A stretch of DNA of 64,000 nt from Agrobacterium vitis (lineage in GTDB: Bacteria; Pseudomonadota; Alphaproteobacteria; Rhizobiales; Rhizobiaceae). Shown piece after piece: positions 1-64,000 of the stretch. How positions within the stretch are numbered: the first letter of the stretch is position 1; each line of letters starts with the position of its first letter. The stretch covers positions 372,001 through 436,000 of the forward strand of contig NZ_CP118260.1 of assembly GCF_013337045.2 (NCBI RefSeq), in the 5' to 3' direction. Below the pieces are notes generated by a model. It did no database searches and was not told the origin of the DNA. It worked only from the letters and a program-made list of their open reading frames with translations. A program made the translations under genes and the position numbers.

Positions 1-38
1 GCGCGATAGCGACCGGATGGGATGCAAGGGAGGATATC

Positions 39-1079
39 TTGCAATTCAAAGCCGTTTTATGCGGGTGCGGAGCTATGGCCAAGGGCTGGCTTCGGGCCAT
101 TGCCGACACGCCCTCGCTTGCCGAGCGAATTTCTGTCGTCGGGCTCGTTGACGTCAATGTTTCAGCAGCCGAGGCCTTGGCAGAGGAATTCGGCTTCGAA
201 GGTGCGGTGACGGGCAACAGTCTTGCCGATGTTCTCCAACAGACGGCACCCGATCTGGTCTTCGATGTCGTCATCCCGGCGGCCCGCTTCGATATCGTGT
301 CCACCGCGCTGAAGGCCGGATGCCACGTGCTCAGCGAAAAGCCCATGGCCAATACGCTGGAAGAGGCGAAGGCCCTGGTTAAACTGGCCACTGAGACGGG
401 GCGTATCCACGCCGTCGTGCAGAACCGCCGCTTCATTCAAGGGGTCCGCCGGATGCGGCAATTCCTGGACAGCGGCGCGATCGGTGAGTTGACGGCAGTG
501 CATTGTGATTTCTTCCTGGCACCGCATTTCGGCGGGTTTAGGGATGAGATGGAGCATGTCCTGCTGCTCGACATGGCAATCCATACATTCGATGCCGCCC
601 GTTTCATAGCCAATCGTCAGCCGCTGGCGGCCTATTGCGTGGAGCGCAATCCGCAAGGCTCCTGGTATGCCCATGGCGCCAGCGCCAATGCGATCTTCGA
701 GTTCACTGACGATGTGGTCTTCACCTATCGCGGCTCCTGGTGCGCCGAAGGGCACAGGACGAGTTGGGAAAGTGCGTGGCGGCTGGTCGGCAGCAGGGGC
801 ATGCTGACCTGGGATGGGGAAGAGACGTTTGAAGCCTCCATTGCCGCAGACGAACCCGGCCTGTTGCGTGGATATTCGACCGTAAACGTTTCTGAAGACG
901 TCGCGCCGGGCGAGACGCATGGCCATGCCAGCGTGCTGGAAAGCTTCATTGCGGCAGTTGCCGGTGGCGATCCGCCCGAGACCGCCGGTTTCGACAATAT
1001 CAACAGTCTTGCCATGGTGTTTGCCGCCATCGAAAGCGCCAAGAGCGGCAAGCGTATCGACATTTCAGCTTCGCTATAA
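39..1079 (+). CDS. Gfo/Idh/MocA-family NAD(P)-dependent oxidoreductase
   Basis: Predicted cytoplasmic 346-residue sugar or polyol dehydrogenase. The N-terminal Rossmann fold has the nucleotide motif GCGAMA at residues 9-14, and the family signature EKP falls at residues 100-102 (lysine 101 is the usual catalytic residue). The C-terminal half fits the GFO/IDH/MocA alpha/beta domain. The start is TTG at 39, chosen because GGAGGA lies 4-9 bases upstream and the Rossmann strand begins immediately. It is the first gene of an operon with an isomerase (gap 5 bp) and a sugar ABC transporter, so it probably oxidises the imported sugar or inositol-like substrate. The exact substrate cannot be read from the sequence. 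Confidence 0.9.
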   Translation: MQFKAVLCGCGAMAKGWLRAIADTPSLAERISVVGLVDVNVSAAEALAEEFGFEGAVTGNSLADVLQQTAPDLVFDVVIPAARFDIVSTALKAGCHVLSEKPMANTLEEAKALVKLATETGRIHAVVQNRRFIQGVRRMRQFLDSGAIGELTAVHCDFFLAPHFGGFRDEMEHVLLLDMAIHTFDAARFIANRQPLAAYCVERNPQGSWYAHGASANAIFEFTDDVVFTYRGSWCAEGHRTSWESAWRLVGSRGMLTWDGEETFEASIAADEPGLLRGYSTVNVSEDVAPGETHGHASVLESFIAAVAGGDPPETAGFDNINSLAMVFAAIESAKSGKRIDISASL

Positions 1080-1084
1080 GGACC

Positions 1085-2023
1085 ATGACTGTGAGCAATC
1101 CTGCAAAATCCATTCGTATCGGCACCATGATCAGCGGCAATAACGGCGATGCCGCCACCCGCATCCGGGAAATCGCCGGTCTTGGCTTTGAAAGTTTCGA
1201 GCCGTTTTTCTGGCAGACGACCAAGGGCCAGAACCTTGCCGAACTCGGCAAGCGCTGCGTCGATGCCATCGGCGACCGGGACATCACCATTTCGACGCTC
1301 GGCATGTTCGGCAATCCGCTTGAGGAAACCGACATCGACTTTGAGACGCTGGAGGGCTGGAAACAATGCATCGATAATGCCCATCATTTCGGTGCTACTT
1401 GCGTTGCCGGCTTTACCGGGCGGCTGCGAGGTAAGGTATTGACGGACAGCCTGCCACGCTACCGCGAAATTTGGAGCGAACTGGCCAAGCGCGCTGCCGA
1501 CAAGGGCATTCGCATCGCCTTTGAAAACTGCGCCATGGACGGCAACTGGCAGAGCGGAGACTGGAATATTGCCCATAACCCCGATGCCTGGGAGTTGATG
1601 TTCAACGAGACCCCGGATGACAATATCGGCCTTGAATGGGAACCCTGCCATCAGATGGTCTACCTGATCGATCCCCTGCCGCAGATCCGCAAATGGGCAT
1701 CCAAGATCTTCCACGTGCACGGCAAGGATGCCACCATTCGCTGGGATGTCATTCGTGAACACGGCATTTTCGGCAAGGAGCCGTTCGTGTTCATGCGCAC
1801 ACCGGGCTTCGGCGACAGCAATTGGACCAATGTGATCAGCGAGTTGCGCCTTGCCGGCTATAGCGGCGCGATCGATATCGAAGGCTGGCATGATCCCGTC
1901 TATCGCGACGCTTTGGAAATGACCGGCCAGGTCCATGCCCTCAACCATCTGAAGCAGGCGCGTGGCGGCGATTTTATCGACGAAACCGCCGTCTATGGCG
2001 GGGGAGACCCAACGCTGAAATAG
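1085..2023 (+). CDS. Sugar phosphate isomerase/epimerase (AP endonuclease family 2 TIM barrel)
   Basis: A 312-residue xylose-isomerase-like TIM barrel. Candidate metal ligands are spread along the barrel: the glutamate in FENCAMDG, GLEWEPCH, the histidines of HVHGKD and the glutamate of DIEGWHD. Enzymes of this fold isomerise or epimerise keto-sugars and inositol derivatives. It begins 5 bp after the dehydrogenase stop, so the two enzymes probably act in sequence on one substrate. The substrate is not identifiable. Confidence 0.87.
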   Translation: MTVSNPAKSIRIGTMISGNNGDAATRIREIAGLGFESFEPFFWQTTKGQNLAELGKRCVDAIGDRDITISTLGMFGNPLEETDIDFETLEGWKQCIDNAHHFGATCVAGFTGRLRGKVLTDSLPRYREIWSELAKRAADKGIRIAFENCAMDGNWQSGDWNIAHNPDAWELMFNETPDDNIGLEWEPCHQMVYLIDPLPQIRKWASKIFHVHGKDATIRWDVIREHGIFGKEPFVFMRTPGFGDSNWTNVISELRLAGYSGAIDIEGWHDPVYRDALEMTGQVHALNHLKQARGGDFIDETAVYGGGDPTLK

Positions 2024-2098
2024 CATGAAGTCTCGAGATCGTCCGGCATGGAGGTGCCGGGCGATTGGAGGACGGGATAGAAACGGAGGAGGAAACCC

Positions 2099-3331
2099 AT
2101 GATCATCAACAGACGTGCCTTGATCGCTGTGCTGGCTCTTGCCACGGCTTGCCCGCTTGCATCGACCGCCCGGGCGGACGACGTTACACTCAATCTCTGG
2201 TCGCTCGACAAGGATATCCAGCCTGCGCCCAATCTGGTCAAGCAATTCAACGCGCTCAACAATGGCATCAAGATCGAGTATCGGCTCCTTCAGTTCGACG
2301 ATGTCGTAACGGAAGCGATGCGCGCCTATTCGACCGGACAGGCGCCAGATATCATCGCGGTCGATAATCCGGAACACGCGCTGTTTGCCTCGCGGGGTGC
2401 TTTCCTCGATCTCACCGACATGATCGCCAAGTCGGATGTGATCAAGCCACAGAACTATTTTCCGGGACCGCTTGCGTCTGTGACCTGGAAGGAGCGCTAT
2501 TTCGGCGTGCCGAAAGCCACCAACACCATCGCGCTCTACTACAACCGCGACATGTTCAAGGCTAAGGGGCTCGATCCACTCAAGCCACCGCAGACCTGGG
2601 ACGAACTTGTGGCCGCTGCCCGCAAGCTGAACGACCCGGCTAAGAACGTCTACGGCCTGGCTTTTTCCGCCAAGGCCAGTGAAGAGGGAACGTTCCAGTT
2701 TCTGCCCTGGGCGCAGATGGGCGGCGGCGGCTATGACCATATCAATGCTCCGGGCGCGGTAAAGGCGCTGGAGACCTGGAAAACCATCATGATCGAAAAA
2801 CTGGCCTCGCCGGATACGCTGACCCGCGGCCAGTGGGATTCGACCGGTACGTTTAATTCCGGCAATGCCGCCATGGCGATTTCGGGGCCGTGGGAACTTG
2901 ACCGCATGCTGAAGGAAGCCAAGTTCGACTGGGGCGTCGCCCTGCTTCCGGTGCCAAGCCCCGGCGCTGAACGGTCTTCCGGCATGGGTGATTTCAACTG
3001 GGCGATCTTTTCCAGCACCAAGCATCCCGCCGAAGCCTTCAAGGCGCTGGAGTTCTTCGCCTCGCAGGACAAGGATATGTTCAAGAATTTCGGACAGCTG
3101 CCAGCCCGTTCCGACATCGCCATTCCGCCATCGGGTTCGCCTTTGAAGGATGCGGCGCTGCAAGTGTTTCTCGAGCAGATGAAATATGCCAAGCCGCGCG
3201 GGCCACATCCGGCCTGGCCGAAAATCTCCAAGGCGATCCAGGATGCCATTCAGGCCGCCCTGACTGGCCAGATGACGCCCAAGGATGCGCTGGACCAGGC
3301 GCAGAAAAAGATCAAAGCCGCCCTGGGCTGA
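2099..3331 (+). CDS. ABC transporter, extracellular sugar-binding protein (CUT1 type)
   Basis: A 410-residue periplasmic binding protein of the SBP_bac_1 family. Residues 1-26 form a Sec signal peptide (positive MIINRR, hydrophobic core, ASTARA before the predicted cut). The mature part contains typical family segments such as [13 protein letters not shown] and [18 protein letters not shown] at 2087-2092 supports the ATG at 2099. The two permeases and an ATPase follow, making a complete importer. Ligand probably a mono- or oligosaccharide or polyol, from family and neighbours. Confidence 0.9.
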
Positions 3332-3467
3332 GCGTCGACACCATCCCGCAATCACGTCATGCGCCGTCAATGCGCGTGGCATGGCTACCCTTCCTCCCGG
3401 CAGGGGCTGCATTTCTCCTGGGAGAATGCGGCCCCTGGACGGCGCTCTGAATGGAGAAAGAGGTCTC

Positions 3468-4370
3468 ATGAAACGGATCATGTCGAGTATTGTCGATGGG
3501 CGTGGCTTCGACTTCGGTCTGGCCGGGGTGCCGCTGGCCTTTCTTCTGGTCATGTCGGGTCTGCCGTTGATCTATAATATCGTGATGAGCTTTCAGGAGG
3601 TTGACATGTTCAGCCTTGGAACCTTTTCCCGTCCCTTTGTCGGTTTTCAGAACTATATCGACCTGATGGCGCAACCGGAAACGCTGCCCATATTCACCAA
3701 TACGGCGATTTTCGTTGTGGCATCGATTGCCGGGCAATTCCTTCTGGGCTTTGGTCTGGCGCTGTTTTTCGGGGTGGGATTTCCTGGTTCCTCCTGGCTG
3801 CGCGGCCTGTTTCTGGTGTCGTGGATCATGCCCGGTCTCGTCGTCGGCGCGACCTGGAACTGGATACTCTCAGGTGATTTCGGCGTATTCAATTATATGC
3901 TGCGCGAAACCGGGCTGATCAGCGCCAATATCTTCTGGCGGTCCGATCCGGCCTATGCGCTATGGGCGGTGATTATCGCCAATGTCTGGCTGGGCACCTC
4001 CTTCAACATGATCCTGCTGTCCGTGGGGCTATCCGGCATCCCCAAGGATCTGTATGAGGCAGCGCAACTGGATGGCGCGACCGTGCTGCAACGGTTCTAC
4101 ACCATCACTTTGCCGATGATGCGCTCGTCCATTGGCGCGCTGGTGTCGCTGGGGTTGATCTTTACCTTGCAGCAATTCGACCTGTTTGCCGCCATTACCT
4201 CCGGCGGACCGGCCAATGCATCGAATGTGGCGCAGTATTGGGCCTGGGACCTGTCTTTCCGGCAATATGATTTCGCCAAGGGTGCGACTGTTTCGGTGAT
4301 CATGACCGTCTTCGTGCTTCTGGCATCGCTCGTTTATGTCCGATCCACACGTCATGAGGTGCGCGGATGA
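3468..4370 (+). CDS. ABC transporter permease, sugar type (MalF-like)
   Basis: A 300-residue inner-membrane permease with about six hydrophobic segments and the cytoplasmic EAA-loop motif YEAAQLDGATVLQRF that docks to the ATPase. The frame is open upstream to 3285, but that stretch overlaps the binding-protein gene and is not hydrophobic. ATG 3468 follows a purine-rich GGAGAAAGAGG and starts just before the first membrane segment. Its 3' end overlaps the next permease by ATGA. Confidence 0.9.
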   Translation: MKRIMSSIVDGRGFDFGLAGVPLAFLLVMSGLPLIYNIVMSFQEVDMFSLGTFSRPFVGFQNYIDLMAQPETLPIFTNTAIFVVASIAGQFLLGFGLALFFGVGFPGSSWLRGLFLVSWIMPGLVVGATWNWILSGDFGVFNYMLRETGLISANIFWRSDPAYALWAVIIANVWLGTSFNMILLSVGLSGIPKDLYEAAQLDGATVLQRFYTITLPMMRSSIGALVSLGLIFTLQQFDLFAAITSGGPANASNVAQYWAWDLSFRQYDFAKGATVSVIMTVFVLLASLVYVRSTRHEVRG

Positions 4371-5194
4371 GCGAAACAGTTCGTAACCGCCTGATGCTTG
4401 CCATCGCCCTCGTCATGGCGGCGATCTATCTCTTTCCGCTCTACTGGATGTATGTCACGGCACTGAAAACCGGCTCGGCAATGTTTGCCACCCCGCCGCA
4501 TTTCTGGCCCGACGATCCGCAATGGGGTGTCTATGCTGATGTCTGGCAAAGCCGCAATATGGGCCGCTATCTGTGGAATTCGACAGTGATCGCCCTGGGT
4601 TCTGTCAGTATCATCTGCGTTCTCGGCACCGGCTGCGCCTATGTGCTGGCGCGCTATCGCAATGGCTGGGTCGATGCCGGTCTGTTCCTGATCCTGATGC
4701 TCCAGGTTCTACCGGCCTCGCTGATGATCACCCCGATCTTCGTCGGCTTTTCGCAGCTTGGCCTGCTGAACACGCCGCGCTTTGCCGTGATGCTGGCGGT
4801 GGCGGCGAAAAGCATGCCGTTCTTCGTGGTTTTGGTGCGTTCCAGCTTCATGACGGTGCCGATCGAGCTGGAGGAAGCGGCCATGGTCGATGGCAATTCG
4901 CGGATCGGGGCGTTTTTCAGCATCGTCCTGCCGCTGGCCCGCAATGGCATTCTCGTCAGCGCCATTCTGATCTTCATGCAGGCTTTTGGCGAATTCGTCT
5001 ATTCCAAATCAATGATCCAATCGGTGGACCTGCAACCGGCCAGCGTCGGGCTGAACAGTTTCATGGGTCCCAATACCAATGAATGGAACGGGATCATGGC
5101 CTATGCCTCGATCTATGTGACGCCGATCCTCGCCATTTTCGTTCTTTTACAGCGCCGCATCGTCTCCGGCCTCACTTCGGGAGCCCTGAAATGA
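4367..5194 (+). CDS. ABC transporter permease, sugar type (MalG-like)
   Basis: A 275-residue second permease of the sugar importer. Its first membrane helix is near residues 9-28 and the EAA motif EEAAMVDGNSRIGAF is in the C-terminal half. ATGA overlaps with both the preceding permease and the following ATPase imply translational coupling and equal stoichiometry. Confidence 0.9.
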   Translation: MSETVRNRLMLAIALVMAAIYLFPLYWMYVTALKTGSAMFATPPHFWPDDPQWGVYADVWQSRNMGRYLWNSTVIALGSVSIICVLGTGCAYVLARYRNGWVDAGLFLILMLQVLPASLMITPIFVGFSQLGLLNTPRFAVMLAVAAKSMPFFVVLVRSSFMTVPIELEEAAMVDGNSRIGAFFSIVLPLARNGILVSAILIFMQAFGEFVYSKSMIQSVDLQPASVGLNSFMGPNTNEWNGIMAYASIYVTPILAIFVLLQRRIVSGLTSGALK

Positions 5195-6291
5195 CCATCC
5201 AGATCGAATTGAACGGCGTCAACAAGCATTACGGCGCTTTCCATGCCCTGAAGAACATCAATCTCGCCATTGAAAAGGGCAGTTTCGTCGCCCTGGTCGG
5301 TCCTTCCGGCTGTGGCAAGTCCACACTCTTGAGGTCACTGGCCGGATTGGAGAAGATTTCCGCCGGCGAAATGAAAATCGCGGGAAACCTGATGACCAAT
5401 GTGCCGCCGCGCAAGCGCGACATTGCCATGGTGTTCCAGTCCTACGCGCTCTATCCGCATATGACGGTTGAGGAAAACCTGACCTATAGCCTGCGGATAA
5501 AGGGTATAGGCAAGGCGGAGGCGCGCCAGGCCGCCGAGGCGGTGGCGACAACAACCGGGCTGATGCCGCTGTTGAAGCGCTATCCGCGTGAACTTTCCGG
5601 CGGTCAGCGCCAGCGCGTCGCCATGAGCCGGGCGATCATCCGCAATCCCAAGGCCTTCCTGTTTGATGAGCCGCTGTCCAATCTCGATGCCTCGCTGCGG
5701 GTGCATATGCGAAAAGAGATCCGGCTGCTGCATGACCGGTTGAAGGCGACCTCCGTCTATGTCACCCACGATCAGGTCGAGGCGATGACCATGGCCGATC
5801 ATGTCGTGGTGATGCGCGATGGCGTGATCGAGCAGCAGGGGCGGCCCCTGGACCTTTACGACCGGCCTGCTAACCGCTTCGTTGCCGGTTTCATCGGTTC
5901 CCCGGCGATGAATTTCATTCCTGCGCGGGTCTCGCCGGATGGACTTCGCCTGGAACTCGATTTCGTCGGGAAAGCCGAGGTACTGACATTTGCAGCCGGG
6001 ATTACTATTGGCGTTGCGCCAGGCCAGCCCCTGACCCTTGGCCTGAGGCCGGAACACCTGTCGCTGATGCCATCCGGGCAAGGCGCGTTCGACGTTGAGG
6101 TGGCGCTGGTCGAATCGACGGGATCGTCAACCTATGTGACGACCAGAACCGACCCGGAATTGACCATTGTCGTTTCCGGTGGGCGTGGCCTGCGCTCCGG
6201 CGATCGGCTGGGTGTCGGGATCGATCCGAAGACCGTACATCTTTACGATGCGCAGACCGGTTTGCGGCTGGATTTTGAGGGCGCGCGATAA
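5191..6291 (+). CDS. ABC transporter ATP-binding protein (MalK/UgpC type)
   Basis: A 366-residue ATPase with Walker A GPSGCGKST, signature LSGGQRQR, Walker B FLFDEPLSNLD and the switch histidine in VTHDQVEAMT. A C-terminal TOBE/regulatory domain of about 120 residues follows, as in MalK-type subunits. The start is the ATG at 5191 that overlaps the permease stop (ATGA), rather than the longer open frame. It is the last gene of the sugar operon; several hairpins follow at 6359-6470. Confidence 0.92.
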   Translation: MTIQIELNGVNKHYGAFHALKNINLAIEKGSFVALVGPSGCGKSTLLRSLAGLEKISAGEMKIAGNLMTNVPPRKRDIAMVFQSYALYPHMTVEENLTYSLRIKGIGKAEARQAAEAVATTTGLMPLLKRYPRELSGGQRQRVAMSRAIIRNPKAFLFDEPLSNLDASLRVHMRKEIRLLHDRLKATSVYVTHDQVEAMTMADHVVVMRDGVIEQQGRPLDLYDRPANRFVAGFIGSPAMNFIPARVSPDGLRLELDFVGKAEVLTFAAGITIGVAPGQPLTLGLRPEHLSLMPSGQGAFDVEVALVESTGSSTYVTTRTDPELTIVVSGGRGLRSGDRLGVGIDPKTVHLYDAQTGLRLDFEGAR

Positions 6292-6739
6292 GAATTTTCC
6301 GCTTGTTGTGTTCTAATTATTAGAGCGCTTATTTTTTGACCGACGCTAATTCTTTGCTTGCGGCAAGTTCGTGCCGCAGGCTGTTGAAATATAAGGATCG
6401 GGGCCTTCAGTTTTGAAGGCTACACGCCGCGAAACTGAGTTTCGCCTATTTTATATGCAAAATTATGCATTGTTTAAAACTCTTGCAGAATGCGCGCTTG
6501 CGTGAAATGGTTTGGACGCGAGTAGAAGCGGTCTGAGCCTGACGCTCTGGGCATTGCTCGACGGTAAACCCTGTCGAAGAGATGCTTTCGTGCCGCTATT
6601 CTTGCCGCCATTTGCCGAAAATCACCATCACAGCCCGGTCTTTTTGATGCGGGGCGTGCCATCGCACGTCTGCCAGATTCATGCTTCCCCCCGTCAACCG
6701 TCCTTGAAAATCGAACACTGAGCCTTGGAGAAATACACC
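6292..6739. other. Intergenic region with four small hairpins
   Basis: No convincing gene in these 448 bases. Four inverted repeats lie close together: TGCGGCA/TGCCGCA (6359-6378), GCCTTCA/TGAAGGC (6403-6420), GCGAAACT-G-AGTTTCGC (6429-6445) and an ATGCA/TGCAT repeat (about 6455-6470). The third is followed by a T-rich stretch and could terminate the sugar operon. The rest should hold the promoter of the NMT1-type transporter. I found no thiamine-box signature although this family sometimes has one. Confidence 0.5.
6429..6452 (+). terminator. Possible intrinsic terminator of the sugar ABC operon
   Basis: An 8-bp perfect stem around a single central G (GCGAAACT and AGTTTCGC), followed by CTATTTTAT. 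The loop is too short unless the inner base pairs open, and the T tract is broken, so the terminator call is tentative. Confidence 0.35.
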
Positions 6740-7729
6740 ATGTTTCGTCGTAAGCTTGCGTCCACGCTGTTCACCCTTGGCCTTTTTTCCGGGACTGCCC
6801 TTGCCGCCGACAAGGTCACATTCCAGCTGGACTGGCTGCCGGGTGGCGACAAAGCACCGATTTATGTCTGTATCCATCAGGGCTTCTGTCGGGACGCGGG
6901 GCTTGATGTCACCATTGCCTCGGGCCGCGGCTCGACCGAGGCGATTTCGAAACTGGCGGCGGGCTCCTCCGATATCGGTGTTTCGGATATCGGCGCCTTG
7001 ATGGCGGCTCGTGCCAATGAAGGCGTGAAGGTTGTTGGCGTTCTGTCGGTGTTCAACAAGGGGCCGCACGCCTTCTATGTGATCAAGGGCGGCTCAATCG
7101 CCACTGTTGCCGACGTCAAGGGCAAGACCATCGCCACATCGCCGTTTACCTCGTCCAATGTCTATCTGCCGCTGGTACTGAAGGACCAGTCCATCGATCC
7201 GTCCGCGATCAAGTTGATCAAGGCTGATCCCGGCGCGCTCGGTCCGATGCTGATGACCGGCAATGCCGATGGGATCATTGCCTGGATGACGGATTTCACC
7301 CGCTATTCCAATCAGGCCCGCCAAGCGGGCAAGGAAATCGTCGCGCTACCCTGGTCTGCTGCCGGGCTTGAGCTTTATTCGGCCTCATTGATCGCCAGTG
7401 AGGATTTCCTGGCCAAGCGCCCGGATGTCGCCAAGCGTTTCATCGAGGCCTACAAAAAGTCTGTGACATTTACCCGCGCCAATCCTGATGCCGCCGTCAC
7501 CTCCGTGACCAGTGTGGTGCCGGAACTTGGGTCGGAAGACGTCAAGGGATCGATCAATGACACGCTGCCGCTGATCTTCAATGAGGTCACGGACAAGGAT
7601 GGCTTGGGCGTGTTCGAGCCCAAGCGCCTGACGGAAACCTGGCGCCGGGTTGCCGCCGCCCAAGCCATCGATCCGGCCAAGCTTGACCCGGAAACCGTGG
7701 TCAACCGCAGCTTCATTCCAACGGAGTGA
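6740..7729 (+). CDS. ABC transporter substrate-binding protein, NMT1/THI5-like (SsuA/ThiY family)
   Basis: A 329-residue periplasmic protein with a signal peptide (MFRRK, hydrophobic core, cleavage after TALA near residue 22). The opening LDWLPGGDKAPIY, the segment EAISKLAAGSSDIGVSD and the overall length fit the NMT1/THI5/SsuA family, which binds pyrimidine precursors, sulfonates or small N-heterocycles. ATG 6740 is preferred over TTG 6725 because GGAG at 6727-6730 is correctly spaced for it. ATPase and permease genes follow, then a 2OG oxygenase and a cytosine-deaminase-like enzyme, pointing to a pyrimidine-like ligand (inference). Confidence 0.88.
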   Translation: MFRRKLASTLFTLGLFSGTALAADKVTFQLDWLPGGDKAPIYVCIHQGFCRDAGLDVTIASGRGSTEAISKLAAGSSDIGVSDIGALMAARANEGVKVVGVLSVFNKGPHAFYVIKGGSIATVADVKGKTIATSPFTSSNVYLPLVLKDQSIDPSAIKLIKADPGALGPMLMTGNADGIIAWMTDFTRYSNQARQAGKEIVALPWSAAGLELYSASLIASEDFLAKRPDVAKRFIEAYKKSVTFTRANPDAAVTSVTSVVPELGSEDVKGSINDTLPLIFNEVTDKDGLGVFEPKRLTETWRRVAAAQAIDPAKLDPETVVNRSFIPTE

Positions 7730-7734
7730 AGAGC

Positions 7735-8508
7735 ATGACGATACCCGCAATCCGCTTCGACCGGCTTGGTCAGGTATTTTCGACCCGCTCGGGACAAACG
7801 GAAGCGCTGCGCGATGTCAGCTTCGAGGTGGCGCGGCATGAGTTTCTGGCCATTCTCGGCCCGTCCGGCTGCGGCAAATCCACCTTGCTGCGGATGATCG
7901 CCGGGCTTCTGGCCCCCAGCAGTGGTTCACTCCAGGTGTTCGGCCATCCCGTCACCGAGCCGCGCGACGATATTGGCATTGTGTTCCAGAAGCCGACACT
8001 GCTGCCCTGGGCGACAGTCGAGGACAATGTGCTGTTTCCGGCCCGCCACAAGCGCGGCAGGGTGAGCGCCGAGGAACGGCAGCGGGCAGGCGAGTTGTTG
8101 CGGATGGTGGGTCTGGAGGGGTTCGCCTCCCGGCTTCCCGATGAATTGTCGGGTGGCATGCAGCAACGGGTTGGCATTGCGCGGGCCTTGCTGATGGACC
8201 CGGATATCCTTTTGATGGACGAGCCGTTTTCGGCGCTTGATGCGCTGACCCGCGAAGTGATGGGCTTTGATCTGCTGCGGATTTTTACCGACCGTCCGAA
8301 GACAGTGGTGTTCATTACCCATTCCGTCAATGAGGCGGCGCTGCTGGCCGACCGCGTGCTGGTGATGACCGGCCGTCCCGGCACGGTGCTGACCGATATT
8401 GCCGTGCCAGTCGGTCGGCCGCGTGGTCCCGAAACAGCCAACGAGAAAGCCATTCATGACCTTACCGCTTATCTCCGCGACCTCCTCCTCAAGCGACAGG
8501 CGGCCTGA
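7735..8508 (+). CDS. ABC transporter ATP-binding protein (SsuB/TauB/ThiZ-like)
   Basis: A 257-residue ATPase with Walker A GPSGCGKST, signature LSGGMQQR, Walker B ILLMDEPFSALDAL and the switch motif ITHSVNEA. ATG 7735 is chosen because GGAG at 7723-7726 is well spaced; a GTG at 7726 in the same frame overlaps the previous stop. It energises the NMT1-type importer. Its 3' end overlaps the permease frame by about 50 bases. Confidence 0.9.
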   Translation: MTIPAIRFDRLGQVFSTRSGQTEALRDVSFEVARHEFLAILGPSGCGKSTLLRMIAGLLAPSSGSLQVFGHPVTEPRDDIGIVFQKPTLLPWATVEDNVLFPARHKRGRVSAEERQRAGELLRMVGLEGFASRLPDELSGGMQQRVGIARALLMDPDILLMDEPFSALDALTREVMGFDLLRIFTDRPKTVVFITHSVNEAALLADRVLVMTGRPGTVLTDIAVPVGRPRGPETANEKAIHDLTAYLRDLLLKRQAA

Positions 8509-9319
8509 GCCTGTGGCTGGAACTGGCGGGCGACTGTCGTTGCGCAATACTGTCTCCAAGCTCATGGGCCTGCCGGGCCTTGCAGCGCTTGTCTCGCTGG
8601 CGGGTGTTATTCTGTTTTGGGAATTGGCTGTGCGGCTATTTGCTGTTCCGTCCTATCTGCTGCCGTCGCCATCGTCGATCTTCAATGCGTTTTCGTCCAT
8701 CGGCATTGACCGTTGGGGCCTGCACCTCTGGGCGACGCTGCGGGTGGCGATGATTGGCTATGTGTTGTCGATTGCCATCGCCATTCCGCTGGCCATTGTC
8801 ATGATGCGCTCGCCGCTTCTGTCAAAGACGCTTTACCCGCTGCTGGTCGTCATCCAGTCAACGCCGGTCGTCGCGGTGGCACCGATCATCATCGTCGTGC
8901 TGGGGGCGGGCGATGCGCCACGGGTGGTGATCACCTGTCTCATCACCTTCTTTCCGCTGGTCGTCTCGACGGCGACCGGGCTTGCGGCGACGCCGCCGGA
9001 ATTGATCGAACTGTCCAGAAGCCTGCGGGCGCCCGCCTTTCGGGAGATTACCCAGATCAGGCTGCCCTTTGCCGTGCCTTACATCTTCTCTGCGCTGAAA
9101 ATCTCGATCACGCTGGCGGTGATTGGCGCGGTGGTTGCGGAATTCTGCGCGTCCGAAGCGGGGGTGGGCTATTTCATCCAGTTTTCGACATCGCTGTTCA
9201 AACTGCCCCAGGCCTGGGCCGGATTGTTCGTGTTGGCAGCCTTGTCGCTCATCCTGTTTCAGACCGTGCTGCTCGTGCAGAAATTGCTCTTTCCGTGGAG
9301 CCTGCCGAAGAACAGTTGA
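8456..9319 (+). CDS. ABC transporter permease (SsuC/TauC/ThiX-like)
   Basis: A 287-residue BPD_transp_1 permease with about six membrane segments. The cytoplasmic coupling loop (ELSRSLRAPAFREITQIRLP) is in the second half. I place the start at ATG 8456, inside the ATPase gene, behind GAGAAAG. A GTG at 8513 would give a shorter N-terminus that still keeps all membrane helices. Third component of the importer. Confidence 0.87.
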   Translation: MTLPLISATSSSSDRRPEPVAGTGGRLSLRNTVSKLMGLPGLAALVSLAGVILFWELAVRLFAVPSYLLPSPSSIFNAFSSIGIDRWGLHLWATLRVAMIGYVLSIAIAIPLAIVMMRSPLLSKTLYPLLVVIQSTPVVAVAPIIIVVLGAGDAPRVVITCLITFFPLVVSTATGLAATPPELIELSRSLRAPAFREITQIRLPFAVPYIFSALKISITLAVIGAVVAEFCASEAGVGYFIQFSTSLFKLPQAWAGLFVLAALSLILFQTVLLVQKLLFPWSLPKNS

Positions 9320-9329
9320 AGCCTCTTGC

Positions 9330-9354
9330 CGGGGAAAATCTCCCCGTTCTTTTC
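9330..9354 (+). terminator. Intrinsic terminator after the NMT1-type transporter operon
   Basis: CGGGGA and TCCCCG form a 6-bp GC-rich stem around a 5-base loop, followed directly by TTCTTTT. It lies 10 bases after the permease stop and before the oxygenase gene. Confidence 0.6.
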
Positions 9355-9430
9355 GGAGTAGAAGCAGTCGGGCATGCCCGGACATTGCTCCTCAACGGCC
9401 GGTATCCGGCCCAACCTCAAGGAGACTGCC

Positions 9431-10420
9431 ATGACCATGCAAAGCTACAGCCTTGCCGAATTGAACAAGGAAACCACCATTGGCGGCGTCGGCAAGACTG
9501 TCGAGCGCGAGGTGCCTGTCATTGATCTCGCCGATTTCGACAATCGCAAGGCAGAAATCGCCGATCAATTGTGGGACGCCTCTGTTGGTATCGGGTTTTT
9601 CCAGGTCTATAACCACGGCATTCCGCAGCAGGATATCGACGCGGCGTTTGAGACCGCCTGGTCCTTCTTTGAATTGCCAGCCGAGGTCAAAGCCCAGTAT
9701 CCGATGCCCAAGGGCACCAATGCCGGTTGGGAATTCAAGGCGCAGGTGCGCCCTTCCACCGGCACCCCTGATAACAAGGAAAGCTACCAGATTACCCGTC
9801 CGATGATGGGTGGGCTGTGGCCGAGTGAAGAAGAGCTGCCTGATTTCAAGGAGAATATGCTGCGCTTCGAGCGGCAGAATTGGGAACTCGGCATGAGGAT
9901 TCTCTCCTGCTTTGCTCTCAAGATGGGCTTTGCCGAGGACTTCTTCACCAAGGCGCATGATCCGGCCTCCGGTGAGTACCAATCGACGCAGCGACTTATC
10001 CATTATATGTCGATGGAACATGCCAAGCCGGAGGATTTCGAATTCTGGCGGGCCGGTGCCCATTCCGATTTCGATTGCCTGACCATCCTGCACCAGAAGG
10101 AAGGCGAGGGCGGCTTGCAGGTCTGCCCCGGCAAGGATGCGGCCTCCGGCGAGTGGACGGATGTACCGCCGAAAAACGGCTATATCACCTGCAATATCGG
10201 CGACATGCTGATGCGCTGGTCCGATGACCAGTTGCAATCGACGCTTCACCGTGTGCGCATGCCGCGTCCGGGCGAATATCTGGGCCGCCGCCTGTCGCTT
10301 CCCTTCTTCTGCCAGGCCAATCGCGATGCGGTCATGCAGGGTCCGCTCGGCAAATATGAGGCGATCACCGCCGGTGATTATCTGACGCAGCGCATCAACG
10401 CCAACTTCGCCCGGAAATGA
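9431..10420 (+). CDS. 2-oxoglutarate/Fe(II)-dependent oxygenase, isopenicillin N synthase-like
   Basis: A 329-residue double-stranded beta-helix oxygenase. The N-terminal DIOX_N region starts at VPVIDLADFD, and GFFQVYNHGIP is the conserved segment. Iron ligands are visible as H211-x-D213 (AHSDFD) and H273 (STLHRV); R287-x-S289 fits the 2-oxoglutarate-binding RxS motif. AAGGAG at 9419-9424 supports ATG 9431. The family hydroxylates small organic substrates (thymine 7-hydroxylase is one eukaryotic relative). With a cytosine-deaminase-like gene nearby, a modified pyrimidine is a plausible substrate, but that is inference. Confidence 0.88.
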   Translation: MTMQSYSLAELNKETTIGGVGKTVEREVPVIDLADFDNRKAEIADQLWDASVGIGFFQVYNHGIPQQDIDAAFETAWSFFELPAEVKAQYPMPKGTNAGWEFKAQVRPSTGTPDNKESYQITRPMMGGLWPSEEELPDFKENMLRFERQNWELGMRILSCFALKMGFAEDFFTKAHDPASGEYQSTQRLIHYMSMEHAKPEDFEFWRAGAHSDFDCLTILHQKEGEGGLQVCPGKDAASGEWTDVPPKNGYITCNIGDMLMRWSDDQLQSTLHRVRMPRPGEYLGRRLSLPFFCQANRDAVMQGPLGKYEAITAGDYLTQRINANFARK

Positions 10421-10506
10421 TGTTGAACCCGGCGAGCCATGATGCCATCGTGGCCAGACAGACAGCGGACAGGGGCAAACGCCCCTGTCGCGTGACGGGA
10501 ACGCTG

Positions 10507-11409
10507 ATGCTTCATGGCCGCGCTTTGCGCTATATCGACGAAGTCGCCCGGCAGGGCTCGATCCGCAAGGCGGCAAAGACACTGAATGTCGCTGCCTCCG
10601 CCATCAATCGCTATATCCTCGACCTGGAGCAGGAGTTGGATGCGCCGATTTTCGAGCGATTGTCGCGCGGCTTGAAGCTGACCAGCTCCGGCGAAATCCT
10701 CATTGCCCATATCCGCGAGACGCTGAAAGCGCATGACACGATGCGGGTGCAGATCAAGGCTCTGCGTGGCCTCAGCCGCGGCGAGGTGGTGATCGCCACC
10801 ATGGCGACGCTGGCGGCAGGCAGGCTTGCCGACATCATTGCTGCTTACCGCGCCGATATTCCGCAGGTCAGCTTGCGCATCAAGGTCGGTGATCGCGCCG
10901 CAGTTTGCGACATGGTCGCTTCAGGGGCCGCCGATCTGGCGCTGGCCTACAATCTGCCGGAGGATAACCGTTTGCAGCGGGCGGCGGAATTCATGCATCC
11001 GCTCGGCGCAGTGGTTGCGCCCGACCATGCGTTGGCGGCGCGCAAGACGGTGCGGATTGCCGATTGCCTGATCTATCCGCTGGTACTGGCTGACAACAGC
11101 CTGTCGCTGCGGGAGGTGGTTGAGAACCTGACACCAGCCCAGGCCCAATTAATGCCGGTGGTCGAGACAAATTCCATGGAGTTGATGAAGCGGCTGGTGC
11201 ATGGCGCACCGCATGTTACCTTTCTCAACCGCGTCGATGTGGACCGCGAACTGCAAAGCGGAGAACTGGTCTTTCTTCCGCTGACCGGGTCTGCGGGACT
11301 GCAAAGGCTGAACATTCTTCACCGGGCGCGCGGTTCTCTCTCGCCTGCTGCCAGCCATTTCATGCACTACGCCCAGGAACGGCTGCGCATGGTGGAGGAC
11401 AGCCGTTGA
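10507..11409 (+). CDS. LysR-family transcriptional regulator
   Basis: A 300-residue LysR protein. The winged helix-turn-helix is in residues 4-62 (RYIDEVARQGSIRKAAKTL, then AINRYILDLEQEL), and an effector-binding domain follows from about residue 90. The open frame continues upstream to an ATG at 10417 that overlaps the oxygenase stop (ATGA). I prefer ATG 10507 because family homology begins there, although the coupling makes 10417 possible. It probably controls the oxygenase or transporter genes, and it resembles the second LysR at 29427. Confidence 0.88.
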   Translation: MLHGRALRYIDEVARQGSIRKAAKTLNVAASAINRYILDLEQELDAPIFERLSRGLKLTSSGEILIAHIRETLKAHDTMRVQIKALRGLSRGEVVIATMATLAAGRLADIIAAYRADIPQVSLRIKVGDRAAVCDMVASGAADLALAYNLPEDNRLQRAAEFMHPLGAVVAPDHALAARKTVRIADCLIYPLVLADNSLSLREVVENLTPAQAQLMPVVETNSMELMKRLVHGAPHVTFLNRVDVDRELQSGELVFLPLTGSAGLQRLNILHRARGSLSPAASHFMHYAQERLRMVEDSR

Positions 11410-11477
11410 TGGCGATATTCGACGACGTCGCCATCCCCACACCTTGAAATTCGGCTTATGCCCTATCGAGATCGATC

Positions 11478-16269
<4,792 letters not shown>

Positions 16270-17460
16270 ATGAATCTCTGGACGAGCACACCGCCGATGT
16301 TACGCCAGATCTCCGTTCGTGCCGCCATGGACATTCTTCTGCACCAGGGGCCGACATCGCGGGCGGATCTGGCAAAAAAGACCGGCCTGTCGAAACAGAC
16401 GATGTCCGAGGTCATCCGCACGCTTGAGACAGCGGGCTGGGTCCGGGTCAAGGGCATCGTGTCCGGCAAGGTCGGGCGCAGCGCCGTGACCTATGAAGTC
16501 GCACCGGATGCCGGTTTCGTCATTGGCCTGGATATTGGTGCAACGACCATTCGGGTGGCGATTGCCGATATTGCCGGGACAATTGTGCAGGAAGCCGAGA
16601 AGTCAGCCGGGGAGCGTGGTGGAGAGGCCCTTCTGGCCCATGTCAGCGGCATTGTCGAAGCGTCGCTTAAAAAGGCGCGTATTCCCCGCAGCAAGGTTCT
16701 TCTTGCTGCCGTGGCCATGCCGGGGGTGGTCGATCCTGAAACCGGTCGGCTTTCCCTTGCCCCGAACCTCTCTGAAATCGGCAGTCTCGATGTGATCAAG
16801 GCCTTGCAGGGCCTGTTTAGCTGCGATGTCATCGTCGAAAACGATGTCAATGCGGCAGTGATCGGCGAAAGCTGGAAAGGCAGTGGCATCGGTCTCGATT
16901 CGGTTGCGTTCGTATCGCTGGGAACCGGTATTGGCCTTGGTGTTCTCGTCAATGGCAAGTTGATGCGCGGGGCCAAAGGGGCGGCGGGCGAAATCGCCTA
17001 TCTACCGTTTGGCACCGATCCCTATAGCTCTGAAAGTCTGGAGCGCGGCGCGCTGGAATGCGCGATTGGCGCACGCGGCATTCTGGAGCGCTATGGCAAT
17101 CCCGGAGACGGCGGGATGACCGTTCGCGATATTCTCGAAGCGGCTGAAAAGGGCGAAGCAAAGGCGCTGGCGACGGTGCAGGAGACCGCCCGGCTGGCGG
17201 CTTTGCTGGTGGTTTCGGTTCACGCCATGCTTGATCCAGGCAAGATTATTCTGGGCGGCAATGTTGGTCGCAATCCGTTGATGGTGCGCATGGTCAAGGA
17301 GGCGTTGGCAAGTTCGACCCGCAGCTGCATTTCGCTTGAGGCCAGCACACTTCAGTCCCGCGCCACCCTGGTTGGCGCGGTGGCCATCGCGCTCAACCAG
17401 CTTCACAATGCGCTGTTTTCTCCCCAGGACCTTCCAAGCGAAATGCGCCTGCCAGCCTGA
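16270..17460 (+). CDS. ROK-family transcriptional regulator (NagC/XylR/Mlc type)
   Basis: A 396-residue protein. An N-terminal winged helix (residues about 15-75, including RADLAKKTGLSKQTMSEVI) is followed by a ROK sugar-kinase-like domain with the ATP-site-like segment GLDIGATTIRVAI, the loop ENDVNAAVIGE and SLGTGIGLGV. The usual zinc-site segment CxCGxxGC of ROK kinases is absent, as the region reads ECAIGARGILE, consistent with a regulator that does not phosphorylate sugar. ATG 16270 is chosen over TTG 16264 because GAGGTGA at 16257-16263 is well placed. Divergent from lacZ, so it probably represses it. Confidence 0.9.
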   Translation: MNLWTSTPPMLRQISVRAAMDILLHQGPTSRADLAKKTGLSKQTMSEVIRTLETAGWVRVKGIVSGKVGRSAVTYEVAPDAGFVIGLDIGATTIRVAIADIAGTIVQEAEKSAGERGGEALLAHVSGIVEASLKKARIPRSKVLLAAVAMPGVVDPETGRLSLAPNLSEIGSLDVIKALQGLFSCDVIVENDVNAAVIGESWKGSGIGLDSVAFVSLGTGIGLGVLVNGKLMRGAKGAAGEIAYLPFGTDPYSSESLERGALECAIGARGILERYGNPGDGGMTVRDILEAAEKGEAKALATVQETARLAALLVVSVHAMLDPGKIILGGNVGRNPLMVRMVKEALASSTRSCISLEASTLQSRATLVGAVAIALNQLHNALFSPQDLPSEMRLPA

Positions 17461-17475
17461 AAATTGCTTTCCATA

Positions 17476-18333
17476 TCACTCCGGCTTGAGTTCATCGCGG
17501 ACCTGGCAATGGGCAACAACGGCAAACAGTCCGGTGCCGCCGATGATATTGCCGATCAACGTTGGAAGGATGAAGCCGCCGATAGCGCCCCAGACGCTTG
17601 TTTCGCCCGCCAGCATCAGCAGCCAGGCCTCTCCAGACCCGGCGACGACATGGCTGAACCCGCCAAGCGCCACCGTATAGGTAATCATCACGATCACCCA
17701 AAACTCATTGCCTCGGGCATTGGGGAGAATCCAGGCGATTGAGGCAATCAGAAAGCCCGCAGGCGTGGCAAGCAGCAATGTCGCTGCAAAATCATGCCCG
17801 AGGATCGCCCTGGAAATATCCAATATCGCCTCGCGCTGCTCGGCGCCGATGATGAGCTGGTTTTCCATGAGCACCGCGATGAAAAATGTTCCGAGCAGAT
17901 TGGCCAGCAGCACCGTCACCCATAGGCGAACAAGCCGGAAAAGGTTGCGACGTGTCGGGTGGGCGGCGATAGGAAGCACGGCGGTGACGGTCGTTTCGGT
18001 AAACAGTTGCAGATTGCCCAGAATGACGATCACGAAGCCGACGGTATAGCCAAGGGAGACGATCAACACCCGCCAAGGCGTGTCGGGTAGTCGCGCGTGC
18101 AGGAAAGCCTCCGCCAGCAGGGATGCACAGATTGCGACCCCGGCAGCAAAGCCCGAAAAAAGCAGGGACTGAAGCGGGCGGCCCAATTCCTCATCGCCTT
18201 GCAGACGAACGACTTCATGGACCACCTTGGGCGAACCGGACCCTCGCTCGCCAATATCCTGTTTGTCTTCCTCCGACATGGCGTTGGAGGGCTGCGCCTC
18301 CTTGTCGGCTTCCTGTTCGGCGATATCAGGCAT
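17476..18333 (-). CDS. Formate/nitrite transporter-family membrane protein (YfdC-like)
   Basis: A 285-residue integral membrane protein with a charged N-terminal tail of about 50 residues and six hydrophobic segments. FNT-type features include LFTETTVTAVLP and the C-terminal LPTLIGNIIGGTGLFA. Among FNT members it resembles E. coli YfdC, whose substrate is uncertain, more than FocA or NirC. ATG 18333 is supported by GGAAAG 8-13 bases upstream; the frame extends to 18408 without a good start. It converges on the ROK gene with a 15-bp gap. No link to neighbouring pathways is evident. Confidence 0.88.
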   Translation of the reverse strand: MPDIAEQEADKEAQPSNAMSEEDKQDIGERGSGSPKVVHEVVRLQGDEELGRPLQSLLFSGFAAGVAICASLLAEAFLHARLPDTPWRVLIVSLGYTVGFVIVILGNLQLFTETTVTAVLPIAAHPTRRNLFRLVRLWVTVLLANLLGTFFIAVLMENQLIIGAEQREAILDISRAILGHDFAATLLLATPAGFLIASIAWILPNARGNEFWVIVMITYTVALGGFSHVVAGSGEAWLLMLAGETSVWGAIGGFILPTLIGNIIGGTGLFAVVAHCQVRDELKPE

Positions 18334-18475
18334 TCTTGTCTTTCCGGGGTAAAACTGGCGAGCGTGCTCTCTCATCATCCCTGATTGAACCGGGGTGGAC
18401 GCTCGCACGGCAGGCTAAACTATCGAGAGCCCATTCGGTTCCAGCGGCAACTGTGCCGCCGCTTTTCCATGCCGA

Positions 18476-19840
18476 TCAGGCCACCTTGCATCCGTCGATA
18501 AACACGGCAGAGATATTGGCGCGCGATGCCGTAAAGACGATTTTCTGCAGCAGGGTCTCCGTCATTTCATCGCTCTCGTAGAACCGCACCGTGCCTTGGG
18601 CCGCCTGCGGATCAATGACGATGGCATCGAAACGATAGCCCGGGGCAAATTGCCCGATGGGGAGATCCAATGCCTTGCCGCCGCCAGCGGTGGCGATATG
18701 GAAGGCGTGGCGAAAGTCGATGCGGGCCTTGGCGCCGCTTGCGCGCTTTTCCGGCGGGAGGCCCGGATCGACGCCGGTTTCCAACATGCGGGAGACGAGA
18801 ATGGCGGCGCGCATATTGTCGAGAAGCGAAGCGCTCGGTCCACCGGAAATATCGCTGCCCATCCCGACATGCAGACCCTTTTCCAGGGCAGCGCGCAGGG
18901 GAAAGACCGCACCGGCGAAATAGCCATTGGAGAGCGGGCAATGCGCCACTGCCGCCTGTCTGAGCTTGATCAGATCCATATCATCCGCAGTCAGCAGATT
19001 GGCATGGGCCAACATGCTGCGGCGGGTGAGAAGGCCGAAACGATCAAGGCTCATCGCATCCGTCATGCCGTGGCGCGAGAGCACATAGGCATGTTCCCAA
19101 TCGCTTTCCGAACAATGGGTCTGCACATGGCAGCCGCAGTCCCGTGCCATCGCACCCAGCCCTTCCAGCGTCGCATCCGTGCAGGCCGGAATGAACCGTG
19201 GCGTCACCACCGGCCAGACGCGGGACGCTGTGTTATCCGGATGGGTGCTGATATAGTCGATCAGCGCTTGTGTTCCCTGCAAAGCCGCATCCGGTGAGGC
19301 GTCCCGGTAATAGTCCGGGCATTGCTCTACATTGTCCATGGCGACCTTGCCGATCAGGGCGCGCTGACCTTTTTCCAGGCAGGTATCGACCAGAACGCGT
19401 GTCGCATCCTGGTGAATGGTGGAGAAATACAGCGCCGTGGTCGTGCCATTGGCCAGCAGATCATCGACCAGCAGGCCATAGACGCGCTTTGCATAGGCTA
19501 GGTCCGCATAGCGGGCTTCCAGCGGGAAAGTATGGGCATGCAGCCAGGTTTCAAGCGGCACATCCAGGGCGGTGCCAAGCTGCGGATATTGTGGCGCATG
19601 CACATGGCAATCCACCAGACCCGGCAGGAGCAGGCAGCCCGCCGGTAGACGTGAAAGCCGTCCTTGGCGGTCGGCATCGGCTTTCGCCAATCCGTATCCT
19701 TCATCGTCGGGGTGCAGCACGGAGAGTATCACGCCATCCGCATCGATGGCGATCAGGCAATCAGTCAGCACATCGATTTCACCAGCCACCGGCGCATGAA
19801 AACCGCTGGCGATCAGCACCGTGTCCCTGAAATCACTCAT
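18476..19840 (-). CDS. guaD: Guanine deaminase
   Basis: A 454-residue amidohydrolase. The segment LLPGLVDCHVHAPQYPQLG (HxH at residues 79-81) is characteristic of guanine deaminase, as is THCSESDWEH with its metal-binding histidine; the aspartate of GMGSDISGG completes the site. It would convert guanine to xanthine, or act on a related purine. ATG 19840 lies 19 bases after the upstream oxygenase gene stop; a TTG at 19867 is the alternative. It is the last gene of a leftward operon led by a nucleoside-type ABC transporter, supporting a purine-salvage or purine-catabolic role. Confidence 0.88.
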   Translation of the reverse strand: MSDFRDTVLIASGFHAPVAGEIDVLTDCLIAIDADGVILSVLHPDDEGYGLAKADADRQGRLSRLPAGCLLLPGLVDCHVHAPQYPQLGTALDVPLETWLHAHTFPLEARYADLAYAKRVYGLLVDDLLANGTTTALYFSTIHQDATRVLVDTCLEKGQRALIGKVAMDNVEQCPDYYRDASPDAALQGTQALIDYISTHPDNTASRVWPVVTPRFIPACTDATLEGLGAMARDCGCHVQTHCSESDWEHAYVLSRHGMTDAMSLDRFGLLTRRSMLAHANLLTADDMDLIKLRQAAVAHCPLSNGYFAGAVFPLRAALEKGLHVGMGSDISGGPSASLLDNMRAAILVSRMLETGVDPGLPPEKRASGAKARIDFRHAFHIATAGGGKALDLPIGQFAPGYRFDAIVIDPQAAQGTVRFYESDEMTETLLQKIVFTASRANISAVFIDGCKVA

Positions 19841-19859
19841 TGCTGGTGCGCGGTATTGG

Positions 19860-20708
19860 TCATGCAACGGCTTTCAGCGACGTTCCATAGGTCACGCCCT
19901 TTTCCTTCAGCCATCGGCGGTAGGCGATGGAGGTTGCGTCAGCACGGGTGGGGATTTCCGAGCGCGGCTCCATCGGCAGCAGAACCGGGCGCTGGTTTTC
20001 AAGGATGATCCGGTCTTGCAGGAAAATCAGCTGCTGGAACTGGATCAGCGAGGCGGTGGTCGATTGATCATCGATCAGATACATGATCGGATGGGCGCGG
20101 CAGCGATCCGGGTCCAGGGGTTGGACGAACAGGCAGATCACATCCCAGCGGCTGTCAGAATTCGGACAGGTCTTGTAGAGCAGCGTCGTGAAGGGTGTCA
20201 TCACCCGGTAGATATAGTGGGTCATCAATCCGTCCGTGGCGGAAAGGGCCGCTTGCGGCTGGAAGAATTGGCAATTGGTCGCCCAGACCTCATCGACGTC
20301 GCGGCGGATTTCCACATTATAGTGCTCGACTTCCGTATGCGGTTCGGAGCCGAGAATATCGGTATGGACGAAGGGAAAATGCGCCATGTCGAGAAAGTTT
20401 TCGACGATCCGCAGGCCTGATGCCTTCACGGTGACAGCACCGCAGGGCACGATGCGACGATCCGGCTCATCGGCTTCCTCAATGGGGAAAAGCTCCTTGT
20501 CCGGGCTGCCGAGCGTCGTCCAGATATAGCCGTAGCGCCGCCGGATTGGCAGGTTGTTTTCCTGCGCTTTCACGGTAACGTCACCGTCCTCGGTGCGGGT
20601 CACGGCGAGATCAATGCCCAGCAGCCGGTTGGCGGATAGACCATAGGGAATGAGCGTTTCGGTATCGATGGGATACCATTGATCGAGGCTTGTTTTGTCG
20701 ATTGCCAT
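19860..20708 (-). CDS. Rieske-less oxygenase catalytic subunit, NdmC-like (paralogue 1)
   Basis: A 282-residue ring-hydroxylating-oxygenase-type protein. The mononuclear iron site is present: N104, D107, H110 and H115 in ENFLDMAHFPFVH, with D232 (LQDRIILEN) as likely third ligand. The N-terminal domain keeps the opening Rieske-domain strands (DQWYPIDTETL) and resumes at YGYIWTTLG, but the loops carrying CxH and CxxH are missing, so it cannot bind its own Rieske cluster. NdmC of the caffeine pathway has the same defect and borrows a Rieske centre from NdmD. The likely donor here is 26250-26942. ATG 20708 follows AGGGAGA. Placed between the BMP transporter and guaD. Confidence 0.85.
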   Translation of the reverse strand: MAIDKTSLDQWYPIDTETLIPYGLSANRLLGIDLAVTRTEDGDVTVKAQENNLPIRRRYGYIWTTLGSPDKELFPIEEADEPDRRIVPCGAVTVKASGLRIVENFLDMAHFPFVHTDILGSEPHTEVEHYNVEIRRDVDEVWATNCQFFQPQAALSATDGLMTHYIYRVMTPFTTLLYKTCPNSDSRWDVICLFVQPLDPDRCRAHPIMYLIDDQSTTASLIQFQQLIFLQDRIILENQRPVLLPMEPRSEIPTRADATSIAYRRWLKEKGVTYGTSLKAVA

Positions 20709-20734
20709 CACTGGGTTTCTCCCTGCATCCTTGG

Positions 20735-21670
20735 TCAACGAAGGCTGCGGTAATAGGGCAGGCCAAGGGCGGCTGGTGCCGCCATCAACCGGCGCATGCG
20801 CTGCCAGGCGATCACAGGCACGATAATGAAGGCGATGGTTCCGGCATAGGGCAGCATGGACAGAAAGGCCGGAGCAATCGGCCAGCCGCGCGCCTGTCCG
20901 ACGAAGCCGAGCGCGGTGATGAAGCCGAATAACAGGCCGGAGAGAGCCGCCGGAATAGGCCGGTAGCCAGCAAAGATCACCAGCGCCACCGCGATCCAGC
21001 CGCGCCCCGCCACCACGCCATCCGACCAGGATGGCACGAAGGCCAGAACCAGATAGGCACCTGCGCCTGATGCAAGCGCCGCGCCTGCGCAGACATAGCC
21101 AAAGCGGATGCGATGGACCGGAATGCCCGCCGCATCGGCAGCCGCCGGATTTTCGCCAACGGCGCGCATATTGAGCCCGTGGCGGGTGCGAAACATCAGA
21201 AAGGACAGGCCCAGCGGCAGGATGATGTAGATCAGGTAGACGAGAATATTCTGGCTGAAAAAAGCCGGTCCGAGGATGGGGATCTCCGAGAGGATCGGCA
21301 TCTTGACGCCCTGGAATGTCGCCGGAACCGGCATGCCGGAATAGGATTTACCAATCGTTTGGGCAAGGCCGGTGCCGATCAAGGTCAATGCCAGCCCGCA
21401 GAGCACCTGATTGGCCCTGATCGTCACAGTCGCCACCGCAAACACCATGCCGAACAAAGCGCCGATAGCGAGCGCCGCCAAAAAGCCGAGGATGGGGGAG
21501 GGAAAGGCGGTGACGGTGGCAACAGCGGTGATCGCTCCCATGGCGATCAGCCCTTCGACGCCAAGATTGACGACGCCGACCCGCTCGGCCAGCACTTCGC
21601 CCATGGCCGCCAGCGCCAAGACGCCGCCAGCCAGAAAGGCGGTGGTCAGAAGTCCGGTCAACAGTTCCAT
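20735..21670 (-). CDS. BMP-family ABC transporter permease (NupQ/YufQ-like)
   Basis: A 311-residue BPD_transp_2 permease with about eight to nine hydrophobic segments and the family segments VNLGVEGLIAMGA and VGENPAAADAAGI. Partner of the permease at 21682. Such pairs serve importers of nucleosides and purines (guanosine transporter YufNOPQ, RnsBACD). A GAAAGGA upstream of ATG 21670 supports the start. Confidence 0.88.
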   Translation of the reverse strand: MELLTGLLTTAFLAGGVLALAAMGEVLAERVGVVNLGVEGLIAMGAITAVATVTAFPSPILGFLAALAIGALFGMVFAVATVTIRANQVLCGLALTLIGTGLAQTIGKSYSGMPVPATFQGVKMPILSEIPILGPAFFSQNILVYLIYIILPLGLSFLMFRTRHGLNMRAVGENPAAADAAGIPVHRIRFGYVCAGAALASGAGAYLVLAFVPSWSDGVVAGRGWIAVALVIFAGYRPIPAALSGLLFGFITALGFVGQARGWPIAPAFLSMLPYAGTIAFIIVPVIAWQRMRRLMAAPAALGLPYYRSLR

Positions 21671-21681
21671 CGCGGGTCCTT

Positions 21682-22728
21682 TCAGGTCTTGTCGCGGACG
21701 ATGCGGTAATGGGAAATCTCGTCGCCGATGGCTGTCAGGAAGAGGATGAGGCCGGTGATTGCCAGCACGGTCGAGGTTGTCAGCCCCTGCGTTTGCAAAA
21801 TGATGCCCGAATTGAGGATGAAGGCCATCAGCGCGCCCGCAAGGATAACCCCAATACAGGACCCCCGCGCCAGCACCGCGACCATGATGCCGAGATAGCC
21901 GTAATTGTTGGAAATGCCGCCTTGAAGACGATGCACTGTTCCGGTGACTTCCAACATGCCCGCCAGACCGGCAATTGCCCCCGATAGCAGCATGACGGTG
22001 ATCAGATGACGGCGGGCGGCAATGCCCGCATAGTTTCCGGCCTGCGGATTGGAGCCGATCAGCCGCACCTCATAACCCCAGCGGGTAAAGGCCAGCAGCG
22101 CCGCCATGGCCAGCGCGAGAAGCACTGCAATTGGCAGGCCCCAATGCACAAGACCCCAGAATTCCGGCATTTCGGCCTTGATGCGCGGAGTGGCCGAGTT
22201 GGCGACGCCGCCGCGTTCGCGCCACGCATCCGTGGAGACATAATAAACCATCAGGATGGCGACGAAATTGAGCAGCAGCGTGGTGATCAGCTCGTTGACA
22301 TTAGCATAGGCACGGGCAAGGGCCGGAATGACGATCCACACGCTTCCGCCAAGCGCTCCGGCGAAAAACATCGCCACCAGGCTCCAGCCTTCCGGCAGCG
22401 GCACAAAAAGACCAACGGCACTGGCGGCGAAGGCGCCTGCGTAAAACTGCCCTTCCGCTCCGATATTCCAGGCGCCGATCTGTTGCGCGACCGTGACGGA
22501 CAGGCCGGTCAGGATCAGCGGGATAACCAGAAGGCCGAGATCTTCCAGGCCGAAACTGGAACCGAGCGAGGACGAAACCACCTGAATGCCAAGGTTAACA
22601 GGGCTTTTCCCCGCAATAGCCAGAATGACACCCGCGATCACTAACGCCAGCGCAATAGCCGCCACCCGTGCGCCAAGGGCAGCAGTGGGCGTGGCTGAAG
22701 GGAAGCGTTGCAGGCGAAGACTAGCCAT
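21682..22728 (-). CDS. BMP-family ABC transporter permease (NupP/YufP-like)
   Basis: A 348-residue permease with about ten hydrophobic segments. Diagnostic segments are WNIGAEGQFYAGA and GSNPQAGNYAGI. It overlaps the ATPase gene by 8 bp and is followed by its partner after 11 bp. AGGAGG is 9 bases ahead of ATG 22728. Confidence 0.88.
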   Translation of the reverse strand: MASLRLQRFPSATPTAALGARVAAIALALVIAGVILAIAGKSPVNLGIQVVSSSLGSSFGLEDLGLLVIPLILTGLSVTVAQQIGAWNIGAEGQFYAGAFAASAVGLFVPLPEGWSLVAMFFAGALGGSVWIVIPALARAYANVNELITTLLLNFVAILMVYYVSTDAWRERGGVANSATPRIKAEMPEFWGLVHWGLPIAVLLALAMAALLAFTRWGYEVRLIGSNPQAGNYAGIAARRHLITVMLLSGAIAGLAGMLEVTGTVHRLQGGISNNYGYLGIMVAVLARGSCIGVILAGALMAFILNSGIILQTQGLTTSTVLAITGLILFLTAIGDEISHYRIVRDKT

Positions 22729-24316
22729 GATGCGTGCCTCCTGCCAACTGACCCGGCTGAAGCTGTCGCCCGCCCATCATCAGGCCGATCTGCTCGATAT
22801 CGGTGCTGTCATTCTCGACGATGCCCATGATCCGGCCTTCGTAAAGCACGGCGATGCGGTCGGAGAGGTTCAGCAATTCTTCAAGCTCCTCCGAGATCAG
22901 TAGGATACCGGCGCCTGCATTGCGCAGGTCAACGATATAGCGCAGCATGGTGTTGATCGCCCCGACATCCAGCCCCCGGCTGGGATAGGCGGCGACCAGA
23001 ATTTTCGTGGCGATCCGCATTTCGCGCCGCGCCACCAGCCTTTGCTGGTTGCCACCCGATAGATTGCGGATTGGCATGGCGAAATCCGGGATGGCGACCT
23101 CTGCGACGCTGGCAATGCTGCGGGCCAGCGCCTTGGCGGCGGAGGGGCGAAACAGTCCGCCAACAGTGACCGGCGGTTTGCCATATTCGCGCATCACGGC
23201 ATTGACGGTGATCGACAGCCCCGGTGCCAAGCCGCTTTGTAGCCGGTCTTCCGGGATATGGCCGATGCCGCGCCGCACGAAATCAGCGGCATTTGCGGGA
23301 CCAACCGCTTCGCCGTCGATTTCGATGGTGCCGGAAGCGATGGGCCGCGTGCCGGTCAGGACCTGCGACAGTTCACGTTGGCCATTGCCTGCTACCCCGG
23401 CAATCCCGAGGATTTCGCCTGCACGCAGATCAAGGGAAATATCGTGCAAGGTCTGGCGTCCGCTATCGTCCAGCGCCGTCACTGTGCTGACCCGCATGAC
23501 AGGAGCAGACGATAGCGCGGCGGCACCCTGCGGACGGCCCCGCATGTCGGCCAGCACGATATCGCGCCCGACCATCAGCCGCGCCAGCTTGGCCGGGCTG
23601 CAATCGGCGGAAAGCTCGGTGCCGACCTTTTGCCCGCCGCGCAGGATCGTCACCCGGTCGGAAATTTCCAGCACTTCATCGAGCTTATGGGAGATGAAGA
23701 TCACCGCATTGCCGGTGGAGGCGAAATCGCGCAAGGCCTTGAACAGCTCGCGTGCTTCAAGCGGTGTGAGGACGGCGGTTGGCTCATCAAGGATCAGCAC
23801 GCGAGCCTTGCGGGCGAGAACCCGCAGGATCTCCACCCGCTGCTGTTCACCTGTCGAAAGCTCGGTGATCCGCGCCGAAGGCTTGACCTGAAGATTGAAC
23901 CTGGCCGCAAGCTCTGCGGTGCGTTCCTCCAGAACCGAGGCTGAGGCACGGCGTGGCGTATCGCTCCAGCCGAGATGAATGTTTTCCGCCACGGTGAAGG
24001 CATTCACCAGCTTGAAATGCTGGTGGATCATGCCGATGCCTGCGGCAATCGCCTGTTGCGGCCCGGTAAATTGCCTTGCATAGCCGTCGATGATGATCTC
24101 GCCCGCATCCGGTTGGTAAATGCCGGTCAGGATATTCATCAGTGTCGATTTTCCAGCGCCATTTTCCCCCAGCAGCGCGTGGATTTCACCGGGCATGACT
24201 TCAAGATCGACATCGCGATTGGCGATAACGCCGGGGAAATATTTGGCAATGCCTTTCAACTGGACGAGAGGGGCTGCCCCCGTCGGCACTGTATATTTCG
24301 CAGGATGTTCATTCAT
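22721..24316 (-). CDS. BMP-family ABC transporter ATPase with two nucleotide-binding domains (NupO/YufO-like)
   Basis: A 531-residue double ATPase. Domain 1 has Walker A GENGAGKST, signature LSTGEQQR and Walker B VLILDEPTAVLTP. Domain 2 lacks a normal Walker A but keeps the signature LSGGNQQR and a degenerate Walker B region (ILVAAYPSRGLDVGA), as is usual for this family. ATG 24316 is used; a GTG at 24325 is in frame. It energises the nucleoside/purine-type importer. Confidence 0.9.
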   Translation of the reverse strand: MNEHPAKYTVPTGAAPLVQLKGIAKYFPGVIANRDVDLEVMPGEIHALLGENGAGKSTLMNILTGIYQPDAGEIIIDGYARQFTGPQQAIAAGIGMIHQHFKLVNAFTVAENIHLGWSDTPRRASASVLEERTAELAARFNLQVKPSARITELSTGEQQRVEILRVLARKARVLILDEPTAVLTPLEARELFKALRDFASTGNAVIFISHKLDEVLEISDRVTILRGGQKVGTELSADCSPAKLARLMVGRDIVLADMRGRPQGAAALSSAPVMRVSTVTALDDSGRQTLHDISLDLRAGEILGIAGVAGNGQRELSQVLTGTRPIASGTIEIDGEAVGPANAADFVRRGIGHIPEDRLQSGLAPGLSITVNAVMREYGKPPVTVGGLFRPSAAKALARSIASVAEVAIPDFAMPIRNLSGGNQQRLVARREMRIATKILVAAYPSRGLDVGAINTMLRYIVDLRNAGAGILLISEELEELLNLSDRIAVLYEGRIMGIVENDSTDIEQIGLMMGGRQLQPGQLAGGTHHG

Positions 24317-24347
24317 TCTCGGCACACCGGCATGAGAGACTGCGAAG

Positions 24348-24369
24348 GGCCGGGCATCATCGCCCGGCC
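24348..24369 (-). other. Intercistronic hairpin between binding protein and ATPase genes
   Basis: GGCCGGGC and GCCCGGCC form an 8-bp all-GC stem with a 6-base loop just after the binding-protein stop. There is no T tract. Such hairpins in ABC operons usually stabilise the upstream message and keep the binding protein more abundant than the ATPase. Confidence 0.55.
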
Positions 24370-24389
24370 TCTATATTGCGTCGGGTGCT

Positions 24390-25502
24390 TTAAAGCCCCG
24401 TGACGCCTTCCACCGACCAATCCCAATTATAAAGCTCGAGTTCGGTCATCTTCTGGCCCTTGGCCACCCGCACGGCACCCTTGGCGTCCTTCAATTCGCC
24501 GACAAACGGCGACCAGCCGCCGAGGATTTTCGTGCGCACGTCATCCGCCGCCTTGCCGACTTCGGCGGGAACCTTGGCTCCCCAGGTATCGCGGTCAACG
24601 CCAGCGCCCATCGCGAAGATGCTTTCCGAAGGCGACCATTCGCCTGCCAGCCGCTTGCGCACCTGATCGATATAGAACTCCTTGAAGTCTATAATGATCG
24701 AGGACACATAGGAATTGGGGCCATAGCGGCGGATGTCGGTGTTCCACATCGCAGCCCAGACGCCGCGTTTTTCAGCAACCTGGAGATAGGCGGCTTCATC
24801 CATGATGCCGAACAGGAAGTCACAGCCATTGTCGATCAGCGCGGTGCCAGCCTGGGCTGCGGCCTGCGGATCAAACCAGGAATTGATGGTGATGGTCTGG
24901 CAGGTGGCATTGGGGTTGACGGTGCGCGCCCCCATCAGGAAGGCATTGGTCGAGGCATAGACCGAGGCAACCGGGAAGGAGGCGACGTAACCGAGTTTGC
25001 CGGTTTTCGACAGATGCCCGGCGGCGACGCCGACCACATAGGTCGGATACCAATGGGCCATGTAGTACCAGCCGAGATTGTCCATCGTCACATGGCCATT
25101 GCATTCCATGAAGGCGGTGTCTTTGGCGCGGCGCACCACGTCATGCAGGAAGTCGCCTGTCGAGGACGTGTCGAAGATCATATTCGCGCCTTCCGACACG
25201 AATTGCCGATAGGTGCGGGTGGCATCCGCTGAATAGGGGACGTTCTCGACCTCGAGGATCTTCTTCAGCTTGGGGAATTTTTCCTTTACGGCGATAACAC
25301 CCTGATGGTGCGACCAGGTCCAGCCTTCATCCGTCACCGGGCCGACATGGCCGAAGCCGATCACGGCGTCCTCTTCCTTTATAGCAGGCAAGGCACTTGC
25401 GGCTGCGGCGGTGCGCAACATGCCGGGAAGCGCCAGCGAGGCGCTGCCGGCTGCTGCCATGTTGAGAAAGCCGCGACGGGAAAGGCTGCGCAGGTCGATC
25501 AT
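24390..25502 (-). CDS. BMP-family ABC transporter substrate-binding protein (Tat signal)
   Basis: A 370-residue BmpA/Med-family binding protein. Its N-terminus is a twin-arginine signal (SRRGFLNMAAAG, arginines 9 and 10) followed by a hydrophobic stretch ending near AAAAS. The mature domain has IGFGHVGPVTDEGWTWSHHQG and FDTSSTGDF. Family members bind nucleosides, purines and similar ligands. ATG 25502 has GGGGG five bases upstream, better than the in-frame ATG at 25514. First gene of the leftward operon 25502-18476. Confidence 0.9.
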   Translation of the reverse strand: MIDLRSLSRRGFLNMAAAGSASLALPGMLRTAAAASALPAIKEEDAVIGFGHVGPVTDEGWTWSHHQGVIAVKEKFPKLKKILEVENVPYSADATRTYRQFVSEGANMIFDTSSTGDFLHDVVRRAKDTAFMECNGHVTMDNLGWYYMAHWYPTYVVGVAAGHLSKTGKLGYVASFPVASVYASTNAFLMGARTVNPNATCQTITINSWFDPQAAAQAGTALIDNGCDFLFGIMDEAAYLQVAEKRGVWAAMWNTDIRRYGPNSYVSSIIIDFKEFYIDQVRKRLAGEWSPSESIFAMGAGVDRDTWGAKVPAEVGKAADDVRTKILGGWSPFVGELKDAKGAVRVAKGQKMTELELYNWDWSVEGVTGL

Positions 25503-25868
25503 TGGAACCCCCATATGTTTTTGTTGAACTGGTTTTGTCGAACTCTACCGGTTGGAAAGCGGCGATCCGCATCCACCTGCCGTCCTTTCTGACGCAACAA
25601 CCGTGCCAGATGGTGACGTTCAACGGCCGATGCTTCAGCATCGACATTGGTAGGACGACGTCATACACGCTGGGTTGTTCACCGCGCTGATGTTCACCCC
25701 ATTCCAATCGGCTTTGACCTTTTCAAAACGCTGGTGTTCCGCATAGTCGAAAAAAATCGATCAAGACGATGCGTAAAAGGCAACATCTAGGCTGAAGAAA
25801 ATGCTTGTAAGCCTGCTTCTCCTGACGCTAGACTGAATAAAAATCAGGCATGCACAAGATTTAATCTT
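25503..25868. other. Divergent control region of the purine-type cluster
   Basis: About 366 bases between the leftward transporter operon and the rightward Rieske operon. It should hold both promoters and the target of the cluster's LysR protein. I saw no purine-riboswitch core and no confident operator; the A-rich stretch 25748-25800 is the likeliest rightward promoter area. Confidence 0.4.
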
Positions 25869-25964
25869 ATGCGTTTGAAACGGTCAATCGGAGACGAAAT
25901 ATTGCGCAGGATTGAGCCTGAGGTTGAGCCGAAAAATGATGTACCAGCAATGGTGGATCTGTGA
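25869..25964 (+). CDS. Possible 31-residue small ORF coupled to the next gene
   Basis: ATG 25869 opens a 31-codon frame (begins MRLKRSIGDEILRRIEPEV) whose TGA overlaps the next ATG as TGATG. There is no clear ribosome-binding site and no known family. The overlap is the only support, so this may be a leader peptide or chance. Confidence 0.25.
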   Translation: MRLKRSIGDEILRRIEPEVEPKNDVPAMVDL

Positions 25965-26197
25965 TGAGCCTGACGGTCAATCTGGTGTTCGAGGGAAATT
26001 TCAACTGCCAAAGCTTCCTGAGTTTTGCCCGCCATCGCGCTGGCAGGCTTGATATCGGCATTGATGTCGAGGCTTGCAGCGAAAACCGCGTTGCGGTTTG
26101 CGTCATCGGGCAGGAGGCCTTGGTCGATATGTTTGAAATGGCCTGTAGCCTCGGCCCGGCAGACTGCATCGTGTGGGATGTCCGGCGGCTTTCGTGA
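25964..26197 (+). CDS. Acylphosphatase-fold small protein without catalytic residues
   Basis: A 77-residue protein. Its pattern fits the acylphosphatase fold: V-x-L-V-F-x-G at the start, SFLSFARHRAGRLDI for the first helix, VAVCVIG for the central strand, and LGPADCIVWDV for the closing G-P-x-x-x-x-V segment (G64-P65). The catalytic arginine of the family motif GxVQGVxFR is replaced (G11...F18-L19), and the catalytic asparagine falls at about A37. It is therefore probably not an enzyme but a binding or assembly protein. GGTGG precedes ATG 25964 (GTG 25961 is alternative). It lies 52 bp upstream of the Rieske gene in the same operon. Homology is inferred by eye. Confidence 0.5.
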   Translation: MSLTVNLVFEGNFNCQSFLSFARHRAGRLDIGIDVEACSENRVAVCVIGQEALVDMFEMACSLGPADCIVWDVRRLS

Positions 26198-26249
26198 TGG
26201 CACAGGTTTGAGAGTGCGAGACAGGCAGTTTTTGAAAGGTGAAGGGGTC

Positions 26250-26942
26250 ATGAGCATTGAAAAAGCATGGGTGCCGGTGGCACTGTCTTCATCTATCGAG
26301 CCTGGAACCTCGGCTGGCGCTGTCGTTGATGGTGCGGAGATCGTCATCTGGCGCGATGCCAAGGGGGCAGTGCATGTCTGGGAAGACCGCTGTCCGCATC
26401 GCGGTATGCGGATGAGCTTTGGCTTCGTGCGGGGTGACCATATTGCCTGCCTCTACCACGGGTGGTCCTACGATACGGCGGGACAATGCACCCATATTCC
26501 AGCGCATCCCGATCTGGATGTGCCGAAGACCATCCGGGTGACGACCTATGCCGCCGAGGAGCGCCATGGCGTGATCTGGACAGCGCTTGCCGATCGTGCC
26601 GACGTGGCCAGCATCCCGGATCTTGGCTTGGGCTTAAGCGTGCGCAGCCTTTATGCAGATTGCACATTGCAACAGGCCATGAATGTGCTGAAGGAAGCGC
26701 AACTCCCCACCAAAAAGGGAATTTTGCCCGCACATTTTGAGGTTATTGCCGCCAATGCCTGGCGGCTTGAGGCTGGCGATCTGCGTGTCGCCGTAGCGGT
26801 TCAGGCGGTCTCCGCCGGAAGGCTTGCCCTCCATCTGGTGACAGATGCTGCGTCGGCGGCATCTAGGCCGACGCTTGCCCGTTGGGCAGAGGCCCTGCGC
26901 CTGACACTTGAGGCACCCTCCGCCTTGGCGCAGGTGGCCTGA
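26250..26942 (+). CDS. Stand-alone Rieske [2Fe-2S] protein
   Basis: A 230-residue protein with an oxygenase-type Rieske domain in residues 5-110. Cluster ligands are C48-x-H50 (DRCPHRG) and C67-x-x-H70 (CLYHGWSYD), 16 residues apart. The remaining 120 residues have no mononuclear iron site, and there is no flavin or plant-type ferredoxin domain. It thus holds exactly what the two Rieske-less subunits in this cluster lack and should pass electrons to them. GAAGGGG before ATG 26250 supports the start; the frame is open upstream only as a shadow of the preceding gene. It overlaps the GST-like gene (TGATG). Confidence 0.85.
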   Translation: MSIEKAWVPVALSSSIEPGTSAGAVVDGAEIVIWRDAKGAVHVWEDRCPHRGMRMSFGFVRGDHIACLYHGWSYDTAGQCTHIPAHPDLDVPKTIRVTTYAAEERHGVIWTALADRADVASIPDLGLGLSVRSLYADCTLQQAMNVLKEAQLPTKKGILPAHFEVIAANAWRLEAGDLRVAVAVQAVSAGRLALHLVTDAASAASRPTLARWAEALRLTLEAPSALAQVA

Positions 26943-27574
26943 TGTCTGCGATCACGCTTTACAATTACGATCTGGACGAAAACTGCTACCGGGTGCGGCT
27001 GCTGCTGTCCTGTCTTGGGATGGCCTATGAAACCCTTGCTATCGATATGGTGCCGGGCCGGGAGGAACAGACCCCGGCGATGCTGGCGCTCAATCCGCTG
27101 GGGGAGCTTCCGGTGCTGAGGGATGGCGAGCAGGTGCTTTACGGCACGCAGGCCATTCTTGCCCATCTGGCCAGGGCGTATGACCCCTCCGGCACATGGC
27201 TGCCACTCGATCCAGCCATCTTTGGCGGCGTCATGCAATGGACGTTGTTTTCAGTCTCGCCGCTTGGCTGTGCTGTCACGGCCCGGCGGGTGGCGCTGTT
27301 TGGCGGTCCAGGTGATGCCGAAGCACTGAAAGCGTCATCCCGCGCCGCCTTCCGGATCATGGACGACCACATGACGCTGCGCCAGATGGATGGCTGCGAA
27401 TGGTTTGCCGGGGCAGGCCCGACCATTGCCGATCTCGCCCTGTTTCCAAGCTTTGCCCTCAGCCGCGACTACGGCATCGATCACGATGAATTTCCAGCGC
27501 TGCGGCGGTGGATAAGGCGGTTTCGCAGCATCCCCGGTTTCCGGACTATGCCGGGCATACCCGATTATCACTGA
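26942..27574 (+). CDS. Glutathione S-transferase-like protein (NdmE-like by context)
   Basis: A 210-residue protein with an N-terminal thioredoxin-like domain ([19 protein letters not shown], then NPLGELPVL with the cis-proline, and the glutathione-contact area [11 protein letters not shown]) and an all-helical C-terminal domain. It is translationally coupled to the Rieske gene. In the caffeine pathway a GST homologue, NdmE, is needed to hold NdmC and NdmD together; the neighbourhood suggests the same structural role here. A classical detoxifying or isomerising GST is the alternative. Confidence 0.82.
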
Positions 27575-27627
27575 CGATAGGACAGAGCCGGATCTCACCA
27601 TTCTGTCCATCAGAGGAGTTCATGCCG

Positions 27628-29427
27628 ATGGCTTTAACCCGATTTTCCGTTGCCCCGCTGGCGGGCATGACACGGCACTTGGCAAATGTGGCGTCCGGTC
27701 GCGCCGCGCCTGATCTGGTGATCACCGGTGCCCGCGTTCTCTCGACCTATTCCGAGCGTATTTTGCCTGACAGGGAAATCTGGCTGGCTGGCGGACGGAT
27801 CGCCGCCGTCAAACCGGCGGGCAGCTCGAAAGTTTTGGGCGTGCCGCGCTACGATGCGCAGGGCGGCATTCTTGCGCCGGGTCTGGTCGATCCGCATATC
27901 CATATTGAATCCAGCATGGTCACGGCCTGCGCCTATGCAGAGGCAGCGCTTCTCAACGGTACGACGACGATTTTCTGCGATAGCCACGAGATCGGCAATG
28001 TCATGGATGTGGCCGGTGTCGAGGCGATGTTGGAAGACGCCCGTCATGCGCCACTATCGATTTTTCTCACCGTTCCCTCAACCGTGCCTGCCACCTCACC
28101 GGAGCTGGAAACGGCGGGCGGGGATCTGACAGCGGAAAAGATCGCTGCCCTGTTCGACAGATGGCCGGAAGCGGTGGCGCTGGGTGAGAAGATGGATTTC
28201 GTCCCCGTCACCATGGGCGATGAGCGCGCTCATGCTATTCTGGCCGCGGCGCTTGGCCGGGGCAGGCCAGTTTCCGGGCATGTCTATGGCCGTGAATTCG
28301 TCTCGGCCTATGCCGCATCCGGCGTGACCGATACGCATGAAGCCATCGACCGCGACATTGCCGATGATCTGCTGGAGGCGGGGATCTGGCTGTTCCTGCG
28401 CGGCGGCCCGCCAACCACGCCCTGGCATTCACTGCCGGAGGCGATCCGCACCGTCACCGAGCTTGGCGCTTCGCATAAGCGCATCGCCGTCTGCACCGAC
28501 GACCGCGATGCCGAGGACCTGCTGGCCTTCGGCCTCGACTGGGTGGTGCGCGAGGCACGACGCGCGGGCATGAGCCGGGAGCAGGCCTGGGCCATGGGCT
28601 CGCTGCATGGCGCGACACGGTTTGGTATGGATGGGGAGATCGGCGGGTTGGGCGGCGGTCGCCGGGCCGATCTGGTGCTTTTGAATGACGACCTTGAACC
28701 GGTCAGTACTTGGTATGGCGGTGAACTGGTGGTTGACCACAAAAAGATTACTCCGGTTCTCGATGCCGCCCTTTCCAGCCGCTGGCGCTATCCCGATGCT
28801 GCCTATCACACGGTCAAGCTGCCTGACGTGGTGAAGCTGACGCCAGATCTGCCGAGTAGCAAAGTCATAGCCAACACGATCCGCACTGAATTGCCGGGTA
28901 TCATCCTCGGACACGAGAAGATCGAGCTGGAACCGGCCAATGACTGGGAAACGCATTTTGCCCGCCATGGTCTTTGCTTCGTGACGGTGATCGAACGGCA
29001 CGGCAAATCGCCGGGCAATGTGGCGCATGCGCTTCTTTCCAATTTCGCGCTGAAAAGCGGTGCCGTTGCTTCTTCTGTCGGTCATGACAGCCACAATATC
29101 ATCATCGCCGGTACCAATGAGGCCGATATGCAGGTGGCTTTGCGCGCCATCGAATCCCATCAGGGCGGGGTCTGTGTGGTGCAGGATGGCACGGTGACAG
29201 CCATGGTGCCGCTGCCGGTGGCGGGCCTGATGTCCGACAAGCGGGTGCATGAAGTGGCAGCTGAAGTTCAGGCCTTGAAAGTGGAGTGGGAAAAGGCTGG
29301 CTGCACCATTCCCTATATGGGCTTCAACCTCATCCCGCTGTCGGTGATCCCGGAAATCCGCATTACGGACAAGGGCCTGGTGACGGTGCCGCAAATGGTG
29401 ATCGTGCCGCCCTTCGAGGCGGCGTGA
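27628..29427 (+). CDS. ade: Adenine deaminase
   Basis: A 599-residue metal-dependent deaminase. Family signatures: [16 protein letters not shown] (HxH at residues 90-92), [10 protein letters not shown], a glutamate in [15 protein letters not shown] and the [11 protein letters not shown] metal aspartate. The C-terminal adenine-deaminase domain ([17 protein letters not shown] onward) is present. It converts adenine to hypoxanthine, or an N6-modified analogue. ATG 27628 is preferred because GGAG at 27615-27618 is correctly spaced; ATG 27622 is in frame. A 1-bp overlap couples it to the LysR gene. Confidence 0.9.
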
Positions 29428-30377
29428 TGGATGCCTACCGGCTGGGCCTGGTTGCAACGCGCATCCATTATTTCCAGCTGGTGGCGCGGCTGGGCTCGAT
29501 CCGCCAGGCTGCCCTTACCCTCAATGTGGCACCTTCTTCCGTCAGCCGTATCCTGCGCCAATTGGAAGAGGAAATCGGCACGCCATTGTTTGACCGGGTG
29601 CGCCAGCGCCTGAAACTGACCAGCGCCGGTGAATTGCTGCTGTATCACGCCAAAGCATCGCTGTCGGAACTCAGCCGGGCCTGCGCCGAAATCAACGATC
29701 TGCACGGGCTGCACCGAGGCACCGTCTCGGTGGCTGTGGTGGAAAGCGTGGCGCGGGGCCTGTTGCCGGCGGCGCTGGAGGCATTCTGGAGCCGCCATCC
29801 GGCCATTACCGTTGATATCAAGGTCATGGCTTCGCAGCAGGCAGCAAATGCTGTGGCCGAGGGCGAATGTGATCTTGCGGTTATTTTCGACGTGCGCGTG
29901 CCGCGCACTGTGCGCCGCATTGCCAGCGTCTCGCTGCCAATCGGCGTTCTGGCTCTGCCGGATAGCGACATGGCCAAGCGCACGGAAATCAAGCTGTTCG
30001 ATCTTGCCAATCTGCGGGTGATCCTCTCGGATGCCAGCCTGACGCTGGGCGCTTCGGTGGAAGAGGCCTTGAACCGGTCACTGGTGGATCTCTCGCACCG
30101 CTCACGCACCAATTCCATCGGCCTGATGGTGGAATTGGCGAGGCGCAATCTCGGCCTTGTCTTGCAGACCCGGGTCGGCGTGGAACAGGAGTTAGCCGAG
30201 GGTTCGCTGGTCTTCGTGCCGCTCTCCGACAGCCGTTTGCCGAACCGCAAGCTGATGCTGCTATCGCGCTCGGCCAAGGAGATGTCGGATGCGGCCTCGG
30301 CGCTGGGTCGGCTGCTGGAGCAATCGGTCGAACAGCTTGCCCAGGCGGCAGGACAGGCCGCGCGAGAGACATCGTAA
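29427..30377 (+). CDS. LysR-family transcriptional regulator
   Basis: A 316-residue regulator with a winged helix in residues 10-70 (HYFQLVARLGSIRQAALTL, SVSRILRQLEEEI) and an effector domain. ATG 29427 overlaps the adenine-deaminase stop by one base; the longer open frame is a shadow of ade. It resembles the LysR at 10507 in HTH wording and architecture. Being embedded in the cluster, it is the best candidate for controlling the divergent operons from 25503. Confidence 0.9.
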   Translation: MDAYRLGLVATRIHYFQLVARLGSIRQAALTLNVAPSSVSRILRQLEEEIGTPLFDRVRQRLKLTSAGELLLYHAKASLSELSRACAEINDLHGLHRGTVSVAVVESVARGLLPAALEAFWSRHPAITVDIKVMASQQAANAVAEGECDLAVIFDVRVPRTVRRIASVSLPIGVLALPDSDMAKRTEIKLFDLANLRVILSDASLTLGASVEEALNRSLVDLSHRSRTNSIGLMVELARRNLGLVLQTRVGVEQELAEGSLVFVPLSDSRLPNRKLMLLSRSAKEMSDAASALGRLLEQSVEQLAQAAGQAARETS

Positions 30378-30470
30378 CATGTTGCCTTTTGCGCATCACT
30401 TGCGTCGAAAAATGCCGTCTATTCGAAACATGTGCAGTTTGCGAACCTCACTCGGAAACGAGGGATCACC

Positions 30471-30971
30471 ATGAAACCATCATCCGTCGATGCCGTTATC
30501 CGCGGCCTCAAGAAAGCCGGGGTCAGTGTCGTTTGCTACCTGCCCGACTCGCTGTTCAAGGAGCTGTATCCGGCACTCGATGCCGATCCTGATATCCGCA
30601 CCATCCGTGTCACCAATGAGGGCGAGGGGGCAGCAATCTGTGGCGGCGTATTTCTCTCCGGCAAGCGCGCGGCCCTGGTCATGGAAAATTCCGGCCTGCG
30701 GGCTTCCGTTGAACCGCTGGCCCGCATGGGGCTGGGGGCTGGTATTCCGGTTGTCATGCTGATGAGTTATCGCGGCGAACTGGGTGAAAACAACTGGTGG
30801 GCCATTCCCCATGGCATCACCATGGAGCCGGTGCTGAACGCGCTGCGCATTCCCTACCGGGTGGTGCGCGAGGAAGACGAAATCGAGCAATCGATTATCG
30901 ATGCCTATAACTGGTCCTACAATGCCTACTACCACTCGGCCATCGCCCTTGGCGGGAGCATCGTCCGATGA
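30471..30971 (+). CDS. TPP-dependent decarboxylase, alpha (pyrimidine-domain) subunit
   Basis: A 166-residue protein resembling sulfopyruvate/phosphonopyruvate decarboxylase alpha subunits (ComD type). TPP_enzyme_N fold; the cofactor-activating glutamate is E50 or E52 in VTNEGEGAAICGG. AGGGA sits before ATG 30471. It overlaps the beta subunit by ATGA, so the two make one enzyme. Likely substrate is a 2-oxo acid; which one is unknown. This separate-subunit form is less common than the fused form. Confidence 0.83.
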   Translation: MKPSSVDAVIRGLKKAGVSVVCYLPDSLFKELYPALDADPDIRTIRVTNEGEGAAICGGVFLSGKRAALVMENSGLRASVEPLARMGLGAGIPVVMLMSYRGELGENNWWAIPHGITMEPVLNALRIPYRVVREEDEIEQSIIDAYNWSYNAYYHSAIALGGSIVR

Positions 30972-31576
30972 AGCGCTATGATTGCATGAAATTGCTGGCC
31001 GCGCGGCTGGAAAATGAGCTTGTCATTCTCTCGCTCGGGGCCTCCGTCGATGAATGGTATAACGCCGCCCCGCATATGCGCCAGGCCAGCCTGTTTCAGC
31101 AGCAGCTTGGCTGCGTCACGCCGCAGGCCTTCGGGCTGGCAGCCGGGCTTCCGCATCGCCGCATCATCTCGCTCGATACCGATGGCGGCATGATGTTCAA
31201 CCTCGGCATTCTCGCCACCCTTGGCAATGAACAACCGAAAAACCTGCTCATCGTCGTCTGGGACAATGAGTGCTACCAGTCGATTGGTGGCCCGCCGACC
31301 CACACGGCTTTCGGGCGGGTGGATATTGCCGCGATTGCTCGCGGTGCCGGGATCGACAATGCCTTTACCGCCCGCACGCTGGAAGAGTTCGATTCCCATT
31401 GCGAGGCCGGGCTGAAGGCGGATGTTCCCTATATGGTGGTTGCCAAGGTGGCAGGCACCGTGCAGCCGGATATCAAGCGCAAGCATTCGGATGGGCGCGA
31501 GGACAAATATATCTTCGTACGCCATGTCGAGGCCAGCGAGGGCATCGTCATCATGGGGCCGAGCGAGCACAATTGA
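30968..31576 (+). CDS. TPP-dependent decarboxylase, beta (diphosphate-domain) subunit
   Basis: A 202-residue partner subunit (ComE type). The magnesium/TPP motif runs from D70-T-D72-G-G to N100 (WDNECYQS), the standard spacing. It completes the active site with the alpha subunit. The GMC oxidoreductase follows 13 bp later, so an alcohol to acid to decarboxylation sequence is possible. Confidence 0.85.
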   Translation: MKRYDCMKLLAARLENELVILSLGASVDEWYNAAPHMRQASLFQQQLGCVTPQAFGLAAGLPHRRIISLDTDGGMMFNLGILATLGNEQPKNLLIVVWDNECYQSIGGPPTHTAFGRVDIAAIARGAGIDNAFTARTLEEFDSHCEAGLKADVPYMVVAKVAGTVQPDIKRKHSDGREDKYIFVRHVEASEGIVIMGPSEHN

Positions 31577-31589
31577 GGCCGATGTCCCC

Positions 31590-33170
31590 ATGTCCAATAC
31601 GATGACTGAAGCACGGCCCCTCTTGCCACAACGCTCGCTGCAGAAGGCCTATGACTATATCGTCGTCGGCGCTGGCTCCGGCGGCTTGCCGGTGGTGCGT
31701 CGCCTGATCGATGGCACGGATGCGACCGTGCTGCTGATCGAGGCAGGCGAACCGGGGATCGGCGTGACCGAGATTGACGATCCCCGCCAATGGGTGCCGC
31801 TGGGGCGCGGACGCTGGGACTGGGGCTATGATTATGCGCCCACCTCTCGCGTCAATGGCCATAGGATTGGCATTCCGCGCGGCAAAGTGCTGGGCGGCTC
31901 CTCGGCAATCAATGCGATGATGTGGTATCGCGGCCATCCCAATGACTATGACGCATGGCAGGCCGCTGGCTGCGAGGGCTGGTCCTTTGAGGATGTGTTG
32001 CCATTCTTCAAGAAGGCCGAGGATTGGCAAGGGGGTGAAAGCCGCTGGCGTGGTGCTGGCGGTCCCCTGAAGATCACGACCAGCAAGACGCTCCATCCGG
32101 TGGCCCGGGCGATGATGGAGGGCGCTGCCGATCTCGGCATTCCCGTGATCGATGATCCGAACGGGCCAAGCAATGAGGGTGCCTGCCCCTCGAATTTCAA
32201 TATTGTCGATGGCAAGCGCTGGAGTTCGGCTGAGGGTTATCTCTATCCGATCCTCGATCATCCGCGCCTGACTGTGCTGACCGGCTCGCAGGTCATCAGC
32301 CTGATGGTCGAAAAGGGTCGCTGCACGGGCATTCGCCATCTGGTGGACGGCAAGACAGTTGAGACGCTTGCCCAAAGCCAGGTGGTGCTGGCGGCGGGCG
32401 CTTTCGATACGCCGCGCCTGTTGATGCTTTCAGGCATTGGCGATCCCGAGGCGTTGAAACGGCTCGGCATTCCGCTCAATCATGCCCTTCCCGGCGTTGG
32501 GCGCAATCTTCAGGATCACCCGCTGGTGCAGGCCGTAGTCTGCCGGTCGAAAATGCCGCTGGGCGATATGCTCGACAATGGCGGCGGCACGATGATGAAC
32601 TGGAAATCGTCGGTCCATCTTGGCCAGCCGGATGTGCATGCCTTTCCCGTGCAGGGCAATAGCGCCACGCCTGCGCTGCGCGCTCTTTACGACATGTCCG
32701 GCCCGGTGTTTTCAATGGGGGCGGGCTTGATGCGCTCGAAAAGTATCGGATATCTGCGCTTGCTCTCTGCCGATCCTTTTGGCCCGCTGGAAATCCAGCC
32801 GAATTACTTTGCTGACCCTGACGATCTGGAGGCGACGCTTCTGGCCGTCGAGACGGTGATGGCTCTGGCGCAGACACCGGCTTTTGCAGGGCTGTTCGAT
32901 GGCTTTGTCGCGCCGGACACAAAGCTTTCGAGGGAGGGCCTTCGGGATTTCATCCGCAATGGCTGTTCCACTTTCTTTCATCCTGTCGGTACGGCCAAGA
33001 TGGGCAGTGACGAAATGGCGGTGGTGGATAGCCGGTTGAGGGTGCATGGCCTTGCCGGGCTGACGATTGCCGATGCCTCGGTGATCCCCATTATTCCGAC
33101 CTGCAACACCCATGCGCCGGTGACGATGATCGGCGAGCGCGCCGCCGCCTTTCTGATGCAGGCGGCGTGA
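31590..33170 (+). CDS. GMC-family FAD-dependent oxidoreductase (choline dehydrogenase-like)
   Basis: A 526-residue flavoprotein. The FAD motif GAGSGG is at residues 27-32. GMC signature 1 covers PRGKVLGGSSAINAMMWYRG, and signature 2 covers GAFDTPRLLMLSGIG. The catalytic histidine is in TFFHPVGTAKMG, with the second active-site residue in PTCNTHAPVTMIGE. It oxidises a primary alcohol to an aldehyde. ATG 31590 follows GAGG; the upstream open frame is a shadow of the TPP gene. An aldehyde dehydrogenase lies later in the run (39101). Confidence 0.9.
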   Translation: MSNTMTEARPLLPQRSLQKAYDYIVVGAGSGGLPVVRRLIDGTDATVLLIEAGEPGIGVTEIDDPRQWVPLGRGRWDWGYDYAPTSRVNGHRIGIPRGKVLGGSSAINAMMWYRGHPNDYDAWQAAGCEGWSFEDVLPFFKKAEDWQGGESRWRGAGGPLKITTSKTLHPVARAMMEGAADLGIPVIDDPNGPSNEGACPSNFNIVDGKRWSSAEGYLYPILDHPRLTVLTGSQVISLMVEKGRCTGIRHLVDGKTVETLAQSQVVLAAGAFDTPRLLMLSGIGDPEALKRLGIPLNHALPGVGRNLQDHPLVQAVVCRSKMPLGDMLDNGGGTMMNWKSSVHLGQPDVHAFPVQGNSATPALRALYDMSGPVFSMGAGLMRSKSIGYLRLLSADPFGPLEIQPNYFADPDDLEATLLAVETVMALAQTPAFAGLFDGFVAPDTKLSREGLRDFIRNGCSTFFHPVGTAKMGSDEMAVVDSRLRVHGLAGLTIADASVIPIIPTCNTHAPVTMIGERAAAFLMQAA

Positions 33171-33213
33171 AATTTGCATGCCCTGAAACGGGAATACCAC
33201 CCTGGAGATGAAC

Positions 33214-34608
33214 ATGACTTCGAGCGCAATGATCGTCACCGCCGACACTCTGTTGACCATGGATGCGAAAAACAGCGTCATTTCTGATGGTGCCGTTGCC
33301 ATTGAGGACGGTCGTATTCTGGCGGTCGGCGCGCTGGAGAGGGTGAAAGCCAGCCATCCGGCTCTGGCGGTCAAGCGGATAGACAATGCCCTGCTGATGC
33401 CGGGGCTGATCAACGCCCATGCCCATTCCGGCTTCCTGCGCGGCACGGCGGAACATCTGCCGGTCTGGGACTGGCTGACCATCCATATCAACCCGATGCA
33501 CCGCGTGCTTCTGCCGCATGAAGCCGAGGCGGCGTCCTTTCTGTGCTATGCCGAATCTGCGCTGTCCGGCACCACGACTGTTGTCGATATGTGGCGCTAT
33601 ATGGATGGCAGTGCCCGGGCCGCACAGTCCATCGGCACGCGCCTGGTTGCCGTACCCTATGTCGGGGAGCACCCCGATTACAATTATTTCGAAACGCTCG
33701 ACAATAACGAGGCGATGATTGAGACCTGGCACCGCAAGGCGGGGGGCCGCATCAATGTCTGGGTCGGGCTGGAACATCTGTTTTATGCCGATGCAGCTGG
33801 CCAGCAGCGCGCTATCGCCATGGCCAAACAGTATAACACCGGCTTTCACACCCATTGTTCGGAAGCGGAAGTCGAGGTTGGCGGCTTTATCGACACCTAT
33901 GGCAAGCGCCCCATGCATGTTCTGGAAGATCTGGGGTTCTTTGAGGCGCCGCGCACCATGCTGGCCCATGCCGTCTGGCTGGATGAGGCGGAAATCGAGC
34001 TGATTGCCAGATACAATGTCTCGGTCGCCCATAATCCGGTGTCAAACATGAAGCTTGCTTCCGGCATTGCACCGATTGCCGATATGCTGGCGGCTGGCAT
34101 TCCGGTCGGTCTTGGCACGGATGGCGAAAAGGAAAACAACAATTTCGACATGTTCGAGGAGATGAAGACCGCCTCCCTGCTCGGCAAGCTGCGCCACCGC
34201 GATGCTTCTGCCATGGATAGCTGGCAATGCCTGCGCATGGCGACCATTCTCGGAGCCAAGGCCATCGGTCTTGAGGATGAAATCGGCTCGATCGAAGTCG
34301 GGAAACGTGCTGATATCATTGCCGTGCGCACCGATACGCCGCGTATGACGCCGCTGTTTGCCGAGGGCCCCTATTTCAATGTGCAGCACAATCTCGTCCA
34401 CGCCGTGCGCGGCGGCGATGTCGCCATGACCATGGTGGATGGTCAGGTGATCGTGGAGGATGGCGTGCTGAAGACCGGTGACATCAAGGCGATCATTGCC
34501 GATATCCATGGCATGGCGCCTGCACATTTTGCCCGCCGCGCCGCATGGCTTGCCGAAAACGGCGGCGGCACCAAGCAATGGATCAGCGAAGCGGAGGGTG
34601 TCAAATGA
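33214..34608 (+). CDS. Amidohydrolase, TRZ/ATZ family (MTA/SAH deaminase-like)
   Basis: A 464-residue amidohydrolase with H69-x-H71 (NAHAHSGFLRG), HTHCSEAEVE, AHAVWLD and the metal aspartate in GLGTDGEKENNNFDMFEEM. This is the layout of 5-methylthioadenosine/S-adenosylhomocysteine deaminase and of triazine hydrolases, which remove amino, alkylamino or chloro groups from N-heterocycles. ATG 33214 is chosen because GGAG at 33203-33206 is too close to ATG 33208. ATGA overlap with the following oxygenase subunit ties it to that reaction. Confidence 0.87.
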   Translation: MTSSAMIVTADTLLTMDAKNSVISDGAVAIEDGRILAVGALERVKASHPALAVKRIDNALLMPGLINAHAHSGFLRGTAEHLPVWDWLTIHINPMHRVLLPHEAEAASFLCYAESALSGTTTVVDMWRYMDGSARAAQSIGTRLVAVPYVGEHPDYNYFETLDNNEAMIETWHRKAGGRINVWVGLEHLFYADAAGQQRAIAMAKQYNTGFHTHCSEAEVEVGGFIDTYGKRPMHVLEDLGFFEAPRTMLAHAVWLDEAEIELIARYNVSVAHNPVSNMKLASGIAPIADMLAAGIPVGLGTDGEKENNNFDMFEEMKTASLLGKLRHRDASAMDSWQCLRMATILGAKAIGLEDEIGSIEVGKRADIIAVRTDTPRMTPLFAEGPYFNVQHNLVHAVRGGDVAMTMVDGQVIVEDGVLKTGDIKAIIADIHGMAPAHFARRAAWLAENGGGTKQWISEAEGVK

Positions 34609-35471
34609 AGACGACCGACCGGGTCGCGCTTGACGATTGGTATGCGATCGCCACTGCCGGGGATCTCACGACCCAGCCGGTGAAAACAAAGCTGCTGGGC
34701 CAGCAGATCGAATATCGGCTGAACACGGATGGTGCGCCGCTGGTGCGCGAGGCGGGCCTGGACGGCTGCTATGGACCGGCCTTGCCCTTCCAGGTCAAAT
34801 ACGGCTGCCTGTTTACCACGCTTGGCACACCGGGAAAGGACATTGTCGATATCGTGGAAGCGGAAGAGGCGGATCGCCGGTTCGTGCTGTGCGGTTGGGT
34901 GACGATGCGGGCATCGGGTCTGCGCGTCGTCGAGAATTTCCTCGATATGGCGCATTTTCCCTTCGTGCATACCGATATTCTCGGGTCTGTGCCGCATACC
35001 GAAGTGCCACACTATCTGTCGGAAATTCGCCGCGATGTGGATGAGGTCTGGGCGACCAATTGCACGTTTTTCCAGCCGCGCATTGCCGCGACCGAAAGCG
35101 ATGGCGATTTCGTGCACCTGACCTACCGGGTGCCATCGCCCTTCGTGGTGATGCTCTACCGCGTCTGCCCCACATCGCCGAGCCGGCTCGATGCGATTGC
35201 CCTGTTCATCCAGCCGATGGAAGACGGGCTTTGCCGCGCCCAGCCGGTCATGTATCTGGTCGATACCGTCTCGCCGCATAAGGCACTCCTCAATTTCGAG
35301 CAGGTGATCTTCCTTCAGGACCGGATCATCGTTGAAAACCAGCGTCCTTTGCTGCTACCGCTTGAGCCGCGCGCGGAAATCCCGACAAGGGCCGATTCCT
35401 CCTCCATTGCCTATCGCCGCTGGCTGAAGGAAAAAGGCCTCCGCTTCGGCACGACCGCAGGAGCCGGATGA
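34605..35471 (+). CDS. Rieske-less oxygenase catalytic subunit, NdmC-like (paralogue 2)
   Basis: A 288-residue paralogue of 19860-20708. The iron-site residues are N111, D114, H117 and H122 (ENFLDMAHFPFVH), with D239 in FLQDRIIVEN. As in its paralogue, the Rieske fold starts (DWYAIATAGDL) and ends (KYGCLFTTLG) but the cysteine/histidine loops are gone. The two proteins share long identical blocks around the iron site (PHTEV, RRDVDEVWATNC) and at the C-terminus (AYRRWLKEKG). Two catalytic subunits with a single Rieske donor suggest two successive or position-specific oxidations. ATGA overlaps on both sides. Confidence 0.86.
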   Translation: MKTTDRVALDDWYAIATAGDLTTQPVKTKLLGQQIEYRLNTDGAPLVREAGLDGCYGPALPFQVKYGCLFTTLGTPGKDIVDIVEAEEADRRFVLCGWVTMRASGLRVVENFLDMAHFPFVHTDILGSVPHTEVPHYLSEIRRDVDEVWATNCTFFQPRIAATESDGDFVHLTYRVPSPFVVMLYRVCPTSPSRLDAIALFIQPMEDGLCRAQPVMYLVDTVSPHKALLNFEQVIFLQDRIIVENQRPLLLPLEPRAEIPTRADSSSIAYRRWLKEKGLRFGTTAGAG

Positions 35472-38400
35472 TGGAGGTGCTGGCCCCGAAGACGCTGGAC
35501 CTGGCCATCGCTGAGGCGCAGCAGCCGGGCGCGCGCATCGTCGCCGGAGCGACGGCGTTGCAACTGGAATGGGCGAAGGGGCTGACGAAGCCGGAGCGTA
35601 TGATCAGCCTCAGCGGGCTTTCCGCTTCGCTATCGGGTATTGTGGAGGCCGATGGGCTCATTCGCATCGGTGCGATGACGACGCTTGCCAATCTTTTGGC
35701 ATCGCGTGATCTTGCTATGGCTTTGCCCCTGCTTCATGCCGCCGTCAAATGGGTGGCAAGCCCCGCTGTGCGCACTCTCGCCACGCTTGGCGGCAATATA
35801 GCGGGGCGGGCCGGTTGCCTTCTGCCTGCGCTGCTGGCGTTGGACGCTGTTCTGGAATTTGCCGCCTATCCTCACGGGTTTAGCGTGTCGCTGGAACATT
35901 GGCTGGCCGACGCACACCAGCCTGCCGCGATCCTGACGGCTATTTTGATCGCGCCCCAGCAACCACAGGAGTGTTTCACATTCCGCAAGATCGGTTTGAG
36001 AACAGCCTTCAGCCCCAGTGTCATCAATGTGGCAGGTCGCCTCATAGCGGGTCGGAGCGGTGCCGATGCGGTGCGGTTTGCCGTGGGCGGCGGCATTGTG
36101 CCGCCCACTCGTCTGCGTGAGGCCGAAGCGCTAGCGGCTTGTGCTGCCGAGGACGGAAGCGCTTGGGCGCAGGTTCATCCCTGCTTGGTTGAGACAATGC
36201 ATGTGCCGGGCGACGCATTTCGCTCTGCTGCCTATCGTCGCCACGTTGCGGCGAATGCCTTGACCTTCGGACTCGGCGGCTTTCTGCCCGGACGCATCCC
36301 GGACTGTCCTGTCGCCTTACCTATCGAGTTTGCCCGCCCACCGGAAGGCGAACTGGCGCTTGAGCGCATGCGGATGCCAGCTCGCTGGCATATTCGCCCG
36401 GATGTGGAGCAGAAGATCCGCGGCGAACTGACCTATCTAACCGATCACCGGGAGGAGGGCATGCTGGTCGGCCGCATCCTGCGCGCCGGGGTCGCCCATG
36501 CGCGGATCCTGTCCATCGACACAGCGGCGGCAGAAGCATTGCCGGGTGTTGTCGCTGTTGTAACGCATCGCGACGTGCTGGGGCTGAATGCGTTTGGCAT
36601 CGTGGTCCAGGATCAACCGGCACTATGCTTCGACAAGGTGCGCCATCGTGGCGATCCGGTCGCAGGGGTAGCCGCAGTTGATGAAGAGACAGCGGAAAGA
36701 GCGTTGTCGTTGATCGAAGTCCGCTACGAACCGCTGCCTATGGTGGATGACATGGAAGCGGCGCTGGAGCCAAAGGCAGTGCTGGTGCACGCAAGCGGCA
36801 ATCTCCAGCGGGAAATTCTCTTTACCCGTGGCGATAGTGTCCAAGCCTTCGCGAAGGCCGACCATATCGTCGAAGAAGTCTATATCACGCCCCGCCAAAT
36901 GCACGGTTTCATGGAGACCGAGGGTGGCTATGCATATGTCGGGGCGGATGGACGGCTGAACATATGTGCTGGCGGCCAGCATGGCGGGCGTGACCGGCTG
37001 CAATTATCGCGTATCCTTGGCTTGGACGAAGACGATATCCGGGTGGTGACGTCGCCGACCGGCGGTGCTTTTGGCGGCAAGGACGAACTTTCTGTTCAGC
37101 CAGCGCTGGCGCTTCTGGCGCTGAAGGCAAAGCGGCCTGTCAGGCTGCATTTGTCGCGGGCAGAGTCCATGCTTGCCGGTCAGAAACGCCACCCGATGAA
37201 GATCCGCATGAAAACCGCCTGCGATGCACAAGGTGTTTTGCTGGCCCAGCAGGTCGATCTGGTGGCGGATGCGGGGGCTTACGCGTCGCTTGGCCCGAGC
37301 GTTCTGGAAACGGCGCTGGAACATGCCATCGGCCCTTATGTGGTGGGCAATATCACCACGCGGGGCCGTCTCGCCTATACCAATAACGGACTTTGCGGCG
37401 CTTTTCGCGGTTTCGGCGCCAACCAGATGACATTTGCGGTGGAGTGCCAGATGGACAGGCTGGCAGCACTGTGCGGCCTCTCGCCTTTGGAGATCTGCAG
37501 GCGCAATCTGCGACAGCCAGGCTCTCCCGGCTATTTAGGGCAGGTCGTGTCGACCAGCGAACGACTGGAAGAAATGCTGGCGGCCGCCACGGCCTCTGTG
37601 CTTTGGCGCAAGCCACAGGGGATAGGTGCCGATCAGGAGTGGATAATCGGAACCGGCATGGCGCTGAATTATCAGGGTAATGGTCTCGGATCTGTCATTC
37701 CCGATCCGGCGGCGGGGAGGCTTGCGCTGAACAAACAGGGCCTGATTGAAGGCGCATTTGGGCTGGACGAAATGGGGCAGGGGCTTTTACCGGCAATCTG
37801 CGCGGCCATTTCCGCCGAACTGGGGTGCGCGCGCCAAGATGTGCTCCCGCTTGTCGGAGATACATTGCTGGCGCTGGATTCCGGCTCCACCACCGCCTCG
37901 CGTGGCAGCCATGTCGTCTGGGCGTCGGTTCGGCTGGCCGCTCCTGAATTTCGCCTAGCAATGTGCCGTGCGGCGGCAGGACTACGTGGCTGCGACGCTG
38001 AACAACTCGTCCTGGTGCCCGGCGGTTTTGCGGAGTCCGCCAATCATAGCGACGCATTTTTGCTGTCCTATGCGGATCTGGCCGCCGCCTTGCCGGAGAC
38101 GGATTTGCCAAGCGTGACGGTGACGTTTGATTTTCCCAAGACCGATTATGCGGATGCCAATGCCCGTTATATCTTTGCCTTCGGCGCTTCGCTGGCCCGT
38201 GTCGCGGTCAGTCGGGTGACGGGTGAGGTGCGGGTGCTTGATCTTCACCAGCATTCCGCCGCCGGACCGATCATCGATCTTGCTGCCTATCTCGGGCAAT
38301 TGGAGGGCGGTGCGGTGCAAGGTCTGGGCTTCACGCTAACGGAGGATTGCCCGATGCAGGATGCAGCATATCTGACCGGCAATTTCGACAATTATATGCT

Positions 38401-38617
38401 GCCCGGCATTCAGGATGCCCCGCTCGGTCTGCATGTCTTTGCGCTTGACGATCTCGACCCCGGCGACGTGCTTGGTCCGCGCGGGGTCGGCGAACTCGGG
38501 ATCGGCGCAGTCACGCCCGCAATCGCCAATGCCATAGCGGCTGCCACCGGCTATTGGCCGCCGGTCATGCCTGTCGTGCCGGAAACGCTTCTCGCACATC
38601 TCTCGGTGTCAGCATGA
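35468..38617 (+). CDS. Xanthine-dehydrogenase-type enzyme: fused FAD-binding and molybdopterin subunits
   Basis: A 1049-residue fusion. Residues 1 to about 280 are a CoxM/XdhB-like FAD domain (VAGATALQLEWAKG, TLGGNIAGRAGCLLPALLA). From about residue 310 onward comes the aldehyde oxidase/xanthine dehydrogenase large subunit: GGAFGGKDE, GAFRGFGANQ with the substrate arginine, and RGVGELGIG with the catalytic glutamate E1009. The family hydroxylates purines, other N-heterocycles or aldehydes. The CODH-specific AYxCSFR loop is not seen. FAD and Mo modules fused while the [2Fe-2S] subunit is separate is an uncommon order. Start ATG 35468 overlaps the previous stop; ATG 35471 is equivalent. Confidence 0.88.
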   Translation: MMEVLAPKTLDLAIAEAQQPGARIVAGATALQLEWAKGLTKPERMISLSGLSASLSGIVEADGLIRIGAMTTLANLLASRDLAMALPLLHAAVKWVASPAVRTLATLGGNIAGRAGCLLPALLALDAVLEFAAYPHGFSVSLEHWLADAHQPAAILTAILIAPQQPQECFTFRKIGLRTAFSPSVINVAGRLIAGRSGADAVRFAVGGGIVPPTRLREAEALAACAAEDGSAWAQVHPCLVETMHVPGDAFRSAAYRRHVAANALTFGLGGFLPGRIPDCPVALPIEFARPPEGELALERMRMPARWHIRPDVEQKIRGELTYLTDHREEGMLVGRILRAGVAHARILSIDTAAAEALPGVVAVVTHRDVLGLNAFGIVVQDQPALCFDKVRHRGDPVAGVAAVDEETAERALSLIEVRYEPLPMVDDMEAALEPKAVLVHASGNLQREILFTRGDSVQAFAKADHIVEEVYITPRQMHGFMETEGGYAYVGADGRLNICAGGQHGGRDRLQLSRILGLDEDDIRVVTSPTGGAFGGKDELSVQPALALLALKAKRPVRLHLSRAESMLAGQKRHPMKIRMKTACDAQGVLLAQQVDLVADAGAYASLGPSVLETALEHAIGPYVVGNITTRGRLAYTNNGLCGAFRGFGANQMTFAVECQMDRLAALCGLSPLEICRRNLRQPGSPGYLGQVVSTSERLEEMLAAATASVLWRKPQGIGADQEWIIGTGMALNYQGNGLGSVIPDPAAGRLALNKQGLIEGAFGLDEMGQGLLPAICAAISAELGCARQDVLPLVGDTLLALDSGSTTASRGSHVVWASVRLAAPEFRLAMCRAAAGLRGCDAEQLVLVPGGFAESANHSDAFLLSYADLAAALPETDLPSVTVTFDFPKTDYADANARYIFAFGASLARVAVSRVTGEVRVLDLHQHSAAGPIIDLAAYLGQLEGGAVQGLGFTLTEDCPMQDAAYLTGNFDNYMLPGIQDAPLGLHVFALDDLDPGDVLGPRGVGELGIGAVTPAIANAIAAATGYWPPVMPVVPETLLAHLSVSA

Positions 38618-39099
38618 ACCTGGGCTTCACACTGAATGGCGAGCGGGTCACTTTGGAGTGCCAGCCGGACACGCGGCTCACGGCGATCTTGCGTGACAAG
38701 CTGCATCTGACTGCCACTAAGCTTGCCTGCGCTATTGGTCGCTGCGGGGCCTGTAGCGTGCTGTTGAATGGCAGGCTTGCCAATGCCTGCCTGCTGATGG
38801 CCTGGCAGATTGACGGTGCCGACATTTTTACGGCGGAAGGACTTGCCTCCCATCCATTGGGAGAGGCGGTGCGCGAAGGGCTGGCGGAGGAAACCGCCTT
38901 CCAATGCGGCTATTGCGCGCCGGGCTTTTCGCTGGCGCTGGTGGCCTTGTTTGCCGACAACCCGCAAGCCGTGGAAAAGGACATTCGCGCTGGTCTGGAG
39001 GGCAATCTCTGCCGTTGCACCGGCTATCATTCGATCATCCGAGGGGCGTTGAACGCCGCTTGCCGCATTCGCGCTGCACACACCATTTCCGGAGACTGA
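38614..39099 (+). CDS. Xanthine-dehydrogenase-type [2Fe-2S] subunit
   Basis: A 161-residue small subunit with two iron-sulfur clusters. The plant-ferredoxin-like cluster ligands are in LACAIGRCGACSV plus a later cysteine (NAC). The C-terminal four-helix cluster ligands are CGYC (QCGYCAPG) and CRC (NLCRCTGY). It passes electrons from the molybdenum site to FAD. ATGA overlap with the fused large subunit sets the start at 38614. Confidence 0.92.
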   Translation: MNLGFTLNGERVTLECQPDTRLTAILRDKLHLTATKLACAIGRCGACSVLLNGRLANACLLMAWQIDGADIFTAEGLASHPLGEAVREGLAEETAFQCGYCAPGFSLALVALFADNPQAVEKDIRAGLEGNLCRCTGYHSIIRGALNAACRIRAAHTISGD

Positions 39100-39100
39100 C

Positions 39101-40615
39101 ATGACCCTGGCACTCGACCCTATCGGCCCGAAAAGCGAGGGCGCCAAAGCCTTTCTGGCCCGCCGCCGTAAACAGATCCTGATTGGCGGGTTCTGGCGCG
39201 ATGCCGGTTCCCGGCAATGGTTCGAGACGGCTGACCCGGCCTCTGGCGAGGTTCTGGCCGAGGTTGCCGAAGGAACGATTGCCGATGTGGACGAGGCCGT
39301 GGCCAGCGCCCGTGCCGCTCTCACCTCTCAGGCATGGAAAGGGCTGACACCCTCCCAGCGCGGCAGGCTGCTGTGGAAAATCGCCGAATTGATCGACGCC
39401 CATGCGGAGGAACTGGCGGAACTCGAAACCCTCGATCAGGGCAAAAGCTTCAGGACCAGCCGTTTTGCCGAAATTCCAGCCAGCGCCGAACAATTCCGCT
39501 ACTTTGCGGGGTTCTGCACCAAGATCCTCGGCACCACCATTCCGACCTCTATCGGCTATCAGCCGCAGGGCAAGCAGATCTTTGCCTATACCACCCGTGA
39601 GCCTGTCGGCGTGGTGGCTGCGATCACCCCCTGGAATTCGCCGATGTTGATGGCGGCCATGAAGCTTGCGCCAGCGCTGGCCGCCGGTTGCACCGTCGTG
39701 CTGAAACCGGCGGAAGAAACCTCGCTGACGGCATTGCGGCTGGGCGAACTGATGCTGGAGGCGGGTCTGCCTGACGGCGTGGTCAATATCGTCACCGGTT
39801 TTGGCGAAACGGTGGGGGCGGCGCTGTGTTCCCACTCCGATGTTGATAAGGTGGCTTTCACCGGATCGACTGAGGTCGGCAAGCTGATTGTTACTGCTGC
39901 TGCCGGTAATCTGAAAAAACTGACACTCGAACTGGGTGGCAAGTCGCCTGCCATCGTTATGCCAGATGCCGATATCGCCCTGACCGTCGAGGGAATCGCG
40001 CGCGGCATCTTTAGCAATTCCGGCCAGGTCTGCGTTGCGGCTTCGCGTGTCTATGCCCATCGTTCAATTTGCGAACAGGTGGTAGAAGGGTTGTCGAAGG
40101 CGGCTTCCACGTTGCGCCTCGGTCATGGGCTTGACCCCGCCGTTGATCTGGGGCCGCTGGTCAATCGCCGTCAGGCAGACCGTGTGGCGGCCTATGTGGC
40201 AGAGGGGAAGGCAGAAGGCGCTGAAATCGCGGCGGGTGGCAGCCAGACAGGAGACACAGGCACGTTTTATGCGCCGACCGTGGTGACAGGCGTGCAGCCT
40301 GACATGCGGATGATGCGCGAAGAGATCTTCGGTCCTGTCGTGGCGGTGACGCCCTTCGATGAGGTGGAAGAGGCGCTCCTCTATGCCAATGACAGTCCTT
40401 ATGGGCTGGCGGGCAGTGTCTGGACCCGGGATCTTTCCCAGGCCCATCGTCTGGCGGCGCAGGTCAAGGCCGGGACGATCTGGGTCAATTGCCATTCCTA
40501 TTTTTCCCCTGAACTGCCGAAGGGTGGTCACCGCCAATCCGGCTGGGGTTATGAGAATGGCGCGCCGGGCCTGGAAAACTACCTGGAAACCAAAACCGTC
40601 TGCGCGTTGATTTAA
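39101..40615 (+). CDS. Aldehyde dehydrogenase (NAD(P)-dependent)
   Basis: A 504-residue ALDH. Catalytic residues: N179 in TPWNSP, E277 in LELGGKSP and C311 in SNSGQVCVA; NAD loop FTGSTEVGK. GGAGA precedes ATG 39101, which starts one base after the [2Fe-2S] gene ends. It probably oxidises an aldehyde released by the oxygenase or made by the GMC enzyme. Last gene of the run; a weak hairpin with a T tract overlaps its stop (40604-40629). Confidence 0.92.
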   Translation: MTLALDPIGPKSEGAKAFLARRRKQILIGGFWRDAGSRQWFETADPASGEVLAEVAEGTIADVDEAVASARAALTSQAWKGLTPSQRGRLLWKIAELIDAHAEELAELETLDQGKSFRTSRFAEIPASAEQFRYFAGFCTKILGTTIPTSIGYQPQGKQIFAYTTREPVGVVAAITPWNSPMLMAAMKLAPALAAGCTVVLKPAEETSLTALRLGELMLEAGLPDGVVNIVTGFGETVGAALCSHSDVDKVAFTGSTEVGKLIVTAAAGNLKKLTLELGGKSPAIVMPDADIALTVEGIARGIFSNSGQVCVAASRVYAHRSICEQVVEGLSKAASTLRLGHGLDPAVDLGPLVNRRQADRVAAYVAEGKAEGAEIAAGGSQTGDTGTFYAPTVVTGVQPDMRMMREEIFGPVVAVTPFDEVEEALLYANDSPYGLAGSVWTRDLSQAHRLAAQVKAGTIWVNCHSYFSPELPKGGHRQSGWGYENGAPGLENYLETKTVCALI

Positions 40616-40629
40616 CGCTAAGAGTTTTT
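40604..40629 (+). terminator. Weak intrinsic terminator after the aldehyde dehydrogenase
   Basis: GCGTT and AACGC form a 5-bp stem around GATTT, with TTTTT at 40625-40629. The stem is short and overlaps the stop codon. Confidence 0.35.
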
Positions 40630-40639
40630 CTACTTTAGA

Positions 40640-40653
40640 GATCAATGTTGATC
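40640..40653. promoter_or_regulatory. 14-bp palindrome upstream of scoA, candidate operator
   Basis: GATCAATGTTGATC is a palindrome except for its two central bases, 124 bases before scoA in a 161-base gap. The protein that might bind it is unknown. Confidence 0.35.
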
Positions 40654-40776
40654 ACGGTTTCTTTCCTCCGTGCACTCCTTTGCGCTTGCCGGACGCATTG
40701 TGATGCAGTTTAAAGTTACTCTGGAGGCGCCAGCTCAAACAGGTTTCAGGACTGATTATTCAGGCGGGAGATACAG

Positions 40777-41484
40777 ATGAAGAAAATATATGGTGACGCA
40801 AGCGCTGCCTTGGACGGATTGTTGTTCGATGGCATGACGATTTGCGCCGGTGGTTTCGGGCTTTGCGGCGTTCCCGAACGCCTGATCGATGCGATTGTCG
40901 CATCCGGGGTCAAGGATTTGACGATTGCTTCCAACAATGCCGGCGTCGATGGGCATGGGCTTGGAAAGCTTCTGCGGACCCGCCAGGTGAAGAAGATGAT
41001 CTCCTCCTATGTCGGTGAAAACAAGGAATTCGAGCGGCAATTTCTGAGCGGCGAACTGGAAGTCGAATTCTGCCCGCAGGGAACACTGGCCGAGCGCATG
41101 CGGGCTGGCGGTGCCGGTATTCCCGGTTTCTATACACGAACCGGCGTCGGCACCCAGGTGGCCGAGGGCAAGGAAACGCATGTTTTCGATGGTGAAGTCT
41201 ATCTGCTGGAACGCGGCATCCGGGCCGATCTATCGATCATCAAGGGATGGCGCGCCGATGAGGCTGGCAATCTGATGTTCCGCAAGACGGCCCGCAATTT
41301 CAATGCGCCTGCGGCCACATCCGGCAAGATCTGCGTGGCGGAAGTCGAGGAGGTCGTGCCGGTCGGAAGTCTCGACCCTGATGCCATCCATCTTCCCGGC
41401 ATTTATGTCCGGCGGATGATCGACGGTTCGCCTTATGACAAGAAGATCGAATTCCGTACCGTTACAGTAAGAGGAGCAGCCTGA
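40777..41484 (+). CDS. scoA: Succinyl-CoA:3-ketoacid CoA-transferase subunit A
   Basis: A 235-residue subunit [11 protein letters not shown], then [18 protein letters not shown] and [19 protein letters not shown] are typical of SCOT-type enzymes rather than 3-oxoadipate transferases (PcaI). It moves CoA from succinyl-CoA to acetoacetate or related 3-oxo acids. GGGAG sits before ATG 40777. Subunit B starts at the overlapping base. Confidence 0.92.
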
Positions 41485-42131
41485 TGTCCTGGAGCAGAGA
41501 TGAGATGGCGGCACGCGCCGCAAAAGAGCTCAAGGACGGTTTCTATGTCAATCTTGGCATCGGCATTCCGACGCTGGTGGCAAATCACATCCCGCCTGGC
41601 GTTGAAGTGACGCTGCAATCCGAAAACGGAATGCTGGGGATCGGGCCGTTTCCCTTTGAGGGTGAAGAGGATGCTGATCTGATCAATGCTGGCAAGCAGA
41701 CGATCAGCGAATTGCCATCCTCCAGCTATTTTTCGTCTGCCGACAGTTTTGCGATGATCCGTGGCGGTCACATCGACCTCACCGTGCTGGGCGCGATGGA
41801 AGTCTCGGCCAATGGCGATATTGCAAATTGGATGGTCCCCGGCAAGATGGTCAAGGGCATGGGCGGCGCGATGGATCTCGTGGCCGGTGTCAAAAAGGTC
41901 ATCGTGGTGATGGAGCATTGCTCCAAGGCAGGCGAATCCAAGTTCATTCCCGAATGCACGCTGCCGCTGACCGGGCTGAATGTTGTAGACATGATTATTA
42001 CCGATCTCTGCGTATTCGTACGGTCTGATCGCGCCGGAGCATTCCGGCTGGTGGAACTGGCGCCTGAGGTCACCGTGGCCGATGTCCAGGCCAAGACCAC
42101 GGCTGCTTTCGAGATCGCCGAAGGCCTTTAA
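41484..42131 (+). CDS. scoB: Succinyl-CoA:3-ketoacid CoA-transferase subunit B
   Basis: A 215-residue subunit B. The catalytic glutamate that forms the CoA thioester is E47 in [12 protein letters not shown]. It pairs with scoA to complete the heteromeric enzyme and is followed by a strong terminator. In a cluster of aromatic pathways it could also take 3-oxo acids from ring cleavage. Confidence 0.93.
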
Positions 42132-42157
42132 ATCAAGATTTCAAGCCAGTCATGTCA

Positions 42158-42190
42158 AAGCCCCTGCAGCATCGCTGTAGGGGCTTTTTT
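42158..42190 (+). terminator. Intrinsic terminator after scoB
   Basis: A 13-bp stem (AAGCCCCTGCAGC with GCTGTAGGGGCTT, one G-U pair) with a 3-base loop and a run of six T. This is the clearest terminator in the window. Confidence 0.9.
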
Positions 42191-42230
42191 ATTGGGCAGT
42201 CGCGCCCCTCATAATGATCAGTTTACACAT

Positions 42231-42243
42231 TTGGTCCTACCAA
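42231..42243. promoter_or_regulatory. LldR/FadR-type operator O1
   Basis: TTGGTCCTACCAA matches the GntR/FadR-subfamily half-site pattern TTGGT-N3-ACCAA used by LldR. It lies 97 bases upstream of lldR. Confidence 0.7.
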
Positions 42244-42303
42244 TTTTGAAAAATATGAAAGAAATATCAGTATACTTCTGAATATTGCTTAATTGAGAAA
42301 AAT

Positions 42304-42316
42304 TTGGTACGACCAA
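42304..42316. promoter_or_regulatory. LldR/FadR-type operator O2
   Basis: TTGGTACGACCAA, a perfect TTGGT-N3-ACCAA palindrome 73 bases after O1, suiting DNA looping or two-dimer repression as in E. coli lldPRD. Confidence 0.7.
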
Positions 42317-42327
42317 TAAAACACGAA

Positions 42328-42340
42328 AAGGTCTTACCAA
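42328..42340. promoter_or_regulatory. Partial LldR-type operator O3 at the lldR start
   Basis: AAGGTCTTACCAA retains GGT-N3-ACC and overlaps the ribosome-binding site and first base of the start codon. Weaker than O1 and O2 because the outer left bases differ. Confidence 0.45.
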
Positions 42341-43119
42341 TGTTGCTGACCGAGCGCATCGAAGCCATGATTGCTGAACGCAAGCTCAGCCCGGGAGATC
42401 GTCTGCCGCCGGAGCGCAGCCTGGCGGCGGAGCTTGACGTCTCGCGGTCGCGGCTTCGAGAGGCAATCCAGCAGTTGATCAGCCGTGGGATCGTCACCAG
42501 CCGTCGGGGAGGTGGCACTTTTGTCGCCATTGAGGACGCCGCGCAATCGCTGGAACGGGCGCTGGAACGGGCGCTGGAAAGGTCCCTGAAACCGCTTTTG
42601 CCGATGGTTCAGGGCGAGGCAGGATATTGGCGCGATGTGATGGAAATTCGAAAATCGCTCGATACGGATGCTGCCTATTACGCGGCCTTGCGGGCCACTG
42701 ACCTGGACAAGGAGCGGATGAAGGTGGCCTTTGCAGCGATGAGCGCTGTGGAAGGCGGCAATCCGCAGAGCCAGGCGCGGGCCGATGCGGCTTTTCACAT
42801 GGCGATTGCCGAGGCCTCGCATAATGTCGTTCTGCGCCAGATTGTCGCCGGACTGTCCGAGCTTCTACAGCAGAGCATCGCGCAAAGCTTGATGCAGTTC
42901 TATCGCCAACCGGATCTTGGGCCAGCGCTAGAGCGCCAGCATGGCATGATTTTGGACACGATCCTGGCCGGTCGGCCGGATGAGGCCCGCAAGGCGGCGG
43001 CAGATCACCTCGCCTTCGTGGAGGAAAACCTTCGTGTCATCGAGGACAACCGAGCGCGGGAGTTGCGAGCCTCAGAGGCTTTGCAAAGACCGGAATTTCA
43101 GAGGGAAAACCTATCATGA
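42340..43119 (+). CDS. lldR: GntR/FadR-family L-lactate regulator
   Basis: A 259-residue regulator. The N-terminal winged helix ([39 protein letters not shown]) is followed by an FCD helical effector domain with histidine and aspartate metal/ligand positions. AAAAGG at 42326-42331 supports ATG 42340; a TTG at 42304 lies inside operator O2 and is unlikely. ATGA overlap with lldD and three operators indicate autoregulation in response to lactate. It contains a short in-frame 12-bp tandem repeat. Confidence 0.85.
42548..42583 (+). repeat. 12-bp in-frame tandem repeat in lldR
   Basis: CGCTGGAACGGG is repeated at 42548 and 42560, with a degenerate third copy from 42572. It encodes [12 protein letters not shown] in the linker between DNA-binding and effector domains. 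Confidence 0.8.
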
Positions 43120-44255
43120 TCATTTCATCCTCGACCGATTACCGCGAGGCCGCCCGCCGCCGCCTGCCACCCTTTCTGTTTCATTATATCGATGGCGGCG
43201 CCTATAGCGAGCACACGATGCGCCGCAATATCGATGATCTTACCGATCTGGCACTGCGTCAGCGAGTGCTGAAAAGCGTGGGTACGGTTGATATTTCCAC
43301 GACGCTTTTCGATGAAGAGCTGGCTATGCCGGTCATTCTCGCGCCCGTAGGATTGACGGGCATGTATGCGCGGCGCGGCGAAGTGCAGGCCGCGCGCGCA
43401 GCGGAAAAAAAGGGTATTCCGCTGACGCTTTCGACCGTGTCCGTCTGCCCGATCGAGGAGGTGCAGGCGGCCATCAACCGTCCAATCTGGTTCCAGCTCT
43501 ATGTGCTGCGCGATCGCGGCTTCATGAAAAATGCGCTGGAGCGCGCCTGGGCGGCGGGTATCCGCAAGCTGGTGTTCACGGTCGACATGCCCGTTCCCGG
43601 GGCTCGCTATCGTGATGCCCATTCCGGCATGTCCGGCCCGAATGCCTCCGTTCGTCGCATTATCCAGGCCGTCATGCACCCGACTTGGGCTGTCGATGTC
43701 GGGTTGCTGGGAAAGCCGCATGATCTTGGCAATGTTTCGGCCTATCGCCAGCAGAAAACCAATCTGGCCGATTATGTCGGCTGGCTCGGCGAAAATTTCG
43801 ATCCCTCGATTGGCTGGAAGGATCTCGAATGGATCCGGGATTTCTGGAAGGGGCCGATGATTATCAAGGGCATTCTCGACCCGGAGGATGCGAAAGATGC
43901 AGTGCGTTTCGGTGCCGATGGCATTATCGTCTCCAACCATGGCGGGCGTCAGCTGGACGGCGTCCTGTCTTCCGCCCGCGCCTTGCCGGCCATTGCTGCT
44001 GCGGTCAAGGGTGACCTGACGATCCTTGCCGATTCCGGTATTCGCTCGGGTCTGGATGTCGTGCGGATGATAGCGCAGGGAGCCGATGGCGTGTTGATCG
44101 GACGCGCTTTCGTCTATGCATTGGCCGCCGCCGGTCAGGCGGGCGTGGAGAATCTTCTCGATCTCTTCGCCAAGGAAATGCGGGTTGCCATGACGCTGAC
44201 CGGCGCACGTTCCATCGCGGAAATCTCACCCGATAGCCTGGTACGCGGCCTCTGA
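43116..44255 (+). CDS. lldD: L-lactate dehydrogenase (quinone), FMN-dependent
   Basis: A 379-residue membrane-associated alpha-hydroxy-acid dehydrogenase very similar to E. coli LldD along its whole length. The catalytic histidine is H275 in [15 protein letters not shown] and substrate residues are in [25 protein letters not shown] and [12 protein letters not shown]. It oxidises L-lactate to pyruvate and feeds the respiratory quinone pool. Coupled to lldR by ATGA; no lactate permease gene is adjacent. Confidence 0.95.
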
Positions 44256-44557
44256 AAACCCAGAGTTCGCCTAGAGCATTTCGAGGAAAAATCGAGCCGG
44301 TTTGGCGGAAAGACCCGCGTGGGTTTTGACGGAGGTCGGCTCGAATCAACACCGCAAACATCGCTTTTCTGCAGACCGCAGGTTCCCTTTGATGTCTTCC
44401 AGCAGCTGTGTGTGGTTGCGTTCCGTCAATTCCGGCAGGAATGGTGGCGCGCGGCCATATTACGTATATTTATCAATTTTTTTTGATATCTCGTTTTTTG
44501 ATATTGAATAATTATCAAAAAACGATAATTTGTAAAAACATCATCAGGGAGGATCAA
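44256..44557. other. Intergenic region with palindromic element and AT-rich operator-like repeats
   Basis: About 300 bases. The first part holds an imperfect palindrome (TCGAGCCG at 44292-44299 pairs with CGGCTCGA at 44337-44344) with an inner ACCC/GGGT hairpin followed by TTTT that may end the lldD message. The second part (44460-44545) is strongly AT-rich with two inverted repeats and should be the promoter of the dioxygenase. Confidence 0.5.
44471..44522. promoter_or_regulatory. Two AT-rich inverted repeats upstream of the extradiol dioxygenase
   Basis: TATCAA-N6-TTGATA at 44471-44488 and TTTTTTGATA-N9-TATCAAAAAA at 44494-44522, 24 bases before the ribosome-binding site. Placement and symmetry suggest operators. 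A related TATCAT-N3-ATGATA occurs upstream of the binding-protein gene at 48268. Confidence 0.55.
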
Positions 44558-45397
44558 ATGGCATTCACAGCCGTTCAAGCAGGTGCGTACCTGCATCACG
44601 TTGCATTCGAAAGCTCCAATCCTGAGCGTCTGGCACAGTTCTATGCCGATGCCATGGACATGAAGCTCGAGAAGGTTGGAGACGCGTGGATTTGCGAAGG
44701 GCCAAAGCGCCGCTTCATCGCCGTTGCTGGGGCCGACAAGAAGCTGGCTTATTCCGGACTTGCTTGCCGCAACGCCGAAGGACTTGCGCTTCTGCGGGCC
44801 CGGGTCGATGCCGAAGGCATTGCTGTGCTGGCCAGCCCTTCGCCCTATTTCGAAGATGGCGCATTCGCAATTCGCGATCCCGATGGGCGCATGGTGTGCT
44901 TCGGTATTGCCAAGCCTGATAAGCCGGGCGCCAAGGGTATCCAGGGGCCAACGCAGCATCTGACCTATGCATCCGAGGATGTGGCTGCATTTGTCGATTT
45001 CTACGTCGGCAAGCTCGGTTTCCAGCTGACAGACCGCGTGCTGCATGAAGATGGTCGGCTTGCCACTGCCTTCACGACTTCCAATCATGAACATCACACC
45101 ATCGCCTGCTTCTATACGCCGGGCCGCGTTGGTGTCGATCACCATTCCTACGAGGCTGGTGAATGGAACTATATTCGTGATTGGTGCGATCATCTGGCAA
45201 CCCTTGATATCCAGCTCAGCTGGGGTCCAGGCCGCCATGGTCCCGGCAACAATCTCTTCATCTTCATCACTGATCCCGATGGCAATTGGATTGAGATCTC
45301 GGCTGAACTGGAAGTTATCTACGATCGCGACACGATGGATTGGCCGCAGCATCCGCGCACGCTCAACAAATGGGGCGAGGCGATTCTTCGCTCCTGA
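44558..45397 (+). CDS. Extradiol ring-cleavage dioxygenase, VOC family
   Basis: A 279-residue two-domain vicinal-oxygen-chelate protein. The likely iron ligands are in the second domain: H134 (PTQHLTY), H195 or H196 (DHHSYEA) and E246 (GNWIEISAE), the 2-His-1-Glu triad of type I extradiol dioxygenases. First domain begins HHVAFESS. It should open a catechol-type ring next to the diol. AGGGAGGA before ATG 44558 is a strong site. With the FAH hydrolase and FAD hydroxylase downstream it forms a meta-cleavage set. Confidence 0.83.
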   Translation: MAFTAVQAGAYLHHVAFESSNPERLAQFYADAMDMKLEKVGDAWICEGPKRRFIAVAGADKKLAYSGLACRNAEGLALLRARVDAEGIAVLASPSPYFEDGAFAIRDPDGRMVCFGIAKPDKPGAKGIQGPTQHLTYASEDVAAFVDFYVGKLGFQLTDRVLHEDGRLATAFTTSNHEHHTIACFYTPGRVGVDHHSYEAGEWNYIRDWCDHLATLDIQLSWGPGRHGPGNNLFIFITDPDGNWIEISAELEVIYDRDTMDWPQHPRTLNKWGEAILRS

Positions 45398-45445
45398 TCT
45401 TGTCGTCTGATCTCACTTCCAGGACCAATTCTAGGAATTAGTGAC

Positions 45446-46297
45446 ATGCAATTTTTAAGTTACACCCGGCTTGGCCGGGCCGGGTTCGGCGTTCGTGTCG
45501 AAAACGGCATTGTTGATCTCACCGGCAGGCTCGCCGCCGATGTCGTCACGTTGAAACAGGCCATCGAAGCCGGTTTGCTCGAAAGCGTTCAGGATTATAT
45601 TTCCGGGCGGCGAGCAGAGTTCACCGAGGCTGATATCGCCCTTCTACCTGTTGTGCCGGATGCCGGCAAAATTCTCTGCGTCGGGTTGAATTATGAGACC
45701 CACCGTTCGGAAACCAAGCGGCCTGACGCCAAATATCCGACGATCTTCACCCGTTTCGCCGACACTCAGATCGCTCATCGCCAGCCAATCCTGAAGCCCA
45801 GGGTCTCGGATCATCTGGATTATGAAGCCGAGCTTGCTGTCGTCATCGGCCGCGGCGGACGCTACATCGCCGAGGAAAATGCGCTTGATCACGTGGCGGG
45901 CTATACCTGCTATAACGATGCGACCATCCGTGATTGGCAGCGGCATACGTTCCAGTTCACGCCAGGCAAGAATTTCCCGGCAACCGGCGCATTTGGACCG
46001 CAGCTCGTAACCCCGGATGAAGTTGGCGACTACACGAAGCTGAAGATCACCGGCCGTCTCAATGGTCAGGTGATGCAGGATGCAACACTGGCCGATCTGA
46101 TCTTCCCCATCGCCACCCTGATTTCCTATTGCTCGCACTTCACGCCGTTGCAGCCCGGCGACGTGATCCTCACGGGCACGCCAGGTGGTGTTGGAGATCG
46201 CCGGGAGCCGCCCATCTTCATGAAGGCGGGCGATGTGTTCGAAGTGGATATTCCCGGCGTTGGTTTGCTGGTCAACGCTGTCGGCACGGAGCCCTGA
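45446..46297 (+). CDS. Fumarylacetoacetate hydrolase-family protein
   Basis: A 283-residue FAH-fold enzyme. Metal ligands E127 and E129 (DYEAELAVVIGRGG) and D158 (CYNDATIRDWQ), and the conserved GKNFPATGAFGP segment and TGTPGGVG are present. The family cleaves C-C bonds or hydrates and decarboxylates ring-cleavage products. It follows the dioxygenase by 48 bp and probably processes its product. Confidence 0.88.
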   Translation: MQFLSYTRLGRAGFGVRVENGIVDLTGRLAADVVTLKQAIEAGLLESVQDYISGRRAEFTEADIALLPVVPDAGKILCVGLNYETHRSETKRPDAKYPTIFTRFADTQIAHRQPILKPRVSDHLDYEAELAVVIGRGGRYIAEENALDHVAGYTCYNDATIRDWQRHTFQFTPGKNFPATGAFGPQLVTPDEVGDYTKLKITGRLNGQVMQDATLADLIFPIATLISYCSHFTPLQPGDVILTGTPGGVGDRREPPIFMKAGDVFEVDIPGVGLLVNAVGTEP

Positions 46298-46476
46298 ACA
46301 GCGCAGCCCTGCGGCGCGGGGCGGGAGGACTGCGCCACCCATCTACAGCGTTGCTCCCTGGGTTCATATTCGGACCCGGGGACAAAAAACACTGTAATTA
46401 TAGGGTTTTGCAGTGAAGTTTAATAGACAGAACATGATACGGGCGCTGTAACGTTCAGCGTGGAGAGGAGGGCCTG

Positions 46477-48120
46477 ATGAACGTCGAGGAACTTGAGACC
46501 GAAGTCGAGGTCGTCATTGTCGGGGCGGGTCCAACCGGACTGACCCTGGCCAATCTTCTGGGCGGCATGGGCGTGTCGGTAGCGCTTGTCGAGCGCAATC
46601 TGACGACGGTTCAGGAGCCGCGTGCCGTATCCATCGATGATGAATCGATGCGAACCATGCAGGCTATCGGGTTGGAGGACGCGGTAGAGAAAATCGTGAT
46701 GCGCGGCTACGGCTCACGCTATCTCTCGCCGGCTGGCAAGTTGTTTGTGACTGTGGAGCCGACGTCGCGCGATTATGGTTTCGACAAGCGCAATGCATTT
46801 CAACAGCCGGAATTGGAAGCGCTTTTGCGCGAAGGGCTTGCCCGCTATCCCAATGTGATCCAGTTCTTTGGCTGGGATATGCAAACATTTTCCCAGAATG
46901 CAGACTCCGTCACCGTGGAAATCGCCCATGAGGCGAAAGGAACCCGCCTCATCCGGGCGCGCTATATGGTCGCGTGTGACGGAGGACGTTCCCCGACCCG
47001 TGGAAAACTCGGCGTCCATCTTGTCGGCTCCACCTTTGTGGAGCGTTGGCTGATTGTCGATCTGGTGCGGACGGAAAACCGCTTTCGTCATACGCAGGTC
47101 CATTGTGATCCCGCTCGCCCATGCATATCGCTGCCCGGCCCGGACAATATCCGTCGTTACGAATTCATGCTGCATACCAATGAGGACGAGAAGGACGCGA
47201 CTGAGGAGGCCTTTGTCCGTGGTCTTCTGGAGCGCGTTGGACCTGATCGGGATTGTGAATTTCGCCGCGTGCGGGTCTATACATTCCATGCCCGTCTGGC
47301 CGATCGTTGGCGGGACGGCAATATCTTTCTCGCCGGTGATGCCGCGCATTTGACGCCTCCCTTTGCCGGGCAGGGAATGAATAGCGGCCTGCGCGATGCG
47401 CATAATCTGGCCTGGAAACTGGCGGAAGCATTGCGTGGCGATATGCCATCCGATTTCCTGGATAGCTACGAGATTGAGCGGCGGCCGCATGCCTGGGAAA
47501 TGATAGCATTGGCGCTGCGCATGGGGCAGGTGATGATGCCAGAAAATGGGATCAAGGCCCTTTTGACACGCGCGGCCTTTCGTATCCTTGGGCTCTATCC
47601 GCCTGTCCGTGATTATTTTGCCCAGATGCGTTACAAGCCAAAGCCGCGCTTTCGTCAGGGACTTCTATGGCCCGACTCCAGACCTGAGAAGGAAACCATG
47701 GTGGGCCGGTTGGTGCCGCAGCCCGTGGTGGAAGACAGCCACCGGCACCGCGTATTGCTTGACCGCGTATTGCCGGATGGACCTGTTGCTCTGGTCTTCG
47801 ATGAATTCCCTGACCGTGCTTTGTCCGTTGATGTCATCAGGGCTCTGGAGGCGGCGGGTGCAACCGTGGTCGGTTTGACCCCTGAATGGATGAACCCGAT
47901 TGACGGCACGTTCCCGGTTCACCGGGATGTCGGGCGGCTGTTCAGCACCGGTCCGATGAAATCCTATCTTGGCCATGTGCTCTTGCTACGCCGTGACCGA
48001 TATATCGCGGCAGCCACGCCTATCGATGAAGCTCTGCATCTGGTGGAAAAGCTGGGGATGCTTGGTCCACGCCCGGTGATCCGCGCAGAAGTGAAAAACC
48101 CTTTGGCTGCGGCATCCTAG
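46477..48120 (+). CDS. FAD-dependent aromatic hydroxylase (MhpA/FdeE-like)
   Basis: A 547-residue class A flavoprotein monooxygenase. It has the FAD motif VGAGPTGLTLANLL near residue 15, the DG segment VACDGGRSPTRGKL and the GD motif LAGDAAHLTPPFAGQGMNSG, plus a thioredoxin-like C-terminal domain. Relatives include MhpA, which hydroxylates 3-(3-hydroxyphenyl)propionate to a catechol, and FdeE of naringenin degradation. It would make the diol that the upstream extradiol enzyme cleaves. GAGAGGAGG precedes ATG 46477. Confidence 0.88.
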   Translation: MNVEELETEVEVVIVGAGPTGLTLANLLGGMGVSVALVERNLTTVQEPRAVSIDDESMRTMQAIGLEDAVEKIVMRGYGSRYLSPAGKLFVTVEPTSRDYGFDKRNAFQQPELEALLREGLARYPNVIQFFGWDMQTFSQNADSVTVEIAHEAKGTRLIRARYMVACDGGRSPTRGKLGVHLVGSTFVERWLIVDLVRTENRFRHTQVHCDPARPCISLPGPDNIRRYEFMLHTNEDEKDATEEAFVRGLLERVGPDRDCEFRRVRVYTFHARLADRWRDGNIFLAGDAAHLTPPFAGQGMNSGLRDAHNLAWKLAEALRGDMPSDFLDSYEIERRPHAWEMIALALRMGQVMMPENGIKALLTRAAFRILGLYPPVRDYFAQMRYKPKPRFRQGLLWPDSRPEKETMVGRLVPQPVVEDSHRHRVLLDRVLPDGPVALVFDEFPDRALSVDVIRALEAAGATVVGLTPEWMNPIDGTFPVHRDVGRLFSTGPMKSYLGHVLLLRRDRYIAAATPIDEALHLVEKLGMLGPRPVIRAEVKNPLAAAS

Positions 48121-48640
48121 AGTCTATCGGAGAGCCAATCTGCAAGATACCGGCGCATCAGCCTGTTGTTGAGCGCCTGTGTCGTGAGCATGGTGCTTTG
48201 CCGAAGAATTGCGCAAATTCAGTCAACGAGAAAGCTATCCATCGCATTTCTATGTTTAGTTATAAAATATCATAAAATGATAAATAAAATTTTATATATG
48301 AAATTCTATTAGATTTTATGATAATAAACTTGATAAAATGCAGGAATTGATAATAATCGTACTTGCCGTCGCGGAGAGGCTGAGACATCGGGGAATGTCG
48401 TCAGATAGGCAAGAAGAGGTCCGTGACGACAAGAAAAGACTACGCCCAAATCTGCAAGACATCCCATGCCGTTATCGGCGCATGGCCAGCGATCCAGCAT
48501 CATCAGTTCACTGAACAATTTTGCCTTCGATCGGGTCTGTTTTACGGGTTTGTCGGCAGCGTCGTGCCTTTTGCGCTTTCCCTTTTCGAGGGTTAGCCAA
48601 AGGGGGAGGCACAATTGACGATCATTGGTGGAGGAGCGCT
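48121..48640. other. Intergenic region with an AT-rich palindromic promoter segment
   Basis: About 520 bases without a convincing gene. 48240-48350 is extremely AT-rich for this genome and contains TATCAT-AAA-ATGATA (48268-48282) and a looser ATTTTATGAT/TTGATAAAAT pair (about 48313-48339). These are candidate operator and promoter elements for the ABC operon that follows. The last 250 bases would be a long leader; I see nothing defined in it. Confidence 0.5.
48268..48282. promoter_or_regulatory. TATCAT-N3-ATGATA palindrome upstream of the HAAT transporter
   Basis: A perfect 6-bp half-site palindrome in the AT-rich segment before the ABC operon. Its TATCA...TGATA core is shared with the repeats before the dioxygenase at 44471-44522, suggesting one regulator for uptake and ring cleavage. 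Confidence 0.45.
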
Positions 48641-49861
48641 ATGATGACCGAACTGAAGTTTACACGCCGAGGTGCCCTTGGGTTGCTGGCTGCTGCGCCA
48701 TTGGCCGGTTGGGCCGGGCAGGCACGAGCCGCCAGTCAGCCGATCAAGATCGGGCTGGTCTTGACCATGTCCGGTCCGTTCGCGTCGAGCGGGCAAATCA
48801 TGGCCAATGCGGCGAAACTCTACCTGGAGACCGAGGGCAAGTCCGTGCTGGGGGACATTCCGGTCGAACTGGTCATCCGCGACGACGGCGGTGCCAATCC
48901 GGATGTGGCTAAACGGCTGGTGCAGGAGCTGGTGACGCGCGACAAGGTACAATATCTTGGTGGTTTCCAGTGGACGCCTAACGCCAATGCTATCGCTCCA
49001 TTGCTGCTCAAGGCCAAGATGCCCTGTGTATTGTTCAATGCGGCGGGCGCCAATACCACGCAGCTTGCTCCCTGGTATGTGCGCACGGCCTTTACCCATT
49101 GGCAGGTGAACCAGCCGCTGGGTGAATGGGCGGCGGCCAAGCGCGGTTTCAAGCGAGCCTACCTGCTGACCACGGATTTTGCCCCTGGCCACGATGCAGA
49201 GGAAGCGTTCACAAAAGGCTTCACGTCCAAGGGGGGAGCCATTGTCGCCTCGGTGAAAATGCCGATCCAAAGCACAAATTTCGTTCCCTTTCTGCTGGCG
49301 GCCAAGCAGGAAAAACCGGATGTGGTCTTTGCATTCCATCCGGGTGGCGTGCAGGCCTCCGCGTTCATGCGGGCCTATCAGGAAGCCGATTTGCGCGGCG
49401 CCGGCATCCAGTTGATTGGTCCGGGAGACCTGACAAGCGACGAGGAATTGCCGAATATCGGCAATGCTGCGCTGGGCGTCATCACGGCTGGCCAATATAG
49501 CATGGCCGGTGATCGCCCCGCCAATGCCGCTTTTGTCGAGGCCTGGAAGAAGGCCTATACGTTCATGCCGGTCCGGCCCAATTATATGGCCGTCGGCGCT
49601 TATGATGGCATGCATCTGATCTGCTCGGCCATTGCCGCCACCAAGGGTGCCGTGGATGCCGCAGGTGCCATGGCCGCGATGAAAATCTTCAAGGCGGAGC
49701 AAAGCCCGCGTGGGCCGATTTCGATCGACCCCGAGACGCGCGACATTGTGCAGAATATCTACATCCGTGAAGTGCGCGAGAAAAACGGCGAGCTTGCCAA
49801 TGTGGAACTTGAAACCATTCCAGCTGTCAAAGACCCCTGGAAGGTTGAGCATCCTCTCTGA
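48641..49861 (+). CDS. ABC transporter substrate-binding protein, branched-chain amino acid (HAAT) family
   Basis: A 406-residue periplasmic binding protein (Peripla_BP_6). The N-terminus reads FTRRGALGLLAAAPLAG, a probable Tat signal ending near ARA. The mature domain has IKIGLVLTMSGPFASSGQ and the typical SBP body. GAGGAG lies just upstream; ATG 48644 is slightly better spaced than ATG 48641. HAAT importers in catabolic loci often carry aromatic acids or other plant metabolites, which fits the ring-cleavage genes before it. Confidence 0.88.
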   Translation: MMTELKFTRRGALGLLAAAPLAGWAGQARAASQPIKIGLVLTMSGPFASSGQIMANAAKLYLETEGKSVLGDIPVELVIRDDGGANPDVAKRLVQELVTRDKVQYLGGFQWTPNANAIAPLLLKAKMPCVLFNAAGANTTQLAPWYVRTAFTHWQVNQPLGEWAAAKRGFKRAYLLTTDFAPGHDAEEAFTKGFTSKGGAIVASVKMPIQSTNFVPFLLAAKQEKPDVVFAFHPGGVQASAFMRAYQEADLRGAGIQLIGPGDLTSDEELPNIGNAALGVITAGQYSMAGDRPANAAFVEAWKKAYTFMPVRPNYMAVGAYDGMHLICSAIAATKGAVDAAGAMAAMKIFKAEQSPRGPISIDPETRDIVQNIYIREVREKNGELANVELETIPAVKDPWKVEHPL

Positions 49862-49890
49862 TTTTCGGGCGCACAGACGTTCCTGCTAGC

Positions 49891-49990
49891 GTTTGTCAGG
49901 GGAAGTGGAACCCGTTTTCCTGAAACGACAAACGAAAACAATGGAAGCGAGAGTCTGTCTGGTTCGATCTGAACCTGATGGACTCTCGGA
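49891..49990. repeat. RIME-like rhizobial intergenic element (copy A)
   Basis: Two tandem palindromes: GTTTGTC...GACAAAC, then GAGAGTC...GACTCTC. A diverged copy with the same layout is at 53344-53443. Size and two-palindrome architecture resemble the Rhizobium-specific intergenic mosaic element. Confidence 0.55.
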
Positions 49991-50032
49991 GTCATCCCGC
50001 AATATTGCCGGATGACAGGGAGGAGGCTTGTC

Positions 50033-50890
50033 ATGACACTGGTGGAAGTTGCGTTCCAGTCGCTTGCCTATGCAAGCGTGCTTTACCTCATATCCGTCGG
50101 CCTGTCGGTAACCCTCGGACTGATGGGTTTCGTCAATCTGGCGCACGGCGTTTTCGCCATGGCAGGTGGCTATATAGCGGCTACCGCGATCAGCGTCTGG
50201 GGCCTGCCCTGGCCGCTCGTGTTGCTCTGTGCTCCCCTTGCCGTCGCACTCCTGGCGGCGGTCGCGGAAAAGCTGCTCTATGCCCGGCTTTACGGTCGGT
50301 CTGAGCTGGATCAGGTTCTCTTCTGCATCGGATTGATCTTCATCGTCGGTGCGCTGGCGCGGTTGTTTTTCGGGCCGTTGATGCGCCCGGTGGTTATTCC
50401 TGCGTTTCTGGCACAAAATCTGACGGTCGGGCCTTTCTCATTCTATCTCTACAAGCTGGTGGTGATCGGTATCGGTATTCTCACTGCGGCCTTCATCCTG
50501 TTTGTGCTTGAACGCAGCCGGATCGGCGCCATCATCCGGGCCTCCGTTGAAAATCGTGGCATGGCGGAATCGATCGGGATTCGCACGAAACATGTGTTCA
50601 TGGCCACGTTTGCTTTTGGGGGCTCACTGGCGGCGCTGGGCGGCATGCTGGGGGCTGATGTCTTCGGGCTCAATCCGTCCTATGCCTTCGATATTCTCGT
50701 CTATGTTCAGATCGTCGTGGCTGTGGCGGGGCTTGGTACGTTGCGAGGCTCTTTCGTCGCAGCGCTTCTGGTCGGCACGGTCCAGACCGTTTCGGCCTAT
50801 TATGTGCCGGCTTTTGGCACCGTCATGCTGTTTCTCCTCGTCTTCATCCTGCTGCTGGTCAGGCCGCGCGGGCTGTTTGGAAGGGTATGA
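50033..50890 (+). CDS. livH: Branched-chain-type ABC transporter permease (LivH-like)
   Basis: A 285-residue permease with about eight hydrophobic segments. GLSVTLGLMGFVNLAHG and LGTLRGSFVAALLVG are characteristic LivH segments. AGGAGG six bases ahead of ATG 50033 sets the start. Confidence 0.9.
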   Translation: MTLVEVAFQSLAYASVLYLISVGLSVTLGLMGFVNLAHGVFAMAGGYIAATAISVWGLPWPLVLLCAPLAVALLAAVAEKLLYARLYGRSELDQVLFCIGLIFIVGALARLFFGPLMRPVVIPAFLAQNLTVGPFSFYLYKLVVIGIGILTAAFILFVLERSRIGAIIRASVENRGMAESIGIRTKHVFMATFAFGGSLAALGGMLGADVFGLNPSYAFDILVYVQIVVAVAGLGTLRGSFVAALLVGTVQTVSAYYVPAFGTVMLFLLVFILLLVRPRGLFGRV

Positions 50891-50899
50891 AGATTGAAA

Positions 50900-51898
50900 A
50901 TGTCAGATCGCTCCACTCTCGTCTCTCCACCGTCCAGGTTTGCCGGTTTCTTGCGCCGCAAGCATGGATTTAATCCGGCTGATGGGCTGATCGTCCTTGC
51001 ATTGGCGCTGGTGCCGCTGCTCGGCGACGATTATTACGCGCTCGGCTCCCAAGTCCTGGTGACGGTTATCTTCGCCTTGTCCCTTGATCTTCTGGTTGGC
51101 TATGCCGGGATTGTCACGCTGGGCCACGCCGCGTTTTTCGGGGTTGGCGCTTATGCCACCGGCATTGCCTCCAAATACGGCTGGGGCGAGCCATTGAGCG
51201 GCCTGTTGATTGGCGCAATCGCAGCCGGGCTGGTGGGCGCGGTGGTTGGAGCCATTGTTTTACGCACAGCGCGGTTCACCTTGCTGATGCTGACTCTTTG
51301 CACGGTGTTTCTGTTTGGCGAAATCGCCAACAAGGCGACCTGGCTGACCGGAGGCGTCGATGGCTTGGTGGGCATGGAGACCTGGCCGGTTTTGGGTGTT
51401 TACGAATTCGATCTGCTTGGCCAGGTTGGTTATTGGTTCTCTGCCCTGGTCTTTCTGCTTGTCTGGCTTGGGGTGCGCCGACTGGTGCATTCGCCTTTTG
51501 GACAGTCGATCATGGCGATCCGCGACAATCCCGGTCGCGCTGCTGCCATCGGCATCGCGGTCCGGCCACGCACATTGCTGATCTTCGTCATTTCCTGCTT
51601 GCTGGCCGGGCTCGCCGGTGCCCTGCAAGCTGAGGTCAATCAATTCGTTGGCCTGAAGGATATGAGTTTCGAACTGTCGGCAACTATTCTTGTCATGTTG
51701 GCGCTTGGGGGCTCAGGGCGGCTTTACGGCGCGATTATCGGACCGGCTGTCTATCTCGTCGCCCAGGACATTTTGTCGAAAGACAATCCTGTCATGTGGC
51801 AGCTCTGGCTGGGGATCATCCTCGTGGTGCTCGTTCTGTTCGCACCAGGGGGCATTACGCGGATTTTGGCTCAACTGCGCGGAAGGATCGGTCGATGA
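50900..51898 (+). CDS. livM: Branched-chain-type ABC transporter permease (LivM-like)
   Basis: A 332-residue permease with about nine hydrophobic segments, including the LivM-type GYAGIVTLGHAAFFGVGAYA and the loop SPFGQSIMAIRDNPGRAAAIG. ATG 50900 lies 9 bases after livH; TTG 50894 is in frame. It overlaps livG by ATGA. Confidence 0.9.
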   Translation: MSDRSTLVSPPSRFAGFLRRKHGFNPADGLIVLALALVPLLGDDYYALGSQVLVTVIFALSLDLLVGYAGIVTLGHAAFFGVGAYATGIASKYGWGEPLSGLLIGAIAAGLVGAVVGAIVLRTARFTLLMLTLCTVFLFGEIANKATWLTGGVDGLVGMETWPVLGVYEFDLLGQVGYWFSALVFLLVWLGVRRLVHSPFGQSIMAIRDNPGRAAAIGIAVRPRTLLIFVISCLLAGLAGALQAEVNQFVGLKDMSFELSATILVMLALGGSGRLYGAIIGPAVYLVAQDILSKDNPVMWQLWLGIILVVLVLFAPGGITRILAQLRGRIGR

Positions 51899-52638
51899 GC
51901 GCTTTGCAACTTGAAAACCTTACCTTGCAATTCGGTGGACTGGTGGTCACCAACAATGTTTCGCTTGTCCTCGAAAAGGGCGCACGCCATGCATTGATCG
52001 GGCCGAACGGTGCTGGCAAGACGACGCTGATCAATCTCATCACCGGCAGACTGACCCCACGCAAGGGAGCGATATTTCTCGACGGTATCGACCTTACAGG
52101 CATGGCGCAGCACAAGCGCGTTGCGCTAGGGCTGGTGCGCAATTTCCAGGTCACCAATCTCTTCACCTCCTTCACCGCCTTGGAAAATATCGCGCTTGCG
52201 ATTGGCGAACGTGAGGGTTTTGGGCTTTCGGTGGCACGGCATCGGGGCTTCCCGGCAAAGGTGGTGGCGGAGGCAGATGAGATCGCCCATCGTATGCGCC
52301 TCGCCAATGTCCCGCATGTTCCAGTCCGCGATCTGGCCTATGGCCAGCAGCGTCTCGTGGAACTGGCGGTCGCCATGGCCTTGCGCCCGAAAGTGCTGCT
52401 GCTGGATGAACCGGCTGCGGGCCTGCCTGCGGCGGATCATGAGGTGATCCTCACTATTCTTGACGAATTGCCTGATGACGTCGCCGTCTTGCTCATCGAA
52501 CACGATATGCCATTGGTTTTCCGCTTTGCACGGGAGATCACGGTTTTGGCCGAGGGAACCATCATCGCGCGGGGCACGCCAGAGGAAATCCGCCATGACG
52601 CCAATGTCCGTGCCGCTTATCTGGGGAACCGTTCATGA
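51895..52638 (+). CDS. livG: Branched-chain-type ABC transporter ATPase (LivG-like)
   Basis: A 247-residue ATPase with Walker A GPNGAGKTT, signature region LAYGQQRLVELA, Walker B VLLLDEPAAGLP and the switch histidine in LIEHDMPL. ATGA overlaps on both sides. Confidence 0.92.
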   Translation: MSALQLENLTLQFGGLVVTNNVSLVLEKGARHALIGPNGAGKTTLINLITGRLTPRKGAIFLDGIDLTGMAQHKRVALGLVRNFQVTNLFTSFTALENIALAIGEREGFGLSVARHRGFPAKVVAEADEIAHRMRLANVPHVPVRDLAYGQQRLVELAVAMALRPKVLLLDEPAAGLPAADHEVILTILDELPDDVAVLLIEHDMPLVFRFAREITVLAEGTIIARGTPEEIRHDANVRAAYLGNRS

Positions 52639-53342
52639 CCACAGACCTGCTTGAAATCCGAAATGTGGTGAGCGGTTACGGTCCGACCCGCATTATCAAT
52701 GGCATTGACCTGACCCTGCCCATGGGGGGTGGGCTGGCGCTGCTTGGTCGCAATGGCGCTGGCAAAACCACACTGCTCTGCACCATTGCCGGGCGCTTGG
52801 CGCTCAAGGAAGGCAGCATTCGCTTTAACTCTGCGGAAATTGGCGGGTTTTCGCCCAGCCAACGCTGCCGGCTTGGCATAGGCTTCGTGCCGCAGGAGCG
52901 GCAGATTTTTGCCACCTTGAGCGTCGAGGAAAACCTGCGCATTGCCGATCTTCGTCGAGGATGGACGATGGAGCGGGTCTACGAGCTTTTTCCCCGGCTT
53001 GCAGAGCGCCGGAAAAATGGTGGCAGCCAGCTTTCTGGTGGAGAGCAGCAGATGTTGGCAATAGGCCGTGCGCTGATGAGCCAGCCGACCTGCCTCCTGC
53101 TTGATGAGCCCTTCGAGGGCCTGGCACCTGTTATCGTCGATATGCTGCTTGAAGCACTGATCAAGCTTCGCAAAGAAAGCGAAATGTCGATGATCATCGT
53201 TGAGCAACATGCCAAACTGGCACTTGAAATCGCCGAACAGGGCATGGTTATCGAACGCGGCCAGGTCCGCGTCAGCGGTTCGCGTGAAAGCTTGCTCCAG
53301 GACTGGACCGAGATCGAGGATATGCTGGCCGTGACGCATTAA
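52635..53342 (+). CDS. livF: Branched-chain-type ABC transporter ATPase (LivF-like)
   Basis: A 235-residue ATPase: Walker A GRNGAGKTT, signature LSGGEQQM, Walker B CLLLDEPFEGLAP and IVEQHAKLAL. Last gene of the transporter operon, followed by the second RIME-like element. Confidence 0.92.
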   Translation: MTTDLLEIRNVVSGYGPTRIINGIDLTLPMGGGLALLGRNGAGKTTLLCTIAGRLALKEGSIRFNSAEIGGFSPSQRCRLGIGFVPQERQIFATLSVEENLRIADLRRGWTMERVYELFPRLAERRKNGGSQLSGGEQQMLAIGRALMSQPTCLLLDEPFEGLAPVIVDMLLEALIKLRKESEMSMIIVEQHAKLALEIAEQGMVIERGQVRVSGSRESLLQDWTEIEDMLAVTH

Positions 53343-53343
53343 A

Positions 53344-53443
53344 GTTTGCCTTAGGAAAAGCGGGGCATGATTTCCCCGAAAAGGCAAACAAAAACAAGAG
53401 CAGAGACGATCTGTCCGGCTCAGATTGAGGCGAACAGATCGTC
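53344..53443. repeat. RIME-like rhizobial intergenic element (copy B)
   Basis: GTTTGCC...GGCAAAC, then GACGATCTGT...ACAGATCGTC: two tandem palindromes in the same order as copy A at 49891. It fills the convergent gap between livF and the dehydratase gene and may serve as a bidirectional terminator. Confidence 0.55.
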
Positions 53444-53463
53444 AGCGATAGCGGCAGTCATTC

Positions 53464-55434
53464 TTATCTCGGAACGCCATCCGGGCGCAGCTGCCGTCGC
53501 TGGGCTGCGATACGGAACGGGGCGTTCATCGCACCATAACCACCATAGGCACCCCGTCGCTCGACGATTTCGAAGAAAAAGCCCTCACCGAAGGTGCGGC
53601 TGTAGATCTGGAAATACTCGCCATTGTCGTCGCGGTCGTAAAGGATGCTGGCCGAACGCAGGGCATCGGCAAAATCCGGTTCCAGACCGAAACGGGCTTC
53701 CAGATCGTCGTAATAATTGCGCGAGATGGTCAGCGCCTGGAAGCCGCAGGCTGAGAGCGCCTGCGCCGTCGCGAAGATATCGTCGGTCGCCAGGGCGATA
53801 TGCTGGATGCTAGTGCCGAAGCCTTCCTCGAGAAATTTTCCGGCGACGGTTTTCCGGTTATCGGCGCCGTTCAGCGTCACCCTGAAACGAGGGTCTGGTT
53901 TGCTTTCGATCGCCTGGCTGCGCACCAGACCGCCCGGATCGACCACATCGACCATGGGCGTGCGCCGCGTGGCGAAGATCGAGCCATAAAACAGCAGGCA
54001 TGTCAGCATCTCGTCATAGCGGGTTGTCTGGGCGAGATGGTCGATACGGGTCAGGCGGGTATTTGCCGGAGCCGGATTGGCCTCGACGTCTTTGAATTCC
54101 TGTTTCCAGATGCCGGATAGGGCAGGCGTGTCATCAAGGAAATAAATGACGCCATTGCTGACCCCTTGAATGGCAGGCACGGGTACTTCGCCCGGTTTGC
54201 GCGGTTCGGAAAAGCTCGTTGCCCCCAGCGCCGTGGCGCGCTTCAAGGCGTCTTCGGCACTTCCTACCTTCATGCCGAAGGCGTAGGCACTTGTGCCGTG
54301 GATTGCGTAGGATGCCCCGGCAAAACTGTTGTTTGTCGTATCTGTATTGATGAGAATGCGGATGTCGCCCTGGGTGTAAAGGTCAAGATCCCTGTTGCGA
54401 TGGGTGGCGGATTTCGAAAAGCCGAGTGTCGCTAAGAACGCCGCCAGATCCTGTTTTTCCTCGACCGACGTCGCAAATTCCACGAATTCGACGCCCTGGG
54501 TTTCGACAGGGGCTGGCATGGCCGGGGCGCTGAGCCGGATATCGGGCTCGAGGCGTTGGACCTGATCCATGAGGTAGACCAGCGAGCGGTGGCCGTCCTC
54601 GGCAATGGCACGCGGTGAGCCTCCCCGGAACTGGTCGTTGAAAATCTCCAGGGATAGCGGCCCGGTATAGCCTGTGGCGGCCACAGCACGCATGAAATCG
54701 ACCACCGGCAAGTCACCTTCGCAGGGCATGTTGCGGAAATGGCGGCTCCAGTAGAGCAGATCCATGTCAAACAGCGGCGCATCGGCGAGTTGGACGATGA
54801 AGATCTTGTCGCCGGGAATAGAGCGGATCGAGTTCGGATCGATCTTGCGCGACAGGGTGTGAAAACTGTCGAGGATCAGGCCGACATTGGCATGGTTTGC
54901 CCGGCGCACCACTTCCCAGGCATCCCTGTGGTCGTTGACGTGACGACCCCAGGCGAGCGCCTCGTATCCGACGCGGACGCCGTGCTTTGCCGCGCGTTCT
55001 CCCAGTTCCTGGAAATCGGCGGCGGCCCGGTCGATGCCGCCCAGCGAGATCGGCGAGACATTTGAGCAGATCAGCATCAGGTCGGTGCCTAGCTCATCCA
55101 TGATCTCGAATTTGCGCTCGGCCCGCTCAAAAGCGCGGGCCCGGTGCAGTTCCGGCATGCCTTCGAAATCGCGGAAGGGCTGGAACAGCGTAATGTCGAG
55201 ACCGTGGTCGGCGACCATTTTCGCCACATCCCGGGGGGAGGCATCATAGGTCAGGAAGTCGTTTTCGAAAATTTCGACACCGCTGAAGCCTGCCTTGGCA
55301 ATGGCTGCCAGCTTTTCAGGAAATTCCCCACTGATCGATACGGTTGCAATCGATGTCCGCATGGTTACTGTTCCGGTGCCTGGGTGGGGTGCTGAATGGG
55401 TGCTCGTCCGGTCGCTTTTGTCTGGGCTTGCCAT
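53464..55434 (-). CDS. quiC: 3-Dehydroshikimate dehydratase fused to an HPPD-like VOC domain (QuiC type)
   Basis: A 656-residue fusion. Residues about 25-300 are a sugar-phosphate-isomerase TIM barrel (GFSGVEIFENDFL, with metal-binding acidic residues in ALAWGRHVND, LILDSFHTL and SLEIFND). Residues about 310-640 are a two-domain VOC module like 4-hydroxyphenylpyruvate dioxygenase (VEFVEFATS, RIDHLAQT, IQHIALATDDI, EYFQIYSRTFGEGFFFEI). This is the QuiC1 architecture that dehydrates 3-dehydroshikimate to protocatechuate. ATG 55434 is chosen for its strong GGAAAGGAAG site; family homology begins at M25 (55362), the alternative start. Divergent from a TetR gene. Confidence 0.88.
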   Translation of the reverse strand: MASPDKSDRTSTHSAPHPGTGTVTMRTSIATVSISGEFPEKLAAIAKAGFSGVEIFENDFLTYDASPRDVAKMVADHGLDITLFQPFRDFEGMPELHRARAFERAERKFEIMDELGTDLMLICSNVSPISLGGIDRAAADFQELGERAAKHGVRVGYEALAWGRHVNDHRDAWEVVRRANHANVGLILDSFHTLSRKIDPNSIRSIPGDKIFIVQLADAPLFDMDLLYWSRHFRNMPCEGDLPVVDFMRAVAATGYTGPLSLEIFNDQFRGGSPRAIAEDGHRSLVYLMDQVQRLEPDIRLSAPAMPAPVETQGVEFVEFATSVEEKQDLAAFLATLGFSKSATHRNRDLDLYTQGDIRILINTDTTNNSFAGASYAIHGTSAYAFGMKVGSAEDALKRATALGATSFSEPRKPGEVPVPAIQGVSNGVIYFLDDTPALSGIWKQEFKDVEANPAPANTRLTRIDHLAQTTRYDEMLTCLLFYGSIFATRRTPMVDVVDPGGLVRSQAIESKPDPRFRVTLNGADNRKTVAGKFLEEGFGTSIQHIALATDDIFATAQALSACGFQALTISRNYYDDLEARFGLEPDFADALRSASILYDRDDNGEYFQIYSRTFGEGFFFEIVERRGAYGGYGAMNAPFRIAAQRRQLRPDGVPR

Positions 55435-55455
55435 ATTGCTTCCTTTCCGGCTTTA

Positions 55456-55479
55456 TGTACTGCTTGGTTAAGAAGTAGA
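55456..55479. promoter_or_regulatory. Candidate TetR operator between quiC and tetR
   Basis: TACTGCTT-GGTT-AAGAAGTA (55458-55477) is a near-perfect inverted repeat in the 74-base divergent gap. The enclosing 24 bases match 15 of 24 with a segment at 60803-60826 upstream of the shikimate-type transporter operon. Confidence 0.5.
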
Positions 55480-55508
55480 GCCTGGCGTTGCTGCCTGGCG
55501 GCGGATGG

Positions 55509-56237
55509 ATGATGAAACGGGACGCAACCACGCGAGACGGTAAAGAGGCTCGCCCGGTCAAAGGGGAGCCTGGCAAACGGGACACGGCCAAACGGGACCC
55601 GGAAGGCGTTCGCCGCGACATCCTGTCGGTTGCGATGGAAGAGTTTTCGCAAAACGGCCTGTCTGGCGCACGCATTGATGAGATCGCCGCCAGAACCCGC
55701 ACGTCCAAGCGGATGATCTATTATTATTTTGGCGATAAGGAAGGGCTTTACCAGCGCGTTCTGGAGGAAGCCTATGGCAAGGTTCGCGGCGGAGAAATGG
55801 ACCTGGAGCTGGAAGGGCTCGACCCCATCGCCGCGCTCGACAAGCTCTGTCGGTTTACCTTCGACCATCACCGCCGCAACCCTGCCTTCATTCGCATGGT
55901 GATCATCGAGAATATTCATCACGGCCGTCATATGCAATTGTCCGAGACGATCAGGGGTCTCAACCAGCCGGCAATCGAGGCGCTGCACGGCGTTTTGCTG
56001 CGCGGGCAGGAGCAGGGACTGTTCCGGCAGGGCATCGACCCGCTTGAATTGCACTGGCAGATCAGCGCGCTGTCGTTTTTCAATGTGTCGAACGCGGCCA
56101 GTTTTTCCGTGATTTTCGGCAATGCGCTGTTTACGGCAGACGGCCAGGAGACCCTGTCGCGCCACGTGGCCGACATGGTGCTGCGCTATGTGCTGCGTGC
56201 CGAGCATATCAGCCCGATCGAGCAACGCGGCCGATAA
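55509..56237 (+). CDS. TetR-family transcriptional regulator
   Basis: A 242-residue regulator with an unusually charged N-terminal arm (about 30 residues rich in K, R and D). The HTH follows ([19 protein letters not shown], then [19 protein letters not shown]) and a helical ligand domain. ATG 55509 or 55512 are equivalent; a TTG at 55488 is possible. Divergent from quiC, so it probably senses a quinate-pathway compound and controls quiC and the aroE/aroQ operon. Its 3' end overlaps aroQ by 29 bp in convergent orientation. Confidence 0.87.
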
Positions 56238-56652
56238 GATGGCGCAATGCCATTTCATAGCCCTCGATGCCCAGCCCTGCGATGACGCCCTCCGCCCGCG
56301 TTGAAACGTAGGAGTGATGCCGGAACACCTCTCGCTTGTGGATGTTCGAAATATGCACTTCGATGACCGGTGCCTCAAAAGTGTTGAGCGCGTCAAGGAT
56401 CGCCACCGATGTGTGGGTGAAGGCGCCGGGATTGATGACGATTCCAGCCGCCTTGCCGCGCGCTTCGTGGACCCAGTCGATGATCTCGTATTCCCGGTTG
56501 CTTTGCGCGAAAAAAATCGAATGTCCTGCCGCCTCGGCAATCACCCGGCAATTGTCCTCGACATCGGCAAGGGTTTCACGACCGTAAATCTCAGGCTGAC
56601 GTTGGCCGAGAAGATTGAGATTTGGACCGTTCAGGATGAAAAACAGGCTCAT
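56209..56652 (-). CDS. aroQ: 3-Dehydroquinate dehydratase, type II
   Basis: A 147-residue dodecameric-type dehydroquinase. Catalytic R18 and Y23 lie in [21 protein letters not shown] and the histidine of [11 protein letters not shown] complete the site. It interconverts 3-dehydroquinate and 3-dehydroshikimate. ATGA overlap with aroE. Given neighbours it probably serves quinate catabolism, not aromatic amino acid synthesis. Confidence 0.93.
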
Positions 56653-57518
56653 GCCGCTCCCTCCGAAAGACAAAGTTCAGTGAAATGGGCGCTCATCCGC
56701 TCGGCATCCGGCTCATAGCCGCAGAACAGACGGAAGGCACCGACCGCCTGAAACACCGCCATCCCGCCGCCGGGCAGTGTTTGGCAGCCCTTGTCGCGCG
56801 CTGTTGCGATCAGTTCGGTGACGAGCGGCATATAGACGATGTCGGCAACCCAATGGCGCGGCGCGATCAGGTCAGCGGCGACCGGCATTCCCGGATGGGC
56901 GGGCATCCCGACCGGGGTGGCGTGAATAAGGCCATCGGCCTCAGCTAACGACTGGCCAGGATTGGTGACGGCATGGGCGCGTCCCGCGTTGAACCGGTCA
57001 TTGAGTGTCGCTGCCAGCCCTTGGGCTCTCGTGAGGTCCTGGTCGAAAATGTCCAACTGCTCGATCCCCAATTTCAGCGCGGCATGGGCAACGGCAACCC
57101 CCGCGCCGCCTGCGCCGATCAGCAATGCCCGTTTCAGCGCTGCATCCGGCAGGCCGCGCTGGAAGCTTTCGTAGAAGCCTGACCAGTCAGTATTATGGCC
57201 GATCCGCTTGCCATCTTTGAAGACGACCGTATTCACGGCGCCTAGCATCCGGGCATCTTCGGAAAGATCGTCAAGATATGGAATGACCGCCTGCTTGAAG
57301 GGATGGGTGATATTGGTGCCGGCAAACCCGCGTGCCTGGCACTCGTCCAGCAGATCGGGGAGCGCGCTTTCCGGCAGGTTGCGCACATGGATATCGAGCA
57401 ATTCGTAGCGATAATCCAGCCCGTGCGCCGCCCCTTCGTGCATATGCAAAGCGGGAGATTTGGAGAGCTGGATATCGGTACCGATCAGCCCGACGTGAAG
57501 AATGGGTTTCTCTGTCAT
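56649..57518 (-). CDS. aroE: Shikimate/quinate dehydrogenase
   Basis: A 289-residue AroE-fold enzyme. Substrate residues: the serines of QLSKSPALH, catalytic K75 (THPFKQ) and D111 (NTDWSGF). The nucleotide motif [12 protein letters not shown] follows. ATG 57518 has GTGGA seven bases upstream; GTG 57530 is in frame. It oxidises shikimate or quinate to the 3-dehydro compounds. In one operon with aroQ and a complete ABC importer, so the catabolic (YdiB/QuiA-like) role is more likely. Confidence 0.9.
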
Positions 57519-57589
57519 GAATGCGTCCACTTGGTCGGCGTGGTGAAGGCTCTTACCTGCCTGTTGCGTTGTCGCGGCGGCAATTCCGC

Positions 57590-58348
57590 TCAGTGATGGG
57601 CAAGAATTTCGCCCAGGAAGGCGCGGGTGCGCTGATGCTGAGGATTGCGGAAGAACTCCTCCGGTGGTCCTTCCTCGATGATCTGCGCGGAGGCCATGAA
57701 CACGACACGATCTGCAACCTGACGGGCAAAGCCCATTTCATGGGTGACGCAGATCATCGTCATGCCGTCGCGGGCAAGACTGATCATTGTATCCAGCACT
57801 TCCTTGACCATTTCCGGGTCAAGAGCCGACGTTGGCTCATCGAACAGCATCGCCTTCGGTTCCATGCAAAGCGCGCGCGCGATAGCGACGCGTTGCTGCT
57901 GACCGCCGGAAAGCTGGGCGGGATATTTGTCCGCCTGGTCCAGAATGTGAACACGATCCAGATATTTGCGGGCGACCTCTTCGGCTTGTGGCTTCTGAAG
58001 CCCCTTCACCCGCATCGGCGCAAGGGTGCAGTTTTCCAGGATGGTCATGTGCGGAAACAGGTTGAAGCTCTGGAACACCATGCCAACCTCGCGGCGCACG
58101 GCGTCGATGGTGCGGCTCGCGCTGGTGAGCGTGGTGCCTTCGACGGTGATCTTGCCTTCCTGGATGTCCTCCAGATGATTTATGCAGCGGATCAATGTCG
58201 ATTTTCCGGAGCCGGACGGCCCGCAAAGGACGATTTTTTCACCTTTGCGGACTGTCAGGTTGATGTCTTTCAGCGCGTGGTAGGCTCCATACCACTTTCC
58301 AACGCCTTCAAGTGCGATCAGTGGAACCTGTGCGGTGGATTGTTGCAT
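57590..58348 (-). CDS. Polar-amino-acid-type ABC transporter ATPase (GlnQ-like)
   Basis: A 252-residue ATPase with Walker [10 protein letters not shown], signature LSGGQQQR, Walker [15 protein letters not shown] and the switch VTHEMGFA, all typical of the PAAT family. Operon neighbours are the binding protein upstream and aroE downstream, so the cargo is probably shikimate or quinate. Confidence 0.92.
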
Positions 58349-58361
58349 GGAAGCCTCTCCA

Positions 58362-59204
58362 TTACTTCGCGGTGAACGGGATGTCCGGAAGCGAATCCGG
58401 GAATGCCGGAACGTCGCGCTTCATCCACTTGGCGTAGATCTTTGCCAGTTGGCCATCGGCCTTGATCTTGTCGATGAAGCTGTTGATGCTTTCGTTCCAG
58501 TCCTTCTCGCCCGGACGCATCCCGGCGCCGTTATAGAGCGTGACAAGGTCGAACTTCGTTTCATACTTGCCTGCGGCAGCAGCGTTCAGGCGGTCGCCAT
58601 AGAACTGGTTGCCACCAACAGCCTCGACCTGACCTGAAATCAGAGCCTGGATGTTTGCTGCGTCATCATCGAAACGCAGGATGCTGGCCTTGGTGCCAGC
58701 GCCAGCGGTGATGGCGGTGTCCATGGCGCTGGATTTCGGCACGCCGACGGACACGCCGGTCAGATCGTCATAGCTGCCGATCTTCTTGTCCTTCGGTCCG
58801 TAGACTGACAAGACGTTGCCGGCATAGGGCTTGGAGAACTGGATGGTCTTGGCGCGGTCGGCAGTCATGCCCATGGTGGCAAACAGGATATCGACCTTGC
58901 CGGTCATCAGGGCGGGAATGCGGTTGGCCACGGCCAGCGGCACAAACTCGGCCTTGACGCCGAGATAGTCCGCATAAGCCTTGCCGATATCTGCATCCAG
59001 ACCGTCCTGCACGCCGCTGGAATTAACAAAGCCCCACGGCGAATTGTCGCCCTGAATGCCGATGATGACCTTGCCCTTGGCCTTGGCCTGTTCCAGCGTA
59101 CCGGCGAAGGCCGTGGCGGGAGCGACGAGCGACATGGTCGCCGCCGCCGCGATGAGGGCGAGCGCCGTGCGGCGCTTGATTGTCATTGTCCTGGATTTCA
59201 TCAT
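58362..59204 (-). CDS. Polar-amino-acid-type ABC transporter substrate-binding protein
   Basis: A 280-residue SBP_bac_3 protein with a signal peptide ([19 protein letters not shown], cleavage near AFAG). Features: [24 protein letters not shown], and the [21 protein letters not shown] segment. The usual ligand-binding carboxylate contacts are present but the ligand cannot be read. GGAGGAG lies before the tandem ATGs at 59204 and 59201. Confidence 0.9.
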
Positions 59205-59331
59205 TTGCTCCTCCTTACAAAGCTGATGAGAGTGGTGCTTGGCACCAAACCTGGTGTCGTCTTTTGTTGTGCTTTCCTTGTTTTCGTTTTGTATTGAGGA
59301 AAGCCGGGTTCTACACGTCGTCTGGCAAACT

Positions 59332-59982
59332 TTACCGGGCGGCGGCTTGAAGCCGTTTCTCTTTTCTGGCGCCCCAGAGTGAAAGCGGCCAGCAAATCAG
59401 GAAATAGATGATGCCGACGATGGCAAAGACCGTCAGCGGACGGAATGTCTGGTTGGAGACGATCTGCCCCGCCCGCGACAGCTCCACGAAACCGACAATG
59501 GCGGCAAGCGAGGTGCCTTTGATCAATTGCACCAGAAAGCCGATGGTGGCGGGCAGGGAGACTTTGAACGCCTGCGGCAGGACCACGTCCTTCATGATCG
59601 ATGCGTAATGCAGGCCGAGCGCTTTTGCAGCCTCTGTCTGCCCCTTGGGTACGGCCTGAATGCCACCGCGCCAGATATCGCCCAGAAAGGCGCTGGCATG
59701 CAGCGTGAAGGCAATGGCGACAGCGATCCAGGCATCCACATCCAAGCCCAGCAAGGCAACGCCGTAATAGACGACGAACAGTTGCATCAGCAGCGGAGTG
59801 CCTTGAAAGACGGCGATATAGCCAGCGGTCGCCGTGCGCAGGGCGGCACTGTCGGCCACCCGGGCCAGAGCGACGCAAAGGCCGAAGAAGCCACCGCCGA
59901 CAAAGCCGATGGCGGTCAACGCCAGCGTCCATTTCAAGCCTTGCAGCAGGAAGAACAGTTCATTGGGTCCGATAGAAGCCAT
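59332..59982 (-). CDS. Polar-amino-acid-type ABC transporter permease
   Basis: A 216-residue HisM/GlnP-type permease with about five hydrophobic segments and the EAA-loop TEAAKALGLHYASIMKDVVLPQA. A GAGGAAGAG lies upstream of ATG 59982. Pairs with the permease at 59993. Confidence 0.9.
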   Translation of the reverse strand: MASIGPNELFFLLQGLKWTLALTAIGFVGGGFFGLCVALARVADSAALRTATAGYIAVFQGTPLLMQLFVVYYGVALLGLDVDAWIAVAIAFTLHASAFLGDIWRGGIQAVPKGQTEAAKALGLHYASIMKDVVLPQAFKVSLPATIGFLVQLIKGTSLAAIVGFVELSRAGQIVSNQTFRPLTVFAIVGIIYFLICWPLSLWGARKEKRLQAAAR

Positions 59983-59992
59983 CGTCTCTTCC

Positions 59993-60661
59993 TCACTTTA
60001 CCGGGTAACTGAAGAAAATGCGGGAGATGAGCGCGAAAGCCCCCATCATCAGTGAGGAAATCACCAGGTAAAGCAGGGTGATCGAGAAATAGACCTCGAA
60101 GGACCGGAACGTATCCGCTTCGATTTTCTGGGCAACAGATGTCAATTCGTAAGCCGCAATTGACGTGCAGACCGATGTCGTCAGCGTCAGCATGATGAAC
60201 TGGCTGGTGAGCGACGGATAGACGGCGCGCAAAGCTGGCTTGAGAATGATGTGGCGCAGGATTTGTGCGCGGTGCAGGCCGAGCGCAAGGCCCGCCTCCA
60301 CCTGCCCCTTGCCGATGGAATCCACCCCGCCGCGAATGATCTCTATGGCATAGGCGCCGCCGTTCAGGCCGAGCGCAACGATTGCCGTCACTGTCGGGTT
60401 GAGCCGGACGCCGATTTGCGGAAGGGCAAAGAAGATGAAGAAGATCTGCACGAGGAAGGGCGTATTGCGGATCAACTCGACAAAGCCGATCGTCGCGCCT
60501 CTGAGGATACGCGACGGCGACCGGCGGGCAACAACCCCAAAAATGCCGATGACGGTGGCAATGGACATGCCTGCAATGGCAAGACCAATGGTTGCGAGGC
60601 ATGCCAGGATCAATTCCGGCAACCGCTCGATCACAACCGAAAAGTCGAGTGTGTAACCCAT
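59993..60661 (-). CDS. Polar-amino-acid-type ABC transporter permease
   Basis: A 222-residue permease; EAA-loop VEAGLALGLHRAQILRHIILKPA. GGAGG five bases before ATG 60661 fixes the start (the longer frame upstream is not membrane-like). First gene of the six-gene leftward operon to aroQ. Confidence 0.9.
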   Translation of the reverse strand: MGYTLDFSVVIERLPELILACLATIGLAIAGMSIATVIGIFGVVARRSPSRILRGATIGFVELIRNTPFLVQIFFIFFALPQIGVRLNPTVTAIVALGLNGGAYAIEIIRGGVDSIGKGQVEAGLALGLHRAQILRHIILKPALRAVYPSLTSQFIMLTLTTSVCTSIAAYELTSVAQKIEADTFRSFEVYFSITLLYLVISSLMMGAFALISRIFFSYPVK

Positions 60662-60802
60662 TTTCCCTCCCAGGCATTGTCTAAGCCTTGACTGACAAGG
60701 CTTGCAGCTCCTCGTGCAAGCGGCAAGGCTGGCACGCTCCCTTAAATTGTCCGCGGGTTGTGGCGCTCTCTCCTCGCGCCCAAACTCTATCGTTAATATG
60801 TT

Positions 60803-60826
60803 TGTACCAGTTAGTTCATAGTTAGG
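60803..60826. promoter_or_regulatory. Candidate TetR site upstream of the transporter-aroE-aroQ operon
   Basis: Begins TGTACCAGTTAGTTCATAG and matches 15 of 24 positions of the quiC/tetR intergenic site, including TGTAC, GTT and the terminal TAG. It is 142 bases before the first permease gene. Confidence 0.4.
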
Positions 60827-60881
60827 CAATATGATTTGCGAAAGATCAATCGATGTGGATTGACGAATTTCGGGTGCTCTT

Positions 60882-60927
60882 GAGCATCGGTCCGAAAAGT
60901 GGAAGCCGACTTTCTGCACGATGCTCT
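60882..60927. repeat. REP-like rhizobial palindromic element
   Basis: GAGCATCG at the left pairs with CGATGCTC at the right, with CCGAAAAGT and ACTTTCTG forming an inner imperfect arm. This layout recurs between genes in Rhizobiaceae genomes (from memory of the group, not a search). Confidence 0.5.
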
Positions 60928-61238
60928 AAGCCAAGGTAAGGCGATTACAACATTTGATGTCTGTCGCCTCCCTTTATTCAAGCTGAATTGAATGCGGGCC
61001 GACCCGCTTCTGCCAGTTTGATGCAGCGAGTGCAGATAGAATGGGGAAATGGGAGGAGAGGCGACAGGTCCCACGCCTCTGACGCGCCAAATAATATAGA
61101 CGCTCATCTTATGCCAAGTCTCGAAGATGCTGACGCATCTTCAACTTAAAAAAACTAAAATATCTCAAATGTGTCAGAGGCTTGAGACGTTTTCAAAAAG
61201 AATATGGAGATCCATTTTCAATGAATCTCCATAGGACA

Positions 61239-61276
61239 CGAAAGCCCGAAGATGTGTTGGCATCTTCGGGCTTTCG
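61239..61276. terminator. Perfect 16-bp hairpin downstream of the outer membrane protein gene
   Basis: Sixteen bases (CGAAAGCCCGAAGATG) repeat inverted around a 6-base loop with no mismatch. No T tract on either strand, so it may be a factor-dependent terminator or RNA-stability element for the leftward transcript. A 25-base hairpin (61206-61230) lies right after it on that transcript. Confidence 0.5.
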
Positions 61277-61369
61277 TATGCGGAGAAATTTAAGGGGCAG
61301 GCGGTTGAATTTCTGTCGGATCGCCTGCCCGGAACGCTCGTCTGGAAAATCGAGCTGTATCGGATAATT

Positions 61370-62260
61370 CTAGAATTTTGTTGCGACATTCACCCAGAGA
61401 GTGTTGCCTTCGCTTCGGTTTTTCGCCACCACGTCATGCTGCCAGGATGCGCTTATGCCCAGGCCCGGATTGAAGCTATAGGACAGTGATGGGCCGACCG
61501 CGAGGCCTTCGCCGCGATGGCCGTCGGAGGCGACGCCGGGTCCTTTGTCATCGGTGAACTGCTTAAGGTAATATCCTGTTGCTCCGACCCTTATCTTGCC
61601 GAAATTCCAGCCAACTGCGTAATCGAGGACGAACTCATTGCCGGTTTTGTAATCGGTTGCGGTGTTTTCGGAATTGAAGATGACCCGGGCTGCGGTTGCG
61701 AATTCAAGGCCTTGCGGGTCTGAATAATGATAGGCAATCGTTGGCTGCACGGACCAGTGATTAAGGCCGGCATTGGCCAGTGCATTCTCATCGTAAGCGC
61801 CGGTCGGCATGCCGATGTCTATGCCGGTGATGAATGTCTGCTTTTGATCCGGGTGCCATGACAGCCCAACAGTTGCGGTTGCATCTCCCATGTTGAAGCC
61901 GGAGTCTTTTGCAAATGCGTTAGAAATGTCGAGATGAATAAGCGGAAGGACGAGCTGTCCCCAAAGCTGGGCTTCGCCGATACGGATATCTGATACATAC
62001 ATGAAGCGCAGTGTTTCAACGGTGGCTTTCACCTTGAAGTCTATGGGTATTTCACGACCCTTGCCGTCGTTGACTCTGTTGGCGGTGAAATAACTTGTCT
62101 GCGAGAGAAAATAAAATCCCTCAAATGGAGGAATGGCACCCGCATAAAATTGTGAAGCGCCCGGCGCATATTGCGTATTGCTGTTTTCGGCTGCGTTTGC
62201 CACGGTCATACAGTTGATGAGTAAAAGTGCTGTCCCCAGCAGCGTCCTTGCTCTTTTCAT
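61370..62260 (-). CDS. Outer membrane protein, phenol meta-pathway (Phenol_MetA_deg) family
   Basis: A 296-residue protein with a signal peptide (MKRARTLLGTALLLINCMTVANA) and a body of alternating strands ending in an aromatic residue (VNVATKF), typical of an outer membrane beta-barrel. It fits the MetA-pathway/SphA-like family often found with aromatic or terpenoid degradation genes, perhaps for passage of hydrophobic substrates. AGGAGGAG before ATG 62260 supports the start. A GTGATCGATCAC palindrome lies 42 bases upstream. Confidence 0.75.
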   Translation of the reverse strand: MKRARTLLGTALLLINCMTVANAAENSNTQYAPGASQFYAGAIPPFEGFYFLSQTSYFTANRVNDGKGREIPIDFKVKATVETLRFMYVSDIRIGEAQLWGQLVLPLIHLDISNAFAKDSGFNMGDATATVGLSWHPDQKQTFITGIDIGMPTGAYDENALANAGLNHWSVQPTIAYHYSDPQGLEFATAARVIFNSENTATDYKTGNEFVLDYAVGWNFGKIRVGATGYYLKQFTDDKGPGVASDGHRGEGLAVGPSLSYSFNPGLGISASWQHDVVAKNRSEGNTLWVNVATKF

Positions 62261-62301
62261 TTTTCGCTCCTCCTCTTGCGATAATTGAAAATATCCCACA
62301 G

Positions 62302-62313
62302 GTGATCGATCAC
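62302..62313. promoter_or_regulatory. 12-bp perfect palindrome upstream of the outer membrane protein gene
   Basis: GTGATCGATCAC, 42 bases before the start codon, close to where an operator or activator site would sit. Confidence 0.4.
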
Positions 62314-62777
62314 TGAATGTGATGATATTTGAATCTACTGATGTTGCTGTGTTCGGTGCAAAAACGTATTTTTAAATACTATTCACCCTTGGTGATCTGT
62401 ATTTCTGTCGTTTTTTGATTGGATATAAGTCCCCAGCAATATTTTAATCACAGCGCCGCCACCCTTGGTGTATGACGACCAATGATAATCTCCCTATTCT
62501 CCTCCCATTTCTGGTAGAGAAGGGATTGACGAATGTAAAATTCCAATTCGCAATAGAATGTATTGATTTGATAAATGACCTGAGGCGGAGAGGTCTTGTT
62601 TCCACACTGCGGACGTAGCGCCGTGTTGATGAGATTTAGACTATCTCGCATTGCATCTATGCTTGAAGCGACCTCGAAAACAACGCCAAGAGCCGTTGTC
62701 GGGGTCACCCCCTATGGCTCCACGAATCGGGTGCAATTTAAGCCGAAATTATGCAGCAGATACAATGCGTTACAGCG

Positions 62778-62801
62778 CCAGGCACTCTATGTGGTGCCTG
62801 G
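62778..62801 (-). terminator. Possible terminator hairpin after treZ
   Basis: CCAGGCAC and GTGCCTGG form an 8-bp stem with an 8-base loop, 36 bases after the treZ stop. No T tract, so tentative. Confidence 0.35.
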
Positions 62802-62836
62802 CCCTGTCGCTCAGATCGGCAGGGTTGCCCTTCGCC

Positions 62837-64000
62837 TCAGCGAGAGCCGATATGCCAAACAACGGCCCAGGGGCCGAGCTGGTTATCCGGCTGGGCGCCG
62901 AACGTGAAAAAGCAATCTCCGCTTGCCTTTACGGGTTTTTTTACATCCTCGGCAGACAGATTGGCGGTGAGTGTCAGGACGTGTTCGCTGAGCGTCCAGC
63001 GCACAGTTATCACGGGTCCCTGGCTGCTATGGCTGGCGACATGGCCGCGCGTATCGCGGAGAAGAGGCGTGATTTTCTCTTTGCGAAGCGCCAGCAATTC
63101 GCGATAAAATTTCAAAATATCGCCGTCTTGCTGGTCTGGTTTCCATGATAATTTGGCGCTGTTGAACGTTGTCTGCGCTGTTGGGTCGGAGGCATCCTCG
63201 GCATCGAAGCCGGGTAGCCTGGACAGTTCCTTGCGTCGTCCCTGCCGTACCGCTTCATTCAGCTCTTCATTGAAATCGCAAAAGAATGGAAAGGGGGTCT
63301 TGGCGCCCCATTCCTCTCCCATGAACAGCATGGGGATCTGCGGGGCCAAAAGATAAACTGCCGCCAGTGCCTTTAGCGCCTCTTTTGGTTGCGATGCGGC
63401 CATTCTGTCGCCCATGGCGCGATTGCCGATCTGGTCATGGTTCTGGACAAAGGAAATGAACGCGGTTGGCGGCAGGTGGGTGCTCGGCATGCCCCTTTGC
63501 TTGCCGCTATAGGGCATGTGTTCGCCTTGATAGACAAAGCCCTCCGCCAGCGCCCGGCCAAGTTTCGACGCGTCATCTGCATAATCCTGGTAATAACCAA
63601 AATTTTCACCGGTGGCAGCGATGTGCAGGACATGGTGAATGTCGTCATTCCACTGCGCGGTGAAATGGATGGGCGCACCATTTTCATTACGCTCAAGCAG
63701 GTCGGCATTGTTGTCTTCATTCTCGACGATCAGATGCACGGCCCGTCCGGGTGCGCAAGCCCGCGTCCGTCTGGCAATATCATGCAGGATATGGGGCTTG
63801 CGCTCGTCCTCTATGGCATGCACCGCGTCGAAGCGCAGTCCGTCAACCCGAAACTCCTCCACCCAGTATATGGCATTGCGCACGACGAATTCACGCACGG
63901 CTTCCGACTGGTCGCCGTCGTAATTGATACCCGCCCCCCAGGGCGTGATGTGCTTGTCGGTAAAGATCGGCGCATAGGTGGGAAGATAATTACCATCAGG
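62837..64000 (-). CDS. treZ: Malto-oligosyltrehalose trehalohydrolase, C-terminal part (cut by window edge)
   Basis: A GH13 enzyme open to the right edge; about 388 residues are visible. The frame continues past 63898 with residues like NYLPTYAPIFTDKHITPWGAG, typical of TreZ. The catalytic nucleophile is the aspartate of VDGLRFDAVHAI, the acid/base glutamate is in LIVENEDNN, and the transition-state aspartate is in FVQNHDQIGNR. It releases trehalose from maltooligosyl trehalose made by TreY. The 5' end and probable treY/treX partners lie outside the window. Confidence 0.92.
   Translation of the reverse strand, partial: PDGNYLPTYAPIFTDKHITPWGAGINYDGDQSEAVREFVVRNAIYWVEEFRVDGLRFDAVHAIEDERKPHILHDIARRTRACAPGRAVHLIVENEDNNADLLERNENGAPIHFTAQWNDDIHHVLHIAATGENFGYYQDYADDASKLGRALAEGFVYQGEHMPYSGKQRGMPSTHLPPTAFISFVQNHDQIGNRAMGDRMAASQPKEALKALAAVYLLAPQIPMLFMGEEWGAKTPFPFFCDFNEELNEAVRQGRRKELSRLPGFDAEDASDPTAQTTFNSAKLSWKPDQQDGDILKFYRELLALRKEKITPLLRDTRGHVASHSSQGPVITVRWTLSEHVLTLTANLSAEDVKKPVKASGDCFFTFGAQPDNQLGPWAVVWHIGSR

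What the first reader, a model, noticed from the sequence alone, without database searches (positions are those of the whole stretch)
18476..40615. Dissected Rieske oxygenase: two Rieske-less catalytic subunits, one stand-alone Rieske protein and a GST-like partner in a purine-type catabolic cluster
Seen: 19860-20708 and 34605-35471 both keep the D-x2-H-x4-H iron site and the later Asp ligand but have lost both Rieske cysteine/histidine loops. 26250-26942 has a perfect CxH-N16-CxxH Rieske motif but no iron site. A GST-like gene is coupled to it by TGATG. Known: caffeine N7-demethylase NdmC lacks a Rieske cluster and works with NdmD (extra Rieske domain) and the GST homologue NdmE. Inference: this is a related split oxygenase in which the Rieske domain is an independent protein shared by two catalytic subunits, linked to guanine, adenine and MTA-type deaminases and a xanthine-dehydrogenase-type enzyme. 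I know of no description of this arrangement.
Basis: partly seen in the sequence, partly recalled or inferred. Interest (0 to 1): 0.88.

Follow-up and report, generated by a model that had tools for sequence, protein, structure and literature searches.

The report
Un-fused NdmCDE-type split Rieske oxygenase
A soil and plant bacterium carries a purine-linked oxygen-using enzyme whose electron-handling half and catalytic half are separate proteins, each apparently a shrunken relic of the same ancestral enzyme, together with two partner proteins; it is a widespread variant of the known caffeine-demethylase complex NdmCDE.

Summary
The two catalytic proteins (19860-20708, 34605-35471) are 43-54% identical to NdmC homologues, the GST-like protein (26942-27574) is NdmE-like, and the Rieske protein (26250-26942) corresponds to the N-terminal Rieske part of NdmD. 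In NdmD that part is fused to the reductase; here it is a separate gene. In 199 genomes drawn from the window's family, all 67 catalytic-gene matches (43 genomes) lie within 9 kb of such a Rieske gene: 31 loci un-fused, 13 fused. Predicted models indicate complementary decay: the Rieske protein looks like a whole Rieske oxygenase with a shrunken, iron-less catalytic domain; the catalytic protein like one lacking the cluster loops. No NdmD-type reductase lies in the cluster. Best reading: an NdmCDE-type oxygenase with an un-fused Rieske subunit shared by two catalytic subunits, probably N-dealkylating purines. Complex, substrate and electron donor are not shown. New variant of a known kind.

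The parts
25964..26197 (+). Small acylphosphatase-like protein (77 aa), conserved partner of un-fused Rieske genes
   Evidence: tblastn finds it in 43 of 46 un-fused loci (not L015, L068, L069); family search; PF00708 above its cut-off only in the homologue L031, below it in L029 and L030, no PF00708 match for the window protein or L008
26250..26942 (+). Stand-alone Rieske subunit (230 aa): Rieske domain plus a shrunken iron-less second domain; homologous to the N-terminal part of NdmD
26942..27574 (+). GST-like protein (210 aa), NdmE homologue, start overlaps the Rieske stop (TGATG)
   Evidence: GST_N/GST_C; 37-42% to NdmE of three loci, 44% to the S. meliloti homologue
19860..20708 (-). Catalytic subunit 1 (cat1, 282 aa), NdmC family, Rieske cluster loops missing
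34605..35471 (+). Catalytic subunit 2 (cat2, 288 aa), NdmC family, paralogue of cat1 (57% identical)
   Evidence: VanA_C 55 bits; 43-45% to NdmC homologues; alignment; tree
18476..19867 (-). Guanine deaminase, abutting cat1
   Evidence: TIGR02967 402 bits, cut-off 375
20735..25514 (-). BMP/PnrA-type ABC transporter: two permeases (20735-21670, 21682-22728), ATPase (22721-24325), binding protein (24390-25514)
   Evidence: Binding protein PF02608, nearest solved relative an atrazine periplasmic binding protein 6pi5; permeases and ATPase named from reading their translations, no family search
27508..29427 (+). Adenine-deaminase-like protein (start codon uncertain)
   Evidence: PF13382, TIGR01178 347 bits below cut-off 472
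30432..31576 (+). Two-subunit ThDP decarboxylase-like pair (sulfopyruvate/phosphonopyruvate decarboxylase-like)
   Evidence: TIGR03845 and TIGR03846/TIGR03297 below cut-off
33208..34608 (+). Amidohydrolase of the MTA/SAH or 5'-deoxyadenosine deaminase type, stop overlaps cat2 start
   Evidence: (below cut-offs)
35468..39099 (+). Xanthine-dehydrogenase-type hydroxylase (FAD+Mo subunit 35468-38617, 2Fe-2S subunit ORF 38554-39099), start overlaps cat2 stop
   Evidence: below cut-offs
39101..40615 (+). Aldehyde dehydrogenase
   Evidence: PF00171

Best explanation
It is an NdmCDE-type purine oxygenase in which the Rieske part is not fused to its reductase. The Rieske protein (26250-26942) and each catalytic protein (cat1, cat2) are complementary relics of one two-domain Rieske oxygenase: one kept the [2Fe-2S] cluster and shrank the catalytic domain, the other kept the mononuclear iron and lost the cluster loops. 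They pair, held by the GST-like subunit, so that the cluster of the Rieske protein faces the iron of a catalytic protein through the conserved Asp107 of N-x2-D-x2-H-x4-H, as happens between neighbouring subunits of an ordinary Rieske oxygenase. One Rieske/GST set serves two catalytic subunits. Electrons come from a reductase encoded elsewhere, since none of the NdmD type lies in the cluster. The likely reaction is oxidative N-dealkylation of imported N-alkylated purines: cat1 probably on a guanine-type substrate whose product goes to guanine deaminase, cat2 on a substrate handled with the MTA-type deaminase and the xanthine-dehydrogenase-type enzyme. The small acylphosphatase-like protein is a specific partner of the un-fused Rieske subunit, perhaps for assembly or docking of the electron donor. 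Shown: gene set, motifs, homology, co-occurrence. Indicated by models and profiles: complementary domain loss. Inferred: complex, electron path, sharing, chemistry, substrate, role of the small protein.
Against: No biochemical data. No complex was modelled. No NdmD-type reductase in the cluster, and 10 of 31 un-fused genomes, G000 among them, have no match (E <= 1e-20) to the separate reductase of L055, so the electron path is open; other reductase types were not searched for. G000 has three PF00970 proteins, none in the window; a full-length NdmD query finds two of them (C4:212744, 34%; C1:457512, 30%). The shrunken catalytic domain rests more on the model than on sequence (38% probability). 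The second un-fused Rieske protein of L017 has lost one cysteine ligand. A purine substrate is inferred from neighbours; the decarboxylase pair, GMC enzyme and aldehyde dehydrogenase are unexplained. L011 (20 kb) and L008 (a contig of only 8.6 kb) match none of the 16 other window proteins queried, so the set can stand without those genes nearby.
Confidence: 0.72

Rival explanations
1. The Rieske protein is a diffusible ferredoxin-like carrier, as in three-component Rieske systems, and the catalytic proteins form their own oligomer; there is no stable mixed complex.
Against: It is 230 aa with a second confidently folded domain (208 of 230 residues with pLDDT of 90 or more) and aligns over its whole length to whole oxygenases. 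The catalytic proteins lack any cluster, so a ferredoxin would have to reach the iron directly. NdmC is reported to need NdmD and NdmE for solubility (PMC10380055, passages).
Confidence: 0.15
2. It is simply NdmCDE, a 7-methylxanthine N7-demethylase of caffeine breakdown, with a second-hand reductase.
For: Family homology; purine context.
Against: The catalytic proteins of un-fused and fused loci are separate clades in the tree, except the un-fused L015, which falls with the fused ones, and a very long branch from L017. The context is guanine and 8-oxoguanine deaminases and a BMP transporter, not the N-demethylase-like and formaldehyde genes beside the set in P. caffeinilytica; fused rhizobial loci do share the BMP transporter (13 of 13) and some a guanine-deaminase-like gene (3 of 13: L073, L076, L078). 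Two catalytic paralogues.
Confidence: 0.12
3. The substrate is not a purine but a related heterocycle (pteridine, triazine, or a cytokinin-like N6-alkyladenine).
For: The amidohydrolases belong to the mixed guanine/8-oxoguanine/MTA/triazine deaminase group; nearest solved relative of the binding protein is an atrazine-binding protein; extra decarboxylase, GMC enzyme and aldehyde dehydrogenase could process a side chain.
Against: Guanine deaminase passes its curated cut-off, 8-oxoguanine deaminase passes it in L012 and L046, and a xanthine-dehydrogenase-type gene overlaps cat2.
Confidence: 0.25
4. The catalytic proteins are non-enzymatic relics.
For: They lack the cluster needed for their own turnover.
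Against: Iron ligands and the bridging Asp are invariant in 91 of 91 relatives.
Confidence: 0.03

Closest known systems
NdmCDE, N7-demethylase complex of caffeine-degrading Pseudomonas
   Same: Rieske-less catalytic subunit (NdmC), Rieske domain in another chain, GST-like NdmE; 37-54% identity part by part to homologues of the three
   Different: Rieske part is a separate protein, no NdmD-type reductase in the cluster, two catalytic paralogues, extra acylphosphatase-like gene, other genomic context
Rhizobial ndmCDE homologues (e.g. S. meliloti pSymA, L026)
   Same: Same family; two catalytic genes, GST, BMP transporter; such clusters are mentioned in print (PMC4408171)
   Different: Rieske fused to the reductase (588 aa); no acylphosphatase-like gene in 17 of 17 fused loci
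SxtT/GxtA, NdmA/NdmB, dicamba monooxygenase (whole VanA-type Rieske oxygenases)
   Same: Both halves match their two domains in sequence and model
   Different: Those carry cluster and iron in one chain
HpxD (annotated Mo-independent xanthine hydroxylase subunit)
   Same: Rieske oxygenase in purine breakdown; weak match to cat1, 28-30%
   Different: The HpxD label appears among matches to the catalytic query and, on another plasmid, to the Rieske query, so it looks like a whole oxygenase; no GST partner known to me (recalled)

Membership tests
NdmCDE | Catalytic subunit with mononuclear iron site and no Rieske cluster | tested here: met
NdmCDE | Rieske domain fused to an NADH reductase (NdmD) | tested here: not met
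   230-aa stand-alone protein; no PF00970 match and no NdmD reductase match inside the window
NdmCDE | GST-like partner (NdmE) | tested here: met
NdmCDE | C3D3E3 complex, 7-methylxanthine specificity | not testable with these tools
   needs biochemistry; reported for NdmCDE in PMC10380055 (passages)
Rieske non-heme iron oxygenase (alpha subunit) | Rieske cluster and 2-His-1-carboxylate iron in one chain | tested here: not met
   Each chain has one of the two
Rieske non-heme iron oxygenase (alpha subunit) | Two-domain fold | tested here: met
   Predicted models align end to end, with one domain reduced in each
Rieske ferredoxin (three-component systems) | Single small Rieske domain of about 100 aa | tested here: not met
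   Second folded domain, residues 129-221 of the model
Acylphosphatase (small gene) | PF00708 match over cut-off | tested here: inconclusive
   Over the cut-off only in L031 (23.7 against 22.5), below in L029 and L030, none for the window protein or L008
Acylphosphatase (small gene) | Catalytic Arg and Asn (recalled) | tested here: inconclusive
   No Arg or Asn among the invariant or nearly invariant columns of 28 rows; register to true enzymes not tested

The most novel reading that the evidence does not exclude
The un-fused Rieske subunit works as an adaptable hub. A dedicated acylphosphatase-fold protein stands in for the covalent reductase fusion by docking a housekeeping electron donor onto the Rieske-catalytic-GST complex, and interchangeable catalytic subunits plug into it. 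NdmD would then be the derived, fused form of this older modular oxygenase.
Probability: 0.15. Interest if true: 0.78.

Novelty: new variant of a known kind. Interest (0 to 1): 0.58.

Why it matters
Rieske oxygenases depend on electron transfer between neighbouring subunits. A natural enzyme in which the two halves are separate, complementary relics of the whole, with paired catalytic paralogues that seem to have arisen at least twice, would let that step be taken apart and mixed at will. It also gives a new conserved component, an acylphosphatase-like protein that tracks the un-fused form, and a testable purine-related function for many rhizobial genes annotated only as 'aromatic ring-hydroxylating dioxygenase subunit alpha'.

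Tried and rejected
Tried without result: literature links to cytokinin breakdown and pterin deaminase (PMC9513972, passages found by search terms: no occurrence of Rieske, dioxygenase or glutathione in its main text). PMC6421345 (passages) mentions Rieske only for an exported respiratory protein. NCBIfam has no match at E <= 0.01 for the catalytic proteins. A reductase partner: the candidate at G000 C4:212744 (653 aa) lies beside hydantoinase-like, flavin-monooxygenase-like and ribokinase-like genes, the one at C1:457512 beside a whole Rieske oxygenase (gene names from reading the translations); neither is linked to the system. The L055-type reductase is not clearly enriched in un-fused genomes against genomes without the system (21 of 31 against 80 of 156, Fisher p = 0.12). 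Not used: the third protein search, the third Foldseek job, two genome searches.

Rejected: that the Rieske protein is a truncation artefact (same layout in 46 loci); that the catalytic proteins are dead; that the association is chance.

Limits of the counts: the 44 family Rieske loci are the matches at E <= 1.6e-24; weaker ones (from 1.4e-22) sit in frames of 332-570 residues (one of 166) and were read as ordinary oxygenases; their surroundings were not checked. The Rieske frame of G367 (466) is unresolved. In the Rieske tree the bootstrap had not settled and long branches are present, so the order of fusion and separation is only suggested. The catalytic tree holds 92 of 95 collected proteins (L016, L056, L059 left out). 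Model A3 was built from members of these loci, so their own hits are expected; 14 of the 30 strong hits, among them the unlinked one in G113, were not in A3. Beyond the 30, 48 of 199 genomes have only weak matches (7.8e-9 and worse; 78 in all at E <= 0.001); I take these for ordinary acylphosphatases but did not test it. In L017, L055 and L056 the small gene is 1.0, 7.4 and 7.1 kb from the Rieske gene.
Full report
WHAT IS THERE. The window (G000:C2:372001-436000) is closest to Agrobacterium vitis records (94% and 93% over the Rieske protein). The described ORFs and motifs are correct. Cat1 (19860-20708) and cat2 (34605-35471) match the VanA_C catalytic domain (and KshA_C below its cut-off) and no Rieske family; the Rieske protein (26250-26942) matches PF00355 (and Rieske_2 below its cut-off) and no catalytic family; the next gene is a GST. 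Best solved relatives by sequence of both cat1 and the Rieske protein are the same enzymes: SxtDIOX/GxtA at chain positions 100-333 and 11-201, SxtT at 100-333 and 12-132. This suggests two parts of one ancestral protein.

FAMILY. Plasmid records supplied reference loci with the NdmC-, NdmD- and NdmE-like genes in a row: P. putida Tik1 (L024), Klebsiella (L027), Paraburkholderia caffeinilytica CF1 (L028). The ndm names are my assignment from gene order and the reviews; the records say dioxygenase subunit alpha, Rieske protein or PDR/VanB oxidoreductase, and glutathione S-transferase. Cat1 is 46-54% identical to the three NdmC proteins (cat2 43-45%), the GST 37-42% to the three NdmE, and the Rieske protein 39-40% to the N-terminus of two NdmD proteins (the third as annotated lacks that part). 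Reviews state that NdmC lacks the cluster, that the N-terminal Rieske domain of NdmD feeds NdmC, that NdmE is structural, that the complex holds three of each, and that ndmCDE homologues occur mainly in Sinorhizobium and Mesorhizobium (PMC4408171 and PMC10380055, passages read).

THE UN-FUSED FORM IS WIDESPREAD. In 199 genomes of the window's family (unnamed; Rhizobiaceae by the named A. vitis relatives), 43 hold catalytic genes (67 matches, E <= 1e-40). All 67 lie on the same contig as, and within 9 kb of, a Rieske gene of this clade: 31 loci with a stand-alone Rieske (frames 216-356), 13 with a Rieske-reductase fusion (591-853); none of these 44 Rieske loci lacks a catalytic gene. In 337 class-level genomes (own included), 7 others hold 9 catalytic matches, all on a contig with a Rieske match, 8 within 450 bases and one 11.3 kb away (distances read by eye). 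Among 46 un-fused and 17 fused loci examined by tblastn, a GST was found in every one. Un-fused loci include named records: Rhizobium johnstonii 3841 pRL10, R. phaseoli, Shinella, Qingshengfaniella, Methylorubrum and Novosphingobium.

A FOURTH GENE. Upstream of the Rieske gene, 25964-26197 encodes a 77-aa protein related to proteins annotated as acylphosphatase in three other loci. A search with its family (A3, 28 rows) over the same 199 genomes gives strong matches (E <= 6.1e-21) in 30 genomes, then a gap to 7.8e-9. The 30 are 30 of the 31 un-fused genomes; 0 of 12 fused-only and 0 of 156 remaining genomes have one. In G113 it lies on another contig than the Rieske gene. By tblastn it is present in 43 of 46 un-fused loci (not L015, L068, L069) and 0 of 17 fused loci. 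It is therefore a specific companion of the un-fused form; its role is unknown. An assembly or docking role is a guess.

REDUCTASE. No NdmD- or PF00970-type reductase lies in the window; other reductase types were not searched for. Three un-fused loci (L017, L055, L056) have a separate NdmD-like reductase gene next to the set, which fits the proposed electron route. A search with the L055 reductase finds no match (E <= 1e-20) in 10 of 31 un-fused genomes, G000 included; a full NdmD query finds two reductase-like matches in G000, on other contigs (34% and 30%). So the donor in the window's organism is open.

TREES. Catalytic proteins of un-fused and fused loci fall in separate clades, except L015 (un-fused, long branch, with the fused ones) and a very long branch from L017 placed outside both; cat1 and cat2 of window-type loci are sister clades (22 and 18 rows), which fits one duplication; the tandem pair of fused loci looks like a separate duplication (92 rows). 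In the Rieske tree (72 rows) the 17 fusions form one clade, with un-fused L015 as sister (87/100) and other un-fused lineages outside, which suggests one fusion event, but the bootstrap had not settled and long branches are present.

SUBSTRATE. Cat1 abuts guanine deaminase and the BMP-type transporter genes; 8-oxoguanine deaminase sits beside cat1 in L012 and L046 above its curated cut-off (600.8 and 598.5 against 532), and a related amidohydrolase follows the set in 3841 (371.6, below the cut-off). With its start at 34605, cat2 overlaps the MTA-type amidohydrolase upstream and the xanthine-dehydrogenase-type gene downstream by four bases each. An N-alkylated guanine for cat1 is my best guess; it is inference. 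Fused rhizobial loci also carry a BMP transporter (13 of 13) and in 3 of 13 a guanine-deaminase-like gene. The ThDP decarboxylase pair, GMC enzyme and aldehyde dehydrogenase remain unexplained.

IN PRINT. Searches for Rieske-less or un-fused forms, NdmC homologues and this gene context showed nothing on the un-fused form beyond NdmCDE itself and the remark on rhizobial ndmCDE homologues. These are listings with the starts of abstracts, some capped (20 of 26, 15 of 43, 15 of 22); passages were read in five papers (PMC4408171, PMC9513972, PMC12445004, PMC6421345, PMC10380055). PMC8055839, on caffeine genes of coffee-borer bacteria, was seen in listings only. The library holds open-licence papers only, and the original 2013 NdmCDE paper is known to me through the reviews. 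So I can say only that the un-fused form and the small partner were not found there.

VERDICT. Real, conserved, and a new variant of the NdmCDE kind: an un-fused Rieske oxygenase made of complementary relics, with a new small partner. Architecture well supported; complex, donor and substrate inferred.

Noticed in passing
25964-26197: Small acylphosphatase-like gene that tracks un-fused Rieske genes across genomes; not in the finding.
   Followed up: yes
L017 4718-12187: Metagenome contig with a whole Rieske oxygenase, two sets of un-fused Rieske + catalytic + GST genes, a separate reductase and the small gene side by side; one of its Rieske proteins has lost a cysteine ligand.
   Followed up: partly
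L059 8316-9548: In one draft genome the catalytic and GST reading frames are merged in frame with parts of both apparently missing; assembly error or deletion not resolved.
   Followed up: no
29286-33170: Conserved LysR-ThDP decarboxylase pair-GMC oxidoreductase block beside the cat2 genes in Rhizobium and Methylorubrum; substrate unexplained.
   Followed up: partly
53464-55434: Xylose-isomerase-like TIM barrel fused to a hydroxyphenylpyruvate-dioxygenase-like N-terminal domain.
   Followed up: no
L036 (G000:C4:207000-219000): 653-aa protein with an NdmD-like reductase C-terminus beside hydantoinase-like, flavin-monooxygenase-like and ribokinase-like genes (names from reading the translations, no family search).
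   Followed up: no
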